Below, one piece after another: positions 1 through 64,000 of a stretch of 64,000 nt of DNA. Where the stretch lies: positions 62,001 to 126,000 of the forward strand of contig JASANE010024922.1 of assembly GCA_030248225.1 (NCBI GenBank). Reading direction: 5' to 3'. The stretch comes from Trileptium ribeirensis. Taxonomy: Eukaryota; Nematoda; Enoplea; Enoplida; Thoracostomopsidae. Within the stretch, counting starts at the first letter, position 1. Each line of letters begins with the position of its first letter. The notes beneath the pieces are model-generated. The model saw only the letters and a program-made list of their open reading frames with translations, ran no database searches and was not told the origin of the DNA. The position numbers and the translations under genes were made by a program.

Positions 1-600
1 CTCGAAATTGGCATGGCGCTCTTGTTGTAATACAGCTCTAACAGCGGTGTTGGATGCGTCAACAATGATGCTGATTGGGACATCCGGAAGCGGGTGTGTT
101 AGTATCGTGGCGGTGGCCAATGCTTGTTTGCACTGTTCGAAGGCAGCGGATGATGTGTCAGACCATTCGATCGATTTGGCTGGTTTCGAACCTCGTGTGA
201 TACTTGTGAGTGGGGCTTTAATATCGGCACACTGAGGAATGAATCGGTGGTAGAAATTCAGTATTCCCAGGAATTCTTGGAGCTTTTGGTCGTTGTCGGT
301 TGAGGGAAATCACAGATTGACTGAACTTTGGACTCCAGCGGTCGAATACCATTGCCGTCAACGAAATGACCAAGAAATTCGAGGGATGCGACGCCGAATT
401 CTCATTTCTGAGGATTGATTGTTATGTCAAACTCGTCAAGTCGTTGAAACAATTGTTCAAGATGATGCTGATGCTATTCGTGACTGCTACTCGCAACGAG
501 GATGTCATCGAGATACGCATAGCAGGAATCCAATCCTCCTCAAAGAGGTGCATCGCCAAGCCATATAAAACCCCTTAGTGATATACCTTCCGGAAGCCCC
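1..600 (-). pseudogene. Ty3/gypsy retrotransposon pol fragment (RT to RNase H), decayed
   Basis: Read on the minus strand, this stretch carries the core of a Ty3/gypsy reverse transcriptase. The catalytic YLDD box lies at 504-515. It is followed by the conserved block ending in FLGH at about 360-375, then the FL-ILNFYHRFIP connection segment (about 230-290), and the start of the RNase H domain with an I-I-VDAS block near 50-75. Several in-frame stops interrupt it, for example shortly after YLDD and after the NPQK block, and a frame change occurs upstream of YLDD, so it is not expressible. The element is cut by the window edge, so LTRs and integrase cannot be judged. Identification of the family is firm; the exact clade is not. 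Confidence 0.85.
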
Positions 601-1119
601 GCAGACCCACGCGCCTTCGGCGCACGGAAAATTTTAGCAATTGTGAGCGAAATTTACAAAACTTTTAAGCTGAACTTCAATATTTGAGAAGAAAATTTGA
701 CGCAAATTCGCAGAGAGATGTATCTCGCATTATCCTCCGAATATTGAGGTCGCTAGAGGAGCTTCATCTCAATTTGGATTTGCAAAAGGTTTTAAATGTT
801 TGCATAATAATACCGATATGAACGTAGAATTTTTTTGGAATTCATATTCAAATCTGAAATGTCATAATCTAAAGATATATAATGCAAAGCCCAGAACAAA
901 CACACCTCAACACTTTTTGTCAAATCGCGTAATACGTGGTGTTGTCTGCCTTGATTTAACTTCAGAAACCTAGTCGGAGACAGGACCCCAAATGCATTTC
1001 GGAAACTTCGTGAATTTCTCAAGTTACATCAAATTTGATAGGCACCTTTGAATCAGATGTATGGGGCGGTATTCACTCCAATTCTGTTTTATCTATTAGT
1101 TTGTTGTAGTTAATTCAAT
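601..1119. other. AT-rich stretch without a supported gene
   Basis: I see no gene here. A short inverted repeat (gcgcc-ttc-ggcgc, about 610-622) lies at the edge of the retrotransposon remnant. The minus-strand ORF at 792-1022 has no signature and no credible splice sites. Confidence 0.5.
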
Positions 1120-1400
1120 ACTTTGCTGTACGGCTAAAATGTATAATGCAGCTAATTCAATACATTGCTATACTGCTAAAATATATAATGCAGCTAATTT
1201 AATACTTTGCCGTCCTGCTAAAATGTATACTGCAGCTAATTCAAAACTTTGTTGTACTGCTAAAATGTATAATGCAGCTAATTCAATACTTTGCTGTCCT
1301 GCTAAAATGTATAATGTAGCTACTTTAATACTTTGCTGTCCTGCTAAAATGAATAATGCAGCTTATTCATAAGTTTTCTGTACAGCTAAAATGTATAAAT
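1120..1400. repeat. 42-bp tandem array, 6-7 copies
   Basis: Units of about 42 bp with a consensus around aaaatgtataatgcagcta followed by attcaatactttgctgt are repeated head to tail. Because 42 is divisible by three, one frame stays open through the array and gives a false 77-residue ORF (1139-1372) with a 14-residue period. This is a minisatellite, not a gene. Confidence 0.9.
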
Positions 1401-1799
1401 TCATTTTGTATTATATGGTTTGCAGTAACCTACTTTGTCATTGTTGGCTAGCACACAATGTTAATCCTAGTAGCAATTACATTTGCTATAGGTCATACTA
1501 AGATTTGTCACTTTCAACTTTTGGCAAATCTCGTAACGCTTTGTAACCCGGTGGTGCACTAAAGATCAACATTTCGAAAGCGGTACAGTTAAGTAAAGCC
1601 AGTGTACAGCCGATTACAAAAACATTGTAATAAAGTATTAATTGCATTATTGAAAGGTATAGAGGGACGCTATCGGAGTGTCCACTGACAGCGCTAGGAG
1701 GAAAAATCTTAAAATTTCTCTTTTTCTGTAGGTGTAAAATTTCTCTTTCTCTTTTCTTATATCTCATCTTCGAGTAAATGTACATCGACCAAATTATTT
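1401..1799. other. No supported feature
   Basis: AT-rich spacer between two tandem arrays. The minus ORF at 1498-1785 has no recognisable motif. Confidence 0.4.
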
Positions 1800-2622
1800 T
1801 TCAGTTTATTAGACTGCGCATCTCGTTGACTCGCTTCGCCCGTTGTCTCCGTATCAACTAATTTACCGTAACTGTTTAAGAATGGTAAATCAATCAGCAA
1901 GCCTACCTACGCGTCATTAAGGTTGGCTCATTTAATTTATATAACAATAAATGTTCATTTCACATCCGCACGATCTCGTTGACTCGCTTCGCCCGTTCCG
2001 TCTCCTTATTAAATAATATATCGTAACTGTTTAATAATGGTAAATCAATCAGCAAGCCTTCCTACACGTAGTTCAGTTTGGCTCATTTAATTTATATAAC
2101 AATAAATGTTCATTTCATTTCCACACGATATCGTTGATTCGCTTCGCCCGGTATATTAAATAATTTACCGTAACTGTTTAATAATGGTAAATCAATCAGT
2201 AAGCCTACCAACACGTAGTTCAGGTTGGCTCATTTATTTTATATAACAATAAATGTTCATTTCATTTCCACACAATCTCGTTGATTCGCTTCGCCCAGTA
2301 AATTAAATAATATGCCGTAACTGTTTAAGAATGGAAAATCATTCAGCAAGCCTACCTACGCGTAATTCACGTTGGCTCATTTAATTTATATAACAATAAA
2401 TGTTCATTTCACTTCCGCACGATCTCGTTGACTCGCATCGCCTGCTCCGTCTCCATATATATTAATATACAGTAACTGTTTAAGAATGATAAATCAATCA
2501 GCAAGCCTACCTACACGTAGTTCAGGTTGGCTCATTTAATTTATATAACAATAAATGCTCATTTCACTTCCGCACGATATCGTTGACTCGCTTCGCCTGC
2601 TCCGCCTCTATATTAAACTAGT
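1800..2622. repeat. Tandem array of about 147-155 bp units (left part)
   Basis: About five copies of a unit that contains cgtaactgttta, a tcagcaagcctacctac block, aatttatataacaataaatg and ctcgttgactcgcttcgccc. The cgtaactg anchor recurs near 1867, 2022, 2169, 2316 and 2471. The array resumes at about 4303 after an inserted element. Confidence 0.85.
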
Positions 2623-4302
2623 GAAGCTCGCTTGCGAGCCAGAATTCGAGTGGTGAGAACAATCCCCCGAAGTCTGTTGTAGAAAGCACACATAAACAAA
2701 GCCTACACACAGTACGCAGGTGCAGCATTATATAAACCGTGAGTGATGAGTCATAGTTACGCCCGCCTCTTTTGATAGCCAACGTATGCAGTAGGCAAAA
2801 CATCATAAAACGAGTACAAAAACAATGAAATAATTTAATAATTCAATAAAACCCTAAATTGACTGTGAAAAGAACGTTAAAGAATTGAAACCGACACTTG
2901 AGAAAAATCTCATTTTTCATACCAAGTATGAAGCCGAAGTGTGAAAAATATTTGCCACACAATATTTTGACACTCGCAATGAGCTTGTTGGCCCAGAAAA
3001 CCCCATATAAGACACTAAAAGCAGCAAAAACACACATTTAGGTGTGTGTACCCTTATTGAAATCAATTAATAAATTGTGTACCCTTATTGAAATCAATTA
3101 ATAAATTCGTAGTTTATTGTTTCAAACGGGCATAAAAACCCAATCACATAAAAACTGAAATAAACACAAGATAATAAACGTACAACCAATAACTAATATG
3201 TAGCGAAAGGAGATAATTAACATAAAAGTATTAAAATCAAAAATATTAATTTTTGATCACACCAAAACCTATCAAATAACTTCCCTAGGCCTAGAAACCC
3301 AACTAAAACACTTACAAATTCTAGCCACCAAACTATATCAAATCTTACTATTACCTAAGTCTCCTAATACTGAAAATCTGGTAGGAAATACGGCGTAGTC
3401 AAGGATCTTTACATAGAAGACCTTTGGTCCGACATTAGCTATCGTATCCGAATAAAGCACGCTCCGTACTACGAAAGTCAATATCGATTCTCATCAGACT
3501 CAATACACTCGTGACACCGGCCAGACCCACTGAGACATTGGTAGCGCACAAATGACTGTACCCGCGCAATGACTAACAAGCGTGTAACCAAGTACTCAAA
3601 CAATAAAATAGCCATTACTGCGAATGTTAGTAGGAATACTTCAAAATAAAATGCAAATTTGATTAAGCACAACGCGATAACTTTCTCAAGTTTAATATTT
3701 TAGCTACCTCCATAAATTTTGCATAATTCACCAGGCAAAAGATGTCAATGCTTCAGTCTAACAATTTACTAACAGCCAATATCGCCTACATTCGCTCTTA
3801 CAAGGTGCATTTCCCACGACGTTTCACCAAATATGAAATTTGGCGCCAACTATAAGCTTATAGACTCCACATTGGGAAGTAGTTGAAAAACTTATTATAT
3901 ATCATTGGAAAGCCTTGGTAAAGCTACATGAAATAAGCCTATTAGTTTGCGAATACCTCTTTTACTTATTGAGAAAAGTCGCAAAAACTGGAGGGTGTGC
4001 CCGAAAAATGGGCCAAAATGACGTCATTTTGCCCCATAACTTTTCCCACGGGAAAAAAATTCAAAAATCGGGCTCCGTCACTACACCTAAATCGACCATT
4101 GCGGTTCCAATGAGCTATCTTGCATCAAAATCCGCCTAACCATTATGGAGATCCAGGTGCGACAGACACATACAAAGACACACACAGACACGACCTCCTC
4201 AACCACCCCTCCAGAGCCAAAATTGAAAATTCTCGTTCCACTCGTTCGCTTCGCTCAGGAGTGGAATGAGCTCGCTTCGCTCGCTCATTCCACTCGAATT
4301 CA
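2623..4302. mobile_element. Non-coding inverted-repeat element, long copy
   Basis: This block interrupts the 150-bp array and has a second copy at 21593-22620. Both copies begin with tagtgaagctcgcttgcgag and end with cgttccactcgaattcaa. The termini are inverted (gaattcgagtgg at about 2643 against ccactcgaattc near 4288-4300). The long copy carries extra internal sequence (about 3040-3780) absent from the other, including a directly duplicated 32-bp piece at about 3046-3110. No transposase is present. It is probably a non-autonomous DNA transposon; the superfamily is unknown. Confidence 0.65.
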
Positions 4303-4570
4303 ATAATATACCGTAACTGTTATAGAATGGTATATTGAATCAGCAAGCCTACCTACACGTAGTTCAGGTTGACTCATTTAATTTATGTAACAATATATGT
4401 TCATTTCACTTCCACACGATCTCGTTGACTCGCTTCGCCCGCTCCGTCTCTATATTAAATAATATACCGTAACTGTTTCACAATAGTAAATCAATCAGCA
4501 ACCTTACCTACGTGTAATTCAGTTTGGTTTACTTAACTTATATAACTATATGTTTACCTCATTTTCGCAC
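4303..4570. repeat. Tandem array of about 150-bp units (right part)
   Basis: Two further units with the same cgtaactgtt, tcagcaagcctacctac and ctcgttgactcgcttcgccc blocks as 1800-2622. They show that a single array was split by the element at 2623-4302. Confidence 0.8.
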
Positions 4571-7239
4571 GCTCAATTTAAAATAAGTTTGTAGATACAT
4601 AACCGACCAGTTATAGTTTTGTTAATACCGCAGTAGTTAAGCATTGCACAATGCCGTAACTATGATTAAGCGCAGAAAATGATTAACTCATTTTACTTTA
4701 TAGTTTGAAGGTTCTTAATGCGAATGCTTGACTGCGATAGTCTCTATATTAAAAGATTTAGCTCTAGCTTCGTTTTTGTATAAATAAATTTAAAGTCTAT
4801 TTTTGAATACAGGCGCGAATGCAGGGGCCCTGTTGGCCCGGTGAAAGGATTACAAGGAAAGGCAGGCCAGGAGGAAACACCCCGCCCCAACTTTGCTTAA
4901 AACATCAGGTAGTGCGAATTACTACAGTTAAAATTTCCGCGCGTCTTTGGCGAGGGGTGTGGGTGAAATTTTCCGGGGTCGCTGTGTAGGAGGAGGGGGT
5001 GCGGAACCTTAGACGGAGGACGTGCCATGCGGCGGCTAAGTTTGTGTCCTGGAGCGATAAATGCCTACTGGCAGTCCCTCCTTACGGCAACTACGGATTC
5101 GCTATTGTTTGAATAAGCACCGTTTAGTTGTGATTTCGGTAAATAAGGCCGCTCAGTGGGTCAGTCAATAAGTATGTCCAATATTTACATATATTAATGG
5201 ATTTTTCATGTAATTTATTTGTTTCCGTATATTGTAGATAATATATACATTTTTCATTTGGAGCACTGCCAATAACATGCCATGGGAAATAATCATATGA
5301 TCATTACATAAATTTTTGTGACGTCTTCGCAATTTTTAGTTCACAAGTTCACATTATAACATCGTATGAAAGAAATAGATTATTCTATTTTTATACTCAT
5401 ATTTATTTCATTATCGCAATTTATTTCATTTAATTTTGAGGGAAATAGTGATAAATTTAGCATTATAAATCGAATCCTTATGTTTATTTATTACATATTT
5501 CGATGTGTTTTAAGTTTCATATAAAATTGTTGAGGTTTCTATAATTAAACTTGTATTATTTTGTTTGGTCAATTTTCTATATGATTTATAACACAGGTTT
5601 GGAACTGTAAAATGGGAAAACTCTTGGTAAATTTGTGGTTGTAAATACCCATAATAGTAAACAATAGCTATGCTTGTTGTCTAATATACAGAAACAACAA
5701 CAACAGTTGACATTTAACGTTTCTGGGAACTTTCGTAGCAGAGCAATGTGATCTCCAAGTATATACTTCGTTCAGTTGTGAAGACCTGAGGAATATTAAA
5801 AACTGCGGCTTTTAGCTACTGGAAGGATTTAGGTACATGTAATATACTGCATATGGCGTTTCAATGAAGGTACTTCACAGTATTCTGCAACCACATGGCT
5901 AGTACTTTGCTATAATACTAGATTCTATGTCGTGACATTTGAGTTTCACAGGTACTGTATCTAAATAAAAATTTAAAAATAGTCTCTTACAAACCATATG
6001 TTCTAATAGTTTGTCTGAAGCCGTATTTCACAAAACCTGAAGTCTTCTTTAAGAATAGAGCAGTACTCGAGGGTGTATATAGTCTATGTCTAATAATAAT
6101 TGTTTACATTTCAGTTGCCAAGCCAGGAGCAAATTAATTTTTTTCACGAAAGCGCTTTTTTGAGCACGATGTATTTTTCTCGTTTTCCCAGTGTAACGTC
6201 GACAATGTTAGTATCACTAGGCCCAAACCAGCTAATTAATAAGAGAAAAATTGGCAACTCTTGACTGGTCAACGCCACTCGTTAATTTTGTACAAAACGT
6301 TGAAAAGTTACAAAGTAAGAATACATGTTAATACAGAATTGCTTTTAATGTTTAAAGGTACTCATGATTTTGGGATCATAGCAACTTATCGTTAACAGTC
6401 TAATATGTGTAGGGATGCTTCATACACTTCATACAATAGTCTGACACGTTGACAGTTATTTTAAACAAAGTTTTTAACTAAAAATTATGAAACAAAATTA
6501 TAAAGAAGCTGAACTACCAATGCCTTGCAATGAAATTTAGCCAAACGAATCGACTAGGGTATAAGCTGTGGTCAACGGCTGACTATATCACCCGCCTATT
6601 ATATTAAAATAAAGATTTTCAATTCGTCAAGTTAAACAAGTTTGAAAGCATATAAATAATATTATACACGTCTATGATATGAATATGAATTGGAGACCTG
6701 GTACAGCAACAAATAGTTCAACTTAAATTTGAAATTTGAGTTTTTTAATTTGGCTAAACTGTTTATGTGTTTCAGTTAACAGAAATGGTTGCCGCATTTC
6801 GAGCACTATGAATACCACAGTTTTGTTATTATCTGTTTTTATATAAACATACGTATATACTGAATAACTTATTCATATTTATTACATAGACTATAAACGT
6901 TGAAGCGCAGCTTTTGATATACACGCGCAACTAAAGCTAGATCCATTGCTAGAACCAATGATAATTACCATTGGCACATACACAAATTTTTATGGGGTCT
7001 TAGCAGGGCTCTAGCCAGTTGTTGACTTTTCATCTGTTAACAAACGTTTCATGATTGTGGCTGTTTTCCCTGCTGTGGTCCGTCCCATCTTGATTTCTTG
7101 GTGCAAAGAACTAGCCTGTAATTATTTTTGAATTTTTGAGAACGTAACGGACCTGATAATTTGCAATATTACAGAGCCAAAATTATATAAATCTTTCAAG
7201 CTTAAAGTCGGATAAACATGTAATTGGCACTAGGTGACA
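4571..7239. other. Long AT-rich intergenic stretch, no gene seen
   Basis: I found no ORF with a credible family signature, and no paired splice sites around open sequence, on either strand. A GC-richer patch at about 4810-5150 stands out from the AT-rich surroundings but shows no coding pattern. Confidence 0.5.
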
Positions 7240-7480
7240 ATCCGGGTTATTATGCCGAAGCATTGTGTGTAGGCTGGCCATGATGATTGCCCTTTACACC
7301 ACCCATCATCTTATCCGCCTAGACCAAAGTCTAGTACCTGTTTAACGCATAGGTACTGCGAAGCAATTGTGGCTGAGTCCCTTGCCCAAGGAGATTAGCG
7401 CGACCAATGGATTCGAACGCCTGACTTCACGATTATGAAGCAGTCGCTCTAACCACTCGGCCACGCGGCCACTCTTGCAA
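7240..7480 (-). mobile_element. tRNA-derived SINE
   Basis: On the minus strand, starting near 7478, there is an RNA polymerase III A box (TGGCCGAGTGGTTAGAGC) and a B box (CGTTCGAATCC) with tRNA-like spacing. An unrelated body runs down to about 7240. The cloverleaf is imperfect: acceptor and T stems do not close and the anticodon loop is wrong. It is therefore a SINE head rather than a working tRNA gene. It resembles the tRNA(Ser/Leu)-type heads common in animal SINEs. Confidence 0.65.
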
Positions 7481-8014
7481 GCTTAACATATTTTACATAT
7501 ACTTAGACTGTAGTTAGTTATAAATTTTTGAGTATGTAACAATCCACTGATAAATTGCAATATCACAGAACCGAAATTATATAATTGTTTCACGGTTTCC
7601 CTATGTTTTCCTGTAATTTTTTGCAAATTACCTATGTCCAGAAAGTACAATGTGGTCCATTTTTTATCTTATTTGGTCGTATAAACCATCGGATTCAATA
7701 TGTATTTATCGGGCAGTATAGACGCGATTAATACAGAGTTCAGCATTACAATTTGTACTATACCTGCCTTTCCGCGATTTTGCGGCAAAGTTGCAGAATG
7801 TGTTAGGCTTCCTTACTATAAATCTGTGGATTTGGCACAAAAATTGCGCATTTTTTCGAATTTAGTGCAGTAAAGGCCAAACGGTAGTTAGAAATAATCG
7901 GTATGTAACAAATTATATCGTGTTTGTATATTGTTGCTAATATTCTTACAAGTCATACTTTATTTCATACTTTCTAAACTAGTAAAACCAAGTTTAGTAA
8001 TGTAGAATTCGAAA

Positions 8015-8233
8015 ATGTTAATTACTATATTTAACAATGTTCACAAAAAATATTTCTTGATTCTTGGAATCATTTTCTCAAACAATATCTGGTTGGTATC
8101 TGTTCATTACACAACCACACATTTATCGTCATTGCTTCGACTACAACGATGGTCATTGATTTTTGGTCTAAACATGATCACCACTGCTCAGAATGTAGAA
8201 ATCATTCGCGGTCGACATATTCCTATGTCAAAG
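8015..8233 (+). CDS. Putative small secreted Cys-rich protein, exon 1 of 2
   Basis: The ATG at 8015 starts a 73-codon open exon. A hydrophobic stretch at residues 13-31 could be a signal peptide, with a second apolar patch near 45-55. The exon ends at AAG followed by the donor GTTAGT (8234), in phase 0. The next good acceptor in the same frame is at 9694, also phase 0, which gives a 188-residue product with the exon at 9695-10042. The signal peptide is somewhat internal and the start could lie elsewhere. This exon is less certain than exon 2. Phase agreement alone has a one in three chance, and the exon could instead splice to the phase-0 acceptor at 13413. Confidence 0.45.
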
Positions 8234-8559
8234 GTTAGTTGTTTTTTGTCAGCCGTAAATATATATAGTGTTGCGATAAAATCATGCCGCACGGCAAGTT
8301 CGATTAGTGTATCTCGCCGCAATACACGCTGCTACACGTGGGACTCTATGCGGAAACACCCTTAAGGATTTGTGTACTTCAGGATTGTCAGTGCAGCATG
8401 TTTAGTCGTGGTCAATATTCAACTCTAAATAATTTCAGGTCGCAATTTAAAGTGCGAAATATTGTTTTTATCAATAAGCAAATTCTGCAATAAATAGCTT
8501 TATTACAAAGACAATTCACAGTAAACTGTTTATTATTTCTGAAAATATCCACGAGAGAT

Positions 8560-8850
8560 GGAATCCGAAAACGGCGCTCTTGCTTTCAAAACCCTACACA
8601 ACAGGTTCCGGTCAACTTGCGTTAAATATACAATAGCATAGCGAGACATTGCAGCGCTCCTCTGTGGTATGGCGGAGAGATCGTAGGTGGAGATCGGCGA
8701 GTGTTAAGAAGTTCTGTGTAGGGCGCCACGTGAGGTTCACCAAATAAAAAGTTCCACAATATATGCTACGTCGGACCAGCCTGTATTCGAACCCGGGCTA
8801 TTAGCTTGTACGATTAGTGCTGTACCACTACACCGCGGTCCCCAAGCAAG
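8560..8850 (-). mobile_element. tRNA-like SINE or tRNA pseudogene
   Basis: On the minus strand, 8841 down to 8775 has a tRNA shape: an A box like GGTGTAGTGGTACAGC and a perfect B box GGTTCGAATAC, with partly complementary ends (GGACC and GGTCC). The sequence continues without a gene toward 8560. The anticodon arm is not convincing, so I treat it as a SINE head. Confidence 0.45.
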
Positions 8851-9164
8851 TTGCATTGAAGCTACACTATTTGCACTCACGTTACACGTTACAACTTGAA
8901 AATCTTTTTGTTAATTATATTTTTAACTCTTTCGTAAAGTAACACATTTGTCACAAAGTACATTGCGTAAAGACCTGCTTACTGACTTTGGCTTGTGTCG
9001 TGGAGTTGAGAGTGAGTTGCTATTCGCTAGCTTAGCGAGGTTCCATGGAATGCTTCATGGAACAACAGCTTCTAAACAACGTTATTTCCAGTGCACGTGA
9101 CTCCGCCTCAAACGGTCCGGGCAATGGTTTATTGAAAATTGTACAATATGCTCTTTACATAAAG

Positions 9165-9460
9165 TCTGAAAGAGCTGATCAATATTTAGCCTGTTACCCA
9201 ATTAATGTAATAAAGCGTGAATTCAAAATTTAAGATACCTGTAGGACAGCTGTGGTTAATGACCTTTCGTAGAGTAAAAATAAGCGCTGCTTTAAGGTAA
9301 AGAAAATAGTTCACTGGTAGCTTTTCGCAAGAAAATGGTTACACTTTACCTAAAGACAGAAAGCGTTGATCAAAATTTAGCCTGTTACCCAAATAATGTA
9401 ATCAAACTTGAATTTAAATCTTAGGTTATCTATAGGACAGCTGTGCTTAATGACCCTTAT
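9165..9460. repeat. Degenerate direct duplication of about 95 bp
   Basis: The segment with gatcaatatttagcctgtta and aggacagctgtggttaatgac (about 9170-9265) recurs in diverged form at about 9357-9460. It lies in the proposed intron of the gene at 8015-10042. The ORF at 9045-9233 overlaps it and is not taken as coding. Confidence 0.6.
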
Positions 9461-9694
9461 AGTAAAGACAAGCGTTAAATAAAATAGTTCACTGATAACT
9501 TTTAGCAAGAAAATCGTTATTCATCCAATTTAACTGTAGAAGTAGTTTAAGAGTCATAATATAAGCCAATGCTCTACGCTGTTGATACATGTTATGAGAT
9601 GTATATATCTTTGTGTGCATAAAAAACCCGAAGACAAAGCTTTAAGGTACTAAACGTGTGTAACCATCTCGACTGGTATGCCATAAAATTTCAG

Positions 9695-10042
9695 CGCACA
9701 TTCGAAGCCAGAAAGTCGAATGCAACCACGTCATTCGGTCTGTTGAACAAATCAAACTCATTAATTCTACACACATACCCGGCGGCAAATAATAGAATTT
9801 TTCCGGTTTCAATATGCGACGTCCACGACATCATGCATTACTGCACACGCGTTATGTTGACCCGAACCGGTACTACCCTTATTTATCAGAGGCACGATTG
9901 GTGTGTTTGCCCGTCAGGCTGGGAATGTCCACTTGATCCGAAAAAAACAAAATACGTCGAATTGTGCCGATATTTGCTGATGGCTGAGGCGTGGGATTGT
10001 TTAATGAAATGTGTACCTCAAGAATTCGTTGACTACGGTTAA
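9695..10042 (+). CDS. Putative small secreted Cys-rich protein, exon 2 (terminal)
   Basis: A strong acceptor (ataaaatttcag, AG at 9693-9694) opens an exon of 115 codons ending in TAA at 10040. It carries eight cysteines, at residues 114, 123, 143, 145, 151, 164, 175 and 179 of the joined product. The spacing is C-x8-C-x19-C-x-C-x5-C-x12-C-x10-C-x3-C, including the compact stretch WCVCPSGWEC. An even number of clustered cysteines near the C-terminus suits a disulfide-bonded secreted peptide or hormone-like protein. The CxCPxGxxC segment is loosely like the end of CART peptides, but the rest does not fit and I do not assign it. The minus-strand ORF at 9879-10064 is its shadow. Confidence 0.55.
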   Translation, partial: RTFEARKSNATTSFGLLNKSNSLILHTYPAANNRIFPVSICDVHDIMHYCTRVMLTRTGTTLIYQRHDWCVCPSGWECPLDPKKTKYVELCRYLLMAEAWDCLMKCVPQEFVDYG

Positions 10043-10944
10043 TCGACAAAGTAAACTGGTTCATTACTAGATAATTATTTCACATATGGCCAATATTGTG
10101 CACTTACATTAGTCCCTATCGAGTTTTATCGATACAAGCTCTGACAAGCAAACCGGCTTCATCCAATACTAGCAGCAGTATCCTGGTCAAGGGTTTTTCA
10201 AATATTTACGGGTGTCTTCGTAATTGCAGCGACCGTTGCTGAACGAGACCAACAGAAGAGGATTCGTGCTTGCAAATAGTTTACCTGCCATACTGATTAA
10301 GCGAAATTAATGAAGTGATAAAATGGTGGTTTTAACGTACGGTCCACATTCATACAAACATTAATTTAGAAGCTGTCATACAAGCGTTACGAGCAATCAG
10401 ATAACATATATTTAGCCAAGCTTATATAAAGTTCCTACAACCGCCGTGTATAAAATTGCATCGTTGACCTGCATCATTCTAACTGACTAAATTCTGCCGA
10501 GCCTTTACCATGTCCTCCTCTATAAAATGGTATTCTAATATACCTTTTATAGAAGTATTTATGGAAGCCGTGTGCTTATAGTTTTGGATTTTGTCTGCGG
10601 TAATCAGAGTAACCCAGCGGCTAATGAGGATGCGCGTAAAAGAAAGAACTTGCTTCATTCTGTTAATTCTGTTAAATATATGTGACCACACTATTAATCA
10701 TATTATTTTGTAAAAACAGAAATGAATCAAACTTTTGTTGCGGAAAAAATATGGAATTTGTTTCGATTGTGTCAAACGAAAAATTGTCAAAATCTAATAC
10801 AAATCTATATGCTTTGAAAAATGTGTACTCCTACTCCTTGTGCTGCTGCTCTGTTACAAAATTACGTACATGTAAAATTAATACATTGATAACTTATAAT
10901 CAAGTTTAGGCTTTTAATTTTTGATATTTTACTGCTTCGGTTTG
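10043..10944. other. Short intergenic region between convergent genes
   Basis: No supported gene. A minus-strand open stretch near 10520-10680 has a possible acceptor (tatatttaacag) and a possible donor (AAAG then GTATAT), but it lies downstream of a terminal exon and has no recognisable product. Confidence 0.4.
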
Positions 10945-11288
10945 TTACAAATTGTGAATGTCTTCATAGTGGCTTAATTCCGTTTCCCCTGCAACTTTTG
11001 AAGGGTTCATTTGGTCAAGCTCATTGTTAGAACATTCAATTTGTGTTAGTATGCCGATTTGAATGACACCTGACACGACTATATTTAAATTGGGTGGTGA
11101 AGGTACCATTAGCGGGGCACCACACCTATATGTGATTTGGGGCGTAGTAATCGAAAAAATGAGGTTACCCTTCCGCAAATGATCCATTGAGTCGGTCGGA
11201 GTTATTATGTTTTGTCTCCGAAGTTCCAGTAAAGGGCTGTGGGAGTCAGGGTACCATCGAGAGTAAACGATGCCTGTATGACCATCAG
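10945..11288 (-). CDS. Terminal exon of an unidentified minus-strand gene
   Basis: On the minus strand the acceptor tatatttctggacag (AG at 11290-11289) opens an exon of 344 nt. It begins with the last two bases of a codon (intron phase 1) and runs 113 codons to a TAA at 10945-10947. The amino-acid composition is balanced and protein-like, with a GIVYSRWYPDSHSPLLELRR block near its start, one weak hydrophobic run (VVSGVIQIGIL) and an acidic C-terminus. I do not recognise the family. No upstream exon ending in phase 1 was found with confidence between 11.3 and 15 kb. Confidence 0.5.
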
Positions 11289-13383
11289 CTGTCCAGAAAT
11301 ATAAAAACTGAAGTTATCCTCACATAAGACAATTTTACTCGCTGAGTCGATTGTAGTGGTTAATTTTAGTCTCTGAGGTTTATATAATACATATAAGTAT
11401 ATATTTATTCGGCATGAAAAGTGAACAGCCGCGCTGGTCGAAGGCTGCGAAGTAGCGCGAAGTAGGCCGGGTTTCGCGCTAGTAAATACAATTGATCCCT
11501 TTATACCCTTTATTACCTTTTATTCGAACTGAATTACATTTATCTCTGATCGGAAATAAACGGTTCTTTGATGCCTATCCACATAATATGTTTGGATTAG
11601 CCCCATTCGTGAACAAATGCGCTCTTAGTTTTAATGTCTTACTGATACAAACTCGTTTAATAAATAAATAAATTTTGCTAATTTCGCTTCGCACAAAATT
11701 TAGGTAAGTTTGGTTTAATATTCGTGAGAACAAAATGGATTAATTTTTATCGCAGAGCAATTTGGCCGCAAACACTTTTACACTAAATTCTGATTGAACC
11801 AAAAAGTTTCGCAACAAGTTTTGGGTGAAACAACCAAAAGGGAGGGTGAAAAATGAGTTTACTGTCGCAAAATACATTTTAAACTTAACTGGTACAGTCT
11901 GAAACTAATTAAATACAGAGTACATTTCTACAAGCATAGAAAATTTTGTAGACCGAGTCTAATTTTACATGTTTGTTTCGGTAAAACATAGATTTTGGCG
12001 TCTATACTATAATTGATTAGTTTTTCAGCAAATGTTGGAACCATCGTGAACTTCCAACTTATCAAATAATTAGTTCATTTGAAAGTATTTGAATAAATTA
12101 GTAGTTTATTTAGGCAAATCAGAACATAAAATTGCATGTCCTGCTATATCTCAATGTAGAGAATGCCTGTCTTTCTTTTAAAACTAGTGACTATAAATGA
12201 GTGTGTGTCCAGATTGAGCCTGATCGGAAACTTGCCATTGACCCGAGGATATCAGGTCATACTCTAAGACGAATCGATTCACACAGCCGTTTCTTCATAG
12301 CAATTTGTAATGTGCTTGCTTCATGAAACTTTATTCGTGGTCCTGGACATTTTCCGTAATACATTTGCAGCTATGTCCGGTGGAGTATGTCAGCTATTCC
12401 CAATAGTGTCACTATTTTAAGTATATTCCTTTATATATTGATTTTGTACTTGTGGTTGACTGCTCGAAGAATCAACTATAAATAAGATGTCCACCGCATA
12501 ATTTTGAAAATTGTCGCTGCCGACTCCATATTTTAAATTCAAACAAGTACAATGCTAACTGTTCCAGTATTTTATTTAACTAAATGCAACGCATCAAATT
12601 TTCACTCACTTTCACATCCTTGCCACAATGCTCGGCACTGTATTTTCTACAGCGACTGTCCTTCGTTTGTATCTAATAAGCTTATAAGTTCCAAGCAAAT
12701 ATCATCCTCAAACTCTAAGTAGCTTCCCTTGCATAAATACATTTATATCTTTTCAGTCAGACGCTATGTGCTTGGCAAGTTTGTCGCGCGACATACGTTT
12801 TCATATGTGTCATTATTAGTTTGCTTTGGAATCTTCCTAAAGGAACCGAGCAACAGCTCCCATATTGGGTTGCGGATAGTGTCCGAGACTTCGAGGTTCA
12901 TTTCACCGGGCCAAAACTTTATTCAGCATTGTATGAAATGCAAATTAATTCATGTATGGATGAATAAAAACGTTTTAATAGTTTTTAATTAAAGCTAACA
13001 TATATTTCAGTTTAATTTTATTTTAGCGTTTTATTTTATCACGTATTATTTTATAAGTTTTCAAACTCGGAAAAAATACTCTTTATGTATAAATGCTATA
13101 GATATAATATTTTCACTTTTACAACTTCGATAGGACATAGCCATATTGATGAACGAAAACATATACAATGTGGGAAGGTTGATTTTTCTACGCACACAAA
13201 AATGAAAAACTTAAAAGCCACCGAAAAATCTCGAATGAAGAGAATACATTTATGCAGCTTAGCTTTGAGTTTGTATTGCTTTTAAATAGTTCGCTGCAAT
13301 AATATGAATAAAAAATTCAACCAGTCGAAAAACATAACAGTATTTATCTGAGTTTCAAGTTCTCTGCAAAGTGTGACATATTG
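11289..13383. other. AT-rich region without a firm gene
   Basis: It should contain intron sequence and perhaps earlier exons of the gene ending at 10945, but I could not place them. The segment at about 12835-12930 contains ggaaccgagcaacagctccc and shares its core, in opposite orientation, with the piggyBac-type elements at 48.8-49.4 kb, so the ORF at 12729-12992 is repeat-derived. Confidence 0.45.
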
Positions 13384-13487
13384 ATGCGAAAAAATCCTAG
13401 CCGCCATCCACAGGACCAGTACTTCACGAAACTATTTCTGGGCTGCGGGTCTGCGCTGCGTTGGACAGAGGCCAGAATTAGTCAACG
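13384..13487 (+). CDS. Candidate plus-strand exon, product unknown
   Basis: An open stretch ends at a plausible donor (CAACG then GTTAGC) in phase 2. It either starts at the ATG at 13384 or is internal and begins at 13414 after the acceptor ccatccacag. Residues such as DQYFTKLFLGCGSALRW look protein-like. The next candidate plus exon (17084) needs exactly a phase-2 partner, and the junction would give an Arg codon. No family is recognised. Confidence 0.3.
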
Positions 13488-15110
13488 GTTAGCATATATT
13501 TTAGATAGGGTGACTGATTTCATTAACGTAACATTATCGATAGCGTATATGATAATAATACAAAACTCGACTGCTTGTTATACACGTGAACATTGGATTT
13601 AAATAGTTGTCAATAAATGTAAAGATGTTTGAAAAACGATGCAATGTATTTCCGCAAAATTTAATATGGCTTATTGTTTAAATTTCTATAATGCATTACC
13701 GAGAGGGTAGCCAAGATTTTCGGACGGGGGTGACTCAGACAGGACCATTAGTTCATATATGCTCAACGGGGGGTACGGTTATTACCGGTTCTTGATGCGT
13801 TGGTGCCCCATCGGCGCGGAACGCGAACATTCCCCGTTTGGCAGATGGACAACATGCACCACCCCCCTCCCCATCACGGTGCCGTAACATTTCTCGAAAA
13901 TTGGTAAATATGTGGAAAAATTAGGGTAAATGGGCACAAATACGTACAAATGCTAGAGAACATTTTAGCAAAAACTGGGCAACATCCACAAAAATGCTGA
14001 AAATTGAGCAAAATTTGGAAAATTGTGAACTTTTAAAAGTTTAACCCACCCCATCCGGCACGCTAATCGGCTGAACACTGTTTCGTAGGATATTGGATGC
14101 CAACCCCAACATATGATTAGTCGAGAAGGCAGAAAAAGTTTTCGGTCGAAATTTGATCTTTTGATTACGCTAAACGCAGCGAGTCTAAACGGTAGAGATT
14201 TTAGATCCCTTCTAAAATATTTCCTCGACCATGATCCAACAGAGGGGAACTTCCGCGACTTCCCCCTTTGCCTACGCCCATGTGAATTACATGCTTCAGA
14301 TTCACATTGCAGCAATACACTGTTACTTATTCTAAGAGCACATGAGAAACAAAAATTTATATATTTAGCGCATATTTATATAAACACAACAGTTTTATAC
14401 TTATTTATTTTGTTTCAACTTCTTGATATATATGCAATAAGCAGTTTTTGCGAACCTGTTAAGTCGTTCTGTAACTTACTAAAAACGAAGTAAGGTGATG
14501 ATTGCTAAATTTACATATCTGTGTTTGTTAAGAGAGTGGAACCGTGTTTTGTTTTCGAAGAGTTTCGCTTTTGCTTGTAGGGTATTGATAGTATTTTATT
14601 TTTGTATCTGTTTATCAAAGCAGATATATGGAGATGCTCAGACACTAAGTTAAGTATGGAAAGTATATATATAACGATAATCTTAGTTAGGTAGTTATCT
14701 TTCCACAGTTCAATGTTTAATATACATAATTTATTATGCATTTCTGAGAGCAAATTCCATTTCATTTACTGGAGAATTCTTGCGGTGAATAGTGAATATT
14801 GGCTGGCAAACGTGCCAGTGGTAATTTTTATAAAATGCGTTATTCGATACAGGGATATACTACGAGGTAGTAATCAGTAGAACCATGCTAGCACAGTTAA
14901 ATAATTAAATAAATTTTGAGTATTTTAGTTTGGCAAACATTGATAAACCATATTCAGTCTAACAAAAGACGTTAAATCTGATATAAGTTGTCAATATCAA
15001 TGTGACAACACTCTCGTAGGCTTATTTCTAAAAAAGATTATTTTTAGTGTTCATTGGTTCAGAGACAAACGTTAACTAGAAAATGACAAATTAGTCACAA
15101 ATATTTTTAA
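13488..15110. other. No supported feature
   Basis: Two overlapping antiparallel ORFs at 13965-14493 have neither splice context nor motifs. A patch at about 13700-13870 is GC-richer than its surroundings and has a different texture, perhaps a decayed repeat. The remainder is AT-rich. Confidence 0.4.
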
Positions 15111-15116
15111 TTTAAT
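15111..15116 (-). terminator. Candidate poly(A) signal ATTAAA
   Basis: ATTAAA on the minus strand lies 62 bases past the stop codon of the nine-exon gene at 15178, a normal distance for a short 3' UTR. Confidence 0.5.
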
Positions 15117-15177
15117 AATAAAAGAAAAATACTATGTCAAGTGAATAATCGTTGTGTTATTAGTTATTAAAGTTAGC

Positions 15178-15420
15178 CTATCCATCAAGTCCTCTAAATC
15201 CAGAAAATCGCGTTCGCGATCGACCAGTTTGCCGTCCTGTTGTTCTTGGCCTTACCCGACTACCTCTTGTGCGACCACCACGGCGACCCCCGGATTTACG
15301 TCCATTCCCATTTGAATCACCACCATTGGAAGAGCTTGGCGAACCATCATCCTTTTGGTTGCTGAAAAGGCACACAGGATGTTTTTCATTGCGCGTCCGT
15401 GTGCAGTCTGGAAAGTCTTC
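15178..15420 (-). CDS. Secreted protein gene, exon 9 (terminal)
   Basis: The acceptor tttgtgcttttag ends at 15421 and the reading enters in phase 0. The 80 codons encode residues 472-551. The last two cysteines (477, 488) come first, then a Ser/Gly/Asn linker, then an Arg/Gly-rich tail (GRKSGGRRGGRTRGSR and on), then TAG. The tail resembles RGG-type low-complexity sequence, but here it sits on a secreted protein and could bind acidic polymers such as sulfated glycans (inference). Confidence 0.8.
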   Translation of the reverse strand, partial: EDFPDCTRTRNEKHPVCLFSNQKDDGSPSSSNGGDSNGNGRKSGGRRGGRTRGSRVRPRTTGRQTGRSRTRFSGFRGLDG

Positions 15421-18400
15421 CTAAAAGCACAAATACGAATTTGATTGAGAGAACGTTTAGCAAGAGCAAATATGCAAAGATACTGTTAAATTTGTTTAAA
15501 CTTGTGTTATAGCTAATCTATTCTACCAAAATCACTTACAAAACTCTGGTGTCAAGCCAATATAACTGGTTACAAGTAAATAAAATAATTGCAAATGTTA
15601 TTTTGTTGGTGTGTAAGATGCGTCGGTCACGTTATAATGTTCCTAACGTTTGGAACCTATGTACACAAAACAGTGTTAGGCACACTATCGACAATAGGGT
15701 GCCTTAGACACTCCTATGTTTTTATAAAGTTTTTCAAAGGTAGCTAGCTAGGGGTATTGCCACTTCTCTATGGTGCCAAGCACACCGTGCCTTCTTGCAG
15801 TTTTATTGGCAGTGTGCGGCATTATTTCGTCAACGTTCATATGGCCTAAGATACAAATATCAAGAGTTTAAAAAACTACGCAGCATAGTTGACTAGTAAA
15901 TCGCATTGACTAAAGACGGTTTCCATTACAGTTAATTCGAGCCAAATTGGTAGCTAAGGGTGTGGACGACACTGTAAAGAAAAATATAGTAGCTAGGGGT
16001 GTGTCGTATACCCTCGGCAATTGATTCACTGTATGACTGGCACCGTGACTGTCTATACGGTAGAATCGCGACTAGAGGGGACAAAAAGTTCGAAACAGCG
16101 GTGTCATTATAAGGTGAACGTCGCATAAATTTTCCAAACAGCTACTTATACGCGCGCTTGCTTAATCCAGATTCTGTTTAAACTTAAAAGTAACGGCATT
16201 CTTATAAGCTGTCAAACAACGAAAGGCATTGAAAGCATTGGCTAACCTTTTTTAAAACCTGGCTCTTGTGTCTGTGGTTTACTATTTTAAGTGGCCACTG
16301 GAATATACAATGGTACCAATAACAGCTTTGAACCAATGCTTAAATTTTATAAGTATAGTTCCAGGTTAAACTTGATAGAATATTTGGTAAAGTAAGTGCA
16401 TTAATACTAGTTGTCTTTGCCAATTATATAAGTGTACTTTGATGCTTTGCAAATATATGTTGAGTTTATTCAATACATATTGATTTTTGTGAAGCCATAT
16501 ACTACATCATTGCACTGTTTCATAGCCACATTTCCTATCGAGATGTAGCTAAACAAAAACTTTTTTACACTGCAATGTCCATTGTCCCTTTTTAAATCCA
16601 ATAAATTGAAGGGTCCAAGTAACCCTGAGGGGCGTTAAGTTATAACGTTAGAAAAAATAATCGGCTTAAAGCGTGGGGACGATGTTTGGTGCGGCAGTCC
16701 CCCAACTTAGGCTTAGTGTATGTGTCGTGTAAGAACCTTAGCTTAGGCTATGGCTAAGGCTTAGGATTAGTGTTCGCGGGAACGGTATGGCCTACATTTT
16801 ATTTACGCCCCTTAGGTGCGGCACCATATGCTAATCGCCTAATATTGGCTGTTTAAAACCGAATATCTGATGATTTCACAAACTCTAATCTAATTTACAT
16901 TTTTATCGTATAATAAATTTATAATATGTGCTGAACACGACGGCAATACATGCATGATTTGGCAACTGCGGCATTACAGTGATACTGCATCATTTAATTT
17001 ACACTTAATATATTTCATCGGGATTCAATATTTTTAAGGTTAGACTTTGTGTTATGTCCTTTTAATGTCATCGTTTTTTCTAGTATTATACAAAATTTTC
17101 ATAATTCATGGGCAGCTTTGCAGCGTCAAAAGACGCCTATTGAATTCACTACCTATTGGACCAGACCGTTTGACATTCCGCTTTTCAAGGTAGGTGCAAT
17201 GGAATATATCAGCACTGAGCATTTAGCCATAATATGTAATATATCGGACACGCAGTAGATAGATTATGGACGAATTGGCCAAAATAATTATTATCAAGAG
17301 TTCATGATGGCTATCTGAGAGTTTTCGACATCACCATATAAACACGCCAGGTGTGGCGATATGGGGGTTGCAGTGGTGACAACATGGTTCACGTAAATCC
17401 CTATGTGTTTATACGGTCATGGCGAGAAATATCATACTCTTGCCAAGAAGTCTTCATACTTCCTTAAAAAATTCAAGTCCGAAGGAGTAAAACACACTGT
17501 CGTGCCTTTCATTACAAATCAAAAATAGACAAAAACTTACAGGTTTATCGTAGTTGGTCACACCTTTCTTAACCGCAAAATCAATGACAACAGCCTTGCA
17601 TGCGACTTTGGCGATATAATTTTTAGCATCAGCACTGCTACGTTGAACGCCGAAGATTCCCTTCTTACCGCAAGAAAACTTGTTTCGATCTGTGATACGG
17701 AAGATGTCCATTTGTACAATTACAGACGATTTCTGTAATATATTATTTGATACAAACTACATGTTTATATTTAAGTATGAGTATGCGATTCCATCATGAT
17801 GCCGTATTCACATTGCCGCCGATCCGATACAAGTTGAAGCGACCCGCATCTGGTCTGATTCGATTTGCGTTCACGGGGCATCCGATCCATATGGTCCGAT
17901 TAGACCAAACTCAACGGCTACCGTATACCATGTGGATGTGTTTGTATTTCTTCATCCATCATCCGATTTAGATTTGATAAAACTTTGCATCCTCTATCGG
18001 ATCATATCGTGTCGGAGGCAATGTGAACACGCCCACACATACAATCCTTGGTTCAACCACGGCCATAAATACAGGTATTTCTAAATGTAGCTCTACAACT
18101 GTACAGTATTTTCAGAAATTACAGATCATGTCAATTTCTCCCTCCCAGTGGGTCATGTCTGCATTTGCCCAACCAGTTGTGTAATTCGTGTGAAGGTTGT
18201 CCCTAAACCACTAAACTAAATTTTAGCATTACACCCTAACCTAAATAAACATTAAATGTTTGCTGTTGCACTCATTATTAGGTCCTCTAAGATAATCATG
18301 TCAAGTTTCCAAACTATTTGGAAGAACATAAATATTGCAGTGGCACAGCTTAGGTTCGTTGTACTTCGTTATCAGGAAGTATTTAGCTATACCTTGATGG

Positions 18401-21400
18401 ATATATATTTTATGACGTTATTTGGAAAGCTATATCAAATCCAGTTTGTCCTACAAATACCAAATATTTTACGTATTACTTGTATTAAATCAGGTGGTTA
18501 TAAAAAATGATCGATATATCAAAAACACTCACGTATACTGTATACTCAGAATATTTAGACATATTTTTACCGACGTCAGCAAGCCTGCCAATTTTCCAAC
18601 TCCTCTGAGCCTTAATCAAGCCCGAATAAGATACCGTTACCACCGGAACAAGCTTTTTGTAGTCTGCAACCGCGTTAGGGTCTGGGCAATACTGAACCTT
18701 GATTGTTTCGGTACGAACATTTGTACAACGTTCTGCTCACAAGTATCAGTTGCTGTTATTAAATCAGTTGATTATCAAAAATGATCAATATATCAAAAAC
18801 CGTCGCATACACTGTATTCCCAGAATATTAAAACATATTTTACCGATGTCAGCAAGCCTGCCAATTTTCCAACTCCGCCGAGCCGTCCGCCAAGCCCGCC
18901 TAAGATGCCGCTACCACCGGAACAAGCTTTTTTGTAGTCTGCAACCGCATTAGGGTCTGGGCAATACCGAACCTTGATCGTTTCGGTACGAACATTTGGC
19001 ACAACGTTCTGTTCACAGGCATCCGTTGCTGTCGTTGAAAAGAAATAAGTGCTAAGATCAGAATGACGGCCACCGCCTGAACGTGGGCTTGGCTGACACA
19101 CGTTTTCATAGAAGCTGAAAATGGAGGGAAAAATTAGAAACAATCCAATGCATTCAATTTCGATGTACTTTTCAATATAAACAATGATAAACTGCGCCTT
19201 CCTTAAAGAAATGGGCACTGGACTACCTAGCGAGTTTTATAGAGACAACCACAAGATTTACCATAGTGTCAATTTTAAGATATTTATAGGTCAGAATTGA
19301 AACTCAGGCAAATGCGACGTTTATGTTATAAGATGTCCAAAGTTAGAAACGTCTTTTTCTTTGTATAATCACTGCAATACCGTTGTTTCTGGTAATCGGT
19401 AGGCTATAAAATGAAATACAAATCAAATGTCTGGGACACCATGTATAATATCAGATGTCTTCTACAAAAAAATTAAAAACACTTGAAAACGCTGTTCCAA
19501 ACAGCTAAGTTAAAATTTCAAACTATTGACCCCAGTTGATAACATCCCGTAATCACCTATGGCGTAAACCAGAGATAGAAACGGGTCACCGGGTCGTCGG
19601 GTCATTTCAGGTCAAATCTGTGACCGGCACTCATGGTCGCGGGATCACGGTTGGTGACCCGGTCTGATTCACATGTTAAAAACCAAGGTGCTCCATTGCA
19701 ATATACTCAACAGGACGGCTTCTCTTCTCGTTATATCAATGTCGTCTTTTGCCTTCTGCTTTGTCTGCCCTGCTCTTCCGCTTTTGCAAACTCAAGCGCA
19801 CATAAACTAAGATCTTCGACGACGACTGTTATAAATTCGCAATAAAATCTGACCTGAAGGTGAAAATTTAGCAAAAGTGTGTTGGGCTGCTTTGCGAAAC
19901 AGGGAAAAATTCATTAGTGTGCTCTTTAGAGCAGTTAACAAAGGCTATAGTTCTCACATATAAAATTGTGGATATCGTTTTAGAATTACAATATCAGTAT
20001 CGCACAGAGATAGTTTGATATAAAATAATGGTTCAGCGTCAATCCTGTCACTATCTTGACGATCGCTATTATACAAATAAATAATCAGCAACTCTTTATT
20101 ACCAGTTAACACCATTGCAGCGGGATTCGTCACCGCAGTCGAATTCTTTACATCCCGGAATATATATGTAGAGGCGGAATGCGAGATCGGATATGGCAAC
20201 GTTTGGTGGAATTCGAACTTTGGCATCGATATTAAAACAACCAGGAAATTCGTACTACAAAATTTTTTAAATTAATGTTATATTTTCTGGATCGCCCTAT
20301 ATCGATAAGTCATCTGTCCAGCTTGTTACCACAGTTACGAATTTCACGACGCTGCGACTGAGCATAAGTCTTAGTTAAATTTTTTGGATAGCTCTATATG
20401 GATAAACAGATCTGTCTGGCTTATTAGCACAATTCTGATTTCGCCACCCTGCGCCTGAGCATAATGTTCACCTAGATTTTCTGGATCATCCTATATCGTA
20501 AACATATATGCCCGGCTTATTAGTACAATTCTGATTCCGCTATGCTGCGCCTGAGCATAAGTCTCACTTAAATTTTCTGGATCGCACTATATCGATAAGC
20601 AAATCTGTCCAGCATATTAGTACAATTCTGATTCCGCAACCATGCGACTGAGCATAAGTTTCGGCTAAATTTTCAGGATATCCGTATATTGATAATGAGA
20701 TCTGTCCTGGTTATTAGCACAATTCTGATTCCGCTACGCTGCGCCTGAGCATAAGCTTCAGCTAAATTTTCTGGACCGCCCTATATCGATAAGCAAATCT
20801 GTCCGGCTTATTAGCACAATTCTGATGCCACGACGCTGCGCCTGAGCATGAGTTTCAGATAAATTTTCTGGATAGGTCGAGATCGATAAACAGACCTTTC
20901 CGGCTTATTAGTACAATTCTGATTCCGCTATGCTGCGCCTAAGCATAAGTCTCACTTAAATTTTTTTGATTGGATCGCCCTCTATCGATAAGCATATCTA
21001 TCCGGCTTATTAGCTGAAATCTGATTCCGATATCGCTGCGCCTGAGCATAAGCTTCAGCTAAATTTTCTGGAGAGCCCTATATCGATAAGCAGATCTGTC
21101 CGGCATATTAGTACAATTCTCATTCCGCTACGCTGCGCCTGAGCATACGCTTCAGCTAAATTTTCTGGACCGCCCTATATCGATAAGGAAATCTGTCAGG
21201 CTTCGAACAATTCTGATTCCGCCACTCTGCGCCTGAGCATATGTTTTGGCTAAATCTACGGGATCATCGTATATTGATAATGAGATCTGTCCTGGCTATT
21301 AGCATAATTCTGATTATGCGACGCCTGCGTCTGAGCATAAGACTGAGTTAAATTTACTGGGCCATCGTATATCGATAAGCAGATCTGTCCGGGTTATTAG

Positions 21401-24400
21401 CACAATTCTGATTCCGCGACGCTGCAGATGAGTGTAAAGGTCAGTTAAAGTTTCGTACAAAAAAAGAGAACAAGGACAAAGGAGTCCACACAAACAGACG
21501 CCGCGGGAGAAAAACAGGAAGGAGCCAAGAGCAGCGCAACCAACGCCCCCCCCCACACACCAAACAACACAAACCCCCCCCCCAACTAACTAGTGAAGCT
21601 CGCTTGCGAGCCAGAACTCGAGTAGTGAGAACAATCCCCCGAAGTCTGTTGTAGAAAGCACACACAAACAAAGTCTACACACAGTACGCAGGTGCAGCAT
21701 TATATAAACCGTGAGTGATGAGTCATAGTTACGCCCGCCTCTGTTGATAGCCAACGTATGCAGTTGACAAAACATCATACAACGACTACAAAAACATTCA
21801 ACTAACAATTTAATAATTCAATAAGACCCTAAATTGACCGTGAAAAGAACGTTAAAGAATTCAAACCGATACTTGAGAAAAATCTGATTTTTCATACCAA
21901 GTATCAAGCAGAAGTGTGAAAAATATTTGCCACACAATAGTTTTGACACTCGCAATGAGCTTGTCTGCCCAAAAAAACCCACATCTGACGCAAAACTAAC
22001 AATAAACACATATTCAGGTGCTTTTCCCACGACTTGTCACCAAAAATTTCGAAAACGTCATTTTTTATGCCAAGTATGAACCAGAAGTGTAAAAAAATTT
22101 GCCCATCTATATTTTTAACACTTGCAATGAGTTTATCTGCCCAGAAAACCCCATATAAGACACTAAAAGCAACAAAAACACACATTTAGGTGCATTTCCC
22201 ACGACTTTTCACCAAATATGAAACTTGGCGCCAACTATAAGCTTATGCATTCCAGATTGGGAAGTAGTTGAAAAACTTTTTATATATCATTGGCAAGCCC
22301 TGGTAAAGCTACATGGAATAGGCCTATTAGTTTGCGGATATCTCGTTTACTTATCGGGAAAAGCCGCAAAAACTGGAGGGGATGCCCGAAAAATGGGCCA
22401 AAATGATGTCATTTTGCCCCATAACTTTTCCCACGGGAAAAATTCAAAAATCGGGCTCTGTCACTACACATAAATCGACCATTGCGGTTCGAATGAGCTA
22501 TATTGCATTAAAATCCGCCCAACCATTATCGAGATCCAGGTGCGAAACACACACAGACAGGACCTCCTCAACTCTCCTCCAGAGCCAAAATTGAAAATTC
22601 TCGTTCCACTCGAATTCAAATATTTTTTCAGTAGTCCGTCCCTGCTGTCAATCTTAGAGACATAGCCGCTCCCGACTCGGATAAATATGTTGGCATAGCT
22701 TGGCTATTTGTTTTGTTTATGAAGGTCGAGATGTCGCTCTGCCATTTGCTTTTGTCACGAGCCGAAATTGGTTCTAAGACAAAATTCGGCCCTAGATGTA
22801 CACATCTTAAGGTAAATGATGCATTATAAAACGCTTTGAAATGCAATAGATGTTGAATGTCATAACTTGCAGTGGATAATTCCCTTATAATACAATTATT
22901 ACTTTAGTACCTTTTAGTACTAACTGCAAAGCAATTGCACAGTAAATCGCATGCGAATGTAAATTAACGTAGACATGTCACACATATTCTATATCCTGTA
23001 TAAAATCGCGAAAGCTAATAGTGAAAGAAGTGTTAAAATTTCGGTACACACAGATCTTTTCATTAAAACTAGTTTTGTTGTGGGATAAAATATCTTCAAA
23101 ATATAGTAGTTTAGCGCGAAATCTATTTCAAACTGCAGTTACTGATTTGGGTTCTACGTAACCCCTATTTACGGTCGCATATAAGAAGTTCTTTTATCTA
23201 CTAAAAGCTACATTTAGCTAGATATTAAATTTAGCTTTTACATTTTGCATTATATTGAAAATACCTACAGTACTTTGGTTTTGTTTAATTCATACGAATA
23301 GGTAAAGAAAAATACTGTCACAATTTGTCGAAGGGAAATACTGACAAAATTAGAGGGAATTTTCTATTTTGTAGAATCGTTTCGGTGCTTTTCAACATGA
23401 GCCAGGTCTGCAGTTTCACTTATAAAAGAAAAGAAGTCAGAAAATGTTCGTCCCCTTAAAAATCAATACAAAATACTAAATAATTAACTACCCTATGTCC
23501 TCATTGTGTACACTCAGTTCTTTTCTAAATTGCTTTTGCTATTTAGCGTAGCGACTATGAAAACAAATAGTAAGCTCGCGCTTTAGCAATAGGGATTGTT
23601 GGGATACAACACTTTAACTTACAGTGTCGCCTTTAGCATTCTCGTATTTGACATCTGCTTTGATGTATTTAAACCCGTTGGGATCGTCTTCATTTAGATT
23701 GTTGAACTCTGAAAATGTAAAATAATGACTTAGAACCTATCAGGTAAAATTTACAACCAACAATGTTCATAGGTTGGCGATTAATTTTAATAAAAACGAC
23801 GACTACTACTCCACTTTCTTATCAATAACATACCGATCGGTTGGTCTTTGACTTATTTATCATGTCAAATTTACAACCAACATTGTTCATACGTTGGCGA
23901 TTAATATGCTAAAAACATGAATACTACTTCACTATTTTCGAATAAATATCAATCGGTTATTAAGTTTGGTTTTAAGTAGAGCATATTAATCGCATTGTAG
24001 TTTCTGCCTCTTATATTCTTATCAAGATATCGAACTGACCTGCTCAAAAATTTGCACTTTATGCTTAGGTTTCAAAAAATGTCAAAGCGAAATTTCAAAA
24101 ATTATAAATTACAAAACTAAAGCGGGAACTGCGAAAAATATAGGTGAAATGTTGTGGAATGCTTCATTTTTACGCTATGCCTTTACGTACACTATGCTAT
24201 TCTTGATAGTCGATCGCTTTGAATGCGCAAGATACTTTTTGACATATTGTACCGTTATCTCTTAGGCCAAGGAAACATCGATTTGATTGAGTCTTTATGG
24301 CAATGGATAATCAATTATTGATATTTATTATTCGGCTTTAAGATAGAAAAGATGCAAACATTATTTATTCTTATATCACTATTATTTGAGGATCCCAATT

Positions 24401-27400
24401 TTGGTTACTGAAACGATTGTCCAAAAAATCTTTTAGATCGATATTATTCCAAAAACTTTGAAAAATTACTGTTCTGTCACACTACACGCGACAATTAGGT
24501 AACGATGTGGAAGCACGCATCGGCATTGGAGTAAATCTGTCAAGTACTGATAGTTTGGGGTTAGTGAAATGTAATAATAATAATACCTCGGACAACTAAA
24601 CTTTCTTCTTGTTTTAAGCAGAAACAAAGCTTCAACTTTGTTGAGGTTTCTAGCTGAATTTCCGGAAACGAAAACCAACCTGTCTGTTTTACATCGGCTA
24701 TCATACTTTCAAGTAGATTATTGTGATGCTTCTTTCTGGCGTTATACAAGTTTGAGGAAAGGAATGTGACTCAAATTTAGTAATGGGAAAACTAAATAAA
24801 ATTCGGTCAGAGCCTATATTACAATTTGATTTGTAGCAGGAAGTCCACTGAATGAACTGACATAACCTATTCAGTGTCCATTGTTGAAATTTATGAATGT
24901 TTAAATGTTTAATGTTGCGCCAATCGAATAATTTTAATGCAAGTTTACGAATCATCACGCTGTATACTTCCTACGACTATTAAGTGTCCGGTCAAAAAGA
25001 ATCAAGTACCGCTAAAAGCCCAACAAACTCATCGAATAAACGAAGATCTGTATGCATAGTTTGAGTGTTCTAATATGTTTGCGAAATGCAAATACTAATG
25101 AATATATGTTGTAGATTATTTACTTCCAGTACATGGCACTTCTCGGAATCGCTTTGCTTCTGTGGTAGCAAGTGGTTTTCGAAGATCTTTCGCTTCTGAA
25201 ACAATTTTTTTTAATCTGAGCATTATTTTCAATGGTACTTTTACCATTGTTCTAAAGAAGTCCATTTGTCATATATATGATGAAGACTAAACATCTGTTT
25301 ATATTTTGCAGAAATAGCGTTGGGAAAAAGCGAAAAAATGAGTTACTGTCGTTTCAAATGAATTATTTCATACTGAATCATGTCACCATCCATTCCCGGC
25401 ATTAGTTTCTTTCATTCTTTTTTGAGTATCACATTTGCAAAAAATCAACACTGTTTTGAATGTCGACAAAACGTAATTATGGCACCGCATCGGCCATAAA
25501 ACTCTTAGAAAGTTTCAGTTTTTTTGTCGATTTCATATAAAATTTTGTCTTTCACTGAAATATCGTTATAATTCGTGTTCATATTGTTTAAATAAGCGCA
25601 CATGGGCGAGGTTAGAAGTCCCAGGAAGATAACGGGTGCTACGGGGGTGATGTCTTCCCAAAGGGATCAGCCGGCGGGCGGGCGGTCGTCAGTGGGAATC
25701 AATTTTCTAAATTATTAGGGACCAAAAATTTTTCTTAACGTTAGACAATTTTCCCACAAACTATAATTTTACCTTGATTTTTATCAATTCTCTCCGGATT
25801 CTTGTCTATTATTGCCCAAATTTTCTGTGCACTATTTGCGCTCGGGGAGAGGGTGGGAGCTTCAAAGAAATCAGGTTACCTTTACGTGGGATCGGCGACG
25901 CCTTGAAGAAGTCCGAGCCTCAGGGGAGGGGGATAATCCCACGCTCCCTCTATAGGCATGTATGGAATTAACTGTATACTCGTATTCTTGTACTATATAC
26001 CCAAAACTGTGTAAAAGAACAACTGCGGCCACAACATAATTCCCAAAGCTATAAAATATAGCTAGCACACATTAATAATAGTACTTTTAACGAATCCTAT
26101 CGATGCCGTGTTTGATGTGTCAGCCTCTGAATATCCGATCGGTCCGTCAATTCCTCTTGCGTCAAAATCGGGTGATTTTCCAAGACCTAATGTTTTCCGT
26201 AGTTGAAACTAAAAAGTTAATAATATTATACAACTCGTACTATACAAATGGATATGGCTCTGGTACATAAATAATATTTTAGACCAGGTTAGCTTATAGT
26301 TTAGGTTATCATTGAGGTATGATAACTGATGACTTAAATACAACTTAACTCTGTGATATATCGCATTACAGATTCGCAGCTTGTTTATACATCCGCAAAC
26401 GATATGCTTTAATGCAACTCCTTTATTCAGCGCTGCCTTAACAACAACCTTAACTGTTAAACATGTATTAATTACCATTTATTCGAAAATTAAACTTTTA
26501 CATTAATAATAATAATAATACATTTATATAGCGCCTTTTTCGCAGAACGCGTTGCAAGAGCTCTTTAAATGAGAATACGTTAAGAAAACAAAACTCATAA
26601 TTGAAAGCAAGTATTAACCGATTGAAGATGTGCGAAAATTTTAACCATAATATTTTCGTGACAGCGTTGTTTAATTTTAATTAAATGTTTATTATTATTT
26701 ACATGGGCACTTAAGTTATTATTTACTTGGGCTTATCTTTAATCTTCAATAGCAATTCTGCGGATTTGGATTCATCCATACGGAAATATGCAAATACGCC
26801 ACACAACACTGAATTGCTTTATGGCAACAGTTTTCATGTAAAATTAAAATTATTTTGAAACCCGATAAGTATGTCCGCATATGATAGCCATTAATTAGGT
26901 ATAGTCAATTTATGCTCAGCGAATTGATTGCTCTATCATATATCGCAATATAATATATTATGCAAATTATATTGAATCCCAATACGTATGTACACATTTT
27001 CTCTTAATAGCCTTTAATTAGGTATAGCCAATTTCAGCTCAGCCAATTGCTCTATCGTATATCGTCATATTAATATGTTATGCAAATTATATTGAAGCCC
27101 AATAAGTATGTCCATATATTATGCGAATTATATTGAAGACCAATAAGTATGTCCATATTTTCTCTTTAATATCCTGTAATTCGGTATAGCCAAATTCTGC
27201 TCAGCCAATTGCTCTATCATATAGCGTCATATCAATATGTTATGCAAATTATATTGAAGCCCAATAAGTATGTCCATATTTTCCCTTAATAGCCTTTAGT
27301 TAGGTATAGCCAAATTCTGATCAGCCAATTGCTCTCTCATATATCGCCATATAATATATTATGCAAATTATATTGAATCCCAATACGTATGTACACATTT

Positions 27401-30400
27401 TCTCTTAATAGCCCTTAATTAGGTATAGCCAATTTCAGCTCAGCCAATTGCTCTATCGTATATCGTCATATTAATATGTTATACAAATTATATTGAAGCC
27501 CAATAAGTATGTCCATATATTATGCGAATTATATTGAAGACCAATAAGTATGTCCATATTTTCTCTTTAATATCCTGTAATTCGGTATAGCCAAATTCTG
27601 CTCAGCCAATTGCTCTATCATATAGCGTCATATCAATATGTTATGCAAATTATATTGAAGCCCAATAAGTATGTCCATATTTTCCCTTAATAGTGTCGTA
27701 ATGTAATATATTATGCAAATCATATTGAAGACCAATAAGTATGTCCACATTTTCTCTTAATAGCCTTTAGTTAGGTATAGCCAAATTCTGATCAGCCAAT
27801 TGCTCTTTCATATATCGCCATATAATATGTTTGCAAATTATATTGAAGCCCAATACGTATGTCCATATTTTCCCTTAATAGGCGTTAATGATGTATAGCC
27901 AAATTTTGCTCAGACAACTGCTCTATCATATATCGACATAAATATGTTATGCAAATTATATTGAAGCCCAATAAGTATGTCCATTTCTGCCCCATAACAG
28001 TCTTTAATTTGGTATAGCCAAATTTTGCTAAGGCAACTGCTCTATCATATATCGACATAAATATGTTATGCAAATTATATTGAAGCTCAATAAGTATGTC
28101 CATATCTGCCCCATGACAGTCTTAAAATAGGTATAGCCAAATTTTGCTAAGGCAATTGCTCTATCATATATCGACATAAATATGTTATGCAAATTATATT
28201 GAAGCTCAATAACTATGTCCATATCTGCCCCATAACAGTCTTTAATTAGGTATAGCCAAATTTTCCTAAGGTAACTGCTCTATCATATATCGACATAAAT
28301 ATGTTATGCAAATTATATTGAAGCCCAATAAGTATGTCCATATCTGCCCCACAACAGTCTTTAATTAGGTATAGCCAAATTTTGCTAAGGCAACTGCTCT
28401 ATCATATATCGACTTAAATATGTTATGCAAATTATATTGAAGTCCAATAAGTATATCCATATCTGCCCCATAACAGTCTTTAATTAGGTATGGCCAGATT
28501 TTGCTCAGGCAACTGCTCTATCATATATCGACATAAATATGTTATGCAAATTATATTGAAGCCCAATAAGTATGTCCATATGTGCCCCATAACAGTCTTT
28601 AATTAGATATAGCCAAATTTTTCTAAGGCAACTGCTCTACCATATATCGACATAAATATGTTATGCAAATTATATTGAAGCCCAATAAGTATGTCCATAT
28701 CTGCCCCATAATAGTCTTTAATTAAATATAGCCAAATTTTGCTAAGGCAACTGCTCTACCATATATCGACATAAATATGTTATGCAAATTATATTGAAGC
28801 CCAATAAGTATGTCCATGTCTGCCCCATAACAGTCTTTAATTAGATATAGCCAAATTTTGCTAAGGCAACTGCTCTACCATATATCGACATAAATATGTT
28901 ATGCAAATTATATTGAAGCCCAATAAGTATGTCCATATCTGCCCCGTAACAGTCTTTAATTAGGTATAGCCAAATTTTCCTAAGGTAACTGCTCTATCAT
29001 ATATCGACATAAATATGTTATGCAAATTATATTGAAGCCCAATAAGTATGTCCATATCTGCCCCACAACAGTCTTTAATTAGGTATAGCCAAATTTTGCT
29101 AAGGCAACTGCTCTATCATATATCGACTTAAATATGTTATGCAAATTATATTGAAGTCCAATAAGTATATCCATATCTGCCCCATAACAGTCTTTAATTA
29201 GGTATGGCCAAATTTTGCTCAGGCAACTGCTCTATCATATATCGACATAAATATGTTATGCAAATTATATTGAAGCCCAATAAGTATGTCCATATGTGCC
29301 CCATAACAGTCTTTAATTAGATATAGCCAAATTTTTCTAAGGCAACTGCTCTACCATATATCGACATAAATATGTTATGCAAATTATATTGAAGCCCAAT
29401 AAGTATGTCCATATCTGCCCCATAACAGTCTTTAATTAAATATAGCCAAATTTTGCTAAGGCAACTGCTCTACCATATATCGACATAAATATGTTATGCA
29501 AATTATATTGAAGCCCAATAAGTATGTCCATGTCTGCCCCATAACAGTCTTTAATTAGATATAGCCAAATTTTGCTAAGGCAACTGCTCTACCATATATC
29601 GACATAAATATGTTATGCAAATTATATTGAAGCCCAATAAGTATGTCCATATCTGCCCCGTAACAGTCTTTAATTCGGTATGGCCAAATTTTGCTAAGGC
29701 CACTGCTCTACCATGTATCGTCATATAATGTGTTGAAGACAGTGGCGACAAACCAGTGTGTAAACAACTAGTTAAAAGCAGGTGTTCGACTTTCAGTAAA
29801 TCTCACATAATAAATTTCGTGATTTTTGATTGTTTTCTCGTGTGCCTCTAGTAAAACCTTTACGTATAGAATAAAAACATTTTATATAATGTTGAACAAA
29901 CTTTTGCCACATCGGTGAATTGTTCCTGGATTGTTTGGACGCAAGCCCAGTGCACTAGCCACTAAATGATTTGCCGCATCGGCAAAGAGAGCGAACAACA
30001 CACGTGCTAACATACGGCGTACAATAAACTTTGCTAGCACATCGCTTGATATTAATTTTATAACGTTATGCACGAATCAATTAATAGTGCAGTGAGTTAA
30101 ATTTTGAGTAACAAAAAGTAAAATTTATGCATGGTGATGATGAATCTTTACAGTTTGCCTTTTATCAGTACCAAATGTGATGTGGAATAATAATGCCGGG
30201 ATTGTGGAGACGTCAAAAAAGTGTAAAACGGAATATTTGTAAATTGCAAACCTTTGTATTATGTCGCCGCGATTCGGAAGCTCTCAACACTTTTCCATGA
30301 GTGCTGTCCAGCGATGTTGAGCCGGGAACGATAAAGTCCAGCTGGTTACCGCTCCTTGATTTTTCGCCTTGCCTTGCTTTGACAAGCTTGTTTTTGTCTT

Positions 30401-33400
30401 TCGGTCCATCTTTATTCGTGTACGCGTCCGCTTCCCATTCGGTAGTTCCTTTACGAACGTTCGTTATTCTGCCACCTTTGTTATTGTCGGCATTTTGAGC
30501 TCTGCCATCAGTACCGTCAACAATAGCGTTGTATCTGTAAATACAACATTTAACATGGATTAACATAATTGACTATATACATTCGTTTTGCAATAAATCG
30601 ACTAGTCCATCTGCAAATTATCTATATTCTTCGCTAAACAGTGCAGCGAAACATCCTGAATTCATATTTTCCCTGTAGTTACCCTGTCAAATACAGGATT
30701 AGTGAATAGGGATGCGTTTTTAATCCCAACATTTCTGGATGCCTAGCATTTTCACGTATAAAAGTGCAGATAACGAATATCTTGCAATGTAGCTCAAATA
30801 GAAACGAAATTCAAATGCTGAATAGTGCTGTATTAGCAAAATTAATCCAACGGGCTTAATTGTAACTTCTTTCTATTTGTTATATATAATACTAGTATAA
30901 TATTAAGTTAGTCAAGAGTGCATATAGGAAGAGTATATAAGCCATTTGCCCTTTCAACCAGTCTAATGTTAACCTGTACTTGATGACATGGGCGGTTTAG
31001 AGCTTACACCTTTATTTCTGGCGGGAGGGGTCATAACGTACAGACCCCTAGTTTTGTGAAAAGGGGAGAAGCTCGGTTCCCTATCCAGTTTTAGGTTAAT
31101 TGTTTGTTGCAACAAAATTTTTCTCACATTTTGCACAATTTAGTCATGGCGACTCCGATGGGTACGAAGCTGAGTATAAATAAAAATAGTTTTAACTACG
31201 AGTTATCCTGCAGCAGCAACTTCCACTGATGATGTACTATGGTAGTGGAATATTGTAATACTTACCAATAGCACATGCAAATATTAACTCGCAAATAAAA
31301 AACGTCCATATTTCGGATCAACGGATGAAGACATAATATTTCGCATGAACGGATGAAGACACAATATTTCGCATGAAAGGATGAACACACAATATTTCGG
31401 ATGAACGGATGGAGACACAATATTTCGGATGAACGGATGAAGACATAATATTTCGAATGAGCGGATGAAGACACAATATTTCGCATGAACGGATGAAGAC
31501 ATAATATTTCGAATGAACGGATGAAGACGCAATATTTCGGATGAATGGATGAACACACAATATTTCGGATGAGCGGATGAAGACACAATATTTCGCATGA
31601 ACGGATGAAGACATAATATTTCGAATGAACGGATGAAGACACAAAATTTCGCATGAACGGATGAAGACACAACTTTGTGAATTAAAATTACACATTTTCG
31701 TAATCCATAACATACAAATTATACGCATATTTTAAGTTTAATCATCTTTTTGATCGAAGGTTTTACCCACGTCATCGGATGTATGTGCCCAAAATTAGGT
31801 TGACTTTCCAGAACATCCGTGACGACAATTATGGCCCAATTTCTTCATATATCTGACAACTATTGTTGACAGTGTACTTACTACTGTTGACGGCATGGCA
31901 CCTACTATGAGAGCCACTATCGCTGACCATCGAGTAAGTGACATTATTCACTGAATTACATTTGTTAACACAGCACACTAGTCCAGACTGGCGGAGCGGC
32001 TACAGAAGAATTGGGGAGATAGTTTTACAGGCCCACCTGGCATTGGGAAGTTTGCCGCTGTCGAAAAGTAGGTGAACGTCCACATCTTGAGTCGCTGCCC
32101 CAAAGTACATTTATTAACATAGCACACTACTCGAGACTGGCGGTGCGACTACAGAAGAATTGGGGAGATAGCTTAACAGGCCCATCTGGCATTGGGAAGT
32201 TCGCCGCTATGGAAAAGTGGATGAACGTCCACATTTTGAGTCGCCGCCCCAAATTACATTTGTTAACATAGCACACTACTCGAGACTGGCGGAGAGACTA
32301 CAGAAGAATTGGGGAGATCACTTTGCGGGTCCACCTGGCATTGGGAAGTTCGGCGGTGTCGAAAAGTGGATGAACGTCCTCATCTTGAGTCGCCGCCCCA
32401 AATTCAATTTGTTAACACAGCACTTTATTAAGACTGGCGAAGCGACTACAGAAGAATTGGGGAGATAGCTTTACAGGCCCACCTGGCATTGGGGAGTTCG
32501 CCGCTGTGGAAAAGTAAATGAACGTCTCCATCTTGAAGTGCCGCCCCAAATTACATTTTCACAGGATCGTCGTCGGTGTTGTGAGGCGAAAAGCATATAG
32601 ACGAGTAAACGACGTTAGTTATGTGGTCAAGCGACAGGTACTAACTGTGCTGCAAATTTAACTGGAATAGGTAACCCCACATCAGCGCTGAGTAGTAAAT
32701 GCATGTTTATAGAAAAGCACAAATCAATGATTTATTATTTATATGTGATATAGTTTTTAGTAATATAATTCTTTAATCTTAGCACTGGTTTTTAGGCCTT
32801 TGGATATATTATGTTTTGTATTTATTCCAAAAAACTTTTAATTCCATCGAATATCTACCATCTAAACCACAGTCGACATTTACTGAGCATCGACTAAGGA
32901 CTATTCAGGGTGTCGCTAAGCAAAAATACTGAGTATAGTTGAAAAAAGTGCAAATTGAAGTTTTTACTATTAAAGCATCATCAAATGAAGAATATAAAAT
33001 CATAGTCAAAACAGATAATGGTGGATATATTTTCAAATACTTAAAGAGATTTCTTTGCAACTAAGCTATTTCGCTGCATTTTATGTTGCATTTACTGGCT
33101 CGGTTTACGACCGCTCTTCTCATCAACAGCTTTCGAGCATTGTTTCACTTTGCAACAAAGCTATTCTGCTGCATTCATGTTGCACTTAACGGCCTGGTTT
33201 TGCGCCCGACCTTCGCGTCACCTGCAACAACGGTGTTTCACTTATCAATTAAACCATTTCGCTGCAGATATGTTGCACTTACCGGTCCGGTTTGCGCCCA
33301 CCTTCTCGTCATCAACAGTCACATGTGTTTCACTTTGCAATTAATCTATTTCGCTGCAGATATGTTGCACTTGCCGACCCAGTTTTGCTCCCGCCCTTCT

Positions 33401-36400
33401 CGTCACCAGAAACAAGGGTGTTTCACTTTGCAACAAAGCTATTTCGCTGCAGACATGTTGCACTTACCGACCTGGTTTTGCGCCCGCCCTTCTGGTAACC
33501 AGCAATCACGCGTGTTTCAGTTTGCAATTAAGCTATTTCAATGCAGATATGTTGCACTTACCGACCCGGTTTGCGCCCACCCTTCTCGTCGCCTGCAATC
33601 ACACGTGTTTCACGATCCTGTTTTCGAACTTGATGCTTGGCTTTAACATCGCGTCGTGGTCCTTCTACTTTTGCAAGACCCTCTCCGCGTTCACTTGGAT
33701 TTTCTGCCCACTGAAATATGATGTCGAACGGTTTACCTTTAAAATTCTAACACTCTAAACGTAGTAATATATAAAACCCAAACTAGGTATTACAAATAGG
33801 CGTTTAAGCGAAATACGTGAGAGCTCGAGCATTGAACACATCTACATTTATATTTATAATAATGTCGTCCGATGTAAGATTTAAAATTTATTAGACCTGC
33901 TTGACCGAACGTAAAGCCGGGATATGCTTTCATTCGGGAGGCTATAAAACTTGTAAAATTTGTTTATATAATATTAAGAAAACATATTTATATAAGCAAC
34001 GTTTATGAGCCAATTTATGTAATATTTCAGAGCTTTGCACTGAAAAAACTGAGTATTAACAATTTTCATAACCGCTATGTAAATACGTGTTTACACACAA
34101 TAGATTATCCTCTGGCAAAATTCCGCACCCTTGTTAGTGCCCTCAGGCGAAATTATTAGCTAGCGGGAGTGACCCGTAATATGGGTTTTCAAAGTAATGC
34201 TACATATTTCTTTGCATTTTGTAGCATAGTCGTTTGAAGTCAAACATTCAATCTGAAGTTCGTTGTCTTTTGATCAGCTCCTATAGTTCTGTCTTCTAAC
34301 ATTTTACAACCAACAATTAACTTTAACTTGTATGTTCGATATTTGTCTATAACACGTTAATAGGGAATGACGTGAAAGCACTGTCTATCTTGACATACAT
34401 TTTCGTCATAGCTTAACTTGGTTATGAGCACATACCGTTCGGAATGCAAAACGTTTTTTTCCGAGTGAGAGTTAAACCCTTAGTCTTTTGAATAGGTAAG
34501 GCCATGCTCTGGACGACTAGGCCACGTTATCAATAATCTGTTCTGCATTATATCGTGGATCGATTGAATTACTGTACGCTTTGCCCAAATAGCATTCAAG
34601 TGTTGCGGGCAGCCTAATATAAAAACTGGATCGGAGATAACGTAACTTAGATCCAAAAACCACATCAACGTTTCAATTACAAAATGGGGACAGTTAGTTA
34701 CCCCAATTTCGCGGAAACAATAGACAAAACCGTTACACGACTACAAAGACGATTTTGATCACAATTTTATATCTTACTGCGTGCGTATATTATAGTGTAT
34801 TCAGCCGACAAAAATCATAAACGTTGCTGTAGAACTCTTTTTAGTTTACTCAAACGTCACGTTGGAGCGTTAGGAATAGTAATTATTAAAAGTTGTTAAA
34901 CGTGTATTATTTCTTGCTGTTAGCTCCGCATTATTGATATGTCGAGCTTGCTGAGTAGGGAACACCATCGGCTGCTTCTGATATGCTGTAGAGATACTTA
35001 TGACAATGATAGTGCTGAAGGAAATCAACTAATCTGCAAGCGGAAATGTTTGAAATCTATATTTAGTTAAGGCAACAGTGCATTAGAGAAGAGTATGATA
35101 CTTCCATGCACTCTAATGTTTTCGGCCTACCTCCCTCATTTCTGGGAGGGTTATCATGCACAAACCCCCAGTTTTAGGTCGGAGGATAGACACCTAGTTT
35201 TTTTGGGGTGGGAAGGGTCGGTTTATAAGCAGCTACCGGTTCAATCGAAACCCCTCAAAATTGGGGGATCCGAGCTTTCGCCCCCTAAAACTGAAGCGGG
35301 TCCGCGCAACCATCCAAAAATGGTGTGTGCATGACCACCCCCCAGAAAAGAGGGGAGGGGGTTAGCCCGAAACCGCACGTATCGTCGATCACGGGCTAAC
35401 ATTATAGTGCAGGGAAGTGTCATACTCTTTCCTAACACACTCTTGGTTAAAGGAATTGCACAGGAAAGCACTCAAATAACTAAGCACGTTCCAATATTTC
35501 AATAAAACTTATCCGAGCGGAATCAGCTAGCTGCACGTGAGTTTAAGTATTCTAAATATAATTTTGGATTATAGCAGTATCTAGCTAAAAGTTAGAAACA
35601 TGTACGCTGATTATATAAGATCCCGCAATGCATTTTGCAAGCTATCTCCACCAATGGGTTCATGACATATTCTAGAGAAGAATATTAGACTCTTCGGCTT
35701 CACAATATAAACGCTTGGGACATAACGCGAAAATCTTTGACAATTCTTTTGGGTATAGGTTGGGTGGTACATTAAAATTTTTGCCGTCCCTACATAGTTT
35801 TAAGAGCACATTTTTAATAACAAAACTTTGTTTCGACACCCGACATTTTCTCGAGAGGGCCCCTTAAAAACTATCGGATGGGTACAAATTTTTATACGAT
35901 GCCATGAGTCATACAAAAGTTAGGGTTAACCCAGGGACCACAGGGTTGAAATCGAACGGCAGTAGCAGGATTATAGTGGCGACGAGGTGTAGTACTCTTG
36001 TCAAAAAGCCGTCACGAACTCTTGCTATAATCTAAGCTCAATCGATACGACGTTTCAATATTGTTGGCTGTGTAAACTGCAAGTGGCGCTTCAATCGACA
36101 GCTATAGCTGAGAATATTATCACACACTTGTAAAGCGGTATCACACTCTGAAGAAATGACCCAAATATAACAATTTCCCTGTTAATATTGCCAACTGGTT
36201 GTCGTGATTAATAGGTAAAATTTGCATAAGCACATTCGTATATTTTTAGTAAAATTGCTGTCATACACACAGAAAGTGGAAACTAAAATCATTCATATTC
36301 AGTGTTTTCTTTGAATTTGAACGTAACTACGCTAAAACATTCCAAGTTGTTTTATTTTTAGCCGTACTCATGTTGCTGCGCGCTGTCAATAAATTTCAAC

Positions 36401-39400
36401 TTGTTTGCAAGCTCCAAACTTTCACATTGTGAATTTCTCATGAAGAATGAAAAAACACCACCACGAAAAGCCTGATTGGGATGCTGTGTGTCCAAAACGC
36501 TTAAATATTTACGTGACGCGTCTGCTACAAATATTTACAGTTTTAATGACCAGTTGACACTGTGAAGTTTTGAAGCGTACAAACAAGCTGAAGTTTAATG
36601 AGGAGTGCGAATCAACATGAGTAAAACTATAAGAGTAAACACAGTTTAAGTGTTTCAGCGTAATTACGAACACAGTATAGCTCAAATTATCTTTACGACA
36701 ACAGTGAATATCAATGATTTCGGAAATCTACTTTCTACATGTATGACAGGTAATATAGTGGCGTTTAAGAACATAGTGACCAAATAGTCTGATATTCAAG
36801 TTCCACGTCTGATCAGAAGATGATTATAAAAGTAGCTGTTTCCAGCGAAAACTTGGAGGCATATTTAGGCAAATATGATATAAAATCAAAACAAAGTACA
36901 TGAACGGATGAGGATGTGTGTTCATATCCAGCAGACATTCAACTTTGTACAAAACGTAAAATTGAGCCCAGCATTATCTGTTAGCACTACTAGGGTTTTA
37001 GTGATAGATATAGTTCAGTGTAAATGCAAAAACAATTTTCAAATAATGCGACCCTAAAGTTTCAGATCCTTGGAAAGGTGACTAAGATGAGAATTTTAGA
37101 GTTTTTTGAAATTGCTACGAAGTAAAATTTGCGATAACCCACAGAGGTGTATTAAGTGCCCCTATCCAATTCAATTCAGCGAATCACACAGCGCTGGCGC
37201 CGCGACATCGCTAACTCAATGCATTGAGACTCTCCTGTCAATGTAGCAAGAAGTCACCAAAATTATGGCGCCTTGGCGAAAAAATAATGTTTATACAGCG
37301 CCCAGCAATTATCGGCAATGACTGTAGCTTGTCTCAATCTGAAAGAATATTACTGTATAAAAGCAAGAATGATTTTTGCACGGAAACGTAGAACATTTTA
37401 TTCTGGTATGGTCAAAATTGTATTAAATGTGATCAATTTCCAAAATATGTGACGAGTTAGTTATGTAGACTTAGTTTTAAGTAGTCTCGTATAAATAGTG
37501 CTATATTCTCAGCAATTTCAAAAGTGGTATCATAAATATTTATAAGTTCGTAAAATGTGTTTATAAATTTTCCATGTATGGATTTCAAGATAACCATACA
37601 TGCTCATATTGATGCGGTGAAAAAGCTTATTCTACTAAGGATCGGAATTTACCGCCACCCCCGCGTGAGATGGAGAAGGTTGCTCCTCTGTTACTGGGAC
37701 TCCACCGCCCCCTCTGACGGGGATCATTTAACCTCACCCAGCAGTGCCTCAGGCCCTGAACTCATAAGCGCCCAAGCCGCCGCACCCCCTCCCTGAAGCC
37801 CTGCTGATCCCCTTAGCCTCCAGGAAATATGGAGTTTAGCCAATGCTTTGCATGAAATAATTGAATCGTGGAATATCCTGGGTTGCTATGGTACGACAAT
37901 ATTTTTGTGTACAAATATCATTGTCTTGAAAATCTGGTCCCGTAATAATCCCATTTCTAAAGCTTTACCAAAGTGAACTAAATTAGTATCTGTCTTGCCG
38001 TTAGAAAATATATCGAAAAATAATCATTTAAGCTTCTAATTTATGGATACATTGTTTCTATAGGTATAGCAACGATGTTCATAAACTAACCTCCGAGCAT
38101 CAATATTAAAATTAAATGTACTTTTTGCGTAAAGAGTTGCTCATCTTACCCGTCCGGATGCTTTTGCACCAGCTTCAATTTTGTAATCTTTACTAGATTT
38201 GCTTGGATTTTGTGAAACAGCCGCTTTTTTGCCATTATTAGTAGCTTCAGCGTCTTTCCCATTTTTAGACGCAGCGAACGAGTTTCTATCAGCAGTTCCA
38301 CTTGCTCGGTTACTACCTTTTTCTACCTCGGCATTATGCTTGCCTGAAATTAAACAATCATTTATATACACCATCTTATCGATATATAAACATTTTGGTG
38401 CTTGGGGAGTGCTTAGGGGAGTGCAGCCTCCGACTTATGTTTAGTACATGACTAACGGCTCATGTAGGGTTTTAGTTTCAAAGGCTAAGGCTTAGACTAT
38501 GAAACAATCCGTATACCATGCATTTCACTTCCACACCTAAGTTACTTTAACTGAAATTTTCAAGTATTTTTATGTGCGACTAAACCTAAAATGACCCCCT
38601 CTGCCATCCTATTTTTTAAAATTGCTATATTTTTTTGTAACAAAACGCTTCTTTATGGTTACAATAATGCAATAAAATCCATTGAGGAACACCTGTAAGG
38701 TGATATGAAATGTGTAATTTTTGGTTCGCAAATTCGTTAAGGAAATCCACTATTGAAAACACAATTTTGAGAGTTTTAAATTCGTCCGGTTTATTCGTGA
38801 ACAGTGTTACAGGGACGCATCGCTCGACACATGTGGTGCAATAACTCAGGCATGGAAACTATTTTAAGCATGTTGTTCAACATTTGAAAAAAAAGAATTT
38901 TTAAACTTGTTCGTAAACGCAAACGTATAAAAAATAAAATTTGTTCGCGAACACAAAGTAAATTCTTAGGCAAATGTTGTTCGCGAACACATTCGTAGTT
39001 CTTAAATAAATATATTTTTGTATAGATTATTTTGTCATATAGAAATACGCAAGTGATATCACTATGATTAAAATCACTAAGCATCAAATATTTGAGAACA
39101 TTTGCATTTTAAAATTAAAGTTGCGTTGGAGATAATGACTTATTAATCGTGGTCGGCGCTGTGTTTGAATCTACAATTTATAATTTACATTTTATGGGAC
39201 AAATTGTTCCCGAACAAGTAATTTCCTATATCGTATTCGACTATGATTGCAGGTTAATAATTTAATGGTTGTACAAATTTGTTGAAAAAATAAAATATGA
39301 AAATTGTTTTTTTCGCGAACACATGAACAGTTGCAGAAAAATTTAACTCGTCTTTTGAACAAAAATTTGTTCAATTTCTTTTGACATGGCAATGTTCGCG

Positions 39401-41363
39401 AATGCTGAAAGTTATAAATTTTAACCACGTTCGTGCTGGCGAACAGAAGCGAATCCTGAATTAGTTAATGTTCTAATTAGTAGTGAACCGTTTTCTATTA
39501 ATAAGAAATCGCCAAAATCCTGTTCCAAGACAGTAATTTCTGGCAGTTGGATTCCACTTTTTCCAATTTTGGTGATCGACAAACCGTGCTAAATTTCCTG
39601 TTTGTTCCGTAAAAATGGTTTTCGATTCCACATAGTCTATGACAAAATAGGACGAACGGGTCATTTTAAGTTCAGTCGCGCATTACGACATGGTTCAATG
39701 ATCAAAAAATCAAATTTTCAAAATTTACCATTTACAACTTTCAAGAATTTTGTTTTATTGAGCATTTCTTATCGTGCAACAGGCGAGTACACGTACAACG
39801 AAGATGCTGGTTCCCTATGTCCAGCTATTGCGAACTTCTATAGGTCGTTTCTATACAGTTAAATCGCAACTCCTTTGAAAGAAAGTGTCGAAATTTGATA
39901 TGTTTCTATACAGTTAAATTGCAACTCCTTTGAAAGAAAGTGTCGAAATTTGAATGTTTCTATACAGTTAAATTGCAACTCCATTGAAAGAAAGTGTCGA
40001 AATTTGATACGTTTCTATACAATTAAATTGCAGCTCCTTTGAAAGAAAGTGTCGAAATTTGGTACGATTCTATACAGTTAAATTGCAACTCCTTTGAAAG
40101 AAAGTGTCGAAATTTGATACGTTTCTATACAATTAAATTGCAGCTCCTTTGAAAGAAAGTGTCGAAATTTGGTACGATTCTATACAGTTAAATCGCAACT
40201 CCTTTGAAAGAAAGTGTCGAAATTTGATATGTTTTTATACAGTTAAATTGCAACTCCTTTGAAAGAAAGTGTCGAAATTTGAATGTTTCTATACAGTTAA
40301 ATTGCAACTCCATTGAAAGAAAGTGTCGAAATTTGATACGTTTCTATACAATTAAATTGCAGCTCCTTTGAAAGAAAGTGTCGAAATTTGGTACGATTCT
40401 ATACAGTTAAATTACAACTCCATTGAAAGAAAGTGTCGAAATTTGACACGTTTCTATACAGTTAAATTGCAAATCCATTGAAAGAAAGTGTCGAAATTTG
40501 ATACGTTTCTATACAGTGAAATTGCAGCTCCTTTGAAAGAAAGTGTCGAAATTTGATACACTTTCGGCATTACCACTGTGTCCGTGACCCAATGTAAGTT
40601 TAAAAGCAGCAAAATCAACACGTTTAAGGCTATAAATAATGCTACAGACTAAATGCGCCACATGGTGAAGAATATTCGCTTTAGAATCACAATTTTCAAA
40701 ATTAACTTTTTTCTGATATTTATTTAACCTTTGACTCATTGCTCGAAAACAATTGCATTGACCATAAAATGTTGCCTTAGAAAAATTGTAGTCCGCAAGG
40801 ATAGGATTCTTTGGTTTTATTTAAGCGAACTGTTATTAACGAAATATGGGTTTAAATTATATAAACGAAAATCCGAGTCTTTATTTGGCGTCAGTTGTGT
40901 GAGATTTTGCAGCAATAATAATCAACAACGGAGAAGCGCAAAAACAAAAGCAAGAAACTTAGATAGACGTAATTAAAGTCTCAAAAATTCTAACAAAGGC
41001 AAAAGATTCACCAAAAAAGCATTTTTGCACCTACAAATGCTGTAGCAACATAGAGCATAAACGTTTTATGTGGAAATTGAGAGAAAACATGTGGCGGTAT
41101 TTGAAAGATCTCAGCGAGCCATTGCTGAAGAAATATCGCGATATACATGAGTTGGTTAGTAAGCATTTCGGAGTCTTACCTTTCTTGCCAACGCGTTCAG
41201 CGATCACTTTTTGTCTTCGAACTATTGTCGCACTTTGTTTGCCACCTCGTGCCCTTTCATACGGATATGGTGGTCCAAAGTTACTATCGAAAGCAGATCC
41301 GTAGTCCAGCATTAGCCCAAGGGTCAGGACAGTCGTTACTGCGAGCAAAATGTATATATTCAT
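15178..41363 (-). CDS. Nine-exon gene for a secreted, basic, Cys-rich protein of 551 residues (gene-level entry)
   Basis: Exons, 5' to 3' on the minus strand: 41363-41180, 38343-38150, 33710-33562, 30534-30350, 23708-23623, 20254-20103, 19114-18844, 17732-17541, 15420-15178. Intron phases are 1, 0, 2, 1, 0, 2, 0, 0. Every junction agrees, all introns are GT/AG, and the total is 1656 nt including the stop. The product has a signal peptide (1 to about 24) and a basic low-complexity region (about 35-240) rich in K, R, G, N and S with dibasic sites such as RR at 49-50. A domain with 13 cysteines follows (272, 301, 306, 312, 317, 323, 350, 368, 381, 428, 452, 477, 488). A Gly/Leu stretch at 382-405 and an Arg/Gly-rich tail (about 512-547) complete it. 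An odd cysteine count suggests one free or intermolecular cysteine. I recognise no family; an extracellular matrix, egg- or sperm-coat or tunic protein is possible but only inferred. I am confident of the gene structure and not of the function. Confidence 0.8.
15619..16125. mobile_element. 507-bp MITE, copy 1
   Basis: The termini are inverted copies of TGCGGCGTTCACGTTATAA (here TGCGTCGGTCACGTTATAA on the left). The interior has tagctaggggtattgccac and gtgccaagcacaccgtgcc blocks shared with copies at 45980-46486 and 47945-48432. This copy sits in intron 8 of the nine-exon gene. The 3-bp T-N-A flanks of the other copies suggest a PIF/Harbinger-type element. No transposase is encoded. Confidence 0.75.
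16600..16830. repeat. Dispersed repeat with ggcttag-rich core
   Basis: The segment with cgttaagttataacgttagaaaaaa, then cttaggctta-type runs, is shared with 43735-43900 and in part with 38400-38510. It is probably a dispersed transposon fragment. The ttaggc-like runs are short and imperfect, so this is not telomeric DNA. Confidence 0.5.
17084..17189 (+). CDS. Candidate plus-strand exon antisense to intron 8 of the secreted-protein gene
   Basis: A pyrimidine-rich acceptor (tcgttttttctag, AG at 17082-17083) and a strong donor (TTCAAG then GTAGGT at 17190) bound an open exon of 106 nt, phase 2 in and phase 0 out. It encodes 35 residues including FHNSWAALQRQKTPIEF and WTRPFDIPLFK. The phase and junction match the exon ending at 13487. 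No downstream partner was found. The product is unknown. If real, this gene overlaps the nine-exon gene on the opposite strand. Confidence 0.4.
17541..17732 (-). CDS. Secreted protein gene, exon 8
   Basis: The acceptor aatatattacag (AG at 17734-17733) and donor GTAAGT (17540-17535) enclose 64 codons, phase 0 to 0, residues 408-471. It contributes cysteines 428 and 452, with the blocks MDIFRITDRNKFSCGKKG and KVACKAVVIDFAVKKG, which look like alternating beta-strand sequence of an extracellular domain. Confidence 0.8.
17806..18032. mobile_element. Short MITE, about 230 bp
   Basis: The left end (attcacattgccgccgatcc) and right end (gtcggaggcaatgtgaac) are imperfect inverted repeats. The interior is rich in repeated atccgat motifs. 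It lies in intron 7 of the nine-exon gene. The superfamily is not determined. Confidence 0.6.
18571..18757 (-). pseudogene. Decayed tandem duplicate of exon 7
   Basis: This is a diverged copy of the 3' two-thirds of exon 7 and its donor, offset by about 276 bp. The flanking intron is also copied: tgatcgatatatcaaaaac near 18508 against tgatcaatatatcaaaaac near 18783. Single-base deletions relative to exon 7 (in the GTTGTxCAAATG and CTACAAAAA regions) shift the frame. Following exon 7 in phase 0, the copy meets a stop, so it cannot be a useful alternative exon. Confidence 0.8.
18844..19114 (-). CDS. Secreted protein gene, exon 7
   Basis: The acceptor ccctccattttcag (AG at 19116-19115) is entered in phase 2, so its first C completes a Cys codon begun in exon 6. 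The donor is GTAAAATA at 18843. It encodes residues 318-407: cysteines 323, 350, 368 and 381, then a Gly/Leu-rich stretch (GILGGLGGRLGGVGKLAG). The exon is flanked by its own decayed duplicate at 18571-18757. The 141-residue ORF at 18793-19218 reads through both splice sites and should not be used. Confidence 0.85.
19565..19675. repeat. GC-rich inverted repeat
   Basis: gggtcaccgggtc (about 19583-19595) pairs with the later ggtgacccggtc (about 19652-19663), and ggtcgcgggatc-type motifs lie between. It could form a hairpin in intron 6 and is probably a small element remnant. Confidence 0.45.
20103..20254 (-). CDS. Secreted protein gene, exon 6
   Basis: The acceptor aaaattttgtag (AG at 20256-20255) is entered in phase 0; the donor AACTG then GTAATA at 20102 leaves in phase 2. 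It encodes residues 267-316: CFNIDAKVRIPPNVAISD, AFRLYIYIPGCKEFDC and GDESRCNGVN, with cysteines 272, 301, 306 and 312. The ORF finder shows only another frame here (19954-20226). The correct frame is fixed by phase agreement with exons 5 and 7, and the junction codon TG plus C gives Cys317. This is the most conserved-looking part of the protein. Confidence 0.85.
20275..21440. repeat. Tandem array of about 98-bp units, about 12 copies
   Basis: Units contain taaattttctggatcgccct, atatcgataagcaaatctgt, ccggcttattagcacaatt and ctgcgcctgagcataag. The gagcata anchor recurs about every 97 bp from 20360 to 21330. The array fills part of intron 5 of the nine-exon gene. Confidence 0.9.
21441..21592. 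other. Low-complexity C-rich and purine-rich block, possible assembly artefact
   Basis: Runs such as cgccccccccc and accccccccccaac, and a purine-rich gagaacaaggacaaaggag stretch, contrast sharply with the AT-rich intron. They sit exactly between a tandem array and a mobile element. Long C runs in such a place are often sequencing or gap-filling errors. Confidence 0.4.
21593..22620. mobile_element. Non-coding inverted-repeat element, short copy
   Basis: Second copy of the element at 2623-4302, with the same ends (tagtgaagctcgcttgcgag and cgttccactcgaattcaa). It lacks the extra internal 740 bp of the long copy and contains internal subrepeats around tctgcccagaaaaccccat. Close similarity between the copies suggests fairly recent movement. 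It lies in intron 5 of the nine-exon gene. Confidence 0.65.
23623..23708 (-). CDS. Secreted protein gene, exon 5
   Basis: A short exon of 86 nt between acceptor attttcag (AG at 23710-23709) and donor GTAAGT (23622). It is entered in phase 1 and leaves in phase 0, encoding 28 residues (FNNLNEDDPNGFKYIKAD and on). It is too short for an ORF scan. It was found from its splice sites, and phase agreement on both sides supports it. It forms the start of the folded C-terminal region after the basic linker. Confidence 0.75.
23711..26859. other. Part of intron 4, no further feature supported
   Basis: No additional exon fits the required phase. Minus ORFs at 24466-24958 have a possible acceptor but reach a stop in the required frame. 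A diverged direct repeat lies near 23750-23900 (acaaccaacaatgttcatag then acaaccaacattgttcatac). A GC-rich patch lies at 25600-25690, and an (aat)n microsatellite at about 26505-26521. Confidence 0.5.
26860..27880. repeat. Diverged satellite units with a 401-bp internal duplication
   Basis: Units related to the 119-bp satellite that follows (atgcaaattatattgaagcc, caataagtatgtccatattt, ggtatagccaaattctgctc) but more variable in length. A block of about 401 bp is duplicated: the variant attgaatcccaatacgtatg occurs at 26971 and 27372. Confidence 0.85.
27881..29720. repeat. 119-bp satellite array with a six-unit higher-order repeat
   Basis: About 15 head-to-tail units of 119 bp: the ctctatcata anchor lies at 27921, 28040, 28159 and onward. 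Diagnostic variants recur exactly six units (714 bp) apart: ttttcctaag at 28261 and 28975, gacttaaata at 28411 and 29125. The array therefore contains two copies of a 714-bp higher-order unit. It lies in intron 4 of the nine-exon gene. ORFs at 27885-28222 are artefacts of it. Confidence 0.95.
30350..30534 (-). CDS. Secreted protein gene, exon 4
   Basis: The acceptor gttgtatttacag (AG at 30536-30535) is entered in phase 2; the donor GAGCG then GTAACC (30349) leaves in phase 1. It encodes residues 177-237, very polar and basic (for example GRAQNADNNKGGRITNVRKG and KDKNKLVKARQGEKSRS), with no cysteine. Reading on past the donor gives a longer ORF to 30213, but only this donor gives the phase needed by exon 5. 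Confidence 0.8.
31310..31680. repeat. 28-bp minisatellite, about 13 copies
   Basis: The unit is close to aatatttcgcatgaacggat plus gaagacac. Because 28 is not a multiple of three and the minus-strand unit lacks stops, all three minus frames stay open and give three overlapping false ORFs of 128-136 residues with a 28-residue period. It lies in intron 3 of the nine-exon gene. Confidence 0.95.
31985..32540. repeat. 149-bp tandem array, four copies
   Basis: The cattgggaag anchor lies at 32041, 32190 and 32339, with a variant near 32488, a spacing of 148-149 bp. Units include actacagaagaattggggag and aaagtggatgaacgtccaca. It lies in intron 3. The ORF at 32217-32468 is contained in it and is not taken as coding. 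Confidence 0.9.
33080..33600 (-). repeat. 93-bp tandem array carrying copies of the exon 3 splice donor
   Basis: About six units; the gttgcac anchor lies near 33085, 33179, 33272, 33364, 33458 and 33551. On the minus strand each unit matches the end of exon 3 (GACGAGAAGGGTGGGCGC and on), its donor and the following intron. The donor GGTAAGTGC is intact in the units at 33551, 33458 and 33272, but altered in the others (GGCAAGTGC at 33364, GTTAAGTGC at 33179, GTAAATGC at 33085). The plus-strand ORF of 187 residues (33083-33646) is a by-product, since 93 is a multiple of three. Confidence 0.9.
33562..33710 (-). CDS. Secreted protein gene, exon 3
   Basis: The acceptor catcatatttcag (AG at 33712-33711) is entered in phase 0; the strong donor GTAAGTGC (33561) leaves in phase 2. 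It encodes 49 residues plus two bases (WAENPSERGEGLAKVEG to DEKGGRKPG), basic and polar, part of the low-complexity region. The exon was found from splice sites and phase, as no ORF on this strand marks it. Its 3' end is the first unit of the 93-bp array, so the exon end and its donor have been amplified into the intron. Confidence 0.75.
35087..35437. mobile_element. MITE of about 350 bp
   Basis: The ends are inverted repeats of about 30 bp: agtatgatacttccatgcac then tctaatgtt on the left, and aacattatagtgcagggaag then tgtcatact on the right. The interior is rich in short G and C runs. It lies in intron 2 of the nine-exon gene. The two antiparallel ORFs within it are not genes. A related fragment may be present at about 30910-31080. 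Confidence 0.65.
35438..38149. other. Part of intron 2, no supported feature
   Basis: No exon fits the phase 0 to phase 0 requirement. The plus ORF at 37557-37796 covers a GC-rich patch (about 37640-37820) of uncertain origin, perhaps a repeat. Confidence 0.45.
38150..38343 (-). CDS. Secreted protein gene, exon 2
   Basis: The acceptor gtttaatttcag (AG at 38345-38344) is entered in phase 1; the donor CGG then GTAAGA (38149) leaves in phase 0. It encodes residues 63-126, strongly polar (KHNAEVEKGSNRASG, KNGKDAEATNNGKKAA, SKSSKDYKIEAGAKASGR), rich in K, A, S, N and G, likely disordered, with no cysteines. Confidence 0.8.
39845..40570. repeat. 55-bp tandem array, about 12-13 copies
   Basis: The unit contains gtttctatacagttaaattg and ctcctttgaaagaaagtgtc. 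The ctatacag anchor lies at 39851, 39906, 39960 and onward. Two unit variants (gatacgtttc and ggtacgattc junctions) alternate in blocks. It lies in intron 1 of the nine-exon gene. Confidence 0.95.
41180..41363 (-). CDS. Secreted protein gene, exon 1
   Basis: The ATG at 41363 is in a good context (CAACAATGA). It opens a classic signal peptide: residues 1-24, hydrophobic core YILLAVTTVLTLGLM, likely cleavage after GSA. The mature start is FDSNFGPPYPYERARGGK, and a dibasic RR lies at 49-50. The donor AAG then GTAAGA (41179) leaves in phase 1, matching exon 2. The plus ORFs at 41068-41413 are shadows. Confidence 0.85.
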
Positions 41364-41388
41364 TGTTGCAAAGCCTTAGCAGTTATAT

Positions 41389-41391
41389 GCT
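41389..41391 (-). promoter_or_regulatory. Possible 5' UTR splice or trans-splice acceptor
   Basis: ttttaactgtaaacgcag lies 26 bases upstream of the ATG at 41363. In tunicates such as Ciona, spliced-leader trans-splicing uses acceptors of this kind just upstream of start codons. This is inference only, as an ordinary 5' UTR is equally possible. Confidence 0.2.
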
Positions 41392-41564
41392 GCGTTTACA
41401 GTTAAAATTTTGAGGATAATTCAAAGATGAACTATTTGAGTCTACAGTACACTGTTCGTTCGTTTTCGCCAACGGCGGTAGATACGTTGAATACAAAGAG
41501 ACCGTACAATACGATTGGCAATGATATCTATTTTAAGCCGTACACTATAGTAGTTTAATAAATA

Positions 41565-41571
41565 TTATATA
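41565..41571 (-). promoter_or_regulatory. Possible TATA box of the secreted-protein gene
   Basis: TATATAA on the minus strand lies about 200 bases upstream of the start codon. AT-rich flanks make chance matches common, so support is weak. Confidence 0.25.
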
Positions 41572-41599
41572 AATAGCTATAAGTTCTAGATATAATTGA

Positions 41600-44500
41600 A
41601 TTTTAATAAAATATAGGCTCGAAAATCTTGCGAAAATAAACGGTACTTACAACAACTTTGGGTTGATATTTTATGGTTTTTATGTAAACTTTCGTTCTGT
41701 TGACGTTCGTGAAATAAAACAGTTTAAAAATACTCCTTCACGCTATAATTGTTTCGGCAGCGAAAAATGATGTCGATCGTATGAGCGAAAATATACACAC
41801 GTTGCTTAATTTTATATCGATAAACAGGCGTTTAAGTTTTACAGTAAACAGTGTTTTAAAACGATTGTGCGTTGTTACGTAGAAAATATAAAACTGAACT
41901 AATTATAAATATATTATTAAATCTTCGTTTTTAACGCTTATAACTAACTAAATAACTGTAAACTTATAATATACATAATTTATTTACGAGATTATGTTGA
42001 AGCTGTAAACATGTTTATGTGCGTGGGATGTAATTGACAAGTATTGCCGAATATTCAGCTCCATCAAATCCCAAATTTGATATTTGTAACGGCAAATTAA
42101 TCAGGGGAATTAAATTGTGTGCGTAGGTATCTTGTATTTTCGTGTAGGTTTTATTAAAATACATTGGTGGTGATATTTAACTCCATGAGATCTCAGGATT
42201 GACGATTAAAGTAAACGTACAACAATATGTGCGTAGTTTATAGCTGTACATGTGTGTAAAGTGTGGGCAGAAGTAGATAGCCTTCAAATTTTATTAACCA
42301 TGAAATGGAATGTTGTTTACAATTGGTGTATTTTGAGTTAAAAAGCACAAAAATATATGTATCTTAGGCCGGAAATGTAAAAACAGAAATATATAAACAT
42401 TGATGTGTGTCAAAATACTACCAGCCATGTGAGAGGTAACATATTAAAGTTTCCAACCCTTCATAACCGAATTCTACAACTATTGCAGGACCAATAATTT
42501 TAGTCCCCACACGCGCCCTCATTGTAGTCCATTGGGTTTTCCCATGTCGAAGACTCTAGATTATATTCTTACGTGTCATGAATTTGTGTTGGTATGCACC
42601 AAAATAGAATTACAAAGTGAAATCATTGTCTTCCACCTACGAAAGTCGATAATTACATGGCGTGTTTGCAGCAGCATATACAGACTTAATGTTGTGACAT
42701 GAAATCATTACTAACTTGCACCACTAGAGGAACCATGGTAAGTGTGCCAAGCGTGTACTCAGTTCGGGGCATCAAATTTAGTTTCTTGTGTCCGTCATGA
42801 AAATCAAATAAAAACTAATAAATTAGCAATGTATTTTAAGACAAACCTACGAATATTTTACAGAAAATATTAAAAGCATAGAACTCTTTATTTCATTCTG
42901 CACTAAATTAATAGAAGCTAGCACTCATATTTGCAAGTCACAGCTTTCCAGTAAAACAATTTAGCGTCACGATTTGAAATTGCACGACCCTATTGTATTA
43001 GCTTTATTTGTTGGATACTACGGAAGTACAAATGCTTTCTTTCATTCAATGGAAATACCCCTATATTTTGTGGTTCTGCTGAGCGACCAAAAAACTAATA
43101 AGGATCTATTACGATCTACGCGCAGTCAATATTTCATGACCCCTTGAAGAAAAGTATCAATAGTTCATGCTGAATCCGAAGAAGATCTTGACACTCATGT
43201 TATATATGTTATGAAAGAACGCAACGTCGTCTACTGCGTCATTTGACCAACGTTCGGAGGACAAATGTTCCACTCTGTACTGTCTCTTCAATATTTGAAA
43301 TGCCCAATCCCACTGTGGCTCTGTTCCCACCCAGTACCCTCCCCCAAGTTTCTTCTGGAACTAAACAACTTGTGTTCCAAATTTGAATATACAAAACGTC
43401 AAAATGTTATATTTTTGTTCAAATCTGGAACAAAAGTTGAGGGATGAGGAAGGTTGCGAAGTGACAGGAGAAATGTGGGAAACTGTGTTCCATAAAACAG
43501 GACAAATGACGTAAAAAAAACGTCGCGTGGTCCGCAAGGAGAGAATTCTTTGGATTTATTTTTACGAAACCTTAGCATTTATATTGCAGTATGGAATGAG
43601 TGTCACGTTCTTCTAAGGGTCCAGCGTAAGCTCTAGGTAAAGTCAGGTTGAAAAATCCGGAATATAGGACTCTGATGCTCTGCTGTACTCATGGGACAAC
43701 GGTATATTAAAAATTGTCCATGTCAACTTTAGGGGCCGGACGTTATAACGTTAGAAAAAAGAACAGCTTTAGAACAGTGGATCGGTGAGTTGGCGGGCAG
43801 CCTTTCGACTTAGGCTTAGGCTTAGTACATGGCTCATATGGGGACAATAGCGTAGGCTAAGACTAAGGCTTAGGCCTAGCTTATCCAGAACTTCAAGGCA
43901 GGCATTATGCTTCGGCCCATACAATAGACACTAGTCTCAAAAATAATAAAACCATTGTGCACAATTTGGTAACTTTTCCAACTAATCGGTCGTTCACCTC
44001 AACAGTCAAGTCGGCCAAGAATTTTTAATTATACTCGAGTTTAAATTTTTCGTGGTATATATTTTAATTGTTAGCTTAGAGTCAAATACCAGTACTCAGT
44101 CAAAATTCTTCCATAGCAAAGTTGTACCTTATAGTAAGAGGATTCTGAGTTGTTTAACGCGACACCTCTGAGAAGAGCTATAACTAAAAATTTCATGCAC
44201 CCAAAATGTCAGATTTACAAAGTTTCAATTTCGTATCAGTTTTGCGAGAAGTTTGATTGAAAATCGTTGTAGTAGCTCGAATACAAAACTATGTTCACAA
44301 CTAGATTCCATTACGTATCAAAGAAAAAAACTGATAATAAAAGGAACAATTCAGTGATCCACTACACGGCCACAGACAGACAAATATAATTTTCGGCACA
44401 GCTGACTGCAATTTGAGGAAGCTTCAACCGTTACGCTGGCTTCTTTTTAATTAACAAACTTAAATTATAGGTCAATTAATCGACAACTTCAACGTAAATA

Positions 44501-45050
44501 ATTGTCCATTGAATTAAAAAAAATACATAAAATCTCTTGAATTTTAAGATACGACCTCGTAAACGTTTTCGAAGAATTAAGCACAATCGAGAAAAGATTA
44601 TTCCACAAAAGCATGACCTGAACCTCAGTGTGATATAGGTTACTTTTCATGGTGGTCGGCGTCACCGAGAGAGGGTTCGGAGCGTCAGGTGTATACTTGC
44701 CCTACTCACCAATGATATTGTATGGCATATATTTCTGCGAGGAGCATTTTGCGTGCTGGGGTATGTCAGCATGTTTAATGAGTAGTTGAAGCAGGTATGT
44801 TAACGAAAGCTTTACTTCATGTATAGCTTTATGCGTTCCCTGAACATTCTAAAATAATTGTCGCGTCATTAATACAACACCAAATCAAGATGTCATTTTA
44901 GCTTCAATGATATATGCAGATATATATAAACTCACACAGCACACTTTTTTAAGGATGGAGATTTAGTAGTGGTTAAATGAACCATGTTAGGACCACGGTG
45001 TCTGAAGGGCATGAAGCAACACTATTAACATATAACATAAAAGGTTGAAT
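41600..45050. other. Upstream region of the nine-exon gene, no gene seen
   Basis: It must contain the promoter of the gene starting at 41363. I see no further coding exon. The ORF at 43265-43447 lacks support. A dispersed repeat at about 43735-43900 matches 16600-16830. Confidence 0.45.
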
Positions 45051-45079
45051 AATAACCAACGTCCTATCCCGTTGCTGGA

Positions 45080-45560
45080 TGAAATAACGCGTATTTCGAG
45101 CACGGTTGCTCAAACTTTAGCAGCAGTGGCTGATTGAACCAAGATCTCTTGCTTGCGAGCCTCACACACTGGCCACAACGCTATTTAGAATCTGTTGCTC
45201 AGTTTAATAACAAAGGTCACACAACTAGCAAACCAGTGCGCATGAAAACAAACATGTCAAGACAAGCTTAGGTGGCTTATCGCTTCACCATTTACGCTGT
45301 ATCAATTGCGTTACACTTTACGGGAACGTTAACCGAACGGTAGTTAAAATTTTGATTAACTCTTTGCGGCATGAATTAATGTTACTTCGAATATTGTTGG
45401 ACAGGCATTTTTCGCAATAGAGGATTGAACCTAGGTCGTTTGTGTGCGAACTTCGTACGCTAACCAGTACGCTATCTATGAGCCGTTGATCGGTTCCTTA
45501 CGAGCCGCGCAAAGCTAGCGAATAATAACGCACGTGCAAACGCACGCGCCACAACAATAT
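45080..45560. mobile_element. Two diverged tRNA-like repeat fragments
   Basis: ttgaaccaagatctcttgc (about 45135) and gattgaacctaggtcgtttg (about 45423) look like reversed RNA polymerase III B boxes. Each is followed by a ctaaccagtacgctat-like reversed A-box region and a gttgatcggttccttacgag block related to the elements at 48.8-49.4 kb. They are old copies of the same family. Confidence 0.45.
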
Positions 45561-45979
45561 TTGCTATCGTATCGCTTGACAATGTGCGCATTATCAAATG
45601 AGTTACACTATATGGGAAAGTGTTAAAAGAACGAAATTCGCAAATGTCCTAACAAAGCAGAACTCAGAACATTTTATCTCATGTTAATAAATTAGGTAAC
45701 CATACAAGCTATAGTGCAAACAAGCGTTAATTTCGTGCAAACTAACGTCGATCACTATGGCATGTTATAGAGCACCGCATGTACTGACACCACCTGCACA
45801 TACTCCTTTTGAACGGCGAGCGGACTTTAGCAATTAGGATTAGAATGTTCCAATAACCAGAGTGGGCAAAAGACGAAAAATGTCAACTATCTGTTCATTT
45901 TTACATTGAACTTAGCGCAATAAAAACACAGGGCTAGTTTGGATTATATGTGCGAATTACAGGTTTACATCATGTATGA

Positions 45980-46486
45980 TGCGGCGTTCACGTTATTGTG
46001 TCCCCGCTGTTTGGAACTTTTGCCCACCTGTAGTCGCGACATTACAGTATAGACAGTCAGGGTCACGCCCATACCGTAAAACAATTTCCGATGATATATG
46101 ACACACCCTAGGTTCCACATCTTTGTTCACTTTGTCGTACACACCCTTAGTTACCAATTTCGCGCGAATTAGCAGGAACAGATATCTTCTATAGCTAATG
46201 CGATATATCAGTCAGCTACGCTATGTAGATTTTTTATGAATCTCAGTAATGGTATCTAGACTTTATGACCGTTGACAAGATTATGCCGCACACCGTTAAA
46301 AACTACAAAAAAGACCCGGTGTGCTTGACACCGTCGAAAAATAGCTATACCTCTAGCTAGCTGCCCTTGAAAAAAATTATTAAAAACATGGGGATGTCTA
46401 AGACACCCTATTGTCGACAGTGTGCTTGCCACTGTGTGTGATACATAGGTTCCAAACATGGGAGACATTATAACGTGAACGCCGCA
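45980..46486. mobile_element. 507-bp MITE, copy 2 (inverted relative to copy 1)
   Basis: The terminal repeats TGCGGCGTTCACGTTAT and ATAACGTGAACGCCGCA are nearly perfect, and a TGA trinucleotide flanks both sides. It has the same length as copy 1 (15619-16125). The ORF at 46256-46468 is inside it and not a gene. Confidence 0.8.
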
Positions 46487-47944
46487 TGATAAACACCTGC
46501 TTATGATGTTGAATTAAATATCTTATACACCACCATCCTGTGTGATGGTAGTAAAAAATAGGGTAATTTTATTTATATAAAATGTGAGTTTTTCTTGTGC
46601 TAGCGTAATCCACTTCATATACCCATTTTAGGTTTTAAAGGACGTTGGAATCGCTCGGGCTTTTAATCGTAAATTCAAAACCAATAGGACGCGCTGATGA
46701 ATTTTGCATTCAACTGAACGGCACTGTCATAATAATGGCTTTTTAATGCTGCTAATCATTTATAGAAGTTTTATACAAAAGTTCGTCAATGGAAGTAAAT
46801 TTGTTCTCTTTATTAGGATCTGCTTTCATTTGTTTGTGCAATGTACCGGTCTTTATAATACTATCATAAGAATAATTTATTTAATGATGACTGTACGATG
46901 ACTAATCATGTAATGATGTTTTATCCAAAAGTTCGTCCATGAAAATAAATTTGTTCTTTGTATAAGAACTTGTTTTCATTTGTTCCTGCAATCCAACGGT
47001 CTTCAGAATTTAAAATACAATGAAATGACGTCTGAATCAGCTCTGGCCGTATCAGTAATGTGAATTAGTATAAATTCACCAGTATATTCTATTCAGCTGT
47101 ACATGTATGGTCAAGTATAAGTTATCAGCGCCCATTTAAAAAAAAATTGGCAGGCACACCGTTCTGGAGTTTCTGGAATTGGTAGTTATTTGATGCGGTC
47201 ACTGCATTTAGTATAACTGCTCCCAGGAGATACGGGATTTGCCTATTTTCACAAAATCAGAAAAAATACAGGGACGCATCAATGGGGGAGGGGGCAAGCC
47301 GACCGCATATTTTCAACAAAAACAGGGCCGTGGTAAAGCAGTACCGTCAATTTTGTCTTACCACCCCACCACTTTTGAGCAAACCCCTCACTTCTAAAAA
47401 GTACAACGCCCCTGAAAAAATATACCAATATTAACCAAAAATCCATAACTGCCAGTCAGATCATATTGAATATTATGTTCTACGACTACAATTTTTTGCC
47501 CATAATGACGTACGGATTCGCCTATTTCTGCATCACCTGGCGTCGAGAATCGATAAACGCAAGATAGAGCATCTTAACGATGACGTCACTTTATGAACGC
47601 GAATTTCTGCGTATAAAAATATACGTAAATATTTACGTTTTTCTCTACCAGCTGGCGACCAGACTTTAACAGTTGTAGTTTTCATGCGATTAAAAACTCA
47701 ATAAATTTTGCATCGCGTGAACCGATATAAGAACAGTCGTAATAACAAACACCTAAATTATATCAGTATTACAATATTAGATAACCAATGTTTTAAGAAC
47801 TTTGGTTGATTGCTCATGCGATTGGTAGAGGTCATAACCCGCATTTAAACTAATATGTAACCAAGTGTAATATGGCGTGCATTTTGCCAATGATGCGGAT
47901 TGATGTGGCTAAAATTTTCATATTCCATTTTATCGTGTTGTTAA
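46487..47944. other. No supported gene
   Basis: AT-rich spacer between two MITEs. A diverged direct repeat around 46770-46840 and 46920-46990 shares aaaagttcgtc and taaatttgttctt blocks. Confidence 0.4.
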
Positions 47945-48432
47945 TGCGGCGTTCACCGTTATAACGTCCCCAACGTTTGGAACCTAGGTACACCACCCAG
48001 GGTCAAGCACACTGTCGACAACATGGTCTCTTACACACCCCTTTTTGATAACTTTTTTAAATGGTACCTAGCTAGGTGCATTGCCACTTTTCGACAGTGT
48101 TAAGCACACCGCGTCTTCTTGCGGTGTCACTAACAATGTGCGGCATTATTTCATCAACCTTCATATGGCCAGGATACAAATATCGAAGATTTTAAAATAC
48201 ATACACAGCTCAGTATACTAAAAAATCGCCTTAGCTACATACGGTGTGCGTTACAGCCAAACTGGTAGCTAAAGGGTGTATACGACACTGTAAAGAAAAA
48301 TGTAATAGCTAGGGGTGTGTGGTACACCGTTGGAAATTGATTTACAGTATGAGAGTCACTCAGGCAGTTTAAACGGTAGGGTCGCGCCTACAGATGGACA
48401 AAAGTTCCAAACAACGGGGATATTATAACGCA
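47945..48432. mobile_element. 507-bp-family MITE, copy 3 (about 488 bp)
   Basis: The left terminus TGCGGCGTTCACCGTTATAA is intact and the right terminus is shortened (TATTATAACGCA). TAA flanks both sides. The interior has the same tagctaggtgcattgccac and aagcacaccgcgtcttct blocks as copies 1 and 2. Confidence 0.75.
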
Positions 48433-48812
48433 TAATAAGTATGTCGCTGTTTTTGTTGCATATGTATTGTTTGCCTATTTACGAGTGAAAACCAAAATAG
48501 AAAACTAATAACTTTACCATCACGGCTTATCAGGACGGGTATTTTAGGTGTCGCCTCAAATACCAAAGTGTGCTGGGATGGAGAAGTGGGGTGGTAAGAG
48601 AACAAAAATTAGTTGCGGATATAGGTTAGCGCCGAAATCCTAGATGGCGCTGGAAAAGCTGTCCGCGAGAAGTAAGGTGTTACGGCTAACCTAATGCATA
48701 TTCCTTATTTTAAAATCGTGTCAATTTTAGAGAATAATTAATATTAAAATTATGCAAATTTTGTGCATGTCTTTATACATATGCTACCATATTGTACTCT
48801 AATCGTGTTTAA

Positions 48813-49077
48813 CCCTTTCATGCCCGAATTAATTTGAGTATCGTGCAATGTTTGACAAACTCAAGCCTGCGCCAGGGATCGAACCCAAAACGAACGGTTG
48901 AAACTTGTGTACACAAACCACTGAGCTATCTGAGAGCTGTTGCTCGATTCCTTAAGGAACCTCACAATGCGAGCGAATAACAAAGCACGTTCAAACGTAC
49001 GATATACGACAAACTTAGTAAACACAACGAGTCGCAATGTGCGTTGGGTCCATTTGGACCTTACGGGCATGAGAGGG
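48813..49077. mobile_element. piggyBac-type MITE with tRNA-like interior, copy 1 (265 bp)
   Basis: The ends are CCCTTTCATGCCCG and GGGCATGAGAGGG, inverted repeats starting with CCC. The left flank is TTAA; the right flank TTAG is one change away. TTAA flanks with CCC-starting termini are the mark of piggyBac elements. The interior, on the minus strand, has a GGGTTCGATCCC B box, so a SINE-like sequence may have been captured. The ORF at 48861-49070 is not a gene. Confidence 0.75.
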
Positions 49078-49108
49078 TTAGTTATGGGATTGGTTAATTT
49101 TTAATTAA

Positions 49109-49373
49109 CCCTTTCATGCCCGAATTAATTTGAGTATCGTGCAATGTTTGACAAACTCAAGCCTGCGCCAGGGATCGAACCCGAAACGTACGGTTGAAAC
49201 TTGTGTACACAAACCACTGAACTATCTGAGAGCTGTTGCTCGATTCCTTAAGGAACCTCACAATGCGAGCGAATAACAACGCACGTTCAAACGTACGATA
49301 TACGACAAACTTAGTAAACACAACGAGTCGCAATGTGCATTGGGTCCATTTGGACCTTACTGGCATGAGAGGG
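49109..49373. mobile_element. piggyBac-type MITE with tRNA-like interior, copy 2 (265 bp)
   Basis: Near-identical to copy 1 and the same length. It is flanked by perfect TTAA on both sides (49105-49108 and 49374-49377). The two copies are separated by only 31 bases and lie in the same orientation. Confidence 0.8.
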
Positions 49374-50092
49374 TTAAGTGTTTTCGTAGCAGTTCAGGCT
49401 TGTAAAACAGTTGAAAAACGGCCGCATCCAGCCTCATGGTTCTATAGATCGAACAGCGAGTAGTAAGTTGTCACTGCTGATGGACAGTCAGATTATCATG
49501 AGTGTGCCTTCGTGGTATATTAAACAAGTAAAATTACAGTATTGATTACTTCGACGAAAAATATATGTCGCATCTAATTATGGTCGACTTACTCAATTCT
49601 CAATTACAGGAAAATGTAACGGTATAAATGCGGTGCCCAGTGACACTGTTCATTTACTTGGTAACGAAGAATTCTGTATAAATGGGTTTAAACGTATAGA
49701 CAAAAGTCATCTAGTGGTGGATTTTTCTATACACTACTCAAAACCCAGACAGCAAAACTCTCTTGTAAACGAAAAATCTTTTTTTTTATTTTTACAATAA
49801 GTTTAGTAAATGAAACTAAAACGTAACGTTATGTTTTTAAAACACTGGGAGCTTTTGGTGCGGAACGAAGGACAAAACATTGCTTTGTAACAAATCCGAC
49901 GAAGGAAAGACTGGCATTACAATTTTTAGTGTAGAAATATCTAAAATGACTACACAGCGTGGAGTCGATAAATGTTAAAGAAATATTTCTTTGTGAACAG
50001 TAAAGACAGTGATCTATCATATCAACAGGTAATTGAAGGAACCGACAAACGGACATTAAAAGAGATGTGTGTATTGAAACAGCGTATATGAG

Positions 50093-50098
50093 TTTATT
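50093..50098 (-). terminator. Candidate poly(A) signal AATAAA for the membrane-protein gene
   Basis: AATAAA on the minus strand about 320 bases beyond the stop at 50421. A second one lies at 49790-49785. The minus ORF at 49829-50158 would then be 3' UTR. Confidence 0.35.
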
Positions 50099-50420
50099 AA
50101 AGTAGTACATAAGCGAATTATTTGCTTTTAGTATATTTGAAAACGTAGCCAATGTCACCTTGAGTGTATGTTTGAGTCACTTATGGGATGTGCACGTTAT
50201 GCCGCTTGGAAAGTTGTAAGAATTTAAGCCTCAACCATCACCTTCCATGAGGTTAGAAAAATTTTCTAAGTCATCTTATTATTGGCCATACTGTTTGCGC
50301 TTAGCTGTACTTTTTCGAAACATATAAACAAACCACGCTATTCAAGGTTCATGTTGGACTAACGTCAAACAATTCATTGGAAACTTTTTGCGTCACATCT
50401 AGCCGAACGTAACATGAAAA

Positions 50421-50789
50421 CTAAGCGCCTTTAGCTGTGATTATTATAACGACAAATACAAGCAACACAAAAACCGCTTCCGACAGTGCAAATATTCCGA
50501 GTCTAATTTTTGTCAAGATTATTTCTTGTTTCATCGCATATGCCGATGTCGCTGGAAAAGACGGTATCATATTGAGGGTATCAGCGACCAATCGTGGATT
50601 TGATATATTCTCGGTTTGTGATGCAGATTCGTCAGGTCGTTCTGGTCGCGGCGACTGTGATGATACGAAACGTCGCTTTACAAAATGTAAAATCACAATA
50701 AATAGCGCCTGAATTGCTATCATAAAACCACAACACGAGATAAAAGAGTGGACGATGGAGTAACGTGCCAGCGGATAAGCAATATATAT
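50421..50789 (-). CDS. Multi-pass membrane protein gene, terminal exon
   Basis: On the minus strand the acceptor cgaatattttccag (AG at 50791-50790) is entered in phase 0. It opens 122 codons to a TAG at 50421. The product has a hydrophobic helix (SFISCCGFMIAIQALFIVIL) followed by the basic stop-transfer HFVKRRF. A polar Ser/Pro/Glu loop (SSQSPRPERPDESASQTEN) comes next, then a second helix near the C-terminus (ALSEAVFVLLVFVVIII). The exon continues upstream of the ATG-bounded ORF at 50723 in the same frame. The family is not recognised. The exon at 63128-63284 is in matching phase and is probably part of the same gene. Confidence 0.65.
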   Translation of the reverse strand: MYIAYPLARYSIVHSFISCCGFMIAIQALFIVILHFVKRRFVSSQSPRPERPDESASQTENISNPRLVADTLNMIPSFPATSAYAMKQEIILTKIRLGIFALSEAVFVLLVFVVIIITAKGA

Positions 50790-51119
50790 CTGGAAAATAT
50801 TCGGGTTAGAGTTTAAACCAAGTGCTGCATACTGTAACGTATTTACTATATATTTTTATATTCAATTTAAGTCGTAGGAAGGGTGGAGAACATGGAAATC
50901 CAATGAAAAATATTTTTCTTTTTCCAATTTTTCTTAGCGACCTAGAAAACATGAAAATAAAGCTTTTCGATTTCAGTAAATGTAAAATCCACTTGGAATA
51001 ACAAAATTCACTGACAAAATATATATTAGCTGTACCTGTTGTACTGCTTCATACCTTAAATTTGAATAAATATATTTAGTGCCAATTTTCGCTGTGTATC
51101 TTTGCAATACAAGTAGCAC

Positions 51120-51250
51120 AGCCATCGTGCGTTAAGACATTTGTACGCACGGTTTTATCGAGTTCAGACGAGTGCGTCAGCACGAGTTTGAACGAGTTAA
51201 GCAACACAACCGTACGTACAAATCACTTAACGCACGCCTGGTTGTGCTAC
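51120..51250. mobile_element. Palindromic MITE
   Basis: Arms of about 40 bp (agcacagccatcgtgcgtta to tgtacgcacggtt, and aaccgtacgtacaaatcac to ctggttgtgct) are inverted. Partial copies of the same arm follow at about 51275-51320 and 51360-51450, giving a nest of related inverted pieces. Confidence 0.6.
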
Positions 51251-52204
51251 AACTGACTTGCAATACAGCAAATAAGCCAAACGTGCGTTAAGTCATTTTC
51301 ATGCACGGCTTTAACTATATAAACTGTGTTACAACTTAGCCAGTTGTACATAAGCCGCTGTGCGTCCAACGATTTGTACGCACCGTTATGTTTTACTCGC
51401 TGCAACTCGAGCTACCACACTCCTTTGCACTTATCATAACCTTGCGTACAAATCGTTGATGAAATTTGCTATGCTACAACTATTACTTATAAGTTTTTTA
51501 GGTATTTTGTATTATTACTGTAATAAATTTTGGCTTTGGTAATGTCTACTGCCGCCAGTGATTCTGGTTTATCAAGAGCTGAAATCTCAGAAATTACTGT
51601 TGGTTGTGGGACGATGTAAAGTGTGAATACAACTTATTTATATATAACATCGGCGCTTACCTTCAGATGCTTGCTTTGTGCAATCAGAGCACTACTAATT
51701 AATGGTCTATTATTCAGTGTTTTTTATATTTAATGTTGATAAATAATGTTAAAAAGTAGTTCACTAAACGCTGAGCCGATGTGTTGGTGAATCAAACTGG
51801 AAGGGCTAAGCGATACTAGTCCAATACTATGTCATTACTTTTGAGTGAGTCCACTGTAAATGCATACAGTGTGGTTGCTCTTTCGTCAAAATCGTCGACA
51901 GTTGAATTGTGTAAAATTCGCGTTCACAATTTTGCCAGTAGTACTCGCAGTTTATCGAACGCGATCAGGGGCTCTGCAATGAGAAAACACAGTTAAGTTA
52001 TTGTCATTTGCCTATTTCGCATGTGAGTATTCATAAAACGACATGCTGAAGCGGTGTACATGGGCTAACTGTTGATAAGTGGCTTTCAGGTAGGTCCCCG
52101 TATACGAGTAGTTGGGCACCATTTAAGGTTTGCATCCCCCTTGGCCATATTTACCCCAACACCTCCCCGCCTACGCCGAACGCGTGCAGTAAATTTTATT
52201 AATC

Positions 52205-52490
52205 ATAAGTAGCAGTAGTAGTAAAAAAGCGAGGTTCTGTTGTGTGACGTCACAGCCTGTCAAATTTTTATGAGAAATAATGATTAATGACCCTTTGGGA
52301 TAATAAATCATTTTTTAGGAAATTCTTTGGTCAGAAACCCAACGATTCTAAAGAGAATAATGACTGCCCTGAGACACATAATAAATCACTAGAAACTCAA
52401 TGGTTACAGCGTCGCTATATCGTGGCCTAGGCGAGGAAAATGATTAATTAATCCCAACTGGTCAATCATTTTTAGCTAATTATCAATTTG
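52205..52490 (+). repeat. Left terminal inverted repeat of the Polinton
   Basis: It matches the reverse complement of about 60010-60290 over roughly 280 bp with divergence. Shared blocks include tgacgtcac, ctgtcaaatttttatgaga, taatgaccctttg, ggtcagaaaccc, ataataaatca and gattaattaa. The outer end is fixed only to within a few bases. Confidence 0.75.
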
Positions 52491-52766
52491 CTAGGGCATC
52501 TTTGGACTACTAGAGTCTGGAATTCGCATGGACTGGTGAGCACTATCAGTCACAGCCAGTGCTTGCTTATAATATATTATATCTCTATATATGTGTTTTC
52601 TTGAATCATTGTAACGTATTAGTTTTTATTGATAAAATTATTAAATAAAATACATATAGTACAACAAAATAAGTATAAAAATATAGTAATACAAAATACA
52701 TATAAAAAATTTCAAACATTCAGTTGGTAAACCTCTAAATAGTTCCATCATTTCCATCTCCTACTA

Positions 52767-53069
52767 ATGATAATGCAGTGGACATATATCATCCCCGAAA
52801 GCGTTGGCGTAATGATCAACGCAATAGCCTACCACTATCTAGGCACCTCTGCGGATGGAACCACATGCAGTCGTGCGGTTCGTAATCGCGTATATTCTCA
52901 ACTATTGAGCGCAAATTTAGAGCAGCAATTTCTAAATCAGTCAACGTCATTTCGGGCCAAAAGATTGAAATATCATGCACAAAATCAGGATGATCCAATA
53001 TCATATGAACTAATGCCATATTATTTGATAGGGCATCGTTGCAAATATAAATATTTAAAATTCACATGA
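52767..53069 (+). CDS. Unidentified ORF inside the Polinton
   Basis: A 100-residue open frame (TYIIPESVGVMINAIAYHY start, basic C-terminus) just inside the left terminal repeat. I cannot match it to a Polinton gene. It may be a remnant of an accessory gene or chance. Confidence 0.25.
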   Translation: MIMQWTYIIPESVGVMINAIAYHYLGTSADGTTCSRAVRNRVYSQLLSANLEQQFLNQSTSFRAKRLKYHAQNQDDPISYELMPYYLIGHRCKYKYLKFT

Positions 53070-53378
53070 ACTTCATATATTTACTAAGATGAATAGTTAA
53101 TGCTAGTTACATGAAAATGCATTCTAGAAGTTATACGTCACTGATTTCATATGCGATTCACTGATTATTACATCCCGAGGCTAGATGTGGGTGTACATCA
53201 AAAGGGTATATAAGGAGCTGTGATTTTAGGATTTTCATCAGTTTACTATGCCGTTAATTTCAGAAGTGTCTGGTTTACTGTTATTTTTGCTCTTTTCTCC
53301 TCTCGGAGGTTTTCTCGACGCAAGTTATTAAGTTAAGTATCGTTTCGCTGTTCAAGACCCTACGTAATATTTCCTCAA

Positions 53379-53600
53379 GTGCAAGCGCAAAATATTCGTG
53401 TTCATAAAGCAAACGTTAGGGCAATGGAATGCCATGAAGATCTGCGTCTGCACGAAGATTACATTCAAACAGGACTTGGATCGTTCAACTACGATCATGG
53501 CCACGTTTTCGGCTCGGATTTGAAGGATTTTCAATTTTGTCGGCTTTCCGAGCATGTGAGTGACATATACCAAGAAATTTTGAGCAAAATTCTCCGATAA
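53379..53600 (+). CDS. Unidentified ORF upstream of the Polinton polymerase
   Basis: A 73-residue open frame (VRAMECHEDLRLHEDYIQTG and on) directly before the polymerase remnant. It could be the end of a neighbouring Polinton gene or an unrecognised N-terminal part of the polymerase. No motif is recognised. Confidence 0.25.
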   Translation: MQAQNIRVHKANVRAMECHEDLRLHEDYIQTGLGSFNYDHGHVFGSDLKDFQFCRLSEHVSDIYQEILSKILR

Positions 53601-55339
53601 CTTTACGTTATATATGCTGACACCGAATCATTAGTACTTCCGGTTCAGTCAGCCTAGGCCTCCCTGTCAACTTCATGTTGCGAAGCGTACCAGCGACATT
53701 ATGTGTGCGGATGCCCATTCATTTACCTCTTCCAGTACTGTGACAACTCACCGCAACAATTGGGGCAACACGTGGTTTATCGTAATCAAAATGCAGTAAA
53801 ACAATTTATTAAAAGTGTAATTTAACTCGGCAAAAAGTATCAGAATCGTGTAAATAACATACAACTTCTTAATATGTCAAAAGACGATATGCACAAATTT
53901 AATTTTGCGTACGATTGCTTCATCGGCGGAGGACATCTCCTACACGACCGAGTCAAGGTGTCATTTGTGCGGACAATACCGAGATACTGCTCACTCAAGC
54001 TGTAATGTTGGCGACTGGTCTGCAAAGATGTGACTTGTTTTTTCACAAATTGCGTAAATATGACGGACACCACATCATGCAGAAGATTGGTAAAATAACT
54101 AATCAGACAAATTCAACCTTTATTGTATTGCAAAAAGTATTAACGATTATTTATAATCCAGCATAAAACTGAAACATGAGCAGTCAGTGATACTGCCAGT
54201 CAAAAATAAACCTACCAATGAAAACAGCCTCCTCGCTCAGCTGTTTGTTGAATATGAATACAACCGCCTAATACCCTCATCTGATCCGCAATATTATAAC
54301 AAAGGCGAACATTCCGATGATGATGATGAACTAGAAATCGGCAAAGTCAGCGATCATGATATTAACGAATTTATTGACTCCGTGGTGGACGTAAATAATA
54401 AAAAGGAGAGCGAAACACGAAACGCAAAAAATACACCTGGTCCATCCAGTTCAAGAACAGTCTACAGCTTTTCCCTCCTTCATTTCAAACACTGGTGAAT
54501 AACTTTAAGCAAGACGAGATGTTATTACCATACTGTCAAAAATCTCAGTAAAAATTTGCAATAAAAACTGCAGCACTCAATAAACTCGTTCCAAAGTTAA
54601 AAAATAAAGTAACATACATTATACATGCGAGAAACGTAAAAGTTTATATTGACTTAGCACTAAAACTAACAAAAATGGACAAAGCAGTTCAGCTCCACCA
54701 AAGTAAATGCATAGAACCATATATATATAGATATTCAGTTAGTAAATTTTCCTAATAAAACTTAAAAGCTAGTCGCTAATCCAAAATATGACGGAAGAAA
54801 AATTTTTGACGAAAATCTGGTATCTGTATCACTGAAAAAGTTGTATGTCTGCGTTTGCAAATCAGTCTATGTAGGGTTTCCTGTCGTCGATCTAACAAAA
54901 TTCTTATATATGACTTTCTTTGGCATTACATTAAATCTAAATTCAACTGTTAACTATTTTTTATTAACACCGATTGTTTATGTTACCAAATCTATACAGG
55001 GGTGTATATATAGACATGCAAAAAGAAACTTTTTGTTACAAGTGAATATAAACCAAAATCATACTTCCTTCCACTGCAAATAAGAAGGCTCCTGGAAAGG
55101 TGAAAGACCAAACAGCAGACATCCCTATCGAGGAGTTTTGTGGTCTGAAGCCTAAAGCGTACACGTTTAGGGTAAAGGCTGTTAAGATTGAGAAAAAGGG
55201 AAAATTCGCTAAAAAGCTGATTCTAAAGAAAGCTGTTACAATGGAAGACTTTATCAACACCCTGAATGAAACAACATGCATAAGACATAAAATACGCAAA
55301 CTAGCAAGTAAACATCATATGATGCACATTGTTGAATAA
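53600..55339 (+). pseudogene. Polinton DNA polymerase B, broken
   Basis: Remnants appear in the family's order across several frames. An exonuclease-I-like YADTE block lies near 53620. A His/Cys region follows at about 53890-54010. An exonuclease-II-like block (FHKLRKYDGHHIMQKIG) lies at about 54040-54095. Later come a segment like KLxPxLxxKxxYxxHxRNxK (about 54580-54650), a YVGFPVVDLTKF block (about 54860-54910) and the TDTDS-type palm motif region (about 54970, out of frame with its neighbours). The C-terminal IPIEEFCGLKPKAY block (55118-55160) comes last. The remnant is about half normal length and shows frameshifts and stops. The acidic insert at 54187-54498 does not look like polymerase. 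Confidence 0.8.
54187..54498 (+). CDS. Acidic ORF within the polymerase remnant
   Basis: A 103-residue frame with an acidic DDDDELEIGKVSDHD stretch and a Ser/Asn-rich end. It lies between exonuclease-like and later polymerase blocks. It may be a remnant of another element gene brought in by rearrangement. Confidence 0.25.
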   Translation: MILPVKNKPTNENSLLAQLFVEYEYNRLIPSSDPQYYNKGEHSDDDDELEIGKVSDHDINEFIDSVVDVNNKKESETRNAKNTPGPSSSRTVYSFSLLHFKHW

Positions 55340-56497
55340 AACGAGACTACGACTACGAGCCACCTGCTCTTAGACGGTACTACTTTTGTACCATACGGTC
55401 ATTGTGAATTAACGGATTGTTCTAAATAGCTTGCGTTGTATTTCTCTTTTTAATGAATTGATATCTATAGATTTGAGATTTTGAAATTGCAAACTGTACA
55501 TATAGGGTAATGTAAGCGAAATTTCGCATTTGCAGGATACCAAGCATCTTAAAACATTAGGGTGCTTCGTATCCTACAATTGTAAAAGCGTGGTAAGAGA
55601 ATTTCCTATAACTTTTCATAGTCATGGATCCTAAAAATAACATTTGGTGAATAACTATAACATCTATCTGATGGAAACACCGATAATTTCGCAAAAATTA
55701 TTTATTTTAATAAGGTTGTCATTATTGGTACATTTTGATGACAATAGCAGTAGAAGCAGTTTTCGTAATAGACAATGACAAAAGTAAATATGTGTAGAAG
55801 GTATATATTTTAAAAGACCGTTATGTTTCGAAGACGGAATGAACCTCGTATTGAAACGTGGTATCCTGATCGAGGCTATAATGAACATTGGGTAAATAGA
55901 ATTATCGAGGATCTATTGTTTAAAAACAACCTAAATCTTCCTAATATCATCACTGTATGGAGTGAAAGTAATGCATTTATTTGACATTTCCGAACGCCTA
56001 TTTAAAACATTTATAGTGTCATATAATAATCTATTAGTACTTATTTAGAGTGGAAACAGCTACCATGGATGTTAAAGAGTAATATCGATCATACAATTGT
56101 CTCTAAGTTAGCCATGTTTGATTTACGCAGCATTGTTAAGAACGGCCTGATCAGAGTTAATAATCAGAATACTGGCATATTCCCACCACGCGTTAACCAA
56201 ACATCGACAGTTTGAAAATAATAATACATCGTGGTTTATCATCACAGAAGAATCTACACGTTGGCTGATCGAAGAATGTTTAAAGAAATACACAAATATG
56301 AAATATACAAATATGAAATATATTGGAAATAATGATTTTGTTTTGGAATAATGTTTTGATGACATTATAGGTATTGTAATGCCCAGCGGAAATTTATCTC
56401 GGTAAAGTTTGTATTATATATGATGTGTGTAAACACAAAATTTTTACATGTTCTTCTTTAAAATAAACATAAAAATGTTTTCTGCTGTGTAGAAAAA
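55340..56497 (+). other. Spacer between Polinton polymerase and integrase
   Basis: No family is recognised. A short open stretch at about 55822-55984 (FRRRNEPRIETWYPDRGYNE and on) and another from the ATG at 56114 look protein-like but are too short to assign. They are probably decayed element genes. Confidence 0.35.
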
Positions 56498-57475
56498 ATG
56501 AAACTCACCGAAATTTACTATAATCTCAAAAACCCAGCCTCATTTGACAATATGAACAAACTTGGCTAGCTGCCAAAACATATGGCTACAGAAAAACAAA
56601 TCATTGATCCGTTGCCGGGTCAAGATACATATGGTTTGCATATACCCAGACGCAAGCGATTCTGTAGAGTTCGAACTGTAACCAAAGATTTCAATGACCT
56701 TTGGCAAATAGATCTAGCTGATATGGCAAACCTTTCTAAGTACAATGACGGTTTCAAATATTTGTTAGTCGTTATAGATGTTCGTTCAAAATTTCTAAAA
56801 GTGTTGTCAGTAATGTCAAAAACTCCTAATTCTATATGTGATGCAATAATATCTATTTTTCTCCAACAAACACCCAAACATATTTTCTCACGTCGCGAAA
56901 TAGTATTACTGTAAAATTTCGAACTCTGTGCCACCAATACAATTTAGTTTGTTACACGGTTCAAAATGTCGAAACGAAGGCAGGGGTTGCTGAAAGATCA
57001 ATTCTCACCTTGAAATCAAAAATTTTTAAATATCTCACCAACCATAATAACTATCGTCATATAGATGCATTGCAATACAATGTAGATAGCTACAATTATT
57101 TGTAAAAATCGATAGAGCTTCGTTTTGTGGATGCGTCTAGAGAAAATGAAGGAAATGTAATAATATTACTTTATTCTTCAAACCGACATACACAAATAAT
57201 TTATAAATTTGAATTGGAACAGTCTGCGAGTTGCAGGCAGCCAGCATATTTTTGAAAAACGTTACCGTCCACAGTGGTCACAAGAAGTATTTTATATTTC
57301 TAATCGTATACCCTCTCGCCCTCTTATATACAAAGTTTCAGTTTATAATGGAAATGATATATTGGGGACCTGGTATGAAAACTAGTTGCAGCAAATACGT
57401 CTTGGTCAAACTTTCAATGTAGAAAAATAGTACAAAGACGGTTCAAGAAAGACAGCAGTCGTCAGTATTTAGTCA
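56498..57475 (+). pseudogene. Polinton integrase (DDE, rve type), broken
   Basis: An N-terminal IYYNLKNPASF block (56510-56545) is followed by a stop. The ORF at 56582-56914 then carries QDTYGLH and the catalytic-core blocks LWQIDLADMANLSKYNDG and YLLVVIDVRSK. After a damaged region where the second catalytic Asp should lie, a frame near 56980-57105 has the glutamate-containing AERS block and VDSYNY. A chromodomain-like C-terminal region with RYRPQWSQEVF and GTWYENQLQQ follows at about 57250-57400. The order is exactly that of Polinton integrases. Stops and frameshifts make it non-functional. Confidence 0.85.
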
Positions 57476-60009
57476 AATGTTTTTGATATCCCAAAAAGTT
57501 TTATAGATGCGTTGACGAGCAAGACATGAGAAGGGTTTAAGTATCATCAGTTTTAAGCATGAAAGCAATACCTCAAGAAGTACATACACGTGCATATTGT
57601 CTGGAGCCATCGCAGCGGCTAAAACGCATCCTGTGGCTGAGTTGCTGAGCAAGAATCTCTTTGATAGACCATTGCAAAAAATATATGGTGTTATGGTATC
57701 ATGGAGGGATTATACCATCAATTACCAGACGAGTATGAAAACATAGAGCTTCAAGAAAACTTCCCTTCTGATATATAAAAAGCTGACAGACAAACTTGAT
57801 ATATTATAGGCAATCTTATTGAATTCTTTAACGACAAAATATTAGCGAATATGTAAACTCGGATGAGCTACAAACGCTAGTACTATATTTATAGTACAAA
57901 ATTTTTACAGTACTTGAAAGTATATGACTGAAATTTGTATAAATGCTGAGTATTTATTTTATTTCTAAATCCGCGTTCAAAATAAGCAACGATAACAACT
58001 TTGGGTCGATAAATGTCGCCCCATAAACCAAAATTTTTATTCACTGCTTTTGAAATCACAACTAAAAGAAAACCTTACTGGTGTCTTATGATTGATCTTA
58101 AACCTAATACTCCAGTGAGAGAAAACATTTTCGGGCAAGTAGCAGTGTACAAAATAACATCAAAAGGCCTACCACCAGACCACATGTAGGGATGGAGCGG
58201 CATTCAGCAACGATATCGCTATCATTTCGCCTGGGAAACTAATCGGGTTTGCGTCAAAATTTGCATGAAGGTGGCTTCAATATATGTGACATATTCTTAA
58301 AGTAAAATTTGTTTTGAAATTTGAAAAAGTGTAACATTTTATAAGGTAATTTTCCTTTAACTGCGCAGCATATTAAGCAGCTTAGCAAATAAAGATCTGC
58401 AGTTTATATATTACTGTCCCTAAAATTGTCCGATAACATAAAAAGACAATATGTTAAGATTAATTTTCTTAAGACATTGATCCGACTATGGACAAGAGAC
58501 ACCTATTAGTACCACCTAGTTGGTTCAAAAACAATGTAACTAAGCAAGTAGATGCTTTTTACCAGGGTATACTTCAGCTTAGTGTAAGTGTCACAACTTT
58601 GGTAAAAAGTCGTATCTGTATTCTACTTAGTATATCGGCACACGTAAACGGCAGTTTACGTAGCGCCGTTTGCAAAAGCTTTGTTTATGGCACTCTAACA
58701 GTAGTCAGAACACAGTAGTATTGTGATTAATATAAGTAATTTTGAAAAGTAAAACAGTTTTTCATTTTTTCAAAATCATGTTTTCTGTAGATACGACTTT
58801 TTACCATACGTATTACGTTGTCATAATAAAGAAAGTTAAAGACGTTATAAAATTTTTTAAAGAATATATTTTTTCGAATTTTGCGTAGCGCCAGCCAACA
58901 ATACTTAGTCACACGCTAGCGTCAGAAAATCTGGGTTCGTACGAGCGAGGAAACTAGATCTCAATGATAAATATAGAAATCATTGTCACTAACCTAACTC
59001 ATAAATTAATTAATATGCCGTTAAAATACATACAAATAATAAGGACCTTATTTTTAAGTGCAGCGAAATTTCTAAATCAAACAAAAAGCGTGAAAACTGT
59101 TTATACCTCACTGTAGTGTGACATGGAGGCCGCGCCGAGTCCAATTTTTCAGACCCAACCCGACAATACGCAAACCTGACCTGAGTGCAGTTTTCAAGAA
59201 AAATATTATATATACAGCATAAAATGCTCGGAATTGAAAACAGTAAAAGATGTTTAAAAATTTAAATTCGCGATCGAGCATGTTTATCGCTGTAATACTT
59301 ATATATAGTTATGGAACATGCATTCTCATTCATAGCAGTTGGGTACACCAAATCTTAGGTTGGAACTGTGTGCAATATTCAGACTGGACCCATATAGAAC
59401 ATGATATGTAACGGTAATAATTAGGTAATAGCTTATCCCGAATTTTACTCGACCACTTGAGTCTGGACTAAAACGCGAACCCGAATGCGATCTCTATTGT
59501 GAAAGCAAAAATAATCAAGCGAAAAATGCAGAATTTACAAAACTACATTGATTTAGCAAAATTATGACTAAGAAAACACAAATGCTTCTATATTGTGCAT
59601 CGAAGTAGAAAAAATACTGTACTTTCAATATTATCACTTAAATAGTTATATCATGTTCGCTGTTTCAAGACTATATTTTGCAGTAAGACGAAATGGTCCT
59701 GGTAAAATGGGGAATACCGTTGAGGCACTGTGAAACGTCAAGAGATGTTACCCGTTAAGTTCATTTATTTCACAACGCCGCGTTATTAAAAGAAGACACC
59801 AGTTTCCGATGCTTCGGAAAAATTGAAATAGACTCATCACCACGACTAGGTTTGAAATTTAGTACAAATGGACCCATTTTGGAACCAAGTGGATTGTTTA
59901 TGATGCGTGTATCTTATTATCCTACCGGTCACGTTGTTCTGTTGTCCAATGTTCCGCTGTTCCGGCTTATGGTGACCGGTAGGGGTGTTTTTGATAAATG
60001 TTTTTGTCG
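57476..60009 (+). other. Right part of the Polinton, no recognisable genes
   Basis: This is where other Polinton genes would be expected. A short open stretch at about 58015-58190 might be an old structural gene but is not assignable. ORF 58488-58718 is flanked by inverted motifs (ggtaaaaagtcgtatctg near 58600 and gatacgactttttacc near 58790), so a small palindromic element probably sits here. Confidence 0.4.
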
Positions 60010-60290
60010 TGACTTGTTTTTTGAATAGGCACATATGATGATTGTTACAGAGTTGGCGTTAATTAGTCATTATCCTCTGCTGGACTACTTGCGTTAGTAC
60101 CGTTGAGGCTCTGATGATTTATTAAGTACCCCTACAGGGGTTATTATTATCCGTGGAATCAGGGTTTCTGACCGACAAATTACTTAAAAAATTGATTAGT
60201 TACATCAAAGGGTCATTAATTATTATTTCTCTCAAAAATTTGACAGATCGTGACGTCACAACCCAGAATGCCCTTTTATTACAAGCAACA
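60010..60290 (-). repeat. Right terminal inverted repeat of the Polinton
   Basis: Inverted counterpart of 52205-52490. It contains aaagggtcattaattattat, caaaaatttgacagatcgtg and acgtcac in the order expected for an inverted copy. The ORF at 60153-60413 crosses the element end and is not a gene. Confidence 0.75.
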
Positions 60291-62318
60291 TACAAACACT
60301 GTAATGGGAAAGTACAAAATGGAGAAAATTATGAGGGGGGAAATTTGTGGTTAAACTTTCGGCACACCTCGCTAACATTATCTGGCTCATTAACCGAGGC
60401 ACATATGGTATAAATCCTGCGTATGTTTCACACCTTTGCGAGCTCAATTAGAGACGCGAGGAAGTTAAATGTTCGAGACTAGGAGGTGCGATTATGAAAC
60501 GCGTTTCGAGTGAGTAGCTGCGATCAAATTGCAATGCTAATTCCTGAAGTGAAGTCACCTCAGTCAGCTGGTGCATGTTGATGCATTACAATTCGTTACC
60601 GCGAGCACAGGGGAAATTCGTGATTTGTACTAAATTAAATATTTCAGGACTGTGAACTTCATATAAAAGCACCATTGTTTACCCATGTAAAGCGTATTCC
60701 AGTATTATTTAAAGTTGATTAGTTAAGTAAATTTTATTTTGATTTTTACGATAGCCATTTTTCCGTCTGATTTTCCCCCGAAAATCCATAATTAGTAATG
60801 CATTTTAGCTATATTTTAACAATTACTAAAAATTAATGTAATATGTCTAGCTTAGGCTTGTTCTGCGTCTCAACAACCACGAAACCTCTCAGGCATAAAC
60901 ATAATTGAATGAACAAGTACTACGATTGATTAAATTGAATTTTTAAAACCGATTATTGATATTGTACCGCTGAATCATACATCAAGAGACCTAGATCCTA
61001 AGTATTAATGTGAAAGCTGACCGTTGGAAGCGCATTGCCATTTAAACCGATGAGGTTCATTCAAAATTGTAATTGATGAATATCGTGATGGATTGAAGAT
61101 CTAACTCAATAGGATGAATCTGAATTAGATAAATCAGCCCATCAACGTATTATAAATGGTTCAGAAACTATAGATTTTGGCATCTGTTAGACACGGAGAA
61201 TTTTTGTTTTTAAACATTTAATGTCAAATCCACTATAACAAAAGCATACATGATAAGCCACAATATTTAATTGGCATACACGATAAAATTTTTCATAGTC
61301 ACATATTCATTATCAGCGGCATCAAAAACCACCGAGCGCAAAAAATCAGCAATTTTGGGGTGATTTTTTAAATTTACTTAAAATTAACTAATTAGCTAAT
61401 TAATTAACTAATTATGATATGCGGCAAGTGTCAGAGCTTCAGAAATGTCGTATTCGTGATCAGCGACCTTGAAAACCCCGTGTGCAATTTTTTTCATTTC
61501 TGAACTCTTTGAAATTTTTCAAAAAATTCAAAAATTCAAAAAATAGTAATTAGTTAATTAACTAACCAATTAGCATGTTAGTAAACATCCTCAAATATAT
61601 ACACCACATTAGTAATCAGCACGGCGAGATGTTGTGTAAGCACCAAAATAATAGCTTTACACTATTTATTCATTGAAAAATACCCAATTTTTGTTTGAAA
61701 ATGCTAAAAATAAGCTAACACGCTTAAATAAATAGTTAATTACTCTTGCAGCAAAGCGATATTAGGCCTTTCAAGCAAAAAAATTAAATCGGCCTATTAG
61801 TTATGGACCGGTTCGACAAACGGACGTACGGATGGACAGACGGTGCCCATTTTGCCCTCTCTGACCAAAAACGCATCGCTTTGTTCTTCTTAATTACAAA
61901 TAGTTCAAAAACTATCGCCTTTGACATTTGTTAAACACTAGGAGAATTTTGGTATGTGCTAAACACTACGAGTACACACTCATGGTGTACAAATTGATTA
62001 GAAAAATTTAAGCCAATCTGTTTCAGAAAAAATTACGAAAACAAATTTTGCATTTTGAAAAAAAACAAAGTAAAAGAAAACAATATTATCGCAAGATATA
62101 CTGTAACTCGTGTACTAAATGTAATTTGGGAAAACAGTTTCTACTAGTGCGGTACACAAAATATCGGGAAAATATTCAGTACAAAATATTCAGAAAATTA
62201 GGAAACTAGAAATTAGGAAATAGAAAATTTTATTTGTATTTTCAAATCGTAAATTTCAAAGCATTATTTCTAGCTGATTTTTACACTTTAGTTAATGTTC
62301 AAGAAATGATAAATCTCC
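60291..62318. other. AT-rich intronic or intergenic DNA
   Basis: No gene is seen. Runs of ttaatt-type palindromes (about 61380-61420 and 61545-61570) and a diverged pair of half-repeats around them suggest old inverted-repeat DNA. Confidence 0.4.
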
Positions 62319-62754
62319 CAAATATATTATAAAAATTTTCGTTAAAATTTAGGAAACATCCTGTACCAAATATTTAAAACTCCTCTGACACAGATATACT
62401 TGTACGTAATTTGAATACAACTATGTTGTAAACATTACGTACTCACGTTTACATGTAAACACCGTCGGAATTGATTTTATCCTTACAAGTTTTTTGGAAT
62501 AGTGTGAATGCTGAATATAACTTAGATAACTGAGGTTTTTTAGCAGCTAAATATATTATAAAAATTTTCGTTAAAATTTAGGAAACATCCTGTACCAAAT
62601 ATTTAAAACTCCTCTGACACAGATATACCTGTACGTAATTTGAATACAACTATGTTGTAAACATTACGTACTCACGTTTACATGTAAACACCGTCGGAAT
62701 TGATTTTATCTTTATAAGTTTTTTTGGAATAGTGTGAATGGTGAATATAACTTA
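62319..62754. repeat. Direct duplication of about 205 bp, 230-bp period
   Basis: 62319-62523 and 62549-62754 are almost identical, starting aaatatattataaaaatttt and including cctctgacacagatatac and tgtaaacaccgtcggaattg. Few differences imply a recent duplication. Confidence 0.9.
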
Positions 62755-63127
62755 AAGTCTGACGTCTTTTAGCAGCTATGAAATCTAAGCAGGCTAACGC
62801 AAATACATATAGGGTCACAGCAATCGGCCAGAACCAGGGGGGCAGCCCCACACTTTGTGAAAAAGAAAACAGTCTCACCCAAAAAAATTCCGTAGCGGCC
62901 CACGGGTTTGAGTAGCAATACGCCCATCCATTTGCATACTAACCGAGCCAAGCCAAAATATAATCAAAACAGTGTAGATTTTCGACTTAAGCCGCGAATA
63001 GTATATAAATTTTGCTGCCTATATACACAAAAAGTTTTCTCGTTCGTCTATACCTTTTTTTACATTAACAATAATTGTAACAATTTTATTTTCAATCGAA
63101 CGAAAAATGTACATTTTTACTACTTAC

Positions 63128-63284
63128 CAATGTTGTCATAACCATGTAGAATGCAAATATGACGATCACCATAAGGAGTCCGCGGTCTTCCCATTGCGGC
63201 AAAACGATAGCAATCGACGACAACAAATACAACAGACCCGGTGCAAAATAGAGTTCCAGCAAGTTACGATGAGTTTGTGTACGG
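63128..63284 (-). CDS. Multi-pass membrane protein gene, internal exon
   Basis: The acceptor attgaaattcag (AG at 63286-63285) and the strong donor TTG then GTAAGT (63127) bound a 157-nt exon, phase 2 in and phase 0 out. It encodes two hydrophobic segments (LYFAPGLLYLLSSIAIVL and LLMVIVIFAFYMVMTTL) separated by PQWEDRG, with THRNLLEL before them. The exit phase matches the terminal exon at 50789, so they may be adjacent exons across a 12.3-kb intron containing the Polinton. Intermediate exons cannot be excluded. The family is not recognised. Confidence 0.6.
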
Positions 63285-64000
63285 CTGAATTTCAATGCAA
63301 CCTTTAAATTAATATCATTCATTCAATTTGTATTCCCATTTACACCTCCGGCTTATTAGTGCTTGAACAAATTTTTTAAGGCAAAAGACTATACTTTGTC
63401 ATCTCTAATTTGGCAGTGAGCTAAACGATCCAACATACAATTTTTCAGTGAATGCAACCTGTTTTATCACTAACTGCCATCACGGATATCACTATATTTG
63501 CTGGTTCTATCATCGTTTAAATCGTTTAAATTCTATTCATCTATTTAAATCGTTTTAATAAACTTAAGACATACGAAATTTAATACATGCTTTTTGTAGT
63601 TGAAAATGTATGTAGCACATATACTATTTCAAGCGTGGGCGTCACTAAGCGGCCTGCTCTCATAACAAAATATCCTAAAATCACTGTTAATCGACTTGCT
63701 AATACTCAAATATTATACATGCATTATGCTTGTCTGGCACATGTAACCTACTGGTGTTTCCGGTATAAAAGTCTTACATTTGATGAAATCAGTCGTAATT
63801 TTATTGTGCTAGTTCGGCAGTGGAATATTATTGCGTAGACCGGTTTGACTCAACGTATTGCGGTGCCCGCGATCTTGTTTTGTAAATTATAGGGCAGTAT
63901 ACGACTACCCGAATACCGACTCATTATTAAGCATTGAATCAAAACTATCTAATTTGGGCCAAAATGGTGTCAGGGTTAGAATATTGGAACGACACTACCT
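63285..64000. other. No supported feature at the window end
   Basis: It should hold upstream intron of the membrane-protein gene. The plus ORF at 63587-63838 has no splice context or motif. Confidence 0.4.

Follow-up and report, generated by a model that had tools for sequence, protein, structure and literature searches.

The minus strand of the window, which is the whole stretch of 64,000 nucleotides that was analysed and looks like animal DNA, very probably carries a real gene, to judge from the sequence. Its product is best read as a lineage-restricted secreted protein that is probably associated with an extracellular matrix. The gene is made up of eleven coding exons running from 41363 down to 15178, assembled as a chain by script, and these give a single open frame once joined. 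The exons total 1950 nt and encode 649 amino acids before the stop, including 14 cysteines. All ten junctions preserve phase, and all ten introns are bounded by GT and AG. The exons are as follows.

41180..41363, minus strand: exon 1 (184 nt), with the ATG, the signal-like residues (about 1-24) and the first basic residues
38150..38343, minus strand: exon 2 (194 nt), residues about 62-126, phase 1 in and 0 out; missing from the nine-exon model discussed below
33562..33710, minus strand: exon 3 (149 nt), with its 3' end and donor inside a 93-bp minisatellite
30252..30534, minus strand: exon 4 (283 nt), basic region; donor AAG/GTTTGC, 6/9 consensus matches
26085..26208, minus strand: exon 5 (124 nt); donor AAA/GTACTA, 5/9
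25124..25195, minus strand: exon 6 (72 nt), carrying Cys 333, phase 1-1; donor 6/9, acceptor with 5/12 pyrimidines; missing from the nine-exon model
23623..23708, minus strand: exon 7 (86 nt), part of the eleven-exon chain
20103..20254, minus strand: exon 8 (152 nt), where the Cys-rich core begins
18844..19114, minus strand: exon 9 (271 nt), Cys-rich core
17541..17732, minus strand: exon 10 (192 nt), Cys-rich core
15178..15420, minus strand: exon 11 (243 nt), with the last Cys residues, the Gly/Arg tail and a TAG stop

The splice sites are of mixed quality. In-frame stops lie upstream of the ATG in exon 1, which ends in a strong donor, AAG/GTAAGA (8/9 consensus matches), and an ATTAAA is found at 15116, downstream of the stop in exon 11. 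Other sites are weaker. The donors of exons 4, 6 and 8 reach 6/9 and those of exons 5 and 9 reach 5/9, and only 5/12 positions are pyrimidines at each of the exon 6, 8 and 10 acceptors. Taken alone, the splice sites are not decisive for the gene model.

Coding statistics were examined as well. A codon model was trained on ten exons at a time; the exon left out was scored with it, and the score was set against decoys of similar length. These decoys are pieces of intron 60-300 nt long that are bounded by AG and GT and free of stops in one frame. There are 2938 in all, some of them taken from the copies of exons 3 and 9 described below, and they were scored by a model built from all eleven exons. 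For six of the eleven exons no decoy scored as well: exon 2 (held-out score 24.8; 0/498), exon 3 (22.1; 0/893), exon 4 (26.8; 0/110), exon 9 (13.9; 0/137), exon 10 (7.8; 0/522) and exon 11 (22.5; 0/238). For four more, between 2 and 9 decoys were as good, namely exon 5 (4.7; 4/1232), exon 6 (8.4; 3/1424), exon 7 (6.9; 9/1632) and exon 8 (4.9; 2/860). In 10 of the 11 exons, then, no more than 0.6% of decoys match the held-out score. Exon 1 fails the test, with a score of -0.4 that 24 of 563 decoys equal or better, and the case for it is made by the ATG and the signal-like residues, together with a strong donor and a fitting phase.

Two further measures are to be read with more care. For intron pieces matched in length to the exons, the product of the probabilities of being free of stops is about 1e-16, a figure that overstates the case because it ignores the freedom with which exons were chosen; the held-out decoy test is the fairer one. 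The chosen frame outscores the other two in all eleven exons, a comparison that is partly circular since stops are penalised in the other frames and the exons were picked as open. First codon positions across the exons are rich in G and poor in T. The exons have a GC content of 46.6% vs 36.4% for the introns, but one by one only three of the eleven rank within the top 2% of intron pieces. The decoys were also considered as candidates for further exons. The two best of the 2938 are degenerate and come from the exon-3 minisatellite and the exon-9 copy, and the remaining decoys among the 18 listed score lower, with none convincing by eye.

Exons 3 and 9 both have their donor ends copied in tandem into the introns that follow. 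At exon 3, about six units of 93 bp form an array (33613-33053) that begins within the exon and runs through the intron. In four of the later units the exon end recurs and leads into GTAAGTGC (two units), GTTAAGTGC or GTAAATGC, and one further unit reads GCAAGTGC. A TAA stands in frame immediately after the end of exon 3, and use of a later donor would therefore end the protein. At exon 9, a segment made up of the 3' half of the exon, its donor and the start of the intron is duplicated head to tail, with copy 1 at 19032-18757 (276 bp) and copy 2 at 18756-18483 (274 bp). The second copy is listed here as a feature of its own.

18483..18756, minus strand: degenerate exon-9 copy 2, with single-base gaps and out of frame; unused in the gene model

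Tandem arrays cover 25%, 49%, 71% and 44% of introns 1, 3, 4 and 7, respectively, and none lies in the other six introns. In DNA this rich in repeats, the exon chain could have arisen by chance or be in decay, with no functional gene behind it. The share of intron 4 taken up by repeats, the broken copy adjoining exon 9, the weakness of several splice sites and an exon 1 that is inseparable from decoys all lend themselves to such a reading. Against them stand 649 codons without a frame break and the scarcity of decoys as good as the exons in all cases but one, and we regard a chain without function as highly improbable.

A nine-exon gene had been proposed at this locus in the initial annotation. 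The start at 41363, the stop at 15178, the minus strand and the open frame of that proposal all stand, but the exon count and the product are not confirmed. Its figures could be reproduced, namely a length of 1656 nt with a single stop, encoding 551 aa with 13 Cys at residues 272-488. The total of 1656 nt is not reached by any combination of 7 to 11 exons of the eleven-exon model, and the composition of the nine-exon model was worked out by arithmetic as exon 1 cut at 41208 plus exons 3, 4, 5, 7, 8, 9, 10 and 11. Relative to the eleven-exon model, exon 1 ends 28 nt early and the intervals 38343-38150 and 25195-25124 are missing. The nine-exon transcript could be the true form or a second isoform that uses the early donor and leaves out exons 2 and 6. 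Its frame is open and its junctions preserve phase, and skipping exon 6, which is 72 nt long with phase 1-1, keeps the frame; that symmetrical phase makes exon 6 a possible cassette exon. The early donor has 6/9 matches, whereas the donor 28 nt further on has 8/9. Among the 3644 GTs on the minus strand, 13.7% reach 6/9 and 0.27% reach 8/9. The score alone does not exclude the early donor, since donors of the eleven-exon model themselves score 5 or 6, the early donor equalling donors 4, 6 and 8 and beating donors 5 and 9. The stronger argument for eleven exons is exon 2 itself, as its held-out score is the second highest of the eleven and is hard to explain if the exon is unused. In addition, exon 6 supplies the fourteenth cysteine and so makes the number even, and skipping it leaves an odd number. 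We consider the nine-exon transcript very unlikely, and the eleven-exon model is used from here on.

The DNA around the gene looks eukaryotic, with an intron-bearing gene, many tandem repeats and a fragment of retroelement RNase H, and the window as a whole is AT-rich (36.6% GC). The array in intron 4 (26884-29734) contains 22 units of 119 bp at 27114-29729 and a 401-bp unit present twice at 26884-27693. Two dispersed repeat pairs were seen, 2616-3044 with 21588-22020 (91% identical) and 3803-4244 with 22188-22612 (89%). Both pairs lie in the same order, which suggests that a single mobile element is present twice, in one case within intron 7. A repeat of about 500 bp occurs at 15608-16126, 45979-46497 and 47944-48428, about 77% identical and with one copy inverted, and may be a non-autonomous element. 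There is also an inverted dispersed repeat at 52235-52459 and 60051-60268 (72% identical over 229 columns).

Of the 111 flanking open reading frames of at least 60 aa, 20 were given to Pfam. The sole match above its cut-off among these 20 was RNase H at 1-309 (E 1.8e-12). Below the cut-off were a fragment of an integrase core (rve) at 56570-56911 on the plus strand (E 0.0011), which we take to be possibly Polinton-type, and several other matches with E from 0.01 to 0.1. An open stretch on the minus strand at 50424-50855 has several hydrophobic segments, a terminal stop and an AG before it. It resembles the final exon of a gene for a membrane protein, and its only Pfam match is MRAP, again below the cut-off (E 0.02). 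A search of the whole window with Rfam at gathering cut-offs found nothing, and neither did a tRNA scan with ARAGORN under the bacterial code.

The 649-residue product can be divided into regions by composition. Residues 1-24 are hydrophobic (GRAVY 1.43), with no Lys or Arg and one Asp, and small residues precede the presumed signal cut, GSA/F, the pattern described by the -3,-1 rule for signal-peptide cleavage. The N-terminus is signal-like by composition, which is compatible with the earlier prediction of a signal peptide. The basic, disordered-looking stretch proposed in the same annotation is supported at the level of sequence, as residues 25-271, with a pI of 10.2, plot on the disordered side of the line that separates folded from disordered chains by charge and hydropathy. 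The hydrophobic residues of this stretch show a faint alternation (z of 2.0 at lag 2 and -3.3 at lag 5, among 12 lags). Residues 336-590 contain 13 Cys with a pI of 8.6 and are the sole segment on the folded side of the line among the mature segments tested. A domain with 13 cysteines had been described before, and this count fits the core but falls one short of the whole eleven-exon product. The 59-residue tail (residues 591-649) is 25% Gly and 22% Arg, with a pI of 12.0. It had been called RGG-like, a loose term for it. A tail rich in Gly and Arg does exist, but RGG-box proteins are defined by clustered RGG/RG repeats, and this one has three RG, one of them RGG. Four basic clusters of the BBXB type are found at residues 49, 60, 311 and 326, with none in the tail. 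Fold models of single exons, made without an alignment, reached pLDDT values of 48.0 for exon 10 and 45.2 for exon 9, which are too low to use.

Relatives were sought in several collections. Pfam returned no families at E up to 10, NCBIfam none at E up to 1, and the PDB sequences none at E up to 10. Against a set of 5.8 billion proteins, residues 320-600 gave 1970 candidates with none at E up to 1, and for the full product (residues 1-649) scoring covered the 7992 candidates with the most words in common, with none at E up to 10. Six peptide patterns were also run against viral and prokaryote contigs, giving 4 and 22 matches, respectively, none of which was confirmed. With no Pfam match, nothing points to a protein of a mobile element or to an enzyme. 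As a control, a 103-aa fragment of retroelement RNase H, presumably gypsy-type, was used as the query and found 2 proteins from 2 candidates in the protein set, an imperfect control in that a fragment query meets just proteins of about 57-180 aa. Gypsy-type retroelements are abundant in animal genomes, and the result suggests that animal proteins are scarce in the set. Since the control query met so few proteins, the lack of relatives says little in favour of novelty. The product matches no family in Pfam, NCBIfam, the PDB sequences or the protein set, in agreement with the earlier view that its family is unknown. The further statement that no family is known to have this order of parts is not contradicted by the searches, a weak negative given a protein set that is probably poor in animal sequences. 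Secreted proteins without relatives are a common kind in invertebrate genomes, those of marine species included, and are hard to annotate where, as in this gene, short exons are separated by repeat-filled introns.

Two known systems offer a comparison. Oikosins are the house proteins of the tunicate Oikopleura. They number 80, about half of them without domain modules, share very little with the Ciona proteome, and in 59 of the 80 cases start with M(K/R)(I/L/F) (PMC3390340). The likeness to our product, which is by description only, is that of secreted matrix proteins, many of which have no domain modules. The 649-aa product begins with MNI and so departs from the N-terminal signature given there, which does not exclude it from the oikosins, as 21 of the 80 also do without the signature. 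The second system is fuhc-sec of Botryllus schlosseri, an allorecognition ligand. It is a secreted protein of about 550 residues with a signal sequence, an Ig domain and two EGF domains, and its gene lies at a distance of 227 bp from fuhc-tm, a neighbour with three Ig domains (PMC12065747). The size of about 550 is near that of the 551-residue nine-exon product, but the better model has 649 aa. Identity with fuhc-sec was rejected, as it has an Ig and two EGF domains and no Pfam domain was found in our product. No Ig domain was matched in the 20 of the 111 flanking open reading frames (at least 60 aa) given to Pfam.

How such a protein might work can be outlined from its composition. The signal peptide would route the protein into the secretory pathway, where the 14 cysteines would pair as disulphides and hold a compact core at about residues 336-590. 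The flexible Lys/Arg-rich N-terminal region and the Gly/Arg tail would remain extended. These polycationic arms may then bind acidic material outside the cell, such as sulphated glycans or acidic proteins, and the protein would in this way cross-link a matrix or coat. We give a secreted basic cross-linker of this kind, with a disulphide core between polycationic arms, somewhat less than an even chance. The matrix role taken on its own is plausible but tentative. Neither an N-glycosylation sequon nor RGD was found in the 649-aa product, and the missing sequon, which is expected in many large matrix proteins, counts against that role.

A precursor or an antimicrobial role would be in keeping with the basic region too. 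Here the secreted protein would be cleaved at basic sites to release small cationic peptides that act against microbes or as signals, and the Cys-rich part would be another product. The product has 17 dibasic sites, 8 of them within residues 25-271, as such a precursor might. It has no clear repeated peptide unit, however. A faint repeat is possible in residues 25-271, where the best internal repeat scores 46 against a shuffle mean of 36.3 and maximum of 49 (n = 40 shuffles), and in residues 336-590 the score equals the shuffle mean. No multi-basic furin-type site stood out either, among eight short R-x-R and three RxxR matches. We think a precursor unlikely.

Alternatively, the protein may belong to an egg coat, sperm or seminal fluid, with the Arg-rich tail binding nucleic acid or the acidic glycans of a coat. 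The composition of the Gly/Arg tail, with its pI of 12, is in keeping with this. The missing relatives would fit a reproductive protein that evolves fast. The absence of a Pfam domain of any kind speaks against it, and a reproductive protein appears decidedly unlikely.

The lineage-restricted, probably matrix-associated protein remains the best reading. A more speculative extension of it, doubtful but with some chance of being right, is that the core of about 255 residues and 13 Cys founds an undescribed family of secreted domains limited to one animal lineage and set between two polycationic arms, in a gene still being reshaped as its exon ends and their donors are copied in tandem into introns, a process that could give rise to new isoforms. 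With the corrected exon map, the gene is directly checkable by anyone with transcript data. The copies of exon-donor junctions offer a modest example, open to testing, of how tandem duplication can multiply splice sites. If the core is a new fold, it would add a domain to those of the matrix; if not, this would be an ordinary lineage-restricted gene.
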